Assembly: GCA_000697055.1 (NCBI GenBank)
Contig: JNDT01002246.1
Coordinates: 1-64,000, forward strand
Source of the DNA: Saksenaea vasiformis B4078
Lineage: Eukaryota > Mucoromycota > Mucoromycetes > Mucorales > Saksenaeaceae
Direction of reading: 5' to 3'
DNA length: 64,000 nucleotides
In this document: positions 1 to 64,000 of the stretch, in pieces
Layout: each line of letters starts with the position of its first letter
Numbering within the stretch: the first letter of the stretch is position 1
Made by a program: the position numbers and the translations under genes
The notes under the pieces: model-generated
The model's input: the letters and a program-made list of their open reading frames with translations, nothing else
Databases searched by the model: none
Told to the model about the DNA's origin: nothing

Positions 1-1
1 T

Positions 2-199
2 ATCGAGCACCTCTGGGACGAGCTGGAGCGCCGTCTGGCAAAGCGGAGACACTTAATCCATAAACCAGAGCAGCTGGAAGCCGCTCTGTTGGAAGAATGG
101 GAAGCCATCCCACAAAGTGTTTGTGATAACTTAATTGCATCGATGCCCGATAGGTGCAAGGCAGTTATCGAAGCTTGTGGAGGGCATACTCGTTACTGA
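2..199 (+). mobile_element. Tc1/mariner transposase, C-terminal end (cut by window edge)
   Basis: An open frame enters from the left edge and ends at TGA 197-199, giving the last 65 residues of a Tc1/mariner (DD34E) transposase. The first visible residues are IEHLW. In this family they follow the PDLNP motif and contain the third catalytic acidic residue (Glu). The tail has the usual EEW..IP, N.I.SMP.RC..VI pattern and ends in GGHTRY, a very common C-terminus for Tc1 elements in early-diverging fungi. No frame break is visible in this part. The other catalytic residues and the left inverted repeat lie outside the window, so activity cannot be judged. The right terminal repeat should lie within a few hundred bases after 199 but I could not identify it with certainty. 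Confidence 0.9.
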
Positions 200-811
200 A
201 ATGCTCCCAAAATCGAAATTAATAAACATCATGTACAATACTTTCTGCCCATATTATTGCTTTTGCTATATAACTAAGAGAGTGTCGAGAGTACACATTG
301 TTCAGGCGTTGATACTTAATCTGGTTGTGCGGAGTTTGTTAAATTGCATGCACATTTTTTTCCTCGCAGTGTACACCGAAGTGTTGAGAAATACTGGGGA
401 ATACGTAAAAGGTACGTGGAAATGCGGGGGAAACACTGTCAAAGCGCTAGGCAACACTGTGAGATACTGGGAATTACTGGTTGGCGCAACACTGGAAAAT
501 ACTGGTTTTCTGTCAAAACACCTTAATTCCCAGTCATCAAATCCAGTATTCCCCAATATTTCGCCGTCTGATTTTCTAATGTGATCTGTCAAAGCTCAAC
601 AATGATTATGTAGGTTATATTCACCTTTTGATCCCGTCTACCAGGCTTGTGGCCTCTTTCGCTTAAATTTTATCACAATATCTATCACAAACGCTATATT
701 TAGAAGTGAAGCATCATTTTTATTTACTATTAGTGATAAGAAAGAGAAGAGCCGCCTTCCATGGAAGCGGAAGGGATGCAATCTGTCAAGTTGCTCCCGC
801 ATTAATAGTAA
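200..811. other. Non-coding flank of the Tc1 element
   Basis: AT-rich sequence between the transposase end and the 3' end of the next gene. It holds an inverted-repeat block at 390-560 (listed separately) and otherwise nothing I can support. Short open frames here overlap on both strands and have no recognisable product. Confidence 0.5.
390..560. repeat. Inverted-repeat block, MITE-like
   Basis: The 15-mer at 390-404 (AATACTGGGGAATAC) returns as its reverse complement at 546-560 with one mismatch, and a second inner pair (GGGAATTA near 468-475 and TTAATTCCC near 525-533) is nested inside. The whole block is about 170 bp, AT-rich and without coding sense. This is the layout of a small non-autonomous DNA element or its relic, close to the Tc1 element that ends at 199. 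No target-site duplication was confirmed. Confidence 0.4.
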
Positions 812-1489
812 TTACTCGAGTTTTAATTGGTATACGCCGTCTGCCTCTTCGGTACCAGAAATACGGACTGGTGCGGTAGCCCATGCTGAACTTTTCCGTG
901 AGATAGAATCTGTCATACAGTAATTCTGCAGGCCTGCACCATTCATGCGCTGGCCAATCTCAGCATACTCAAGGTTTCCGTTGGAGTGACGCTTTTGAGG
1001 GTAGAAAACCATATGTCCCCTCTTGCCTTTGGGTACGGTAACGCCATAAGTGTTCTGCGAGGTGACCGCGTCGGATACCGAAAAGCTGACGCCAGCCTTG
1101 ATTTCGTCCATCTCAATTCCGAAGTTGACACTGAATTGAGTGGTAATGGTCTTTGACTCCATATGAGTGATTGGGCAGGAATCAGCACTGTCTGTGCAGT
1201 CAATGCTACTTGTAACCTTAACGGGGTTCTGGTCTCGGTATTCGGATTTGCCGGTTTCGCAGTACCGTACGCAGTTGGCACCTGGTCCGCTAAAATCACT
1301 GCAGCCGCCGCCATACGCATGTACCGAGTCGTCTTGGCCATTTCCATATAGTCTGGTATACTCCTTGCCAGTAAGACCAGTGTCGATGAAACCGCTAGCA
1401 TTGCGCACATACACGGTCGCATCCGGAATCAATGCATAGGTAAATCCTGAGAAAAGAACCAGAGCAGCGGATAACTTGGAAAACAACAT
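812..1489 (-). CDS. Small secreted protein of unknown family
   Basis: A single-exon gene of 225 residues. The first 19 residues (MLFSKLSAALVLFSGFTYA) are a clear signal peptide with a likely cleavage after YA, so the product is secreted. The mature part has eight cysteines, suggesting disulphides. Its middle carries alternating Ser/Thr/Val-rich strands (SKTITTQFSVNFGIEMDEI, then a VSFSVSDAV stretch) followed by a VTVPKGKRGH turn. This pattern is common in fungal secreted beta-rich proteins and loosely resembles the long strands of aerolysin-type folds, but that link is only inference. I do not recognise a named family. A TATA box lies 38-45 bases upstream of the ATG. It is flanked by transposon debris on the left and about 3 kb without genes on the right, a typical setting for lineage-specific secreted proteins. 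Confidence 0.8.
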   Translation of the reverse strand: MLFSKLSAALVLFSGFTYALIPDATVYVRNASGFIDTGLTGKEYTRLYGNGQDDSVHAYGGGCSDFSGPGANCVRYCETGKSEYRDQNPVKVTSSIDCTDSADSCPITHMESKTITTQFSVNFGIEMDEIKAGVSFSVSDAVTSQNTYGVTVPKGKRGHMVFYPQKRHSNGNLEYAEIGQRMNGAGLQNYCMTDSISRKSSAWATAPVRISGTEEADGVYQLKLE

Positions 1490-1526
1490 GACGATGATAA
1501 GGCTACAGGTGCGAATAAAACAGCGT

Positions 1527-1534
1527 CTTTTATA
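1527..1534 (-). promoter_or_regulatory. TATA box of the secreted-protein gene
   Basis: On the minus strand the sequence reads TATAAAAG, 38 bases before the ATG at 1489, which fits a canonical TATA element for a gene with a short leader. Confidence 0.65.
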
Positions 1535-4500
1535 CTAGATTAGCGCTTCTCACTAATACATACTAAGCTGAATTATGCGACATGGTTCCTCGGTTTGACA
1601 GCATACACAAAATCTCCCACAGACCTCAGCGCGCGGGAGACCTGTATAACCTGAAAACGTCATTGTAAATCAGTGAAAAGGAAAGTTGCAACGTATAAAT
1701 TACAGTTCGTAGTTACTCAGATGTCTTGCATCTATCGACTATGCCTAAATAGTAAACGTTGTTGAGTAGCTCATTACCGTAGGCTACGCATAACTCTGGG
1801 TTACGTAAAGCACGTTTTCCTTATTGTGAGACATATCGTATTGCGCCATGTATCACCCCGGATAGTACCAGAGAATCAAATTATTTCCATACTTTGATAC
1901 GATAATGGCCTGATGCGATAATGACCTGACGCGATTCATTGGGCGACGGCCTGCCGGGCATTTAATGGCCCTAAAACATGCTTTTGTCAGGTGGCGGTTG
2001 AGCATCAGAAAAAGGTTTAGATGTGTTGTTAGTGACCTAAATTTTTCACAAGTTCTTGTTCCTGAGTGTCCTACTCTTTGCTATAGATGCCAAATCGAGG
2101 GGTTGTAACAGGAGAATTTTGGCACAAAAACGCCGCTGTGCCATGTTCCACATATATCGACTACACCTTACATGGAAGCGAGCTTCCTTCACTGACGGAA
2201 GGTTAGGAAAGTATTTCCGTCTTTGCATTAAATGTCAGGACCGGTTCTTATCACATATCTCCGCGAAGCTGCCCCACAGCACTCTGCCCATATAATTATG
2301 GCAATCCACTATTGCAAGCAAGAAGAAAAGACTTAGGTACCTCACCTAGATTCAGAAAAAAGCTATCTAATCTCATATACCCACTCTTCTAGGGAAACGT
2401 GCACTGTTCCTTAGTGTTCTGTGGAAATTGTAGCTATTTTTGTTATAAAAAATGCTTAGATCCGTGGTCCTTCAAGCTATATCCCAGTTCTCGGAATAGG
2501 TTTAATAGTAATGGGTACGTATGTGCTACATTAATACGTACCACAAAGTCAGAAATCGGACATTAGGGCGCCTCCTAAGGTATTCTCATTGGAGGTAATA
2601 GTTAACCTTAACCGATCATGCAGAAAATACGGCTGCGATCGAACGTGCCACAGAGTAGGTTTATTTTTGAACAGAAATTCATTTGCAGAAGCCTGCAGTC
2701 TAACTCTTTTGCGTTGAGATCCTACCAATAACTCTTGATCTCGCATTGCCAAATTGCCTCTTCTAACGCAAATCAAGCAAGTGTTTAGATCTAACTACAG
2801 ATTACTGTACTACAAATGCATTGAGCGGTAGAATACGAGTTGTACAATCATTGAACATATATTGCTGGGAGTACATTTATCCTGTAATGACTTTAGGAAC
2901 GTAATGGAGACAGGCATAAGAATTCTCAAAGACGTTACACGAACCGCTTCATCTAGCTGACTTCCTAAAGTTATCTTGGGGTTCTTACGGAATGTGGAAA
3001 TTTGTGTGGAGATGCAGTCGCTATATGTGATATGGAGACAAATCAGTTGGTCAAATCTCTATCGATCGGGCACGTCCAAGCTCGTAGCAATTACTTTCAG
3101 CGATGATCTATTGGCCCAATATATGACATCACTATACGTCTACATAGTTCTAACATTTCAGAGATGTAGCTGTGATCAAAGAAGGAACTGAGAATAACAG
3201 CGGTGTTTTCAAACGGGAGGTAGTAAAGACCAAATCATTATGCCAATGTACATAATACCACATCTTAGTACGACAATTGTTCTGAATTCCGTGCTTGTAC
3301 ACAGTGACACGGGACTTGGATAAATAAAAACTTTAATCATTTGTGCCATGATTGAAGCACTGTTTTTACGGGCGGACCCTTCGGACCGTCATTTTGTAAC
3401 TCATTTTGGACACGATATAATAGCACTGAAGAGGTAATAAGGAACCCTTGCAATTTTACAATTAGGCAGTGTTTGATCCATTGCACCCTATCACTTTCTC
3501 TAAAAAGGTAGTATAGCGAAGATATAATATGTCTCGAGTGCTTGGGCCAAAATTGCTAAGCAGTTCATAGATACATACTAGTTTCGGTTTTCTGTTAGTC
3601 TTCATAGAGAGTTGTCTCTAGACACACAATGTATGTGAAACGGTCATTTAGCCGTGAAAGGCTCTGGGTTCGAATTTTCAAGGCACAATTACCATCTTCA
3701 CTGTTTCCCAAGGGATCAGAACGAAGCATCACTTAGCTACGGGTTCATTGAACCTTCTTCGTGTGTCACAGCGGTGATAAAACCGCTTCTGCGCGGAAAT
3801 AAAACAGCGCTCTCCGCGTTCCTTAGTAGCCATGGCCTTTATGTATATCTAAATCTAATCCGCAACCTTGTCCAAAATGCCACCACCAGAACATCCCAAA
3901 GCACGAATAGTAATGTGAAAATCGAGATATTTAAAATAATTGATGCGTTTACAATGGTAGTTTGACTTTTTAAATGCACTTGTTTTTGTACACAAGTAGA
4001 CCAATCCAAGCATATCTACGACCACAAAAAGGTGATCTGAGTGTTTGTGAGAGGTCCTGGTGATCAATCGGTAGAGTCGAATTGAAATCTCAGGACATAC
4101 GGTTTGAACCTCTCTCCCTCTGCCAGTAAAGTAGAAATGTTGAAGCATCGTACTAGGGCTTTCATAACGCTTTCATTTATAAATTTCGGTTGATAACAAA
4201 AGGAGAGCGCGTAATCTGTGCTAGCAGGTTAGAGTGGCTTACGAACTGTTGACACTTTACTGTTCTCCCCTTCCCAAAATTAGCGATGTCTCTATCTTGT
4301 AAAGCCTTTTCTATAAAGAAAGTGAGGACCAATTATGTCGCAATTCTGCGCAGCTATGCTGTTTGATCCATGACCATCAAAAACTAAATTGGATGTAATA
4401 CCTAATTTACCGAGAAGGGAGAAATTATGTGATTTTGCACTGATGGCACATGCTGTTCATTGGCCGATCAGAAGGCGCCATTTATTATGCGAAAGTAACG

Positions 4501-4606
4501 GATGATCTAACGTGTAAAGCAGGAAATAAAAGGATATTATATGCGTCTCTGTGATTAATGAACTTGCAAAGACGGGAAAGTGCATTACCAGACCAATATT
4601 AAGATG
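1535..4606. other. Gene-poor stretch
   Basis: About 3 kb of AT-rich sequence with stops in all frames. Short open frames (for example around 2046-2295 and 3654-3965) overlap on opposite strands and show no family motif. Two short stretches near 3650-3690 and 4050-4110 look like degenerate tRNA T-arms but do not fold into a tRNA. I see no intact gene here. Confidence 0.5.
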
Positions 4607-6053
4607 CTATGGGACGTCGTTCTTTTCACCGTCTTCAATAGTCTGAACGCGTCCTCCAACCATGGCCTCTGGCGCAGTATTATTCACGATGCTATCGATT
4701 GTCTCCACCGTGACATCTGGTACTGTCCAGCAGACCATGTAGGCAAGTATAGATCCAACGGAGTTGATCGCAAACACAATTATTAGTTGCGTCATGAAGG
4801 GTGTCTTGATGGCGTCAAGTTGATTTGCAATAGCATTACCAGCATTCTGAATCGTTTTGTAGAAGCCGCCATATCGAGCTGCACGCTCCGTATCATTAGT
4901 CATAGTCCCCATTAACCAGTAGATAAATCCTTGGCAAATTGCATCCGCAAATCCAAATAGAGCGTACATGATTAAGAGACCGCCATAGCCAGGCGAGTAA
5001 AAGTCCGTTTGGACAAAATTCGGGGCATGCGTCGATTCGCGCGTGAAGCGAGACTGGAATGCGATGCAGCCGCTCCATAGAGCTGTCAGTACTACCAGCA
5101 CGAGTGTATTCCCGATAAAAGCACGACGGCGGCGGATGCCAAATCGTTCATTGTCCAAAAGCCAGCCAAAGAAAGCGGCACCGATAATCTGGAAAAGCCA
5201 ATACATGACATTACCGAAGCAACGACCTCGCAGCGTAAAATATCCTCCAGCATTGTACACCTGAAATTGGTAGGTGTAAAACCAGTTGGATCCCGCAAAC
5301 AGGGGAATCAAGACAAGCATCCGCCAGTCCATGAAAAGTTTCAACACTTCGAATGATTCACGACGCCAGTTGGAATATTTGTGTAAGGATACATGTGTAC
5401 CATCACACCGTACAACCATTCTCGCAGGCAACAAGATAATACCTAGGGTGGATCCAACAAACATGATGGTCATGAACGCGTAATAGCTTGTCGATTTCAC
5501 CTCTTTTTCCACGTTGTCCCACTCATTTGCCATGACAATGATCGCTCCAATCGTCGAACCTAAGCTAAATACAATCCAGAAAAGGGAAAAGGACTTCCCT
5601 TTTTCACTTTCTGAAGGATAAGACATCATGATTCCACTTTGCGCTGTCCAAAGAAAGCCTGCCCCAATCCCAAGTATGGCGCCGGCGGAGACTTTGAAAG
5701 CCGCAATGGCTGATAAAAAAGAGCTGACATAGAGGACGTAGCAAAGAGCGGCAGGAACAATAACGCGAATGCCAAACATGTTGTACCTAAAAAAGAATAC
5801 AGCACAATATTGGTTCTTTTTTCTTATGTAATTGGTAGTTCAGTTCTTACACCGGTGCCCCTAGCAGTGAGCAGAGCGTAAAGGTAATAGACAGTGCTGT
5901 GAAGGAATTCTCTGTCACATACGGGTCCTTGCCTCCGTTACCTCCGATGCCTTGGAGAGCATTAAACATGCCGGGGCAGCAGAAGCATATGAATCCAACC
6001 AGAAAAATCTGAGTAGTGGGGCTATTGTAACGAAACGGTGGTTTTAGACCCAT
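4607..6053 (-). CDS. UNC93-like major facilitator transporter
   Basis: Two exons, 5851-6053 and 4607-5786, joined over a 64-bp intron (GTAAGA donor, TTTTTTAG acceptor) with exact phase, giving 460 residues. The N-terminus has the family hallmark LVGFICFCCPGMFNAL followed by a glycine-rich turn. The join restores GAPVYNMFGI at the end of helix 2. Around eleven to twelve hydrophobic segments follow, with a charged loop near residue 235-265, which is the normal topology of the UNC93-like (DUF895) branch of the MFS. Fungal members are plasma or vacuolar membrane proteins of poorly known substrate, so I do not assign one. The gene is transcribed in the same direction as the SYO1 homologue upstream but is separated by 535 bp and is not an operon. 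Confidence 0.9.
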
Positions 6054-6588
6054 GTATCAGTAAAGCATCCGTGAAATAAAAATAACGAATGAGAGGATAT
6101 ATGATGTCCTAGGCCCGGTGATGAAATATATTACAAAATAGAGAAAAGAACCATGTTCTCCAGGGTCTTGAGCGTCTCAAATTGTCGCTTCCGCTGTTTC
6201 ACACGAACACCGCATACTGGATGTCGGAACGATAATTGTGTTTTGAGATGCAAAAAAGCGTACAGCAAGGTTTAATAGGTAGAGCAGAGTACCATGATAG
6301 CACTGGGACAGGCCATATCCCTAGCATGAGTAGTTCTGCTACCCAGGAAATGCAACGGATTCCTCCTCTATCTATGACGTATTCCAATATACAGCGTTTT
6401 CATGTGCTGGTCACTAGCCAATGACAGATTTCATTCTAAAAATTTGGGAAACTGGACCCCTGACATAACAATCGTAATGGAATATTGTATTCACAGCAAA
6501 ATGAAAATAAAACATGCAAGTAGAAAAGTATTGGCTAATGGTGTCATAGATGTTCTTGAAGCGTATTCTATTTAGTTTCTCATGTAAT
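6054..6588. other. Intergenic region between the MFS gene and SYO1
   Basis: 535 bp holding the promoter of the MFS gene and the 3' end of the SYO1 homologue, both on the minus strand. No further gene or repeat was recognised. Confidence 0.5.
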
Positions 6589-9209
6589 CTATTGACGTTT
6601 CTCGTTAGCTTTGTACTTGATGAACGCTACAAGATTGGTCAAAGCTTCATCAGCTCTTGATCGCAGATCAAAGTTTTTTCGTCGATCGATGGATTTCACC
6701 TATAGTAATACTTAAGCTGTTTTCCAAGACTCGCAGTGACATTTACCATGGCACGAACTGAGGGCAGAATCTGTCGCAGCTGACCCAAGAATCCTCCTTG
6801 GATAAATACAGGCTCATCGTAGTCAAAAGCGCAATCGCCATATACATCATAAATAAGGTTTAGTGCCTCGACAGCAACCTCCGCTTTTGTCTGTTTCGCG
6901 CCGATATTTCGCAAAATCTCCATCACGAAAACACCAATGTCCTAACACCATTCGGTCTGTTTAGTAAACATGATTTCGCCACCTTCCTTTTTTTTTTTGA
7001 CTGACTCACCTTGTTTGTGTTGATATCGCCTTGTCTAAGAGCGATGGGTCCTAGACAACCCACAATTTTTACGCGCATTGATTCAGATGTAGCAACTTGA
7101 TATGCACCACACAGCGTGGGAATATCTGCGGGAGTGAGAGGCTAAAGAAGATGTTATGATGTAAACCACTAAGCGGACAAAGAACTTACGATATCCTGGC
7201 CCAAGCCCCGGCCCAGCGACCACAAACATCCGACAATTACTTCAAGGATCTCATCTCGCTCCGGTCCTGAGGGTACAGAGGCGATAGTGTGAGCTGTGTC
7301 AAATAGCCATCGCCACGCCTGACAAGCATCGGATTTATGCTCTTTAAACCATAATTTCGATGGCACTTCGTTCATAGCCAGGAAAAAGTTGTTGACACAT
7401 TCCAGAGCTCTTTGATGCGCAAAAACTAAACCTTGTGACACAGTAGGAGCAATCTGTTCAGCCGGGAAGGATAGTGGGGTTATCGTCGACAAACGAATCA
7501 ATTGAGGGAAGATCTGGTAAGTGAACGCATGAAGTACTGGGTTGGATCGCACGAATTGATCATCGACCGCAGCAGAGGTACCATCTACAATGTCCGCTGC
7601 GTCACGAAGATAATCATCCACATTGTCCTCGTTGATATTATCTGCTTCATCATCATCGCCATCATCCACCATATTCTCGTCAGCGTCTTCCCAGCCATCC
7701 TCTAACATATTCATGAGACCTCCTGGTCCATGGATTACAAAACCTACCTTCAGAATCATCTTGAACGCAAATATCAGCCAATAATTCAAGTGATAGCTGC
7801 AGAGTAGTAAGTCGCTCTTCAACGCTTTGGATATAGATCTATTTTTCTTTCTTAGCCATCGGACATCATAATCTACTCGTAAATATTACCTCTTCCTTCG
7901 TAAATGGCTGTTTTGGTTTAGGTGTTATTTCTCCCGATTCCTCATGTTTGCTGACGTTCTAAATAATTTGTCAGTTTAGAGCAATGGCGCCGCAAGACAA
8001 CATACGCCACTTTGAACGGCTGCAATGCATTGCTCTGCAGCTTCTTGGATATTATAATCTAGGGATGCCACGAGAATTGGCAAAACTGTCTTGTTCAGTT
8101 CGCTCATAGGATCTTTTTCGTCATCCCAAGAACTGGTCAGTCGTAGGACCTCACGCACGTTCATCAAGATTGCTTGATAACAAAAAGTTAGCTATGACGC
8201 ACAAAAATTCATAGGTACGTACCACACGCCAGTACACGCACCAAGACTTTGTCGGGAGTATCAAACTTTGTCAGAATACCAAATAGCGTACTGATGTATT
8301 CGGGGTGGTTTTGGAATTCAATATAAATATCCTTATTATCTTCAGTTAATGTCGTCAAGCATTGACCAGCAGCAACTACTGTGCGTGTAGGGCATTGATC
8401 GGCCGCTGAAAGAAAGGATATCAAAAATGTAATGATATTCAACCGATTGATAGCCTTGATGTACTTGTCCGAGGATTCACTAGATAGCCGATAAGCCAAA
8501 CCGTTATCATCACACTAGGAATAATTGATACAAACCAAATACTCCAAATTAAGTAGATAAAATTCTCAGCAACGTCCCACACAGTCCGGCGGCGATCTTG
8601 ATCTGCCTCGTCGGCAAATGGCGCATCCTTAAGGACTAGATCAATTGTGTTCGATATCTACAACAGCTAAGTAAGCGAATATTAATCGTAATTATGTATA
8701 CCTTTGGAAGAAGTGCTGACAGTGGTGTCAATATATCTCGAGCATAGTAGTCCTTAGCTACATCGGGATCAACGGCGACGAGATTTCTGTAAAACACAAT
8801 TTATATAGCGTTCTATCTCGCGTTTTACCGTACCTTAGCGTTCCAAGTGACTCTTCCACAACTTCCTGCTGATTGTCCGTCAAGCGTTCAATCAGGGTTG
8901 GCACAATACCCTTTGACAGTAATAGTTTGCGGGTCGAAGCGCCAGCCATGACGAGGTTGGAAATACATGCTGCTGCCCAAGCTCTTTCGGTAGAATCGGG
9001 CGATGACAACTACAGATATAATTAAGCCCAGAGATCTATGGCATCGTGCCGAGAAGGACGATCTCCTGTACCTTTTGGATTACAGGAAGTACTTGTTCAG
9101 GTTGAGGCACTTGCTCCACGACACCTTCTTGGACACCAGCGGCAACGCGAGCACCAATAGGATTGGTACGGTGCTTAGATACTTTGCGTCTTTGTGTCTG
9201 CTTTCCCAT
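6589..9209 (-). CDS. SYO1: HEAT/ARM-repeat symportin for ribosomal proteins (Syo1/HEATR3)
   Basis: Twelve exons on the minus strand: 9072-9209, 8834-9009, 8702-8786, 8536-8657, 8223-8479, 8006-8172, 7890-7958, 7748-7838, 7190-7701, 7010-7141, 6747-6941, 6589-6699. All phases close, giving 684 residues, the usual length of Syo1/HEATR3. The protein starts MGKQTQRRKVSKHR (basic N-terminus), then shows ERAWAAACISNL, an armadillo series, the WDVAENFIYLIWSICE segment restored across intron 4, LTTLQLSLELLADIC, an acidic loop in exon 9, and the C-terminal motif VKSIDRRKNFDLRSRADEA. Family knowledge: Syo1 binds ribosomal proteins uL5 and uL18 together and carries them to the nucleus with importin for 5S RNP assembly. 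The acidic loop matches the known insertion of the family. Introns are 46-100 bp. No lesion was seen. Confidence 0.93.
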
Positions 9210-12200
9210 GGTGAGAAGGAATGTGTTGAGTCTCGGTTATCGTTTCAAAACAGTGGCTTCGGAGGCGAGCACCAACATTTCTCCTGTACTAAGCCACAAG
9301 AAATTGACTTGAACCTCCGCGCCACTTTTCCGCATGAATATTGCGTCAGGGTTGCGCTCACGCCTTATCATGGTGAAGAACAGCTTAAGATTGCAAAAAA
9401 TTTTGATTTCAACCTGCAGACGGAAATAGTGTGGCTAAGATCCTTGATGGGTGGAGCAAGCGAGAGATGATTGACTGACATCAGAAAAGTTGTGTCGTTC
9501 CTTGATGAGTTGCCTTCCATTCGAAAATGAAGCGCGGTATGGCATGGTCAAAAAAGAGCTCTACTGCAGTCATTACTGTGTCAAAATGAGAGCGAAACGA
9601 CCACAACGGCATCAGCCAAACTGAATTATGGAGCAATTACATTAATTTTGTCTCGTCACGTCTGGTCTGCGACCCTGGAAAACTTGCGTGCCTACGTTGG
9701 ACCAACATAATTCCAACTGAGAAGGGTAAGACACGTCCCGATGCGCTCATTAGTGAAAAGCCGTAACTAGAGTTTGGAAACAGTGTCGCGTATGGTGAAG
9801 CTAAGATCCACCAAAGCAATGGAAACAAGTACGCTTTATGCATGGACACCCTTCGGTTAGCAGCGTTCATCGAAGACGGTATTGCCGTCAATGAGCTGCA
9901 CGCTCTTCTTTATTTTCAAGTACTTAGTCGTTTCTTTAATGTGCTTTTCCGCAGGTCCACACCATGCTAGCGAAGGACGCGTTCTTGTGCCGTCATTACA
10001 GACGACGAGGACTCTGGACTCGTCATACCAGATCACCTTGTCCCGTTGGCCCTTTGTCCAGTGGAGGTGCTACTTTGCGAGGGCAAGCGTTCTCTTTATG
10101 GGCATCTGTCAGCATGGGGTCCATGGATAGAACGCCGCAAATAATAGCCGAGATCGTGTACCGCTCTGTTAATTGTTCTCAATAAACCTTCCTATGGGGA
10201 AAGCGGACATATAAGCAAATTCCTTGGTTACGTTCAGGCGACAATGCGAGACGTTGGATGCGGTTGTCGATTTTATGATGAGCGCTTCTCTCAGTTGTAC
10301 TCTAAGAATCATCGCGAGAGATCGTTAGCTCTTGATGGGTTGGCAAATATATTTTTAGATGGAAGAAAGAAGTATAAAGATATGGACCATGGGTGATGAA
10401 AACAAGAATCATTGGTATATAATATTTCTGATACTTGCTGTTCATTATAAGAGACGACAGTCAGAAACTCCTCTGAATATCTCAAAGGAAACCACTCATT
10501 GCTTACGGAAACGCAACATTCAGTGCATCAGTGAAGGGAAAGAAACCAGGGCTAACAGGGCGGTGCTATAAGAGGCTAAGGAGGAAAAGAATCTCAAGGA
10601 ATCGGCAGTGGCAAAACATGGACAACCATCTCACTTTCAAGAACTGTTGAACAAAGCACACAATCCCTACGTTGGGCCCCACCTATAATCTGGACATATT
10701 CAAATCCGGCATAGGCGGATGTCCTGAAGGTTTGTAGATATGAGATCGTTTTCTGAATCAAAAGATGACAAATAAATATGCAACGTTTGAGCGGCCGCCG
10801 ATGTTCGAAGAAATATGATCGAATGAAATGATCGCCGCTGTACAATAGCATAAACGCTTCTAAAGAGGATGCACTCATTTTATTTAGAAGGGGTCGTTTG
10901 AAAGAAATGACATGTGATGTGCGAACACGCAACATTTACTAAACTTTCGGACGTTCCGATGAGACACGACCATCCTCCATACCGAAGAAGAAACACGGGA
11001 AACGTAAAAAGTAGAGAATTGGAAGGCCGCAAGCTCTACAATGTTCTTGTTTGCAAATGCTACTGAACATCGTTCAGCCGGGATACAAACACCTCGCGCA
11101 ACATGCACTATATTGCTCAAGAAACGATAGCGGGCGGAGCGAGACCGGTGGAATTTTGCAGGCCAACATAATCAAGACTGTAAAAAGTGTCTTTTTTTTT
11201 GTTTGGCTTACTGTGATAAAGTTATCCCGCCACGACGAGTTGTTATGAGGGGATGAATAAGATTAAAACTCAATACAATTCCAGACAAGCGTCATCGAAT
11301 ACTCGTAATCAGGTAGCTTACCTTAGTTCAAACTAAACACGAAAATTCGACCAGGGCATATCAGCTTTAATAAGCCGGGTGAGGAGTCTCGAAGATAGTT
11401 TCAGTATACCTTTGCGTATTGCACGCAACTTAAAAGCTTGGTAGCCGCTGCTGAGTCGGAAGTAATGCCTCCGATAATAGCTATCCGGATATGAAGCTTA
11501 ATATGTAGACTAAAGCTGAAACGAAATGACGATACCATAAACTAAAGCTTTCCGCATGTTGCATTGCCGTTAGGGACGTGTAGGGGTAGTCACGAACAGT
11601 GAACGCTGCTCAGCTGTTTCCCAGATGTTTTTAGATGCAGAACGCGTATTTTGAACATCAAAAACAGGATGGATACTGCATTAGGTGGATGAATAAAAAT
11701 CATGGTAGCTTCTGTATTGCAATGACGTTTACAGGTAACATCTTATTTTTTGAAGTATGACGCGATACTGGGGAGGCCTCTTTTTTCATGTATAAATTTG
11801 TTTGCGGAGATAACCAGATAATCAAACGCACAAACGGCTGTTTTGTTCCATTTTCTGCATAGTCTGGATATTTAGCTAGTGCCATTGGCTTGTATTTAAG
11901 CAAATAGTCCTATAGGCGTAGATGAATCAGATAACATGTTTCAGAGCAATCATCACAGAGCGTTTAGAATAGCTTATCCAAATAAAGCCGTTACACGTTC
12001 CAACATTTCGCTGGAATATTGTATACGTTTGAATATAGCTGTGAGCCTCGGTCCGTCAGGATCTAGACGAGGAAAACTAGCGAATCGGATATGTGTACGG
12101 AGAAACAAGACCCGGATAATCGGGCTATCGCAGGATCACTTCCGTTGGACATTGACAGATGTACTTGACGTGTGTAAGACTTTCAATCGTTGTTTTGGCA

Positions 12201-12583
12201 CCTAATCCTGTTACACCATCTCGAATGCAAATAAAAGTCTCTTATCAACGTGGTTATAGCTGAAAACAAGGTTTAGATACAAGTTCTGGTGATTTTCGTG
12301 CCATACTCTTCAGCCACGGTGATCACGGAGCTTTGTCAAAAAAAGGGAAATTCAGTTACGCAGGTCAAAGTGTAAACTGCCTTTTATGGTTAAAAACTCT
12401 GAGTGGTACCCAATCAGGGCAAATCAAGCAAAATTAAAATAGAAAAACCTGAGGTGGCGCTTGGGTTCAAAAAATAAGCCCAGCCGCCCAACGTCATCTG
12501 CTCTTAGGATGATTATCCCGGAAAGCGCGATGAAGTAGTTAAATTACATGTGCAACGTTAGTTATGCTCAGAAAAAAAAGGCA
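9210..12583. other. Gene-poor stretch with transposon debris
   Basis: More than 3.3 kb without an intact gene. It contains the Tc1 relic at about 9935-10190 and a doubtful second one near 11936-12205, where an open frame has a weak resemblance to a transposase helix-turn-helix end. The rest has no recognisable content. Confidence 0.45.
9935..10190 (-). pseudogene. Decayed Tc1/mariner transposase fragment
   Basis: On the minus strand, broken frames read LGYYLRRSIHGP, then a frame change, then HLHWTKGQRDKVIWYDESR and a short downstream tail. This is the central part of a Tc1/mariner transposase: the end of the DNA-binding region, the H..W...W linker and the first catalytic Asp in the DES motif. 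At least one stop (TAG before the first His of HLHW) and one frameshift interrupt it. No intact termini were found. It is unrelated in frame and orientation to the Tc1 end at the left edge of the window. Confidence 0.65.
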
Positions 12584-12589
12584 TATAAA
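12584..12589 (+). promoter_or_regulatory. TATA box of the CipC-like gene
   Basis: TATAAA 60 bases before the split start codon, followed by a C/A-rich leader. This fits a strong, stress-inducible core promoter. Confidence 0.65.
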
Positions 12590-12648
12590 CGTCGCGTTTT
12601 GGAGGCATTTTCCTCTATTCATCTTACTTTCAAACACATACACTAAAA

Positions 12649-13147
12649 ATGTAAGTCCCTTTTTGCTTGAAAGATTGTCATTTTAACGCCTAACCGACAT
12701 CGTCGCTAGGGGACTTTTCGATCACTTTGGTAACAGCCACGCTGAGATTCACAAGGAAGAGGAGGAGGGCCACAAGGGCTCCTTCACCCACGAGCTTATC
12801 GCTGGTGCTGGTAAGTTGGCCGTGTATTAAGAAGAAATAGGTAGTAATCTATCTGATGTAGCTGCTTACGAGGCTGTCAAGGCCTATAACGAGCACTGCG
12901 AGAAGAACGGCAAGCCCGTTGAACACGCCCGCACCAAGCAGCTCCTTGCTGGTTTCGCTGCCGGTGCCCTTGACAAGTTGTAAGTAATTTAAGCTACAAG
13001 AAGAAAGAGAAAGGACGGAGATGACTGATAGTTTGTGATTTTAGGATCGAAACCAAGGGTCTCGACTACATTGACAAGAAGAAGGCCGAGAAACACGCCG
13101 AAGAGCAGCTCCACCAGTTCGCTGATGCCGAACTTCAGACCAACTAA
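12649..13147 (+). CDS. CipC-like stress/antibiotic-response protein (DUF3759)
   Basis: Four exons, 12649-12650, 12710-12810, 12862-12979 and 13045-13147, give 107 residues. The first exon contributes only AT of the start codon; the G comes from exon 2. The protein opens MGLFDHFG, continues HKEEEEGHKGSFTHELIAG, then an Ala-rich helix with AAAYEAVKAYNEHCEKNGK, HARTKQLLAGFAAGALDKL and a Lys/Glu-rich tail. This is the full length of the fungal CipC/DUF3759 family, small helical cytosolic proteins strongly induced by concanamycin and other stress in Aspergillus. The biochemical role is unknown. The strict codon use and clear TATA box suggest high expression. Splice sites are canonical (GTAAGT donors) and introns are 59, 51 and 65 bp. 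Confidence 0.93.
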
Positions 13148-16100
13148 GTTTGACAACTCCTGTCCCTGTACTTATACCATCACAAATGTACATGCACTTT
13201 AAACGTACCACACTGCTAGTGTAGCGTTTGTAATAAAAATGAAAATAGTTAAACAGAATTTTGGTTATGGTTTTACGAGTGAAAGTAATCGGGGAATAGC
13301 TGTAGCTTACAAGAATAACTGAGTATCGCGGAGCAACAGACAGAATCTGCGAATAACATCAGGTGTTACGTCAGGCTCAGTAGAAAGAACACAGTGTAAC
13401 AACATAAGCTAGCCGTGCCTGATATTTTGACCTAAAGCACATGAGCAGACAGCGAGATGGACAACATTTTGTGCTCTACCAATCCGAATGAACAAGATAC
13501 GCGAAAACATAAACATAAATCACAAGATGGCACGTCATGGTCGCACAAACTAAATACTCGTTTCCAAGCGCTATCGTTGTCGCTGGCATCTATGTTATGG
13601 TTACGATATGCACGGGAATTGGCGTAATCCAAAAAACGATACCGCTTGTACCGTTTGCAAATGGATAAGATAGAAAGTCTGTACTTCATGTCAGAAACGA
13701 TAAAGACGCCGCTGGCGACACGCGTCGCACTAGCATACTTCATCCCGCAGAAACGGCGTAGCTTAAGGTTTTGGTGATGTAATTAGTCTGGGAAGAGATA
13801 CAACTTACGATTTCTATGTATACACTCTATATGATAGCAGGCGTCAGGATTTGAACTGCAGCGCCAGGTATATCAGCAGGATAGTTATACGCATTTTGTT
13901 TTCACTGCTATCGAATACAGATTCCTCACCAGACACGAGTAGTATTTTTGAGGCAGCGACATTGATTTCTATTGGCTACACAATTTACCTCTACAAAAAC
14001 AAATGCTCGTTCTATGATGTGTCCCGCGTGAACAAAGTTCTTGTTTTCTCATCAGACCCTGTTCTATAAACGTATGCAAAGCTTAAATTGGACTTCAAAA
14101 CAAACTATTAACGCATTCTCACTTTGCTAACCTAGCGAAGTGTTTCATGTCACTCGAAGTTGATAACTTCATAGTTGTTGCGAAGGGTGTATTGTCTTAG
14201 TGAGCTTGTTATACTCTCTCGTCTAGAAAAGCCGCTTCTTAAGGAGAATAGATGCTCATCATACACTTATTTTTATGAGCAAGGAATACATCTGAGCTGA
14301 CTATCCAGTGAAGTCCATTCGATAAACCAAGATGCATCAGACTGCGGACAATCAAAAACAAATTTTGCGTTTGTATGTTATCTTGATTACATCAATGATA
14401 GCAAGAAGAATAGGTTATCCCGTCAGTATCTGCGTCTAATATTGCACTGCAGTACTTTGACTACCGAACGAAGAAAGCGCGGACGGCAAAGGAAGCATGT
14501 GGGATATGAATATGTAGCACATGGACACGTTTATTGATCTGGATACGGCTAAAACATCGCATATTAAGCAGCCAAAGTTTGCACAATGTTACTGGTCTAC
14601 CATCAATTTGGGATGCTCCGCAAAGGCCACTCGGCAGTTTGCTATCTTATCGATGCAATCACTACATAGATGTTACATCACGATCGACGGCGAACCGTTA
14701 TCTTCAATGACGCACCATCCAACCGCTACATACAAGCGGAAAGACCCTGAATACCACTTTTAGCTAGAGCTTTCTGATTTTAAGAAGCTTATGTCATGTA
14801 ACAGGTGAGCGTGGAAGCTGTTATACGGCCACACATAACTGAATTATGAGCGCAGACTCTACAAGCTGGATTGCCTTGCGGCTGAGCCGGGAACGTTGTC
14901 CACGAATTTAACGCGTATTGACGTACGTACAGTGGACTTACGTTGTAGACAAAAATATGAAGGCTGAACTTGGATACCATCGATTTTACAGCTGCAGAAC
15001 TGGATTGAGGCTTTCAGTCATGTGTCGTAAATCCTGAACTTAAGGATATCTTTGTTGCATCATACGGGCATGGCGACGTTCTGCGTAACTTCCGCTAAAT
15101 CATCAGTACCATTGAAGGATATCGTACTGCTGGCTACATTAGATTGACAGAAACAATAAGGCGCATAAACGAAGAGTACCCCAACGTTACTGCTTTCGAG
15201 AGCCAGATGCAGCATCAGCCATCACATCCGTCAGTGCCTTTTGAACTCTGTGCTCAGCATGTTAGTCATCTGTCTGTTAGGCGTTAGCGAAGAAAAAACG
15301 ACGCGTCCTCGAAAATTAGCCAATGGGTTTTTTTCTCTGATGGGAGGTGGAAAATGTAGCAAGCAAGACAGGCAGCTTGCGAGAGCTAGCTAACAGAGAT
15401 TTGTCTTTGGGCTGTGGGATTTATTTTGTATCGACTCTTTAACCACCAGGCCAAGCAAATGGAAGAATGCTCCCCTGGAAGTAGTTTAGAAAATCACTTT
15501 GACAGCTTTCGGGAACACAGTGTTTTCTACATCATTACAAGGCTGAAATCAGCAATCGGAGATTAGACGGTGGTGAATATCACGGATAATAGTTGCCAGC
15601 ATTGATGGATATATCACGACGCAGGTAAGCTTTGTTCAAACAAAGCATCAGAAGTAGCAATGCTTACTTTATTAAGACGTACGTAGAATTATGCTTCCAG
15701 ACGTCCTATGTTGTCATGCTTTAGAGAAAGCTAAGAGTCAAGAGTTGGCAACTGGAAGTCCTAAACTGCTCTAGTCTGTGAAACTGCGATACAGTGTTTA
15801 ACTGAGACGTAAGCGTGTCCAGAAGCATTTGATCAACACCAATGACGATTGTAACAACCAGAGATAGACCAGCAGCATTCTAGCGGCCGCCCAATCAAGA
15901 GAAGAACTAAAACCGGTCGTATTTTATGGTGTAAGTAATCTGAGGTCTTGATTTGAACGAATTGGCTTATTAGCGTTCGTAATAGGGCTTGCACCATATA
16001 ATACGTCAATATATTTTGGATATTTCCTTTAAGAATCATAAAATGGTTAGGCAAAACGCATCTCCTCAAGCCTGAGTGTCGTTACTGACACACGTTACAT

Positions 16101-16375
16101 GATCTGAAAGATAGAGGGTTCCTATACCGTCCAGTCGGTTTGTGGTAAGTGACATTCACTCATAAACGATGTTTACTTTGCGTTGTCTGACTCATGCGGC
16201 TGTAATCGCATATACCACCGGAAGATATAACCATAGACGACGCGTTAACAGTGAAAAATACGTGCATACAATGTCATCTGTCATTCACTTTTTCTTTTTC
16301 CCAACAGAAGACTTTTAGTTTTTTTTCAAGAAAAAAAGGGAAGAGACGTGGACATAAAATCTGAGCGAGATGATC
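13148..16375. other. Gene-poor stretch
   Basis: After the 3' end of the CipC-like gene (possible polyadenylation signal AATAAA near 13231) there are over 3 kb with no gene I can support. Open frames at 13432-13743 and 14521-14763 have no family features. The 12-mer AACTGAATTATG at 14837-14848 also occurs at 9619-9630 beside the Tc1 relic. Confidence 0.45.
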
Positions 16376-16690
16376 GATGATGAAGATAGCCAGAGTGACT
16401 TCATTGTTTAGAAGAGAACCTTAATGGAAATAACAAAAAAAAGGATGATGACCTGCTCGTTTTGACCACAAGCTACTGATGACGAGACTTTCCTAATGTT
16501 CTCGTCTATCAACTCGTGCCACTTGTGCAAGTATCTCGACCGAAGTGGAACAATTGCAACGCCAAAGGAGGAGGCATCCTTCCTCCCGTATGTCAATCCC
16601 TGACATAGAAGACATTCTACCACCACAGACTAATCCTATTGGTCAGCGCCAAAATCAAAAAGCCACGGTTAAAATACACGCAGGTCTCGT
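16376..16690 (+). other. Possible exon of an unrecognised gene
   Basis: A run of polar, protein-like sequence on the plus strand (reading STEVEQLQRQRRRHPSSR, then MSIPDIEDILPPQTNPIGQR) lies at about 16528-16682 and ends at a possible GT donor. An ATG with an acidic start (MIDDEDSQSDF) lies at 16370. I could not join these into a gene with good splice sites, and the minus strand also has an open frame at 16617-17072. It may be a decayed or fast-evolving gene. No function is offered. Confidence 0.25.
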
Positions 16691-16749
16691 TGTTGTGGGG
16701 AACGGACATTTGCCGCATATGGAAAAAAAGTGCAGCTAAAGTGTTCGAA

Positions 16750-18698
16750 GCAATAGATGTGCTGAATGGGTGAAAAGGAGAGAATTTCCTGGCGGGAAAA
16801 GGTAGAACGTTATGCGTAAAGACGGTAGTACACTGGATCGGTAGGACAGATGACGAACGCAGACCAGCGCGTGCGTTTCCGGGAACTGCCGTAGTTCCCG
16901 CAGTCTCAACGGTCGCGGTTTGAATATGTTTCAGACGCAACCCGTTCTTGACCTTGAGCTTGCGACTTGTACATTCTCTTCCGACTATCTCAGGAGAAAC
17001 TCCCATGTACGCGCTTACTGTTATGTATATTTCACAAGCACTACCTGTTGAAAAGAAAAAGAAAGGAGGCAAAGCAAAGGTGGATCTCTATCTATAGACA
17101 TGTTGCTTGTGTCCTGCTTGTAGCAGCTTAGTTCCGTGATTCCATGTGCTTTGCTAATCAAATCCCCTTGGTCCCTACAAGAACCTGAAGAGTTGCACAA
17201 CCGATTTGTCGGAGTAGGTACTACTAAATAACGAAGAAGCCGCGGCTTAGACTTTTCTCGAGAAGTTCGGCAATTGTAGACACAGCCCTACACAGCAGCG
17301 GGCAAAACCACAGTTGTGCGAATCTTTCACCGACCGTTCCTTCATTGTGCTGCACGAGAAAGTTCATCATACGATGACTGCATATTTCGGTTCAGTCATT
17401 TGATGTTATAGTGACACTGGAGATCTAACGTACATGCTACTGTAGCAGAGATACGGCTTACATAGCGATCATCGTCGTTGATCCGAAATGGCGGACGACA
17501 ATGGAGACAATGTATAACTCTATTCTGATTGTATAATAAGGAAATACAGGCACAAGAGGACGCAAACACAAACCGTTACATAAGATATGCGTCCCCCTCT
17601 CTTTTCTTAACGTCAATTGCTAAGCTAGAGAGGATGAAATCGCTAAAGGACGTTCTGATATCCTCAGTAACGATAAACTACGCTAAGCCAATAGGGCCAA
17701 GAGATTTACTCCGTTCATATCTTCGCTGTGAAGATCTTACCAAGTAAATTAGCCGTGGGAAATCTAGAACGGCGAAAAGAAATCATGGCGTTTATGTTTA
17801 ACCGTTTTCCTTATTTTTGCGGTTACACTGAAGAATGGAATCAGTAAAATCCCAAGGAAAAAGAGCACTGCTGTGCTGGCTTATTTAGGGACAAGTGAAT
17901 GGTCGCATTGCTGAAGGATAGATGCTATTGGAAAGGAACTAAATTACTGCATCGAATTCCTTGGTAACAATGGAAACGGAACGGTTGAACAATATCAATT
18001 GAAGACCGTACTGAATGACAGCTTCTAGTTACGATTGATCTGAGGAATTGTAGGAAATAATCGGTGTTGATGATAATCACTCCCGAGTGGTCCCAGTCCT
18101 TTTTTTTCTTTTTGGTAACCAAATGGGGATTAAACTATCATTCAAAAGACGAACAGTAGCATGAGCAAGTCATTTTTCTTGGAAAGTCTACCGTGTATCT
18201 CTCAATCTCTCCCGTCATAGTTAGTAAATAATATTGATCACAAGTGTCACTTTGCCTTAAGAGGCTTTTCAGTATACACAAACAATTTTCTTCATATCTT
18301 TATAGGGAAATAGGATCAATTAAGTTGAATTGACGTGGGTAGAAGGGGATTGGGAACAAAGCGAAAAAAAAATGGATTGGATGAAAAGGCTATTTTCGGA
18401 GGTGCAAGGGAAAAATGCGGAGCGTGAAGAGAGTGGTCCTTACACATTTTTTGTGGGGCAGAAAACAATGCCATGTGGCATACAGCACCGCTTGCTACGT
18501 CAAATGAAACGATCTAGAGATCAAAACGACGATCGGGTTCTGTTTTTGGCTCTTTCTTTTGCTTCGTGATTGGCCCATAAAACAACTATATTCCGTAGAT
18601 AGTGTGCTGCTCCTTCCCATTTTTCATATGAAAGCGTAGTCTTTCTTCCGGTCACCTCTCGCCTTTTTTTTCCTTCCCTTCCCATCAATACTTCTCGA
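16750..18698. other. Gene-poor stretch
   Basis: Nearly 2 kb with no gene I can support. The last 100 bases are pyrimidine-rich and form the promoter and leader of the transcription-factor gene that starts at 18699. Confidence 0.45.
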
Positions 18699-20289
18699 AT
18701 GTCTGGGTTCTCTGATATGTCAAGCTATCGTTTGTCTACTTCTCCAGTAAATGAACCTTGTCAACGGTCACCAACGACGGAAGCGACACCCTCTGTCCCC
18801 ACCTACCAACCCGCACCAAGTGTCCCTGAAAGCCCATCGGTATCAACGTACGCAAACAACAGACACAGAAAGGAGTCTCTTTCAGATTATTCCCTGCAGC
18901 ACATGACAAACAGCGACTATCGCACAAACACTTGCGCACGCTTCACCTCCTCAGCACCCATGACCCAGCAGTCTGGTACTAAGGAACAAGACGCTCTAGC
19001 GTCTATCGATCTCGAACAAGTGATTCGGCAATACAAGGAGCAACCAAAACTGCTTGAGTTGATACTTTCCAGTAAAGCGGAGGAAGACCGCCGACGCGCA
19101 GAAGAAGCAAGACTTCGCCAAAGAGAACTGGATTATTTGCTTCAAACACAAAAGCGACAAGGTGGGAAAGAAGCGAATCCTGAGGGCGTAGGAGAATCCA
19201 CAACTCGTTTTTCATGGAGGAAGCTTCCTGCACCTTTTGCTAGTACTAGTAGTAATGGAGTGTTACGAAGCAAGGAAACGAACAACAGGGAACACTACCC
19301 CAGCAGGCTTGGTGCGCCTGTGCTCCCCGAGATGGAGTTCAATTCCAACGACCTCCTCCACACTAGTCGTCGGGATTCCGCAGTACCGTCTCTCAATACC
19401 TCAATACCACCTTCTTTCAGACCGCAGAGCAGTACTGCGACACGCTACACCTACCAGAACGCATCACTATCGTTACAATCTTCTTATGTACAAGAAGACA
19501 ATCAGCGGTCTCCCTTGCTCCTTCATAGAAACGACAGCAACAGTTTGGAAAGAATACTCTCCAACGAAACAGCCACATACCGACAAGAACGACTTCCATC
19601 GCCTTACGGTCGTTCGAACGAGTAAGTATTATGAACATATTTTCTTTATTTACGACGTCTTAATATTGCCATTGATGAAATTAGGGAATCAGAATACGGT
19701 TTTCAGAGTCAAGCCGTTGACACAATATCAATCGATTCTTCTTCAGATAGCAGTCATCTCTTGTCTGCCGATCATACCAGAGAAATGTCATCGAGTGTGT
19801 CACCAAGGAGGGATTCCCGTGAACCTTCACTAACAGATTCGGCGAGCGACTATCGTGCGAAACCAAACGAATCAGCGTCATATTCTCACGCAACGAGTTC
19901 TTCCGATCAGTTTACTTGGCCGAGACGTCCCCGACGACGACAACGACGCAAAATGCAACCCATCACAATGATTATAGAGACACGCGAATTTCCCTACGAC
20001 GACACGTATATGTGGAAAAATAATGGCAACACAGTACACAAAAAGTCTGGATTACGAAGCATCTATTACAAGTGCTCTAATAGTTCAAAGGTGAAGTACA
20101 ACGCACTAATTTCTTAGCCGGTATTTGATATCTCATTTCTTTCTTGCTTTTTATTGCTATTGGATGTTATAGGGATGCTTGGTCAACAAAACTGTGACAA
20201 TAAAAGGCAATGGTGAATATATTATTAAATACCGCGGTGATCATATGGATGACTGCAAAAGGGTAAAACGCGTTGTAGATCAACGATAA
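18699..20289 (+). CDS. Transcription-factor-like protein with a C-terminal WRKY/FLYWCH-type zinc domain
   Basis: Three exons, 18699-19621, 19685-20090 and 20173-20289, give 481 residues with exact phases. Residues 1-380 are Ser/Thr/Pro-rich and largely disordered, with one coiled-coil-like segment near 120-150 (KAEEDRRRAEEARLRQRELD). A basic patch (RRPRRRQRRK) precedes the C-terminal domain, which reads FPYDDTYMWKNNG, then LRSIYYKCS, a second Cys in KGCLVNKTV, and finally YRGDHMDDC. The spacing is C-X6-C-X21-H-X3-C. This is the order of strands and zinc ligands of the WRKY/GCM/FLYWCH superfamily, which binds DNA or derives from transposases. The exact subfamily is not certain: the WRKYG heptad itself is not conserved (MWKNNG). 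It converges with ATG13 (3' ends 255 bp apart). Confidence 0.85.
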
Positions 20290-20544
20290 CCCCACTTTAT
20301 CTGTTTAAAAACCAGATGATGTACATACTCCAAGAAGCACGCCGTTTTCTCTGCCCATACGATTGATTATATACCCTTGTCGAATCTTATGCTATAGCTG
20401 TTTACACAAATAAAAATCTGCGGTTTATCACGGACAGAGTTAAAAGATGACAGCAAATAAAGGATAAAATGTGGGAATCATCATAACCTGTTCCTCTCTC
20501 TTTCTCTCCTTTTTATCAAACATTGTGATAGCTACGACTAGGTC

Positions 20545-22713
20545 TTATTCCACTGACGACAACTTCTTTTCTTCTTCCTCGACTACAGTAACCATGGCAG
20601 CATTATGACACGTATTTTTGCTGATACCACTAGCCTTCGGTTGTGATGGCAGATGGACTATGAACTGGGTTTTTTTTCGAGCTAGCTGCCGTCTCACATT
20701 CTCAGTTTTTCGAGAGACAAGCGAATTACCATTGTTCCAGTCCACATCGACATGCTCACTATCCATCGCATCTGCGTCCATTATCAGGTCCTTGCCTTGT
20801 GGAATTGTCTCTCGGTGACGATTTAGCAATGATTCCTGTAGGTCTCTATGGCTAAGACCTGTAGCGTTACCGCTTAAAGAAAAACGTCGATGACGGTTTG
20901 TGGCGAACTTTTGACGCCGCATTTCTGAGGAAACAGTAGGCTGTAGAGGGCAACCATCCGTAGACAGCCGCGTATGCCTAAGTGCTTCGTGCTCTCGTAA
21001 GAAGGCATCGGGTCTCTCTGTTACCAGCGGTTGATGGTTTTCGACCGAGGGAGTACGCATAGCGGTTGGGCCGTTGAAATTCAGTAAAGGGTCTGCAGTG
21101 GATGATGATGATGATGTACTCGATCTGTCATTTGATTCCGAAAAAAGTACAATTGCCCATATCGACTCTGATAATGTATGGTTCGTATCTCTCAAGTTGC
21201 GAAAATGGGATAATGCTCTCTGCAAAAAACGAAAAGTAACTAATTCTATTGTTGACGTCATTATATAGGATTACCTTGGACCGATGCAAGGAAGCATTAC
21301 CATAGTTACTACTAGTGCGAAGACTCTGATCTGTTTCTGAAGGATCGTCGGTACTCTCCATTGATTGGCTGGTGCGAGCATGAAACACCTTCAGATCTTG
21401 GTTTGTACTAACCAATCGCATGAACTCTTTCAGGTCCGCATCCTCAGGTTCCTGCACGAAAAAAAAACAATTGAGATATCACCGCAATGGGAAAGTAGGT
21501 GCAGATCTAATCACTTGACATACAAGATCGATAGCTGAGTTATGTTCTGAAGTCCGTGATAGTCTTCGCGTCAAGGCCAGGCCGTTCTGATCCACACGAC
21601 TTGCGTTCATCCGTTCTTTGTATTTATCAAAACTAGACAGAAATTCAATTTTTTGACTACCGAATTCAACATTTTGGATGGAAGACCGCGTCCTGTCACT
21701 TCGGGACGGATGCATGCTGAAGCTAGAAACTAAGTAAAAGAAATAAGTAAGTTTGTTTTTACAACAGCGCTAAGGGTTTAGTTACACATCGCATCGGCCT
21801 TCGGAGACGATGTAAGTGAAGGCGATTTAAATGGTGATATGAAAGGAAGGGAAACACGGCGGGATGTTCTACTAGAGGACAGACGGCCTATGGCGTCTTG
21901 CTCATACCCGGTTGTTGCCGTTGCTGCTGCTGTTGTTGTTGTTGTTGCTGTGTTAAAAAGAAATGCCGTAGAAAGTGGCTGGCGCTGCGCAGCGTCCGAT
22001 TTACAACGGGGCTTTTCTGTACGTTGTCGTGCTCTGAATAACTGGTACAACCCGTGTTATGGCTAACGATCAGCGATAGAAAGATGGAATGGTTACCTGT
22101 GTCTCCTTTGTACCAGAGAGCCGCCTCCTGTACAATTTTTCATGTTCCCTACTTTCCGGGATAGAACATCTTTCTTGCACGTCGATACATACTTTATCTC
22201 GGTCTGTATCTAAACCGGTAACGTTGAAACGACAAGGACCTCGGTAGCGGACCTGCAATTCAAAAGTACTGCATGCCATTATTTACTTAAAGATTTTCGG
22301 CAGGACCATTGCTTACCCCATTGGTGTCATAAGTTGGGAAAAATCAAATTTCTCGGTTTGGCTATCTTCACTCCTATCTCTAATAGATTTACCTGTGAAA
22401 CAACAAAACGTCAACAGAATGATACGTAAAAGGAGCATGGCTGCTACTACCTAATGGTATTTCATTTTCCGAGAAACCATCAAAGGAATTCCTGAGACGA
22501 TACCCAAAGGTGATCCTGCCAGAGGTACATGGATGTTGTTTCAGTTGCTCATGCAATTCATGACCCGGCATGAGCCTGACAAACGAATAGAGAGATCGAA
22601 GGAACACAACGGAGTGTTTGTGCATAGTGGGCATATCTACAGCGATATCCGGAAGAGGATGTCTTGTATGTATGATTTTTGCGTCAGGAACAATCGTGAA
22701 AGAAAATAGTAAA

Positions 22714-22756
<43 letters not shown>

Positions 22757-23630
22757 TTTTCTTTTTCTTTTTCTTTTTTTAGTCACAGCCTACTTTAAGG
22801 AAAGCACCCAAGTTTCGAGGAGAATGCGGTGAACGTTTCTCACGTTAGATTGGCGAAAACCGTTTTCTGATACAGTCAGCAGTGTATTATCTGATATATC
22901 CAGATAAATATCAATGATCATAGGAGGCGCATCTTCATCCAAAGTCTGGATTGTCCATGAACGTGATGATTTGAGGTCATTCTTCAAAGCATCTATATCC
23001 TCCATCGCAAGGTTAAACTGTTTTGTGTCAGCCTCTGGCTGGTTTCCACATGACGTCAATGCACCTACATACCCATCTATTCGCTTTTCGTCCATTCGTT
23101 GTACTACGATCATTGTCGTTTTTGCTGTTACTACCACCCCTTATATGGTCTGCAGCATATTTATCAATGTCCAACCGTGCTTGAACTATCACTTGAGCTG
23201 TCTTGATGTAGAAATTCTAGACATCCAATAGGTTGGCCTTCATCACAGTTGAAGGAAAAGAGAGAAAGAAAAAAAATTGCCCATCCCTACTGAACTAGGC
23301 CCTACCGGGTACCTGCATGATATGTTCCAATTTGGTACTGTGTGAACTAGGTAATGAGGGGACAAATGAAGCAGCTCTTGGACAATAAGCATTGTTGGAA
23401 ACAGTGGCAGCTGCATTCTCTAAGAATGGCTGCGTGTTACCATGTTGTTCCTGGCAGGAATTCTGCGAATGCTGGTTGTGTTGATGATGACGAGCGGTCG
23501 TTGTCTTTGATGCGATCGAAAACTGTGATCGACTATTGAATGATTCTGTTGTGGTTGAATGAGTATGTTTGCGTGAAGAAGTGTTGTGATGAGATGACAA
23601 CATGCACGTTAGATTATTGGGTGGCAACAC
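20545..23630 (-). CDS. ATG13: Autophagy-initiation protein Atg13
   Basis: Ten exons on the minus strand: 23313-23630, 23073-23216, 22794-23017, 22451-22662, 22317-22392, 22097-22268, 21786-22041, 21524-21729, 21275-21451, 20545-21219. They close to 819 residues. Exon 1 is a disordered Ser/His/Gln-rich start ending KLEHIMQ. The HORMA domain follows (about 98-350): NFYIKTAQVIVQARL, the RW/FNL junction, PPMIIDIYLD, LETWVLSL, MPTMHKHSVVFLRSLYSF and GTFELQVRYRGPC. The rest is disordered with poly-Thr/Ala and many Ser. Family knowledge: Atg13 bridges Atg1 kinase and Atg17 and is held off by TORC1 phosphorylation, and its HORMA domain recruits Atg9 and PI3-kinase. The C-terminal acidic EEEEKK is at 800-810. 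The intron between exons 3 and 4 is unusually long (131 bp) and holds a GA tract. The choice of acceptor at 21730 is less certain than the others. Confidence 0.92.
22719..22750. repeat. (CT)n microsatellite inside an ATG13 intron
   Basis: About 15 uninterrupted CT units on the plus strand, followed by T-rich CTTTTT repeats to about 22779. On the transcribed minus strand this is a purine-only tract (AG)n next to the donor of intron 3 of ATG13. The tract explains the greater length of this intron. Confidence 0.9.
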
Positions 23631-24230
23631 AAAGCTTGAGTAAAGGAAAAAGAGAAAGGAGGTTATCTTTTTTTATTTTTTAATCCCTTCTATTTTATAA
23701 TGTATACGGTGAAATAAATAGCCTTCTATTTTCCTTTTCTTTTTGGGCAGTGTCTATTTTACAATCCTCTTTAAAACTGTAGTGACATTTTTTATTTGGC
23801 AGGACAGAGCGCCGAGGGCATCTAAAAGCCCGCTTGGCATGTCTAGTGCAGCTCCGCCCAAAACATGAAGGAGAAAGAAGATTATCTATCTTTTGGAGAC
23901 AATGCCGCTATCCCCGTCAGGAAAAAGGGATAGTGTGTGGCAACCGAGGAGATGAGGGGAAACGACCTGATGAAATGCACTCACGCATCCTGCGGTGTGT
24001 CATGTGTCGAATTAAAGACGATTACCATATCGTTCTTAGCACAAACTGCGGCATGATATAGAAAAAAAAAAAAGTCCCGTGCTGATTCATCGGAGCAATA
24101 CAGTTTTTCCCTTTTGAAATTTAGACGGAGTTACAATATAAAATGAACAAAAACCCGCACACATAGTGGACGAAATATCGCGGTAAAGTAGACGAACAGC
24201 AATATAAAAATGGACAAAGTAGATATAGCA
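23631..24230. other. Intergenic region upstream of ATG13
   Basis: 600 bp between the ATG13 start and the 3' end of Fanzor copy A. It holds the ATG13 promoter and, at its right end, the sequence just downstream of the Fanzor stop, where a guide RNA would be expected in an active element. No gene recognised. Confidence 0.45.
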
Positions 24231-27200
24231 TTAGTAACATTGGTATAACATCCGAGGATATTTATACTTACAACTGTAAGGCAAGAGATATGAACTACCT
24301 CCAGAAGGTGTAAAAATGCTTGAACGGTGGCCATGGTATATCATATTATAACAGATACCGTGAATGTTTCGAGATGCGTTTATGTCACGTTGCCATACCG
24401 TGCCACAACTGGTGCAAGTTAACGCAGTATAAAAACTGAGACTCGCAGCGCGAGTTTGTTCCACTGACTTTTCACCACATCGCGAACACACTTGAGAAGT
24501 GTTATATTCGTTTATATCGAAGACGATAAGCCTTCCTTCTCGCTTTGCCTTCTTGAGTAGCTTTCGACAGTTTCCGCCAATCCAACTGGTTTTCCGCCGT
24601 ATTTCCCTCTATCAAAACGACCAGAGCCGAAACCGATGACAGGAACTTTCGATAAATCATTGCTTGTGGACGCCTTTTTCCATTTACTATCATTGACATT
24701 TATAAGAAAAATTAGTTCTCCACTATAATGACATCTTTGATAATTACAAAGTCTTCTCTCTAGTCGGCTCACGTTGATCTAGAGCAGGAGCTTCATGGGT
24801 CGGAATGAGTGGACCAGTTCCAGCAAATTGACGTCGTATGCTATCTCTTCTTCTTCATCTTGGCCGAGGAACGCCATACCATTCACCAAAATCACCATAT
24901 TTTTTGCCGCCGCTTATACACATTAACGAGCTCAGCGTCCATCCGCTGCCTGCCTCTGAAGTTCCTAAAGTTTAAACCTCAATGAAACTGGCGTCTGTAA
25001 AATTCAGTCAATCCATTGAACGCGTCCAAGCTCGACCGCATGTAAGCGCTGGTGCGATCGAAGTCGGCTGTTCTGCTGGTTACGATCGTTCTTTCAATTT
25101 CACCTATGTTCGCTTGATTCTAGGCATTCTGAACTACTCCCACCGTGCGTCTGAAGCCTGCCTTTGTATAGTATTCTGCCGAAGATAGCGAGTGGGTTCA
25201 TGAGGTGCCTGATTTTGTCGTTGTTGATATCGCAGTCGGAGATCGTAACCATGCGCCTGCTCCTCTTCTTGATCTTGCTCTGGTGCCTCCTCGTCACCTT
25301 CGTCTATATATACAATACAAACCAGTTCAGTCATCCATTCCATTCTTTGTACTGCATTAGACCATATTACCGTTAGTGGTTTCCATCACATCAACGTTAT
25401 AAATATCATCGCCCCCACTGCTTGCGACAAATATGCCGGACACACAAGGATCCGCACCCCACATCTTCACATATTGCATCTTCCACTCTTCAAAGTCTGC
25501 AGACGTTAAACCAGGAAGTGCTTCTTCGACATGGACTTGTTTGCGAAAGAGAACCGAGGTGGCATAACCATCTTTAGCAATATGGCCGGAAAAGAAAGAT
25601 GATCTTCTACCATGATCACTATGGTAGAATAGAACTATTGGTTTCGTACCATTCGTAGCATAAACGAAAAGCCAGCGACTTACGTCTCATAGCACCGCAC
25701 CTTGCGTAAATCTAATATGTGACGAATTGTGTTTAATTCTGCAGTACGTGGTTGTATAAGATGGCGCAATCCAGCATGTCGAAGTAACGTCTCACAGGTC
25801 TGATTATCAATGGTAGCATGCTTTTTCGTAAAGCCACGCTTAGGCACTACATTAAATAACCGTTGTTGATTTGCTACCGTAAACAAGTCCGGGCGGAAGC
25901 ACTGATCAAAGAGATGTTGATTGGTCTCAGGATCTTGTAGAAATCTTACTTGAAGTTTGTATCTGCTCCTGTGTCGTAGTAACTAGTTCCTGTAATGGGT
26001 AAATGAGGCATCACCAATGAAATTCATGCGAGCACAATCGAAAGGCTGGCCATTGTTGATTGCAGCAAGCAATCGTCGTGCCAGTCCGTTCCTGTGTCAT
26101 CTCCCGAGTCTTGAATTTTCTTCAAGCTCCCGTATTTGCTGCCTTATCCACCTTATAGAAGCTTCCACGTGGGCATCGCTGGCAATTTTTATTTCTTCAT
26201 TATTGTAGCGTTCAATGTACGTTGCAATAAGATAAGACATCCTTGTGAACAAGCTGACATGTCTTGTTATAAAAGAGGTATCCAAGGTCTTGGTTATTTC
26301 CTCTCCTTCGCCATATCCAAGAATGTCCAGTGGGGTTACGTAGTCAACCAATCTTTGCAGGAGTTCTTGGTTATCGAACGTCTCATTAGCATGGAACCTT
26401 GTAAGGGCATTTTGATAATTCTTTTGACGTTGCTCGTAACTTTCTTGCATAGTAGCAAATGTATCTGTTAATATCGGCGATCTACTAAGTTGAAACGGTG
26501 AAGTTCGTGAGACTCGGTGTACTGTTTTATTCTTGTGAAAAAGAACGAGAAACTATTTTACTAAAAATCCCTCTAGATAACCGAATTCAGCGGAGTGATG
26601 TGTGGTACACTTATGAGGAACTTTGTGTAACATTGAGTTGTTTGGACACAACAGTATCAATAATGGCATTCAGTTGAACGATTTGGTGGTTCATCATTTC
26701 CGTCAACTGGGCTACTTCGTGAGAAACCTCTTGCGACTGGTTGAATTGAGGCTCCCATTGAGCAATTGCATTTTCAGTAGTAACCATTTCATCCCATGTT
26801 GTAAGTTCAATCCAGTGTGCGTTTGTAAGATCGACTTGACTATCAAACTGACGAACAATATCTTGGTCAATATTGCCAATACGCGTGCAGATACGTTCAA
26901 TCTCAATGAGACCGGCCTGCAACTGAGGAAGGTGTTCATGGCCGGTGCGACGTCGATTGATTAAGTCATGAGCCAGAGCGCAAGCTTCATTGAAAGTGTT
27001 ATGCAATCCGAGTTGGCCTTCATGATCGCGTGGAAGTGACCCGACGTATTCGGTCAAGTCTCCCAAAGTAAATAGAGTCTTGAGATCCACTTCTACTTCA
27101 TCCATCACTTCTACTACGGCGCTGTTAACATCTCCGCTGAGTTCAGCGGTGAAAGACAATCTCGCCGGAAATACGGGAGAGAACGATTCGTTGCTTGCCA

Positions 27201-28287
27201 ACACTTCAAAAACATACAGGACCAACTTATCCGCATCAGGTTTTTGTAATTCCTACAGAAATGAATAGACCATTATCAGTAAACTGAAAAACAAGAGTGA
27301 ACATTTCATTCACGTTGGCAATGGCTCGGAGACGGAGAGATATATAATTTGTTAGCCATTGAGTGTAGTCTTGCACGGTTCGATTGATAAATTTTGTGCA
27401 ACATTCAAACGTAGACGAAGAGATTACTTTTCCGTGTGAAAGATCGCCATGGATAAGACGCATCAGACCATCTGGATAACGACTTCTGTAATCGTTGAAG
27501 GAGCGCATGACATCAGTAAGTAATTCACCATGGAATACAGCGTTGTTGGTTGGTTGTTGTTGGCCATTAATCAATTGGAATATTCCGTAAAAGAAATCAT
27601 GCGTATATATTGATGGATGCAATATGTGATTGTCGTGCAATTGATCATACATAGAGTATGTAATGAATAGATGACTCTTGAGGATCACGTCACGCTGGTA
27701 AGCTACCAACTCGTCGACAACATTGACAAACTGCACTTTTTCTTCGTCCCGCATGTTGAATAGTTGAACTAGACCAATCTTTCGGGTGGTTTCTTTTAAC
27801 TTCCCATGTAGTTGACGTTGCAGTACACTGGAGCGCGGAAGGTAATCGGGACAAAGCTTGTTTGATCTTCGGCTATGTTTCCAAGATTCTTCCAATCGGC
27901 CGATTTGCAGACATGTTGGGCATCTTTTAGTGGACGTCTTCCTTGTTGCTTCTTGTCGTGCTTTTGCTGCAGTCCGTTCTCGCGATTTTTCTTGGACAGA
28001 CTGCTTTCTTTTTCTTTTTTCACCAGCAAGCTGCCTTTGAGTACGCTGCTGGGCCTGCGCACTAGACTCGGGCTGTTCACCTTCCTCAGGCTCTTGAAAA
28101 CCTTCTCGCACTATGGTTCAAAATAGAAAGTAAGGTAAAGTCATATATTACTGAGCCTTTTACTTGACATACTTTCTTGGATTTCCATCTCTCGACGTTT
28201 CTTGACCTTTTTATAGTGGATTATTTGAGCCACCGTCATACCCTCATAGTCATGTCTGTCAGGAACTGATGTAGATGGCTCTGACAT
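24231..28287 (-). pseudogene. Fanzor copy A (eukaryotic TnpB-like RNA-guided nuclease), decayed
   Basis: Minus strand. Exons 28173-28287 and 27314-28110 join cleanly and encode a charged N-terminus, a zinc-knuckle-like CPTC..(16)..S.KLCP module and the Fanzor helical region. A third exon starts at 27252 and stays open to a stop at 26611. Further blocks match copies B and C in order: RHVSLFTRMSYLIATYIE (about 26200), NGLARRLLAAIN (about 26050), RLFNVVPKRGFTKKHATIDN (about 25830), DGYATSVLF, the RuvC-I region GADPC with Asp at 25450-25452, RNFRGRQRMDAELVN (about 24950), GFGSGRFDRG, then INEYNTSQVCSRCG and C..C..WQRDINASRN. The C-terminal half has several in-frame stops and frameshifts (for example before RNFRGR, after RRQK and after GGKPVG), so it is most likely dead, although introns blur the count. 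The RuvC Glu and Asp and the four-Cys ribbon remain readable. Confidence 0.85.
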
Positions 28288-29066
28288 TGCTGAAGAGACA
28301 ATATCAAAATATGAAGGTGGTATTAATGAAGCATAGAAAGACCCGTAAAAGAAGAGGACGAAGAGAAAAAAGAAAGAGAGCGCTAGATGAACTATCAGTA
28401 AAGGAGAAGAGCTTATTTATCAGAATGATTTTCATTGTTCTTTCATGCAGAATACCGTTTTCATTGTTATTGTACTGAGAACAGCGGCTTTTATCTATTC
28501 TCATCCATTGAAAGCTATTGTATTTTCTAATATATTATTGGTTTCTCTCATGATTATTGGTATCTTCCACCGCTACAGGAAGTTACCTGCAACTAGCTTG
28601 AAAAATTTTGAGAACCTGGATGCCTTGAGAAAATTTTAGCGGCCACCAAAGAATCCAAGAAGTTGATGGAGATGAGGCCGGAAATGTGGTGTAACCTGCG
28701 CATTCTTTTAGAACAAATGGCTTCTTGGATGACTAACCCACTTTCAAAAAAGACTTCTGGACGATATAGGCTTATTAAAAAAGGAACAACGAACAGAGAA
28801 TTGGTTTTTTGTTATTATGGATGGATAAAGTACCGCTCAGAACGCAATAAAGCACACGTCTAATATTCCTTCTTGGTCCGTCTGAGCTGTGTTAATCAAG
28901 ACGTCCAAATCTGGACGAAAACTCTGTCTCAATTTGAGTTTTTGTCCGTGAAAAAACTGTAATATACAAAACATTATGCTAGGTACCTTTTTCTGTTTTC
29001 CCATTTTATTTTTCTTCACAAGGTAAAGGTATAATGAAATACAATGTACCAGCCACCGCTTACTTA
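28288..29066. other. Region between Fanzor copy A and GFA1
   Basis: 780 bp, AT-rich. It should hold the left end of the Fanzor A element and the 3' flank of GFA1. Two open frames on the plus strand (28445-28639 and 28663-28863) look protein-like over short runs but have no start context, splice joins or family motifs. I do not call them genes. Confidence 0.4.
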
Positions 29067-31619
<2,553 letters not shown>

Positions 31620-32678
31620 AACGCAGAGAAAAAGGCTTGATAAGAAAATAAACGACTTGGGAAAAATAGAAAAAAATTATCACGTTTGCTTTTATAGGCA
31701 ATTTCTCCAGCTTTGCTTTTTATGCTGTTAGGGTGCGAGCATTCCGCGGAAGAGCGAATGAAGGGGGATTCCGCGGTTTCCACATGGAGGTACAAAGGGC
31801 CCTGTCAGATTCCGAGGATCTCTGATAAGGAAGGCTTCCCTCATCGATAGCATGGCTTAGCCATGTGCTTCCATTTTAATCAAAATAATAGAACGCCGTT
31901 GTGAACTTTTCTCTCTCTCTATGTGTGTCTCATCCACTAAGGCATAGTTCACTCTATTTATCAGGCATGAATCAGCTGTAGTAATAGATGTTTCAAGGAT
32001 AATAACTAGTTGTGCATTCAACATTGAACTCTCATTAGTAACAATGGATGGTATATTGGATAATTTTAGGCAAGGGCGAAGTAGATGTACATGTTCCTGT
32101 CTACCACTGTTAGTAATCCACGACTGGTGCTCCCGGCGGAACAACACCAATGTCTATTTTTGTATGGCAGGAATTAGAAAGAAATCCGGGCATAGGTGCT
32201 TGTGTTCAATAACGATAATAATAGGCACAATCTGGCATTAAAGATCTCTCCCAACTTCGTGTAACGGCAATGCCTGCGATAGAGGTCCTGTCCAATGGAC
32301 ATAGGGGCCACCACAGAGTTTCCGAGTAAAACATCCCCTTAAGAGGTTGATGGATGGATCGGTAAGCGAAGTTTCTATTATTATGTCAACTGATGTAACC
32401 CGTTTGTTCGGCAACCCAGTAATAGTAGCTAGGGCCGAACTCCACGACTTTTTGACAATACCAGTTATTCAGGTGACTGCACTTCCCCCTTTCAAGACAC
32501 CGTGGCCCCCCTCATGCCGTTGATAACGGCAGGCGTTATTCTTCGGTCATGTCGCGTAGCCGTAAGCACCATAAGGACGCTTAAAAGAAACTCATGACGC
32601 ATGTAGTCGGTCAATGGCTTGCGATCGCCTCCAATTCTTGGTAAATCATTTCCTCCATTTCTGCTACACCGGACATAT
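31620..32678. other. Divergent promoter region between GFA1 and the ABC transporter gene
   Basis: About 1.06 kb between two divergently transcribed genes. It must carry both promoters. I see no clear TATA element, gene or repeat. Confidence 0.5.
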
Positions 32679-35280
32679 ATGACCCAGCGGCAAAACCAAG
32701 AGACGCGTCGAATCTTCAAAACAGCTGCTGTCGTGTTTCAATCTTCTCCAGCAAGAGCATGTTTATCCCTGACGGCAACATGTCGACTAGCTTGGCCTTT
32801 ATTACCGATAAAAACTGTTCACTGTGAAGCACAGTCGTTTGGCCAAGTGAAGTCGGCGACTGTAGTTGTTAAACCTCGTCTTGTGAATATAAGGACAGGA
32901 ATTGAGGCGCCACGATCGCTACTGAAAGAAATTTGGCGACTTGTAAAGCCTGACCTTCTCCTTTTGTGCTATATCATTATTACTGCTGTAGCTGCAGCGA
33001 TCGTCCATTTGCAAACACCCGTTATCACTGGTGAATTAGTCAACGTCTTGGCTGCAAGTGTTCAAAAAGGTGTTGGAGCGCTTGCTATTCAGGATTTGAA
33101 CGATCCTGCCTTGAAGCTGTTCGGTCTCTTGTCAGCTCAAGGTTTGTTAACATTTGCGCATATCTCACTCGTGGCTATCTTTGGAGAAAATGTTGCAAAG
33201 CGCTTACGGGCGCAGCTCTTCTCGGCCATCGTGCAACAAGATATGTCTTTCTTTGACTCTCATCGCAGTGGTGAACTTGTTAGTCGATTAACGACGGATG
33301 TCGCGGATTTCAAGGTACCTCGGAAAAAAGGAGTTCAGTCGTCCTCTCATACCCTCTATAGCATACTTTCAAACAAGTGGTTACTCAGGGCCTCAAATCC
33401 ATCACGCAAACAGTTGGATCTGCTATCCATCTCTTCCAGATATCTGCATCATTGACCTTGACCATGCTTGCTACCATGCCTGCACTCTATATTTTGTTAA
33501 ATATCTACGGTACTTACTTACGTAAATTAAGCAAGCATGGAAAAGGATTGGATGGTATTGCCAGCGGTGTAGCAGGAGAGGTAAGCACGGGTATCAGCCG
33601 ACACGTAAAGAAAAAATCCACTAAACGACTCGACAAGGTTGTCTCTAATATGCGTACTGTCCGAGCTTTTGCCGCAGAAGAGAGAGAGATGGAACATTAT
33701 GGAAGTGTGTGCAGCCAGGTTTCTTCGGCAAACAAATGGATGGGATTCCATATCGGCCTTTTCCAAGGTAAAAATAAATGTAGATAGTGCGATTACGAAA
33801 TGGCAATAGGTTTAACGAATATTTCTATCGGATGCATGGTAAGTGCATAGATCGGGTGGATAATAAGAATAGCTTCATGTTCATTGTAATAGATCCTTAT
33901 GGTTCTTTACTGTGGTGGTTCCTTGGTCGTACGCAATGAATTAACGACTGGCGATCTCATGTCGTAAGTCGTGGTGATGAGTTTTTGTGCCTTGGATGTT
34001 CATATGCCATAGTTATATGATTTCAACACAGACAGCACAGCAATCATTAGGTACAGCGTGAATGATGGAGCTCCGAATTTACTTTTACTTCCATCTCTGC
34101 AGTGTCTCTCGGTGTTCTTTTCGGACAGACAATCAAGGCAACAGCCTCCGCAACGCGTGTTTTCGAATTTATTCATATGTATCCAGATGTACCACTCAAG
34201 GGTGGCCTGATCCTGGATGACGTGAAAGGAAATGTCAGTTTTAGAGATGTCCAGTTCTACTATCCATCAAGACCCGATCATCAAGTCCTCGACCGATTCA
34301 GCCTCGATATACCTCAAGGGACAACAGTGGCACTGTGTGGTCATTCAGGTGAGAACAGCTATCGATATTGGTAGCCGTACGTTAATGTTGGGAAAAAGGC
34401 AGCGGAAAATCGACGATTGCAGCTTTATTAGAGCGATTCTATGAACCCTCTAGTGGCAACGTGTATCTCGATGGTCACGATTTGACAACATTGGATCCAT
34501 CCTGGCTGAGGAACCATATTGGATTTATTAATCAAGGTAAACAATGGAAAAGTATATGCAACTCAGTCTCATGAGGGCGACCGGTAGAACCTGTGCTTTT
34601 TGCAACTTCTATTCTTGAGAACATCCGTTACGGTCGTCCCGATGCTACTGAAGAAGAAGTGCGTGAAGCCGCGCGCAAAGCCAATGCGGAATCATTTATT
34701 GAAAGCTTCCCCGATGGATACAATACACTTGTGGGAGAGCGAGGTGCATCTCTTTCTGGCGGTCAGAAACAACGTCTGGCAATTGCGCGAGCAATTTTGA
34801 AGGATCCACAGGTACAAAAGAAACGGACGTACCAAATGAATAACCTGCAAGTTCTGTACAGATTCTGATTTTGGATGAAGCAACATCAGCATTGGACAGT
34901 AAGATTTAATTTATAAGGTAGATGCCAGCTATAACCTCTATTGTAGCCCATTCCGAAAAAATGGTTCAGGACGCTTTGGACAAATTAATGGAGGGACGAA
35001 CGGTCCTCGTGATTGCTCATCGTCTGTCAACTATTCGTGCAGCAGGTAATAAGAAACAGAGTAAGGCGCCGAATCGTACTAAAATCAGTCTATCCGTTAA
35101 AGATATGATAGTCGTCATGGGTCGAGTACCTGGGAACATCGTAGAAAAGGGTGCGTAAATGAGAATTTAGTTTTTATGCACTCAACCGTTCGTTTAGGGA
35201 CGCACGAACAACTGATGCTGCAAGGAGCGACTTACTTTAGACTACATAATCAATTGGTTAATGCAGACCAAGAGTTGTAA
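32679..35280 (+). CDS. Mitochondrial ABC half-transporter, ABCB8/MDL-like
   Basis: Thirteen exons: 32679-33314, 33362-33580, 33638-33767, 33810-33838, 33893-33963, 34013-34050, 34103-34348, 34399-34536, 34588-34811, 34862-34898, 34947-35045, 35103-35150, 35198-35280. They give 665 residues. Residues 1-60 are Arg/Ala/Ser-rich with few acids, a mitochondrial presequence. One transmembrane domain follows ([64 protein letters not shown]), then the ATPase domain with Walker A GHSGSGKST (split by intron 7), [14 protein letters not shown], Walker [13 protein letters not shown] and the switch [11 protein letters not shown]. The segment order matches ABCB8 and fungal relatives of the inner membrane, linked to iron or potassium handling in animals. 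Transport substrate in fungi is unproven. The intron at 33581-33637 is 57 bp and free of stops, so its retention would keep the frame. Confidence 0.92.
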
Positions 35281-36337
35281 TAGGATGCAGTTTGCGGCCC
35301 CTTTCCGAGAGGAGTGGGGCGAGAAAGAAGTACTTTCTTACCATAGATCTCACAAATCGTGAATTTTATAAACAAGGACAAAAATCATCTGCAGTTAAAT
35401 TGCTAGCTGTAGCATAAACGCGAAGCAACAAGGGGCCATATCACTACTTTCGCTAAGCACGTTTTAGATAGATAGCATCTGATTTTGTATCAGCAAATTT
35501 AACCACATTTGACCGGACTGAGACCCATATGAGGGTTTACAAACTACAACATTTTGACAAGTTTTCATTCCTTGACTATTTTGCTGATTTCAGTTTCGTA
35601 GATTAGAGTTTAATCTTTCCTTAGTGTAGTGCTGTGCAGAGTAACTTGGATATCCTTGTCTTAGTGCGTACGGAGGGAGATATCCGCTTCAGCTCGTTAA
35701 CTAATGCGCTTTCTCTGCATCTATTCATCATGGGTTGGTTATCTCATATACTAACCCTTTTAAAAAAAGATTTTTGAATGTCGTTCATGCATTATGTCTT
35801 GAGAACTGTACCCTTGCATAGTTTGACAGGTGACACAGTTGTAGTGTTACCAAAGTGGCAGAATCTAAACGACAGAACAGGGCGTCTCATAGAATTATCG
35901 ATAAGCTGGTTCGTCTTGTTTCACTGACACGCTACATGGTTGGTGGTTTAACTTCATATAACAAGCAATGTCTAGTATCCTGATTTTTTAAGTCAGGGGA
36001 AAAGGAAGCACATGTTGGATATTAGTTGGTCTTTTTGTACTGAGTTTTCGGACTTTTTCTTTGTCTCCCACGGTTGCCATGACATGCGTCTCAATGACGA
36101 GCATCTCTCTTTGCATGGACAGCAATGGGTGAGTTGACATGGTTTTAAATAAACACAACGCTGCATATTCGTCAGCTATCTTTTCTTTGCTACAAAATAA
36201 AAGAAGCTACTTAAAAAAGTAAAAAGAAAAAGCACGCAACAGCAAAAGGAAAGGAAAAGTGAGGGAAAATCAATTTTTCCCTGCTTTTCTTTCTATTCCG
36301 TTTTTTCATTTTTTTTTTCCCTTTGACTTTGACGACT
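35281..36337. other. Intergenic region before the BEM2-like gene
   Basis: About 1.06 kb with the 3' flank of the ABC transporter and the promoter of the large RhoGAP gene. The last 150 bases are rich in A and T runs, typical of a fungal core promoter. No gene recognised. Confidence 0.5.
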
Positions 36338-39300
36338 ATGTCGAAAAAGTCAAAGTTGCACAGTAATACTTCACGTTTGCCAGAAGAAGAGCCGCCAAAC
36401 GTCCGTGGGAATACATTTTCCTCGCTCAAAAATCGTTTATTCTCTTCTGGCAGTAACAAGACCAACGTACCATCGCAAACGGATCGTAACGATTCGTCAC
36501 GCTCCGACATTCTACGTCCATCACCTACGACTACCCGCTCGCAGTGTTTATTTCAACGATCGTCTCCCTCGATTGACATTGCTTCTTCTACCAGAAATGA
36601 CTCTGCGGATCCCTCATCTGCCTCGTTTTCGAAATCCTATGAAGATCGACATCACTCTGAACTATCGCGACCAGTAACGCCTGTTCGACCTGTTTCGGTC
36701 ATGGATTTGGAACGATACAATGCAGGTCTAGAAAATGCTATAGTTGCACGTCGACGAAACGATTCCAATGACAAAAAACGAGTTAGTTTAATTGTCATCA
36801 AAGAAGGTTACCTGTACAAAAAGACCGACTATCGAGCATTTCATATGGCATCTAGACTCGATCGAGGCTGGAAGTTATATCGCGTTGTTTTACGTGGACA
36901 TAAACTCTATCTTTACAAAGTGCCATCCGAATCACCACTTAAATCACTTTTTCCCGTACCAAAAGATCATCATCATCACCAGCAGACGCTTCAGCTATCT
37001 CTTTCAAACAGCAGTCTGAGTAGTAGCAGCATGTCGCAAATCACACCTTCGTCTACAACAGGAGGACTGGCAATAACGTCAGGAGGATTGCTGATGATGA
37101 CCGTGGCCGGTACTGTCTTGTTGGAGTCCACTGAATTTGACAACGAAGCACGGACTGTCTTATTCGGGCCAATGCAAAAGTCTTACGTTTATGGTGCAAC
37201 GTTGACTGAGCTTGACAGGCAATCAATGCATGCCAAACATCCAGTCTGTCTTTTGATTTTTGCAAAAGAAGTGTTTATTTGCAAACGAACAAACAATCAA
37301 TGGAAGATCGACTTTCGCTTATTGTTACACCATCTGAGAGTAGATGCATTGCCAAGCGATTTAACCGACAGCACGGATTCCGCACCTACCACACCGCGAT
37401 CGCTCACAGACAGCGGATCTGTGCTGTCTTTTGAGTCCGACTCACGTTCCACAGATCACTGCACGTTCGGGTTCTCTCTTTCCATCATCAATCAACCCTC
37501 CGTTCGCTTCCTCTTTAGTTCTTCCTCTCGGGAAATCTCTATGGCGTGGACTGCAGCGTTTCGAAAGACACAACGACTTCTTGCAGAAGAAATGGAAAAT
37601 GACAGCAACAAGGAAAAAGAAGAGGATAATGAGGATGTGAAAGCCAGCGGGCCTGGCCAAGAGCATCTTAACGGCGGAATCGATGTATCGTTGGACGGCG
37701 TACAGCATCATCTACAATTGGTAGTAGACCCGTCGCGACCAGGGCGCTCCATTCAAGGCGGCCCTGTCGAGGCTTTGGTTCATGAATTACTGCTTCAAAC
37801 TCAGACTGACGCCAGCGTGGCTGATGACTTTTCTGAAGCGTTTTTGCTCACTTACCCCATGTTCACCACATCGAGTCGAGTGTTTGAGGAATTGAGGAAT
37901 TATCTTACGTGTGCACAAGAGGAGTTGGATGGCGAGCAACAAGAAAAATTACTGATACGTGCTCTGACGATTTTCAGTCTATGTTGTCTACAGTACCCGC
38001 AAGATGTGGTGGGTGATGTCGCTTCGGGTATGATAGAAATTCTGGAAAGCGACCTTTACCAAGAAAAAGCCTCAGAAGCCGTGCAGCAGAAAGGATTAGA
38101 GGTGAAGGAGCTGGTTCTCGAGACAGTGACGGAAAATGGCAAGGTATGCGAGCAGCCGAAAACCGCAGTGGATGCATGGGAAGGCCGTGTCATTGAGAAC
38201 ATTCGTGCAAGTGATAATGAAGACAAATGGATCAACCTTTCCAATATTTTCATTCGAGGGCTTACGCCGACGCTTTTCCTCAGCATCCATCCTGATCGAT
38301 TTGCAGAGCAAATTTATCTCTTCCATCTATGGTTACACAAACAACATCAACAACAATTGAAAAGTCCATCATCGTACCTACCAAGACCACAAATCTCTGC
38401 ACAGATGCTCAATTCGCTTCTTTTCACAACCACGACGCCTCATTTCCTTACAAAACTTATTCGCAACCATATTTTGGTCGATTCGCAACAGAGAACGCCA
38501 GAGATCGAGAGTGGTACATTGCGGCGATCACGGCTGATAGAGCACTGGATCCGTGTGGGTATACATCTGCTGCGTTTGGGAGACATGACAGGATGGTGTG
38601 CCGTCGCCATGGGGATATGTTCTGTTGGTGTTGTTCGATTGAAGGAGTCGTGGAAATCCGTGGAACGTGGCTTGGTCGTCGTTGTGATGCAAGAATGGGT
38701 ACATATGTTAGCGGATCATGGTCTGTTTATGCAAGAAGTGTGGGTTGAAGGATGGGAGCTCGATGTGATCAAGCAGTACGCGGAAGTTCTGAAGCCGCGC
38801 ACAGAAGGACTTTCCTTCTTCGGCACAACGAAACAAGCCGTTGATCGGCTTCGGCGGCACGTTGCCATTCAGTTGGGTCCGACCACTGTCAATTTTGGGG
38901 CATTCTGGCAGATCTTTGATACAGTACGTCATGGCTTGGCGAGCTGGACGACAGAAATAGCACCTGCAGGAGACAAAATGGAAGCGCCGTTTGACGTTGT
39001 GGGACCTCTGCAAGCCTATTTTGAGCATTCGGTGACAGAATTAGCATCGGTCCCTTATGATTACAAGTGCCTGCAGGAATGTTCTTTAGCTTGTGAACCA
39101 CGTATCTTTGGGCAACGCTTTGGCGGGTATCACAAGTTAAATTCACTGCATGGCAGCGATGTTGCACCACCGTCGTCTTCCCCTCTGACGTTTCCCGACG
39201 TTATCGATGACTGCCGCCTGTTCCAGCAAACGCGGGCGCCGGAGAATACAGCGGGGTCGTCATTCAAGTCGCACACACGCAAGAAGAGTTCGAACCAAAG

Positions 39301-42300
39301 TATATGTTCTCTTGTGAATGAAGAGGTCGTCACCAGTTCTAGTGGAATTGCTTCGACGAAGCCTTCTGAGCAACCACGATCACCTAGAGCTACCAATCGC
39401 AAATTCTTTCGAAAACGCACCTATAGTTTTCCGCCCGGGCGCTCGGCAGAGGAAAATGACGGGTCTGCTTCGTACGAAACGAACCAGGCAATGGAAGCAA
39501 TTAATAGCAAAACATGGTTGGGGTCGTTGGTTTCTCACCGTCATCGAACGGATGCTGCAAAGACATTGCTGGCGGCGGCGCATCAGAAAGGCCGACCTTA
39601 CGGTGAATACTTGCTGAATGTTCATCGGGACGAGCTTGTTTTGAAAATTGCTGGTATTGTTTCGACAGAAGACACGGCAACCATAGGAAGGAGTAACTCA
39701 AGTGGGTTTGTTGCTCTGGCGGAGAAGGGCAGTTCGGGGATTCGATCAAGGGCGGGCACAGTCAGTAGTGGTACGAAAGAGGATGCGCAGAAAGTAGCTG
39801 AGGGGTCTACACCAGCGACATGGCAGCAAATGGTATCAGCTACGTCCTCCTTATCTTCGATGGTATCCTCCTCGTCGTCTGCAGCTTCAACTGTCGTCGT
39901 TCATGTCAAGGCTGGTCTGCTGGAGCGTTTTGTGGATGTTCTCATCGATGGTGTGTCGGGATACAGAAATGAAGCGCGAGATCAATGGCATGTTTTGCTA
40001 AGGTCAGAGGAGGGACCATCTACAGTACAGCGGTTGGTTATGGACGAGGAAGAGTACATGAGGGTGTTCTTTGTGACGTATCGCACTTTTTGTTCTTGCG
40101 CACATCTGTTGGAGCTATTACGAGAGCGGTTTGTGAATGCCAAGGAAACTGGGCGATTGTCGAAGTTGCAGAAGATGAGCACATTGGAGTCTGTGTTTGT
40201 GCGCCAGGAAGGCGGTGAAGAAGATAAGGACGCGATTGATCAATGCGATTGGAAATTGGTGTCTACGATTCAGCTTCGGATCTTGTGCGTTATGTTGTAC
40301 TGGGTGGAGGAGCACTTTTACGATTTCGTCGATGAAATTGAGATCCATCGGCATGTGGGGCGGTTCATAAAGAGTGCACAGGAGGCATTGGATGCATGGC
40401 GTGCTCCGCTTCAAGCAAGAGAGGGAGGAGGAGCGTATGAAGAAGTTCTGAAGAGCGGGCAGTTGATTGAGCAACAGATGTTGGCTTTGCGATCTCAGTT
40501 TATCCGCAAATCCTTGTCTCCTTGCTACGATCTCAAAGCGATTGAGTACGACGCTGTGGGCACGCGTGGTGTGGACGAATTGTATGGACACCTAACGGAT
40601 GGCACTCAGTCGTTTAGTCCGTACGTTATACAGGTGGCGAACGGGAAGGCCATCACTCTTTCGTTGGACATAGCTGCACGGGAGGAAAGCAGAAAAGTCA
40701 GTTTCGTGGACGAATGCTCTGTCATAAGGTTGCTGCAGCTGGCGGATCGGTCTGTCCGACAGCTCTTTGCATCCGTTACTTTGCAGGATTGGATTCAGAC
40801 GTTTGATATCTTCGAGGCCCAGTCAGGGGATCTCTATGCATGGCTACCGGCACGCAAGGCATCGCAAACATCGGCTATCTCTGCGGCGCTATCGCCTGTG
40901 GTGGACGCGCCATCTGCTCAGCAGACGAGATATCACATTCCGATAGATGATGTAATTGTGTCAGATATCTTTACGGCTATCGAGGGCGCTCGTCGTTCTG
41001 TGGTTTCGCCATCGGCGTTTTCTGCTGATGATTTGTTACTAGCATTTCCTAGTTCGATTCAGTACTTGTACTGCATGCACTTTATTATTCGGAGCTGGGC
41101 AATCAATGAAATCGCGTCGCCAAGCATCGATTTCAACGCCCGCGTGCGTCGTATCGAAAAGTTTGTGCAGATGGTGGCGTCGAGCAAAAGGTCAGCTGAG
41201 CACATGACCCTGTTTCCGGACTTGAAAGAAATGAACGATGGAAAGCGGGTCCCCGGATTTGTCGAATACGCCATTGCCAGCGCGCTTATCAGCCCCGAGG
41301 TGCGATTGTTTCAGAAGGCTTGGCAGGAGGTGGGCAGGCGTTGCAGTCTTGGGCATTTTGACACGCTTGAAATTCTTCTTTGTCATATGCAAAAGGCAAT
41401 GCCGGAGGAAGAGACGCAGCAGTCGATGGTACTTGTACCGAGCTTGGGATGGATCTTTGAACGGATGGTGGAGCTTTGTGTGACCGTGCCAGACACACAC
41501 GGTCCTAAAACGGATATGGTGAATTTTGACAAGCGACGTTATATTTTCCATTTTCTGCAGCTTGTGATAAATGCACAGATGAATGTCGAGCAAACCAATG
41601 ACCATCAAGGTACGACTTGCCTTTCATTTGTGGTTGCACCAAACCCAGCCAAGTCGACCTGGAAAGATCTTAAAGATTTGGCAAACCGCGAAAACCGATC
41701 CAATATGATCGGGCGCAGTTCGAGCAAAGGTTACACAAGGACGGTGTTTGCCAAGCTTGTGGCGGAACAACTGGATAAACAGAAACGCGATATTAAGGAA
41801 CGCGATCGGATCGACAAAGAGTGGCGGGAATTGCAACACAAGCTCCAAAAACGACAAATGGAACAAGCCCGTTATTTGGAAAAGCAAGAACGTCGAAACC
41901 AACAGCAGCAGCTACATCAACAACAGCAGCATTATGTCCTTCCCAAGATCAATTCCTTTTTACGGGGATTGCGGTCACATGCGACGACGGACCCTCATCT
42001 GTTATCATTTATGACGACGAAAGCGTCCACGGTGATCAATCTTATTCATTCAACGACTTCTGTTGCCAGTGCATACACAAAACGTGATTTCGTGTTCCGT
42101 GTCGTTACGGAGGAGGGGGGGCAGTACCTGTTTCAGGCGACGAGTCGAGACGAGATGTGCGATTGGATGCAGCAGATCAACAATTCCGCCAGAGAGGGGG
42201 CTGTCAAACGTCAGAGTGCACTTGCATCAGAATCGTTTGATGAGCAAATTGAGGTGAATCAGACCAATCGGATGTCGAGTAATGCACGATCTTCTGTATA

Positions 42301-43024
42301 CGGTGTAGAACTGAGTGTATTGATGAGTGACGGGCGTATCCCATTGGTTGTTGAGAAATGCGTGGATGAAATTGAAAAGCGTGGGTTGGAGGAACTGGGT
42401 ATTTACCGTGTGGCGGGTACAGGATCTGTCGTGAACCAACTCAAGTCCGAATTTAACGAGAATGCAGCCAAGGTGAATTTAAGTGATCCGAATTGGGCAG
42501 ATATCAATGTGGTAGCGGATGCGCTGAAGCAATTTTTACGAGAACTTCCTGAACCCTTATTAACGTATTCATTGTATGACGAATTTATTACTGCCTCAGG
42601 TAGAACAAAGGAACATCTCGTTTTTGGTAAGCGACATTTTAACGGGCTTTTAAATCTTTAGCATCGGAGGATCATGATGAGCGGGTCTATTTGATAAAAC
42701 GAGTACTCAACAAACTTCCGAAACCGAATTATACGTTGCTAAAACGGTTGATTGAACATTTCGTGATGTAAGCCGCTTTATTTTTTTAATAGAAGGATGA
42801 AATCATTCAATTTGCGTTTTAGCGTCACGGATTTCGAAGCGACGAATCACATGTACGCCACTAATTTAGCGATTGTGTTTGGACCGACCTTACTGCAGCC
42901 TGCACCCGGTCCAGCCTCCTTTGCGACAACGATGACAAATCTAGGCCATCACCATAACATTGTCAAGTACCTTGTACTGAATTACCATTACCTATTTGAT
43001 ATTGAGGGAGAAGAAACCCAATAA
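36338..43024 (+). CDS. BEM2: Bem2-type RhoGAP with PH and RasGEF-like domains
   Basis: Three exons, 36338-42626 (a 6.3-kb exon), 42662-42767 and 42823-43024, giving 2198 residues, almost the length of yeast Bem2 (about 2170). Order: disordered Ser-rich N-terminus; PH-like domain near 150-415 (IKEGYLYKKTD); RasGEF-like module near 475-900; a Ser-rich linker; second RasGEF N-motif and catalytic-like module near 1190-1675 (EEYMRVFFVTYRTFCSC, SSIQYLYCMHFIIRSW); Gln-rich coiled coil near 1830-1865; PH end near 1905-1955; and RhoGAP near 1985-2190 with the arginine finger in GIYRVAG (about 2020), ELPEPLLTYSLY and NLAIVFGPTLLQP. The RasGEF parts look divergent and may be scaffolds, as in Bem2. Known role: GTPase-activating protein for Rho1/Cdc42 in polarity and cell-wall integrity. 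The start at 36338 is the first ATG in frame. Confidence 0.92.
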
Positions 43025-43517
43025 ATCCTACGCTTTGGCTGGTCCACTTTCTATTTTTTTTTTATTTTTTTATTTTTGTGTATCTCTCTATGCAGGTCTA
43101 AATTGCTGATAGTTCCATGTTTTGTATTCAGGATCGACAGATAAAATAAGTTGCCAAACTAAGCAAATGACTCTTGGGTCGGGGAGCTCGGAGATGCCGT
43201 GCGCCCCAATCTGGATATTCCAGAACAACTGTGGGCTCCGACCAATGGCTTGGGATGATCCCGATACGTCTCTCTGTCTCTCTCTGTGCCTCTGTCTGTC
43301 TCTCTGTTCCCTTGATCCCCGGGTGTTCTCTTTGTTACCATGAATATTCCAATTTGGGTTTGATTGTCAAGTTTCTTTTTGCCCTCACGTCACACCTATT
43401 TATTGCCTCTTCTCTTTTTTTTCTTTTCTTTTCTTTCTTTCTTTTCTTCCTCTTCCCCCAACTTAACCTTTTTTTTTTTTTTTACCCAATTCTTCCTTTT
43501 TATAAATATATAAGCAA
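43025..43517. other. Intergenic region with a GC-rich fold and a CT-rich block
   Basis: 493 bp between two plus-strand genes. It contains a GC-rich, foldable segment at 43177-43243 (listed separately), a CT/CTGT-rich block at about 43262-43312, long T runs and a TATAAATA about 17 bases before the ATG of the SWIRM gene. Confidence 0.5.
43177..43243 (+). other. GC-rich foldable segment, possible non-coding RNA
   Basis: The ends pair: GGTCGG at 43177-43182 with CCGACC at 43238-43243, extended by GAGC/GCTC with one bulge. Inside is a perfect 6-bp hairpin TCTGGA-TAT-TCCAGA at 43210-43224. The segment is much richer in GC than its surroundings. It is not a tRNA by layout. It may be a small RNA or a terminator-like structure for the BEM2 transcript. 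No family recognised. Confidence 0.3.
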
Positions 43518-44254
43518 ATGTTTCAGAATCCATTGTCTCCTCCTGTTACACCTAAACTCCAATCAAGAAGATCACCGTCGTTTGACAGTTGTAGTTCGGA
43601 TAGTAGTTATCCCTATAGTGACCATCCAATGGTTTGCCAACCACGACGTCGAAGAAGAAAATCCATGCCACGACGATCCTATCCACCAACCACACCTGGT
43701 GCATTCACAATGGATGTGTTTGTATCAATACCTATGATAAAAAAATCAACAATGGTTACAACAGCAGGCACAATAACAAAGAAAGCAAAAACCACTGCAG
43801 CAGCTGCATATGACCAGGTGGATGTTACTGTGGATGATGCCCTCGTGTTTGAAAAAGAATGGGTGCCATCTGTCCAAGTGTTTGAAAATAGACCAGGTGT
43901 TCGAATTGTCTGGAAAGGTAAAAACATAAAAAAAAAGGCCCTTATTGTCCCACACCTAATATCTAAATCGATACGATACTTCTTCTATTTCTAGGATCAC
44001 CATTGGCAATTCAATCGTTTCCTTTCTTTGATAAATTACATCCCGCAGAAGTCAACATTGCATCTACGTTACGATTGACACCGGAACAATATCTAAAGTG
44101 TAAACGTACATTGGTCCTAGCAGCGCAAGAAGCAGCAAAAAAGCAACGAGCATTTCGTAAATCGGATGCACAAAAACTTTGTCGAATTGATGTAAACAAG
44201 GTTAGCACGCTTTGGAGTGTATTTAATCGTATTGGTTGGCTTGGACCCAAATAA
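43518..44254 (+). CDS. SWIRM-domain protein (FUN19-like)
   Basis: Two exons, 43518-43917 and 43995-44254, joined over a 77-bp intron in phase, giving 219 residues. The N-terminal part is basic and Ser/Pro-rich (QPRRRRRKSMPRRSYPP) and unstructured. The C-terminal domain, about 134-217, reads PFFDKLHPAEVNIASTLRLT, YLKCKRTLVLAAQEAA, AFRKSDAQKLCRIDVNK and ends with FNRIGWLGPK. This is the SWIRM fold found in chromatin proteins such as Swi3, Rsc8, Ada2 and LSD1. The fungal stand-alone form resembles yeast Fun19/YOR338W, whose role is poorly known. Nuclear location and DNA or nucleosome contact are inferred from the fold and the basic arm. A TATA-like TATAAATA lies 10-17 bases before the ATG. Confidence 0.88.
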
Positions 44255-44697
44255 GTGGGATGGATGGAAACGAATGTTTATAAGCAACATTACCCTCATT
44301 TCTATAGTTTTATATATATATATATATATGCTGTAACCAGATGTACATAAACGAACATAACCTTGTGTCTTTATATTGTGTATTTATTTATCTGTATGTA
44401 TCTTTACTTGATGAGGATAGTTGAAACGTCTCTAGGGGAAAAAGAAAAAGGATTGTCAGGATTTCAAACTCCGGGATTAAACAGTATGTTTTTTGTCGAT
44501 CCCAAAAGATCTACGCGAAAACCATTATATTTTATTTTTTTATTTATTTTTGGTTACTTGATTCCTTCCGAACTCAGCTCGGCGAACGAGAACAAAAAAA
44601 GAGTTTTCCGTGAAAGAAAAAAAAAGTTTTTTCTTACTTTCTTACTTCTTCCTTTTTCTTTTTCTTCTTCTTTTTCTTCCTTTTTTCCATTGAACTT
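44255..44697. other. Intergenic region with a (TA)n run
   Basis: 443 bp. It includes a (TA) microsatellite at 44311-44329 and a T/C-rich leader just before the mannosyltransferase ATG. An open frame at 44363-44740 has no family features and overlaps the next start in another frame. Confidence 0.5.
44311..44329. repeat. (TA)n microsatellite
   Basis: Nine to ten uninterrupted TA units in the 3' flank of the SWIRM gene. Confidence 0.9.
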
Positions 44698-45858
44698 ATG
44701 TCTGCCGGTATCAGCAACGTTCGTGGTAATCGGCGCTTGATGGTACTGGTTGCTATCGTTATTATGGCATGTATCTACGTGCTATCAACCATGCCAACCC
44801 GAAGGACCCAATGTAACTATACCACTCGATCGTTTCATCAACAACCACCACAGAACACGGTTCAGTATAAATATCTCAATCTCAATCATATGGATGCTAC
44901 AAAAGAGGCAAAGGCTAAAAGTGAAAGAATTCTTGTCCTGACCCCCGTTCTTGACCCATCCCACTTACAACATTATTTCGAACTACTCGATCGTACCACC
45001 TACCCTAATCATCTGATCAGCATTGGTCTGTTACTGTTGAACGAGAATGCAGAAGTGCATGATCAGGTGAAACAAATCACGCAAACATTTCAGCAACGAT
45101 GGTTTAAACGTTTCCGAGACATCCGTGTCTATCAACACACCTTCCCACCGCTTAACGAGGACCAAGGTGATTACGAATCGATTGTGAAACGACGCACTTT
45201 ATTGGCACGCGCACGAAACGTCTTGTTGACAGCAGCACTCCGAGACGATGAAAATAGCTGGGTTGCCTGGATTGATACCAACTTGAGCGCTTATCCCTCC
45301 ACTATTTTTGAAGATCTGACGAAAGCTGACGTGGACGTTATCGTGCCAAACAGTTTATTAGATCGTCCGCAGTCCGATACGTTTTGGGCTTATGACCGAA
45401 ATAATTGGCAAGAGACGGACCAATCATTAAGGGATCAAAAAAACGTAGATGAACGAATCGTATGGCTTGAAGGTAAACGAGAAAAAAAAATTATTACAAG
45501 AAGATAGAGTTACCCTACTAATTTTCTTTCCCGCAGGAACTACTCGTCATTTGGTAAAGCGTCAAAAAAAATTATTGATTTTTCTTTTTTTTTTTCGAGA
45601 AGTTTTGCTAACGCTACGCCATAGATGGTTGATATGCCGACACATCTCGGAGATCAGTATAAGGTCCCTCTCGATGCTGTCGGTGGCACCTTTATCCTCG
45701 TGAAGGGCCATGTTCATCGTGAAGGAGCTAATTTCCCCTCCTTTGTTTATAAACACCAATTAGATACCGAAGGCTTTGCCAAGATGGCTAAGGCTATGGG
45801 CTTTTCCGTGTATGGAATCCCTTCTTATCGTATCTATGCATTTGATACAACAGAATGA
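44698..45858 (+). CDS. Golgi mannosyltransferase, Anp1/Mnn9/Van1 family
   Basis: Three exons, 44698-45472, 45537-45553 and 45625-45858, give 341 residues with closing phases. The middle exon has only 17 bases. A type II anchor lies at about 13-31 (RLMVLVAIVIMACIYVLST). The lumenal domain shows ILVLTPVLDPSHLQHYFELL, LARARNVLL, WVAWIDTNLSAYPSTIFEDL, DVIVPN, and after the splices AVGGTFILVKGHVHREGANF and TEGFAKMAKAMGFSVYGIPSY. These match the Anp1 family, subunits of the cis-Golgi mannan polymerase that extend N-glycan outer chains. The usual metal-binding DxD after WRD reads D-T-N here. The protein is shorter than yeast Mnn9 (395). Which of the three yeast paralogues it matches best cannot be told by eye. 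Confidence 0.9.
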
Positions 45859-46081
45859 AATTGAAAGTGCTATAACAACTTCCGTTTAGATCTGTTTTCT
45901 CTTTTTTTTGTACAAAAATAAATGTTTGTTTTATTGTTTCCACCCATCAGTTGATATGAGGTCTGTGCGTTTTAATGCAATAAGTTGAATGAAGACGAGG
46001 TATGCAGTTTTCGTGTGTGTGTGCGTGTGTACATATATATAAATTGTGTATGCATAGGGGAGAGAGAGAAGAGTCTTTTTA

Positions 46082-46255
46082 TCACGCTGGTCCCACCATC
46101 TTGGCCTTGCTGCTGTAACGCGAAGCTAGTACCGCCATGGCGATGCAAGAAAGAATGTAACCACTAAACTTGAAGAAAGCAGACCGTGAAAACTGTCGTT
46201 CTTCTTCTGGAGTACGGAATGAGGAGTAGATTTTCCAGAGATTGGGAAGTGCCAT
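46082..46255 (-). CDS. Small single-pass membrane protein, unknown
   Basis: A 57-residue frame starts MALPNLWKIYSSFRTPEEER, has one hydrophobic segment (about 27-45, FFKFSGYILSCIAMAVLAS) and ends with a basic tail. An in-frame ATG at 46315 would add 20 residues, but the promoter evidence sits better with the short form plus a leader. Upstream on the minus strand there is a CCAAT box and TCACGTGA, a classic basic-helix-loop-helix site, near 46398-46406. The size and pattern recall small mitochondrial outer-membrane or respiratory assembly subunits, but I do not recognise the family, and no function is given. It lies tail-to-tail with the mannosyltransferase gene, 223 bp away. Confidence 0.55.
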   Translation of the reverse strand: MALPNLWKIYSSFRTPEEERQFSRSAFFKFSGYILSCIAMAVLASRYSSKAKMVGPA

Positions 46256-46395
46256 CAGAACAAGTTGGAAAAAGGCAAGATTTTCTTTTTTCCCTTTTGC
46301 ACAAAACTGGGTCACTATCGTGTCAGCCTGTCGACCAATCAGGGAAAAGTTCGTCCGACCGGTCGGTAAAAAGAAATTGCCTACCCTTTTTATTT

Positions 46396-46406
46396 CTCAC
46401 GTGAGC
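46396..46406. promoter_or_regulatory. CACGTG (E-box) element
   Basis: TCACGTGA palindrome upstream of the small membrane-protein gene, with a second CACGTG about 55 bases further at 46451-46456. Such pairs are bound by bHLH factors (Cbf1/USF type) in fungi. Assignment to this gene is by position only. Confidence 0.4.
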
Positions 46407-48428
46407 ACATAAAAAGCCTTAACGAGCATTTATACAGTCCGCCAGCAGCCCACGTGACCCGTGATGTTGAGTTTGGGCTCTCGGACGGTATCTGAAAATC
46501 CCAGGGATAAATGTATAACCGTCTTCATAGCTGATTTCAACGGCAAGTACTATTTATTTACATTTGCCTGCATCATGTCTTTACTATGATATATCATCTA
46601 GCACTTGTATCTCGCTCATTGACACCGGCTTTAATATTAGTCGAACTGGAACACCTTTGTTCATGGATAGTGGTTTCGGATTACGTGTGATGATTTATGC
46701 ATCTCCACTCTTTCTCAACCAGAATGATATGATGAATTCGCTATTATATCATGGATGTTCCAGATATGCTCTAGTTTGTATCGGGTGTCCTTCATGCCCG
46801 AGAAGCTATTGGCCATACAACCTGTTTATCGTAATCTATCTGTGAAGATTTCTTTTTGAGGCATGACCTCTTCTCGTTCTCAAACACATTTTTAAAAACA
46901 AATATTCTATTCTATTGTCATATATAACAAGCTATTATCCTTTTTTCTTCATTCTTTCGAATGTATTCATCTCGAATGTATTCATCTTAACGGTATTTTT
47001 CTTTATTGGTAATCATGTCATGGACTAACCTGTTCTTCAGGATCCTCTTTCCGCGTGAGCCGTATCATCAACCTACGTAGTTGCGGGTACGGGATGGCTT
47101 CCTTGTGATGATATCAGCTCTTTTTTTCCTTTAGCCAAACGGTTTGTCATTATTATTCTTTGTATGCCAATACTTACTGTGCAATAGACTTCTGAACAGT
47201 TTATTGCCTTCTTTTGTCTTCAGCGATAACCAAGGGTAGCTAGCTTTACTCCAAAATAAATCAAGCTAATATCCTTCCAACAGTGGGACATCTATGGGTG
47301 ATGACTGCTCAAGTCGTATTTGGTATTCGCCATCTCGTTTTCTCGCTGAACGCATTTTCTATTTACTGTAAGTGATTTCGCTGCAGTAATGTTTTGATAC
47401 TGACATTTTGAATCTGCTATTGGTTGACGGTTATGATACACCCACAACATGGTGTTGTGGATGTTTACCAAAAAAAAAAAGCGCCGTAGCTCTTCCGGGA
47501 ACTGTAAGTGTTGTTTGATCAGGGTTCATTTGCATTGTGCTAATGACTTTTCCTAACAGGCGGCTTTGTGTGATGGCAGCAGGACTGCGTAAGTAATGCG
47601 CTTTCTTCTGTTCACCATCTCATCCAAGGCACTTTCAGGGTCCTGCAAAACGTCCTCCTCCGGGAGGCGTATATGCTAAAACCATCAGGTAAGAAAAATC
47701 GTCGGACTTTTGTGTGAGCTGACTTTTCCGTTCTGTTTGCTAAAGCCTTATGGCGCAATGAGATCCAGTATGGATACAAGAAACTGGAGAAAGGTAATCT
47801 TTAACCAATGATTGTATGCAAATAGTTATCCGGTATGGATTAAGGGAAAAGAAAAGAACTTCTTTTAATCTATGAATGCCTCGCAGATTGTTGATAACAA
47901 CCTAAGATGATCCGCACGGACGTTGACAACTGAGTCTTGCCATCGAGAATGGATCAGACAAAGACGTCTATCTTTACATTTGCAATAGATTTTGTATTCA
48001 TCTTAGCGTTCAAGAACTTGTCCAAGAGAGCTGTTCTTTGTGTATCCAAAGGGGTTTCCTCCAACAGGGCATGCGCAATGTGCAGCGGTGTTTAAAATTA
48101 TGGAGTAAGTACAGTAGCGACGGAGACGATAACGATTCTCTATAAAGACGATCCTTAGGGTTACAGGATGGATGTGCATAAACTCAGGATGTTCCTTAAA
48201 AGATCACAAGTGAAACGAATGGGCAAAAAAAGGGGGGAGATTCTATGTTAACCCTCTCCAATGGTAACAAGGGTAACAGAAACCTTCAACGGACATTTCG
48301 TTGAATGACGTTGATTCGACAGAATTGGGAAAATTGGATACCCAAGGAAAAGGGGGCAAAGATCCCACATGTTCCATACCGCCACTTTCTCTCTCTTTTT
48401 TCCTTCTTTTTTTACTTTCTTTCACAAA
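46407..48428. other. Unresolved stretch with exon-like pieces
   Basis: About 2 kb without a gene I can close. At 47280-47800 there is a chain of short, protein-like pieces between good GT/AG sites: VGHLWVMTAQVVFGIRHLVF (about 47283-47345), then AALCDGSRTA, HFQGPAKRPPPGGVYAKTIR and ALWRNEIQYGYKKLEK (about 47562-47795). After that the frame stops. It may be a decayed gene or a gene with very short exons. The last 60 bases are the promoter and leader of the AIG1-type gene. Confidence 0.35.
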
Positions 48429-49330
48429 ATGATGGCCAAACGGAATCAATCACACCAAGCGAGTGTGTTTCTCAGCACGGTTGGTTTAGTATCCAATCTT
48501 TATGGACTGTACTGCGTCAACTTTGTGTATGATAATCCCTATGCCGTCGGCTTCGGTGGTCACTTTCAGGTAATATAAGCACCTCTTTTCCGTTCCTTTG
48601 TTACTAAAAATATTATATCAAGTACTTGACCATCATGGGTCTCACCACGGCAACCATTGCCTTCTCGCTGAAAGTTTTACGATACTTTCTGCCTGGCGTA
48701 CTATCATGTGCGTCCGTCTTTCTTTTGTTTACGCTTTTAATGCATATTAATTCAAATATATTTGACAGCTACCTATGAAGTTATCCTGCACTTGGCCGGT
48801 CCGGTAAGGCTTTTAGCTATGGTAGGAAGAAAACTGATAAACGTGGGATATAGATGGAAGGCATGCTCAGTCTCGTCTACTGGGCCATGTTTATGATGGA
48901 CCCATATCTGCTGACACCAAAAGATGTTCCTCCTATTCCATTGTATGTCGACTGTGCTCTGCACCTGAATCCGGCTTTGATTCTATGGATCGACTTTTTG
49001 GTGTTTAATGTTGAATTTAAACGTTCCATTCGCCACATTGTGGCCATCTACGGATTCACAAGCTTTTACTACATCTGGTCTTGGTTTTGCCACTACAAGA
49101 ATGGCTATTGGCCATACCCATTCTTAAACCAGTTTACTACGGCAGGTCGTCTAGCATTTTACTTGGGCTGTGGTACTTTGTCATGGGTTATGTATGAAAC
49201 AGGTAAGAAGACAAATGAATGAGCGAGTGAGAGAAGAGATCAACACGTCCTTTCTTTTTTCTCTTCATTAGGTGCCCTGCTTCATTCCAAATGGCATGCA
49301 AAGACAAAAGGAAAAGGAAAAGTACATTAG
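48429..49330 (+). CDS. FAR-17a/AIG1-type membrane lipid hydrolase
   Basis: Five exons, 48429-48569, 48623-48707, 48769-48803, 48854-49202 and 49272-49330, give 222 residues. There are about six membrane segments. The family's two catalytic residues are visible: Thr50 in QYLTIMGLTT and His124 in CALHLNPALILW, both in the positions of the Thr and His of human AIG1 and ADTRP, which hydrolyse fatty acid esters of hydroxy fatty acids. The C-terminus is a short basic tail (KWHAKTKGKGKVH). In fungi the substrate is unknown, but an ester-lipid hydrolase of the ER or plasma membrane is a fair inference. The stop is only 26 bp from the 3' end of Fanzor copy B on the other strand, so their transcripts must overlap. 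Two in-frame ATGs adjoin; I took the first. Confidence 0.88.
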
Positions 49331-49356
49331 ATCTAACTAGGTTAAAGAATAGTATC

Positions 49357-52300
49357 CTATAACTGAATACTGCTAGGTTTTTCTGGCCTACGGAACGCGG
49401 GAGGCCGTTGATTGCTGTTGTCTCTCATATAAAGAAACACGTGCAATATATTTGTTGCAGCCATTTTATCTCGATTCCAGAACATGGCCGTACATGATTT
49501 TTTCTGACATGTCAGCACGGCATGTATTGTCGATCCTTGATGGCCTTGCGCGTCGTTTTCTTCATTTGCTTTCTGTAAGTCTCGAGTCTCACACGCTGGA
49601 CAGACCTGGGACGTAAGATATTCGTCTATGAGGAAAACGTATGTGGGAGCCTTTCGAATTTAAGGTCAACGATAAGTTTTTGGACAACTGTAGAGCTACC
49701 TTTCGTCGCCTAGCCTGCTCTTGTAGTTCCTTAAAAATTGCCTTGGTAGGTGCAGCCTTTTTGCCTTTCATGCTACCGGAAAACCCTCCACTCCCATAAG
49801 CGACGATAATGGGCTTGTTCTTCTCCTCAGCCTGATCGTTCGGAGAAAGAGGAACCCACTTCGAATTACTCTGCTTCCGTGCTTTTTGCTTACTGGGTTG
49901 CTCGTACTTCTTGCTACCGTGGAGTAATCTCTTGGCAATCTCACTTCGACCTTTTTGTCGTCGGATATAAGTTTTGAACTTTAACTTGCTATATCTGAAA
50001 AAATATACACATGCTATGACAAAATAAGTAAAGAAAATAGCAACCAACCTTTGATCCCGGCTAAAAAATTCAGAGATACGCTCATAGTGCCGGACGCAAT
50101 ATCGGATCGCAGTAATTAATTTCTGCATGCTAGTTGTCTTCAATGATGGTATATTATTGATCAGGGTTTTCACCTCAGGCTCGCCTTTCACGTATTTTTC
50201 CCGAATCCTGGTAGCATGACTGAATCCGCATAGAGTATAATATTCTTCTGTGGTGGTTGAACGAACGCGATGCTGAGAAGTGCCTATCCCATCGGCGCTC
50301 ACAAAGGCACTTGATACCCCGGGTCAACACCCCAATAACCGCATCATTGTACTTCGCTTTCATATCAGAAGGCGTTAACGTTTTCTTGTTCGGATTGTAC
50401 AGGGCCTTGTACTTCTTAAAAAGGAACTCGACGTCGGTACCATCCGTGCGTATTTTGTCCCTGAGGCAACGCAGTGAATAACCTGAATCATACACAATGA
50501 AAATACGTACCAAAAAACACTTCTGTCAGTTTCCAGACTCTTCAAGGTATCATAGCCGATCTTGGACATATCGAACAATTGAAAATATTTTTCCCTAGCT
50601 TCCGTGGCCTTAACAGGCGATATGGAAGGATGTAGACCGGATTTACACATCAAACGGCCCAGTGCCTGATTATCCACCGTGATATGACGCATTTGCATGT
50701 TATAGATGGGCAACATTGTGAACCTTCTTGCACCCCGCGGGTCGGTGTACTTTTCCGGCTTGAATGTACCACTATCGATAGCCTCTCCGGTTTCCTTGAT
50801 GAAATCCTTCAAGTTCGAGATCACGGGACCCGGTATACGGTCGAACTTCTTCGTGAGGGACAGCTCTTCTCTTTTTCGGATAGCTATTCTGACAGCCACT
50901 TCAAGACTCTTCGTTAGACGCTTTGATAGCTTCACATCACCAAGGATCTGCAAGACGGTCAAATAACAAAAGTTTTGATGATTCCTGATTACCTTATCTA
51001 TCATCCGATGAACGTATCCTGTGGAGACGTACTTCTGGGGGGTTGCCTCTGCAATGAACACTTTTTGTTCCAATCGTGCAAGTACTTGAAAGAACCATGG
51101 GAAGAATAGATGTGGCTCTGCATTTAGCTTTTCATCACTAATAGAAGCGACCCGGATGGATTTTTTCAGATATCCTACGCAAGTGTCGACATATGAACGG
51201 TTATCTTTGTTGTCTGGAACAGTTTTGGGCCATTCTGCCTCGGCACCGCAAGCTTTCTTGTACATGAATTCTGCTAGAATCTTCCTATCTTTCACCACTC
51301 CTTTCCATCGGAAAAGCTCATCCTCTTGATCAGACATGCACATCAAGAGATACTGGATCGGTTTTCTCTCGAAATTCGCCGTCAGATAGTTCCTGATTGA
51401 TTCTTCGTATTCTTTTGCAGCGGTAGAGACTACGGTCATGTAGCCTTGTGAGCGGAACTTCTTCTCATCAAATTCAGGGACAGAGCTCTTGAAACTGTCA
51501 AATGCTTCACGGAGATTATGCTCCGCTGACGTTGCTTTCCCAGCGATCAATGAAAACAGGTTGTAACACAAGTCATGCGTGATTGGTGGAACAGGACAAC
51601 CTTCGGATAATAGGCTAACAAAAAAGAAATTGGCAAACAGCGGAGAGACAAACTCTGTGCTCTTGCATGTTTTCGCCAATGACGCTTTGATGACAGCTGT
51701 ACGCTTGAAATTCGTCGGAGGTTTCCGTTTGAAGATCCTTTCTGGGCACTTGGCATTTGTGGCTCTACGGTGGTCCGTTTAGCTGCATCGAGGGCATCGG
51801 ATGACTTGACCGGATGCGATAGCTGCCTCCTTTTTTTCTTCAAACAAAGCTTTTTTGGCTTCGGATTTGGCAATGCGCTTCTTGTGAGCTTTTTCAGCTT
51901 TAACGAATGCTTTGGATTTTTTCCTTGAAGGACCAGGTTCCGATGTCACCTCGTCTAATAAATGTTGTCAGATTATGTCAAACATAAAGAGTATCTACCT
52001 GAATATTCTTCAATATCTTCATCGTCTTCTGGTACTTCATCCTGATGATCCTGTTTGTTCACGTTCTCTGCGGCATCTTTGGTTTCATTTTTGAATTTGT
52101 GACCATGATGTCATGATGGCTTACCTCTTCTGGTTTCGATCAGTGATCGGGAACTATTATCTGAATCCGCGATCTGTCTTTCCCTTCCTTTCAAAGAACC
52201 TACATTTCCTGATTATTTTGAGTTCATATTCTCCTTCCACAATATCATTTACCAGTTGAAGGCAACGAACTCTCTGGAGCGTGGATGAGTGCATCCTCAC

Positions 52301-52439
52301 TCATACACTCCACGGGAGGAGTTGTCAATGGTTTGTGCACATCTGGTGCCTCAATTTTTTGATTGAAGAAGGATGTAATTAACGTCTGGTTTGGAGGTAG
52401 AGGTTTAGGGTTGGTTCTGCGTCTTTTACGCATGGTCAT
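49357..52439 (-). pseudogene. Fanzor copy B (TnpB-like RNA-guided nuclease), nearly intact with two lesions
   Basis: Eight exons join with exact phase except as noted: 52253-52439, 52125-52208, 51999-52076, 50993-51954, 50521-50947, 50049-50482, 49700-49994, 49357-49650. The total is about 0.88 thousand codons. The N-terminus is basic with a PCNA-box match (QTLITSFF), then an acidic stretch and a Lys-rich helix. A zinc-knuckle-like CPRC..H..A...CP is interrupted by TAA at 51779-51781. Helical Fanzor domain, RRFTMLPIYNMQMRHITVDN, FQLFDMSKIG, RTDGTDVEFLF follow. At the RuvC-I site (about 50317-50333) the frame changes: a GVDPG-like reading exists only out of frame and SAFVSADG resumes in another frame. 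After that IDEYLTSQVCPAC, a C-X4-C second pair and FWNRDKMAATN give the RuvC Glu, the zinc ribbon and the last Asp. Splice sites are good throughout, so inactivation looks recent. Sequencing error at either lesion cannot be excluded. Confidence 0.88.
52365..52388 (-). other. PIP-box (PCNA-binding) motif at the Fanzor B N-terminus
   Basis: The eight codons read QTLITSFF, a full match to the Q-x-x-[ILM]-x-x-[FY]-[FY] consensus, about 18 residues from the start and next to basic residues (RKRRR before, NQK after), as in true PCNA-interacting peptides. Function is inferred only. Confidence 0.55.
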
Positions 52440-52949
52440 AATAGAAGACAATGAAAACAGAAAAAGGAGGAAAGAAGATTGATGCGTTTCTTGTGACGTT
52501 TTAACAGACAGCTGCAAACCTTCGCTTCACTCATGTACTAATCACGTTATATTTGGTTAAAAAAAGCACCGCCTTATTCATCCAATCAGCATTGAAACTT
52601 TGAAGTCAAAGATCTTAATTATACCAGCTGTGGTGCTCGCTTCGCTTCGCAACACTGCTTTTCTATGGGAAAAAGAAATATTATTGAGAAGATTTTATGG
52701 AAGGCTGAAGATTCTGTTGGCAAGAAATAATTTGTTCAATTGCCGAAAGTTTGTTGCTGGAATATATGGATAAAAAAGAACTATATAAAAAAAAAGAGTG
52801 CATGAAGGAAGAATCTATGTAAAAGAAAAGATGATGTAAAGAAGACGCACTGTGAAGGAAGAGATGATGTGAAAGAAAAGATGGTATAAAAGAAGAAAGA
52901 TCTTTATATTTTTTGCTTGATCATACTTCTTTTTTTTGAAAGTTGCGAC

Positions 52950-53245
52950 TTTCGCTTCGCTCAATAGCAATCGTTGTATGGGAAAGAATTGGAAAGACAC
53001 AGAAGGAGATGGTGAATAATATACCTTCTAATTGATATGCTTGATCTAGTGTCTTTCGGTACCAAGGAAAGTACACTCCGAAAAGTGCTTGTGTTGCTTT
53101 CGCTTTGCTCAATGGCAATTGTTTTATGGGAAAGAATTGAAAAAGACGGAGAAGGAGATGGTGGATAATACACTTTCTAATTGATAATGCTTGGCCTAGT
53201 GTCTTTCGGTGCTGAGAGAAGTTCACTCCAAAAAGTGCTTGGACC
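52950..53245. repeat. 148-bp tandem direct repeat, two copies
   Basis: The unit starts TTTCGCTT(C/T)GCTCAAT at 52950 and again at 53098 and runs to the shared GAAAAGTGCTT-type end. The copies share long blocks such as ATGGGAAAGAATTG, AGAAGGAGATGGTG and CTAGTGTCTTTCGGT, with scattered differences, so the duplication is not very recent. Confidence 0.85.
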
Positions 53246-53283
53246 TCCACTGCGCTCTGGTAAGCACTTTTTGGAGTGAACTT
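53219..53283. repeat. Perfect 22-bp inverted repeat with 21-base loop
   Basis: The 22-mer at 53219-53240 (it begins AAGTTCACTCC and ends AAAGTGCTT) is repeated exactly as its reverse complement at 53262-53283. The arms bracket a 21-base loop. It overlaps the end of the second 148-bp unit; a diverged single arm is also present at the end of the first unit (near 53068-53090). It may be an element end or a structured RNA. Confidence 0.9.
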
Positions 53284-53539
53284 CCCGCCTGGCATAGCAA
53301 AGTTGAATAGGCATATCGTTGAATAGTTTAGGAAGGTACAAAGTTCTGCTCACTGTGTCGTGCGATATTCAGTAATACCCTTTGGGCTGCATCAAGATCC
53401 ATAGATTCATGACGCCGGTGCAATGAACAGCCATAATAAATATGGTAAGAACCACTGTAGGTATGGCAGTTTTGGCTTTAACGATATTTTTTACCTCTGA
53501 AGACACTAAAGCAATCAAAAATGGTGCCGGCTGTATTGC

Positions 53540-53899
53540 TCAAAATGGTGTGGTTGCAGGAGCAATTGTGGTGGGAGGAGGAGGATGAATGATAGGCATA
53601 GCGGCGGACGCTATTGCTGGAGTAATCACTGGCACCTGTGCTGGAGCAAGTACCGGTACCTGTGCTGGAGCGGCTGCAGGAGCAATCGCACGAAGAGTAG
53701 AACGAACAATAGGTGCAACAACAGGTGTTATTGCTGAAGAAAGTACTGGTGCAGGTGGTGCAGCAGTTGCAGGAGCGATCTTACGTGCATTGGAAGCAGC
53801 GGGCCGACATAAAGTGCTATTATGACGTGGATTCAATGGACAATTCTTGCTACTACGATGATAATGGCCATCTTGACCACAGCTGCTACAAATTGGCAT
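53540..53899 (-). CDS. Zinc-knuckle-like protein with Pro/Ala/Thr/Val-rich tail
   Basis: A 119-residue frame starting MPICSSCGQDGHYHRSSKNC followed by P-L-N-P. The pattern C-X2-C-X4-H-X6-C-P is a small zinc-binding module widely seen in proteins of mobile elements in Mucoromycota. The rest is low-complexity: repeated PAQVPV, APATA, ITPV. The same type of module opens the Fanzor A and B proteins, so this may be a detached N-terminal fragment of such an element, or the product of a related captured gene. An AG acceptor (CCATAG) lies just before the ATG, so an upstream exon is possible. No function can be assigned. Confidence 0.5.
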   Translation of the reverse strand: MPICSSCGQDGHYHRSSKNCPLNPRHNSTLCRPAASNARKIAPATAAPPAPVLSSAITPVVAPIVRSTLRAIAPAAAPAQVPVLAPAQVPVITPAIASAAMPIIHPPPPTTIAPATTPF

Positions 53900-56849
53900 G
53901 TTCTATGGGGATCAGAAAAGAGAAGAAGAAACAAAGAGAAAACTACAGAAACGATTAGAGAGTTTCCTTTTTTGCAGCAGCTACTAAACTGAAAGCGGGA
54001 TGTAAAGTTAGCAAGCCAATCAAAAATTTCGAATGAAGGTCAAATTAGCCAATCCTCTTGAGTATTTTGTCGGAGTACACTTTCAAACATTTTAATAAAG
54101 AGTAGTAAGAAGTAAGATGATGTATGATGATGATAAAGTGGGTCGAAACATGCCAAAACATTTTCAGGTGACGCGACACTCTCACAAGGAACTGCCTTTG
54201 GCACAACCTCGATAAATGAAAATACGGGATTTGGGGATGCGTATGCTTCATCTCAGTATTACTTTACGTTGGTACCATACCAACCTTGCGCTGAGGAGAA
54301 TTTAGCTTTTACCTAGAGAAGTGTATGCTTGCGCAAAGGTGTATTGCACTGGTTCATCGTAAGAGGTTACTCAATCTACCAATCGGGAAGCACAGAATAG
54401 CAGCATTGGAAAGAGACGCATGAATTCGTTCTTTTTCTCCTTCGGCTCCGTTTCGCATACAAGACGTCCCGGGTACTTACTAGGATTGATTATACACACA
54501 GGAATCCATGTGTTCTAATCTATAATTTAGACCACATGGTCGTAAAGGAAAGAAACGGATCACTCCTAGATGCCATCAAACCACGTCTTACACATTCCCA
54601 TCTTAACTGTGCGGACTGTGGTTCCCACAACTGGGTGGGATTACGCTTCCAATTTGCTGACCATGAATAATTTTGTACTACTCTACATAAACTTCCCTTC
54701 CGTCGAGGGGCCAAGTTGAAGTAAGTGATGTACAGTTTTGGTTGCAGCTGCTTCTATTTCTTTCTTCTATACAATGCTAGTGATCCTCAGCAAAGCTGGT
54801 TGGGCAAGCCACTTGCATCTGGCTTTCTGTATTTAGTACTTCTGATCGTGTTTAATCACAGCAAGCATCGGGCGAAGTAAACTTGAAACGCGGTTCTTCG
54901 ACGGGGTCTGGAACACACAACTATATTCTACCAGACCAACGGACTGCCCTGTTTTGTAGGCAATTTACGGACGGATAATTACTATCCTTAGGATGAGACA
55001 CACAGATGATAAACGTCATTTCTTAGCGTCAAGCAGAATGAGCATTAATTAAAAAATATTGCTTTCGAGCTTAACTGTATATGCACCTATCCTGGTGTTT
55101 TATGAATCTTCAGCATGCGGATTGAGGAGTTAAGCAGCATACTGCTTAAGTACGTAGTCCCTGCACTGTGTATCCCATTTCCCGGTGCAGGGAGAAATGT
55201 TTAAACAGCTATGCAGTAATTGAGTTTCCAAGGGTTAAGGAGTATTGTTGCTATTTGTCAGATCGTTTTTTAGCGGCGAACTGGCCTACATGCAACATGT
55301 AACGGTGACATCTGCGCTGACAGCTACATCATTTGTACAGGAGCATGGGATATGGCTTGGTGGACTTTACCGTCGCTCAACGACCGCCCATCCTTTTCAT
55401 GTCATTTTCGTTGGTTGTAGCGTTATCGTAGTGAGTCAAAAAGAAGAGGCCCTTTTAATTTCTTTCCACATGCAAAGACGTGTGTATCCACAGCTATCCT
55501 ATAGTCAATGGTGTCTACGAGTGCTACGATTCTATATCTTCCAACCTTCCGAACATAGTGTGTATACAATAATATAAAAATTCATTCACGGTTGGTAAAT
55601 GGAAGATCTCTTGACGTCAATTTACTTATCCCCGAAGCGCAGAGCCAACCGATGATGGTAGCCTGCCCACATCACTGAACCACCTCAATGCAAAACGTCA
55701 TAATTGTTTCAATGGGACCTTTTCCTAGCTTGACACATTTTTACTCCATCCAACAGGATGCTGAGAAACCATCATTGAAACACTGAAATGTCCGAGTTAT
55801 CCGGAGAAAAAAAAGGAGGTATAGTCATCTCCTATGGCACTGCCTTTCAAAATGAAATTTTTGACGTTGCCCATATTCTGGCGAATAAACTGGATTACTT
55901 GCAGCTATTCTCTATCAAGGCCGCAAGCGATTTTCGTGTTTTCTTGTGGCGTTTGAGTAAGTTTAACGAAAGCGAACATGATACATCCTTCGGGACTTCA
56001 AATGTCTTGTATTTATTCCTGATTTTAGCGAACATTCCTTCTCGGTGAGAAGTGTTCATGATAGTAATTACTGCGGTAGCGGTAGCATCATGTGAAGGAT
56101 CTCGATGATATCTCTATGATATTAGAGATTATGTGTAATCGGCGTCCCGATATAGAGAAGCTACTGTTAATACCAGTCTTCCTGTTATCGAACGTATTTA
56201 AATAGACAACGATCTTCAGTCATTGAGATTCTTTGCATCCGAGACGTAATCAACACGGTTCTCACTAGCTTCAACGCATCCTGCGAACCTGCGTTTGCCA
56301 AGGAAGTCAGTTGCGACTTTTGGGCGCGACGATTTGTTTTCCTCTTAAACGCAGCTCCGAGTGGTCATCTTATCGGAGAACGTACATCCACCGGCCGCCC
56401 TCGGGCACTTTATCTTCTCTGAAGTGCCATCAAGGTCTATGATCGAATTTGGATTGACGAATAAGACGATGGTTGTACCCTATTACAGAGAAGTATCTGG
56501 AAGCCATATGCGGTCGAGGTAATCACAAGCTATGAGAAATATGGCATATCTGTCACAATAAAGAGATGCAGCCGGGAAGAATCCAAAAGTACATTATGAA
56601 GGGGATGCAGAAGCAAAGCATTGCGCTACACGGAAGACATGTCGGAGCACTTTGCGAGGCAAGAACGGAAGTATACCGATTAGTGGAATGGTATAGATGA
56701 ACTCGCTAGAAAAGACTATGAAATGTTCAAGAGAATCCCCCTTATAGAAATCATAATTAATATACAAAGAGCTTTGATGAAAGTTTATCTTCCGTTGATC
56801 TAGTTTTCCTTGTATTTTTGCCGCCTTTAATCTATAAAGTTGATAAAAA
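53900..56849. other. Gene-poor stretch with coding relics
   Basis: Nearly 3 kb with no intact gene. Protein-like runs occur at about 54530-54660 (plus, with a C-A-D-C pair) and about 56240-56400 (plus, reading INTVLTSFNASCEPAF), but both break quickly. Frames at 55245-55577 and 55788-56048 have no recognised features. This looks like an area of decayed mobile DNA. Confidence 0.4.
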
Positions 56850-57062
56850 ATGCCTGACAAATCTCCAGATTCTGACGGAATCGTCGTTTTCAGAAGTGAT
56901 GAACATGAGACGGAACAAAAGCAGTATGATAAACCAGTGAGGCATGAGCTGAGACGTTCCTATGGCTCCCAAGGCGGAAAAGGTGCTCCAGCGGCTGATA
57001 TGGTGCCCAGAACGTCCCTTGTAGGGCAGTCCATGGATTCAACAGTCGTAGAAACCAAATAG
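56850..57062 (+). CDS. Small hydrophilic protein, unknown
   Basis: A 70-residue frame (start MPDKSPDSDGIVVFRSDEHE, end MDSTVVETK) with a good A-rich context before the ATG and a possible TATA (CTATAAAG) 16-20 bases upstream. The composition is polar and probably disordered, with a Gly/Ser turn in the middle. A longer minus-strand frame overlaps it (56890-57252) but lacks family features. No homologous family recognised. It may be a real short gene; the evidence is limited to start context and composition. Confidence 0.4.
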   Translation: MPDKSPDSDGIVVFRSDEHETEQKQYDKPVRHELRRSYGSQGGKGAPAADMVPRTSLVGQSMDSTVVETK

Positions 57063-57391
57063 CCTGCTTACATATGTTCCACTTTGACCAAACACACTCA
57101 TCTTCACCATCAACCGCTGGTGCTGTAGCAGGTAGTGATATGGTCGCCTTTCTAAAGATTGCGGAGCTGTTCAGCCAATCCGCAGGTACCAAAAATACAG
57201 CCAATGAAATGATGGCTGTTGACATGATGACGTAGAGATAACCATGACACAATTTGAATAAACAAGCGGCTGAGGGTCACAGTCGGGCTGCCTCGCGACA
57301 TAAAAAAAGTTATTGTGCGCATTCCTTTTGCCACTTACACTTGTTTAAAACCCAACCCCCCTTCTCTTTTTTTATTCTCCAACATTACCTA
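57063..57391. other. Promoter region of the complex I gene
   Basis: 329 bp between the small gene and the complex I 24-kDa subunit. No feature beyond a pyrimidine-rich leader. Confidence 0.45.
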
Positions 57392-58313
57392 ATGAACGCT
57401 GTACGCTCTCTTGTTCGACAGGCGGCCAAGGTGCCTATGTCCCGACGCACCATGCATTCGACACCCGCTGCATTTTCTGACGCGTTGTTTGTGGTATGCG
57501 TGGGAGAACAAAAAGTGAGGAGGAAACTAAAGAGAAGGACTTCATTGTTAGCACCGCGACACGCCTGACAACAATCCCAAGATTCCTTTCGAGTTTAACG
57601 CCGAAAACAAGAAACGAATTGAAGAAATTTTGAAAAAGTACCCACCTCAGTATAAGAAGGCTGCCATCATGCCTTTGTTGGATCTCGGTCAGAGACAGCA
57701 TGGCTTTACCTCTATCTCGGTCATGAACGAAGTCGCCCGTTTGCTCGAGGTGCCTCCCATGCGTGTGTACGAGGTGGCTACTTTCTATACCATGTACAAC
57801 AGGTAAAAACATATACGAAGAAAAAAAATCACGAAAAGAGAAGATATGAACGTCTATTTCGATTAGACAACCCGTGGGCAAATACTTTTTACAATTGTGC
57901 ACAACAACACCATGTCAGTTGGGTGGATGCGGTTCGACCAAGATTTTGGATGCGATCAAGGAGAACCTTAAGATTGAAGTGGGAGAGACCACGAAGGATG
58001 GCATGTTTACCTTGGTGGAAGTCGAATGTGCCGGTGCCTGTGTCAATGCCCCTGTGATGGCTATCAACGATGACTACTATGTAAGAGAAAAGGCGTAAAT
58101 TACGAGCACACTTTTTTGACGCTTATCTGTCATTTATAGGAGGATCTGACACCTGAGACCACAAAGACTTTGTTGGAAAACTTGAAGGCTGGCAAGAGCA
58201 TCAAGCCCGGACCTCAATCCGGTCGTTTGACCTGCGAACCTGCACCAGGTGTCTACACCACCTTGAAGGAAGAGCCTTATGGCCCTGGCTTCAGAGTGCG
58301 TGCTGATTTGTAA
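57392..58313 (+). CDS. NADH:ubiquinone oxidoreductase 24-kDa subunit (NDUFV2)
   Basis: Four exons, 57392-57493, 57552-57802, 57867-58080 and 58140-58313, give 246 residues, the usual size of the precursor. Residues 1-30 are an Arg/Ser presequence ([20 protein letters not shown]) for mitochondrial import. The mature part reads [42 protein letters not shown], then the [2Fe-2S] ligands CTTTPC (C-X4-C) and CAGAC (C-X3-C), and ends FRVRADL. It is the N1a cluster subunit of the electron-input module of complex I on the matrix side. Introns are 58-64 bp. Nothing unusual seen. Confidence 0.96.
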
Positions 58314-58707
58314 AACTATCCTTTTTTTTTGTGTTCGCCTCATTTGTCTCTCTCGCTCTCCATATTAGAAAAAAAAAAGCCAAGAAAAAAAAATTAAGCC
58401 GTAGCGCTTCTTTTTTCTGTTTGCTGTAACTTTTTTTCAAGGTTCTATAGAAATGACATGCTGTTCCGTGTATACTACAGTTAATAAGCTTTTCAAAGCC
58501 GAGAACCTTCTCCATTGATCTTCTGTGAACGACAAAGGGTTGTAACAAGTGTCTGTAATAGAATCATAAGTGTCAACGTCCACATTTCCAGTCAAGAGGA
58601 TAGAAGCATATTTCTTTTTTCATTTTGTCAACGTCTGAATCATGTTACTTCAAGTAGCATGTATCGAGTGCCTATCTCCTTCCTTTTTTTCTTTTTTCCA
58701 CGTATCG
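58314..58707. other. Shared 3' region between convergent genes
   Basis: 394 bp between the 3' ends of the complex I subunit and the aldehyde dehydrogenase genes, with T and A runs typical of fungal 3' ends. No gene. Confidence 0.5.
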
Positions 58708-60801
<2,094 letters not shown>

Positions 60802-62179
60802 GAGAAACTAAAATAATGCGCAGAAGAGAAGAGACCAAAACTACGCACGCTATTATATAGCTTTCAATTCTCGCTAGAGGAGACACATGGGAAAGGGCTC
60901 CCTGATCACAAGGATACCCCAACGAAGCAGAACAGAGCAAACTTCAGCGTGTTATTATTGTTATTATTATTACAATGTGTTGGTTGGACATTCATCTTGT
61001 TCATTTAGCCGTGGTTATACCGGGGCTTCGATATCCTGTCCGCCCATGGTTGAAGAGCGCGTCTTCTAACCTTTCCTTTGATTATCATGCTCCTTTTTAT
61101 GTATTGTGATTATCAATGCACGTTCAACCGTGGCAAAGCCGAGGGACGAGATACTACGTAGGTATTAACTTGTTGGAGTAAATTAGTTAGCTATTCCATG
61201 CTATATATTACTTAAGTGCTTAGCAAGAAGTCGATCCTGTCTATATCGCATCAAGTTTGTCAAGAACAACTGGCTCACTGCTTCTTTACAAATTGGAAAA
61301 TCATAGGCCATTCGATGCAACCATATTGTCGCGATTTTAATACGTTGCCACACATGATATATTGCTGCATGTCAGCGCAGCGTGGAACTTTGCGCCGTGG
61401 TTGCATGCATTACTGCTTTAGATGCGTTCTCCAGGTTGCAGGTATGGCCGTGCGACGGACATAGGTAGGAAGTGAAAAATATTTTGTTCATCATAAAAAC
61501 AACGTAGATGCCTTTTATATGCGATGTTCACCACAACAATAGGTTGGGATATCGTATGTTTTCCTATCTTCCTCATTTGCTCGTATTTCGGTGGAGACGA
61601 ACATTGCTTTTGCGTACAGCTGCTGAACATTGCACCGTTATAGCAATATTATGATAGTGGTATCTTTTCATCAGACTTGCTATTGACCGAGCACGCTTAG
61701 AATCTCTAATCGCTAGACTAGCAAGTATTTACTTTCTATTCAATACTGTACTTCTGCCAGACTTGGTGATCTCGCTGTTTTCCTTTCGTTTCTTCAGAAA
61801 AGAATCGAAAAATTCAGAAAGTGCAATATGTTCTGTTCTCAGTGGAACCGAGACTTTCAAGCATTCGTTGAAAAGGGAAAGGACTACCAAAAGCATTGAT
61901 TTTTCACTGGATATGTACGGTAAGTTAGAGTGAGTGCTTTGTCCTGTAACAAGATCACCCTCCTGAATGGTAGTCGAGGTGATGAACGAGGTTGAATTTT
62001 TATTTTGTTATTAATTATTTCGCTGATACTAGCATCCCACTACCTCAACATGTACATTTGACGTTTTAAGCGTTATTACTGTTTTTCCCAAAATGAATGT
62101 TGCAAAGGAAAGAAAAAAAGATGTCGTTAGCGAACTACAAAAATGGAAATCGATGGTTTTGCGATACTTACGACATTGT
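60802..62179. other. Gene-poor stretch before Fanzor copy C
   Basis: 1.4 kb with no recognised gene. The part nearest 62180 lies just downstream of the Fanzor C stop, where the guide RNA region of an active element would be expected. A plus-strand frame at 62226-62729 mirrors the Fanzor and is not a gene. Confidence 0.45.
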
Positions 62180-64000
62180 CTAAACGTCGCGAGCTTCTGT
62201 TGCTCGGATTGGTTCGAAGTTGTGATTGAATATCGGTGGACGACTCGTTGGCTGGTGGGCACCTTCAATCGCCAGCATGGCCAACGCGTGGATATTTCTT
62301 GCAGCGTTCAAATCTCGTTGCCAAATGCGTGAGCGGCTGTTGCATACTACCACCGAATGCAAGTTCGATTCTTCTATTTGCAAGTTGTCCAACGACCTCG
62401 TTCCACAGATCCTGCAGACTTTGCTTGAATATGATTCATTTACAGACACCATGATCAAATGCCCTTCTGTCTCTGCTCGTTTCAGCAACTTCCGAAGTCT
62501 CTTTGCCAGAGCGTGGTTTCCCCCTGAATGTACGCCGATCGAACCGTCCGTCACCGACACAGACTACATTTACCACATCATCGTGGGTGCGAACGAACTC
62601 TGCCTTGCGCCATTTGTTACTAAGAGAACATGGCATGAATCAGTTTTGTCTTTCAGACTTCTATTAAAACACGCAACTTACGGTTTGGGGACGGTTTGGG
62701 CTTGGGCAACGGGTGGCGTCCGGTGCTAGTCCTTGCTGCAAGTACTTCTTGGCTCACAATGCTCGGACCTGCATTATACTTCTTGCCACCTCGGAGAAAT
62801 ATGTTCACCAGTTCGTCATCCACCTTTTGGCGCCCACGGTAGTTAAGGAAACGGAGCTTTTGGACCTCGATGCCATAGAATTGGGTTAATACAGGCAGAC
62901 GCTCCAGAAGGCCAGCAATGTATTCATCCAATCTTGCAAGATCCGTTGTTTTGGCTGTGGATATTGCGCTTTCAATACGATCAATGCCTTGTGCTTTCTT
63001 CCACCGCATGATCTTGGTGTTTGTCTTTTTGAATCCTGCCTTAACATAATACTCTGCTGCCGAAAATTTTCGCACTTGGTGTCGATGGTTGCCCACATGT
63101 TCTGGGTGGGCATAAACGTCCCTATCACTGTCATCAACGCCAACAAATACTTCATTGACTCCCGGATCCACTCCCCAGATTTTGCAGTGTTGGAGATCGT
63201 CCAAATTGATATCGTCTAATGCAAGGGATGGCAACTCGTCTTCTGGTACAGGTTTGAGAAATATAAAGGAAGTGGCATAGCCGTCCGTGAGAAAGTCATT
63301 TTGGAAGATGCCGTGTCTAAACCAAACAAATCAGCGCCTTGCGTGTTTTTTACTTCATCTTACCGCTTCATTTTGCCCATATCAAACATGTTGAAATTGG
63401 TATGTGGGCGATCGACAGGTACAGGGGTCCCAGATCTTGCAGCGTGGTGGTCAAGACCAAAGTGACGGAGGATGGTTCCCATGGTCTCATGGTCAATGCT
63501 GATATACTTTAGAGTAAGACCAGGCACAGGGGCAAGGGTGAACAACCGCGTCTGTTGTCTAGTCAGATACCCAGGCGGGGTGAATACACCATTATCTAGT
63601 TGCTGCTTAGCTTCTGCGATGAACGACTGCATCTGATCGATAGAATTTTGGCTAAAGCCGACCGGAAGACGTCCATGTTCGAAGGCACGTCGTTCATTGA
63701 TGATCTTGGTGACGGCACGCACAAGATTGGTACGGCGGCGATAGTTCAGAAATGCCCATTCAGGTAAACTTGACAATTTATGGCGCGTCCATGTGAATCC
63801 GGCCTCTGTTTGCACCGTAGCTGGGAGCTCTTCTTCCTGATCGTTCCAGAGTTCCATATAACCAAGTATTTCATACAAGATTGGCAAAAACAGATGAGGA
63901 TATCTCGTCAAAGTAGCAGTCGTAGTTGACCGGTCCAGAGCAAGCTGAGAGACACCAAAGCTACCAACAGTAGTCATACTGAGAGAAGGCGATGGAGCAT
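62180..64000 (-). pseudogene. Fanzor copy C (TnpB-like RNA-guided nuclease), decayed and cut by the window edge
   Basis: The minus-strand frame enters from beyond 64000. Exons 63364-63978 and 62682-63316 join in phase and carry TRYPHLFLPILYEILGYMEL, RLFTLAPVPGLTLKYISIDH, FNMFDMGKMKR, LTDGYATSFIFL and a perfect RuvC-I motif IWGVDPGVNEVF (Asp codon 63166-63168). They continue with NHRHQVRKFSAAEYY and FLNYRGRQKVDDELVN. The next exon starts near 62619 (KWRKAEFVRTHDDVV, CVGDGRFDRRTFRGK) but its phase is one base off the preceding donor. A frame change follows near 62520, before KRLRKLLKRAETEG. The C-terminus has VNESYSSKVCRICG, then a second zinc pair reduced to C-N-S-R (one Cys replaced by Arg), then IWQRDLNAARN. 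It is thus probably inactive. The N-terminal region lies outside the window. Confidence 0.85.

Follow-up and report, generated by a model that had tools for sequence, protein, structure and literature searches.

The window analyzed here, that is, the whole stretch of 64,000 nucleotides, corresponds to positions 1-64000 of contig C533 in a genome of 38.7 Mb and 666 contigs. A preliminary description had placed three Fanzor loci on one strand of it, and all three (here called A, B and C) were found on the minus strand at the positions proposed, each as a broken Fanzor1 gene. Gene A (24231-28287) carries a knuckle-like motif (27848-27922), a RuvC-I block with DPC (near 25450) and a zinc ribbon with E-x2-TS and WQRD (24363-24566). 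It also contains a 188-nt insertion (26466-26653, no strand assigned) without counterpart in the copies L030 and L031, and an acidic insert follows its RuvC-I. Gene B (49357-52439) has an in-frame TAA in its knuckle-like motif (51743-51796), frameshifts around the RuvC-I DPG (near 50324) and a zinc ribbon extending to WNRD (49468-49611); judged against relatives, two 1-nt deletions lie at the DPG block. The window part of gene C (62180-64000) includes RuvC-I GVDPG (within 62656-63330) and the zinc ribbon with WQRD (62291-62497), and a 2-nt deletion, also judged against relatives, lies upstream of the ribbon. Locus C was present at 62.2 kb as described, whereas its proposed far end had to be moved, since the locus runs past the window to about C533:66642.

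The assignment to the Fanzor family, eukaryotic relatives of TnpB, the ancestor of CRISPR, was examined at the level of both domains and residues. The zinc-ribbon exons of A (24234-24608), B (49363-49659) and C (62183-62563), all on the minus strand, scored 57.4, 27.5 and 40.5 bits, respectively, against Pfam PF07282 (cut-off 26.3 bits). Direct reading of residues showed DPG or DPC, E-x2-[TS]S and WxRD in each locus, so that the Fanzor blocks described earlier are carried by all three, and the Fanzor1 C-terminal motif D...[TS][TS]xxC4...RD with a PF07282 ribbon was found in the window loci, its spacing being checked on one relative, P0001 (D518 to S718, 200 residues). A protein search with a joined Fanzor from contig C5 (L025) returned five relatives: P0001, a metagenome protein of 796 aa that is open throughout and 36% identical to the L025 join; P0002 from Apophysomyces ossiformis, labelled as a TNB domain; and three more distant proteins (P0003-P0005). 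A profile built from P0001, P0003-P0005 and the joined L025 gave a match to SpuFz1 in the PDB (8GKH, the Spizellomyces Fanzor1) with an E value of 1.9e-18. In the alignment of this relatives' profile, with the fusion-tag offset as we counted it, the acidic residues of GvDPG (D), dEfrtS (E) and WnRD (D) fell on D383, E541 and D606, the catalytic residues of SpuFz1 as numbered in the available text of PMC10432273. On the basis of this profile match and the aligned triad, together with the PF07282 matches, the window loci are therefore Fanzor1; the preliminary description had named the Fanzor family. Single-piece PDB searches gave chance matches only for RuvC and TnpB-type matches for a zinc ribbon, a further locus type with a TnpB-like N-terminus (L027) had no PDB match, and a structure model of P0001 with three distant rows reached a mean pLDDT of 37.

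The three loci are not close copies of one another. The zinc ribbon of C was 37-39% identical to those of four A-family members and 26% identical to that of one B-family member, and B has element ends unlike those of A and C, which bears out the earlier suggestion that the copies are too divergent for a recent tandem duplication. In a zinc-ribbon tree of low resolution (about 100 residues), C, the A family and the L020 group fell together, with L025/P0001 and B apart; C was the sole window ribbon fitting the extraction pattern, and A and B were represented by L003, L024, L030, L031 and L048. The N-terminal motif reads CPTC...HSRRSN..CP in A, CPRC..DHRRATN..CP in B (with the stop inside) and CPTC...HSRASN..CP in C (in L013), and P0001 has CPTC...HSRSSS..CP. 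This motif, common to A, B and C, may be described as zinc-knuckle-like; Pfam found no zinc family in the exon of A. A scan of the window and loci L013-L058 yielded 13 rows, repeats included (L033 is the window and L034 equals L035). The motif was not detected in L016-L018 of the C family and in L020-L022, which are near-identical to the motif-bearing L023; several other loci end short of the N-terminus, and P0003-P0005 showed no such motif by eye. In the excerpts of the Fanzor literature consulted, the finger discussed is the C-terminal one, and an HTH is presumed at the N-terminus.

Fanzor sequences are numerous in this genome. At least 137 PF07282 zinc-ribbon matches were found, a minimum, since scoring covered 150 of the 388 candidates; the RuvC exon of C had at least 155 matches (150 of 268 candidates scored) and the exon of B at least 99 matching segments (91 of 160 scored). 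At this density (137 copies in 38.7 Mb), the number of non-overlapping 40-kb windows expected to hold three or more copies is about 0.41. Thus, three copies in 40 kb are near chance and no special cluster, and a fourth copy lies on the same contig (C533:79837-80049; RuvC and ribbon ORFs in L014). The window loci are not isolated relics, as C has a relative that is 94% identical over 4.5 kb and B one that is 97% identical over 4 kb. The earlier expectation that active relatives and guide RNAs might be sought here is in part borne out: the window copies themselves are dead, yet near relatives exist, and right ends are shared while their flanks are specific to each copy. The window also contains part of an MFS/UNC93-type transporter (391 residues), whose best match is from Apophysomyces ossiformis (73% identity); the ten best matches listed all come from mucoralean genera. 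The host is accordingly a mucoralean fungus, and probably not one of the Apophysomyces already sequenced.

Comparison of copies suggested where elements A and C end. Element A (24099-28961, minus strand) has its right (3') tip, TACAGTTTTTCCC, starting at 24099 and its left (5') tip, TACAGTTTTTTC, ending at 28961; the right tip of element C, TACTGTTTTTCCC, starts at 62077, and the element occupies 62077-64000 of the window on the minus strand and extends to about C533:66642. Tips of the TAC[AT]GT-TTTCC type were present in C copies L015-L019 and in A copies L030, L031 and L024. A genome-wide pattern scan detected 45 C-type tips (reversed-pattern control, 0), of which 8 left and 11 right tips were assigned by gene orientation and 26 remained unassigned. 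TA was found in 18 of the 19 side-assigned tips, at both ends, the left tip on contig C27 having TC; this result is partly by construction because the scan pattern itself contained TAC. Terminal inverted repeats were present in A and C (reversed control, 0). The C-type scan gave 10 tip pairs, seven at 0.2-1.7 kb and three at 4.2-4.8 kb, and four of the seven short pairs (C27, C447, C565 and C626:172071) had a ribbon match. These short two-tip derivatives resemble the 'ghost' loci of the SpuFz1 paper. Contig C265 holds two inverted tips 8.7 kb apart, both left-like, and was not counted as a pair. All four A-family right ends aligned shared the tip and then diverged into different flanks, and the right flanks likewise differed in all five C copies aligned (L017's right end being left out). 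One left end is known for A, that of the window copy, where TAT precedes TA; a left-end pattern scan matched this copy alone, and the reversed control also gave one match.

On these features, TA at both ends and CAGT or CTGT tips, A and C are Tc1/mariner-like elements. The genome has 157 DDE_3 transposase matches, none of which was tied to the A/C ends, TACWGTTTTTCCC. The exons scanned, which for C were those inside the window, showed no transposase, and A and C elements were therefore probably moved in trans.

Element B (49334-53340, minus strand) is of a different type. Its right (3') end, ...TTAACCTAGTTA, lies at 49334, and it matches relatives up to 53340. This right end was identified at 12 places, eight exact over 22 bases, three with one mismatch and one (C66) with three, and the flanks were different in 12 of 12. 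The last 157 nt matched at 15 places, four of them at 71-89%, and variability over the last 300 nt was only mildly lower across 10 other copies. The 5' extents vary: the match ends at 52842 for contig C235 and at 53340 for the window copy, L035, L050 and L053 have about 0.3 kb more in common, about 400 nt of the right end are kept on C66, and only 152 nt are kept on C165, next to unrelated sequence. A subterminal hairpin with a 7-bp stem (49351-49371, minus strand) lies 17 nt before the right end and overlaps the end of the ORF. The distant B relatives L055 and L056 have the same TTAACCTAGTTA end, with the stop codon inside, and a hairpin 17-18 nt from the end recurs in three lineages (B, L055/L056 and L057/L058), its stem letters differing between them. 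Its coincidence in all three lineages occurred in 0.025% of shuffles (P 0.00025), a value for three sequences anchored at their ends and obtained after the pattern had been seen; singly, the hairpin was better than shuffles in L057/L058 only, and neither in L055 nor in the window copy. A CTAG end accompanies the hairpin in the lineages of B, L055 and L057, the end of L057 being tentative as its sole relative has the same flank, while L049 (C66) has CTAA and no hairpin. T follows CTAG or CTAA in all 12 B right ends.

Helitron 3' ends carry a hairpin about 10 nt before CTRR, with T after it, while the 5' end is TC and insertion falls between A and T. Since its right end is fixed and its 5' extents vary, element B is best compared with Helitrons, which it appears to resemble without being filed as one; the excerpted text of PMC3627910 also gives a 3' hairpin followed by CTRR as the Helitron pattern. 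The alternative that B is Crypton-, Harbinger- or IS605-like, with the hairpin as part of a guide RNA and not of a transposition end, has chances that we put a little below even. It would account for the TTA that follows CTAG in 11 of 12 right ends (C66 having CTAA and then TTA) and for the ATTAC within a common left-end block. That block was taken from 10 places with at most two mismatches, because the looser pattern (at most three mismatches) gave 24 matches against 18 for the reversed control. The Mucor families MCi-2 and MCi-5, moreover, are given in the same excerpt (PMC3627910) as unclassified, with Crypton or Harbinger parts. On the other hand, the CTAG that follows a hairpin at about 10 nt, the T after it and a single fixed end with the other extents varying fit Helitrons better, and one-ended Helitron Fanzors have been reported in Chlamydomonas (PMC3627910, in part). 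Under either reading, the gene of B ends no more than 23 nt short of the element end, and a right-end RNA would thus overlap it, as it does in bacterial TnpB.

A comparable question arises for the bases outside the C-type tips. AAT precedes TA in six of eight left tips and in none of 11 right tips (Fisher, 0.001), the two left tips without it being those on C447 and C27. By hand count, among the 26 unassigned tips AAT occurred in 12 of 15 with left-type (CAG or TAG) letters and in one of the 11 others. SpuFz1, according to the available text of PMC10432273, has a conserved CA before the left repeat only and a measured motif of CATA. Because of this parallel and the left-only AAT, we predict AATTA as the target motif of the C family. 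At an occupied C-type site, the right junction that matches the guide has CAGTA before it rather than AATTA, and such a site would be spared. Less likely than not, in our judgement, AAT belongs instead to the C-type left end as a constant component and is no target motif, insertion needing just TA; either reading gives the same left junctions. The ALDH gene at whose 3' end element C lies is present in two tandem copies. When its site is collapsed with one TA, the ALDH frame stops soon after, and the other collapse, worked only by hand, meets a stop at once; since either collapse soon reaches a stop, this site does not decide the origin of AAT. A joined-flank search of the genome for the empty site of C returned only the two flanks themselves. 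The constant-end reading is weakened by the two of eight left tips without AAT (C447 and C27) and by SpuFz1, where the layout is the same and cutting was used to measure the motif (PMC10432273, in part).

Taken together, we consider it probable (about 0.85) that the three loci are decayed copies of three Fanzor1 subfamilies that spread as transposable-element cargo, of which intact copies would guide copy-back. This reading starts from what was observed directly, namely homology, ends, flank asymmetry and broken frames; for the RNA, the cutting and the copy-back, we infer a course from the SpuFz1 work. An intact Fanzor would bind an RNA made from the right end of the element, and the 3' tail of this RNA, read from flanking DNA, would act as guide. 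The complex would then cut the empty site beside the motif (AATTA, as predicted for the C family), and repair of the cut site could copy the element back in. By analogy with SpuFz1, the regions from stop codon to tip in A (24099-24233) and C (62077-62182), both on the minus strand, are predicted omega-RNA scaffolds, and the flanks below 24099 and 62077, respectively, would serve as guides. Right-end folds of A and C were no better than mononucleotide shuffles; those of B had z -2.1 for the last 160 nt and 0.2 for the last 100 nt, and no Rfam family reached its gathering score in the window. That the loci are instead domesticated host genes is hardly credible: long blocks are retained, as that explanation would have it, but all three loci are broken, multi-copy and provided with mobile-looking ends.

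An extended form of the cargo reading, in which one fungus runs several RNA-guided element systems side by side, seems to us unlikely. It would combine AATTA targeting by C-type Fanzors; a B guide RNA lying over the last codons of the gene at a hairpin-bearing, Helitron-like end, much as in bacterial TnpB; short deletion derivatives acting as guide-only elements that are supplied in trans; and a zinc knuckle at the N-terminus that would tether the protein to RNA or DNA.

Among the closest described systems is SpuFz1/SPu-1 of Spizellomyces punctatus, which resembles the loci studied here in the profile match and aligned catalytic triad and, as far as the excerpts of PMC3627910 and PMC10432273 describe it, in TIRs with TA, bases conserved before the left end only and gene-deleted derivatives. 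It differs in that zinc-ribbon identity to C is 17%, that the frames here are split as by introns and carry an N-terminal knuckle-like motif, and that the elements here measure 4.6-4.9 kb versus about 2.1 kb, with a predicted AATTA versus CATA. Bao and Jurka (2013) reported Fanzor1 in Mucor (10 families), Rhizopus and Phycomyces, carried by Mariner, Helitron, MuDR and other elements (PMC3627910, in part). Their MCi, ROr and PBl families belong to the same protein group in mucoralean fungi, and MCi-2 shares with B a 3' region common to copies and 5' regions that differ; compared by description in the excerpt, however, TSDs are 9 bp in the MuDR type and 11-12 bp in MCi-2, whereas none was found for B. 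The Chlamydomonas Helitron Fanzor1 elements CRe-1, 2 and 3 similarly keep the 3' end, with many copies 5'-truncated (same excerpt), but the target context of B differs and no Helitron protein was tied to it. PpFz1 of Parasitella parasitica is also a mucoralean Fanzor1, with a reported motif of ATN (PMC11423790, in part), but neither it nor GtFz1 was listed in our PDB profile search at E up to 1.

In the open-licence literature we found no paper on Fanzor in Apophysomyces or Saksenaea. Fanzor1 has been on record in Mucorales since 2013; the contribution made here for this host lies in the predicted ends, motif and guides. Active Fanzors are sought as genome editors. In this host, several subfamilies have right ends in common, from which guides can be predicted, and the prediction of a target motif has statistical support. 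Because both guides and target motif are predicted here, copy-back would be testable in this fungus without guessing the RNA or the motif.

In gene A, one of the three broken Fanzor1 loci in the window, RuvC-I is followed by an acidic insert a few tens of residues long (25137-25385, minus strand), and the insert's position perhaps matches that of the FRI domain in PpFz1, the Fanzor1 of Parasitella parasitica. The 5' break of locus B is adjoined by a small minus-strand ORF (53543-53902), which has MPICSSCGQDGHYHRSSKNCPLNP at its start and a tail rich in Ala/Pro. Its match to zf-CCHC_6 was weak (16.2 bits, below the Pfam cut-off of 22). The knuckle of this ORF was also observed to resemble the N-terminal motif of Fanzor. 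Two aldehyde dehydrogenase genes (window 58741-60829 and L013 6669-8769; both named by eye) lie in tandem and are 69% identical; element C, which carries gene C, has inserted into the 3' end of the second gene. The window also contains a plus-strand open frame of 2132 codons (36263-42661), which, judged by eye, encodes a putative RasGEF/RhoGAP-type signalling protein.

Elsewhere in the genome, Fanzor-type loci were found on contigs C531 (L027) and C599 (L029). The N-terminal stretch of L027 (LRIYPNEKQ...YN) resembles bacterial TnpB, whereas it differs from the N-termini of A, B and C; a sequence comparison of L027 with PDB gave no match.

In the genome profile search, some matches to the DDE_3 transposase family were paired in inverted orientation, 1-4.3 kb apart and with equal or nearly equal scores (C24:5185+/9500-, C662:91313+/92873-, C599:35141+/38034-, C53:47474+/48531-, C445:80129+/81384- and C440:80+/1973-). 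These pairs look as if they were transposase genes, one on each arm of long inverted repeats. A larger Fanzor-bearing repeat is present in four copies (L020-L023, on contigs C29, C33, C74 and C428), whose identity of 97.5-99.99% across >6 kb reflects either recent duplication or redundancy in the assembly.
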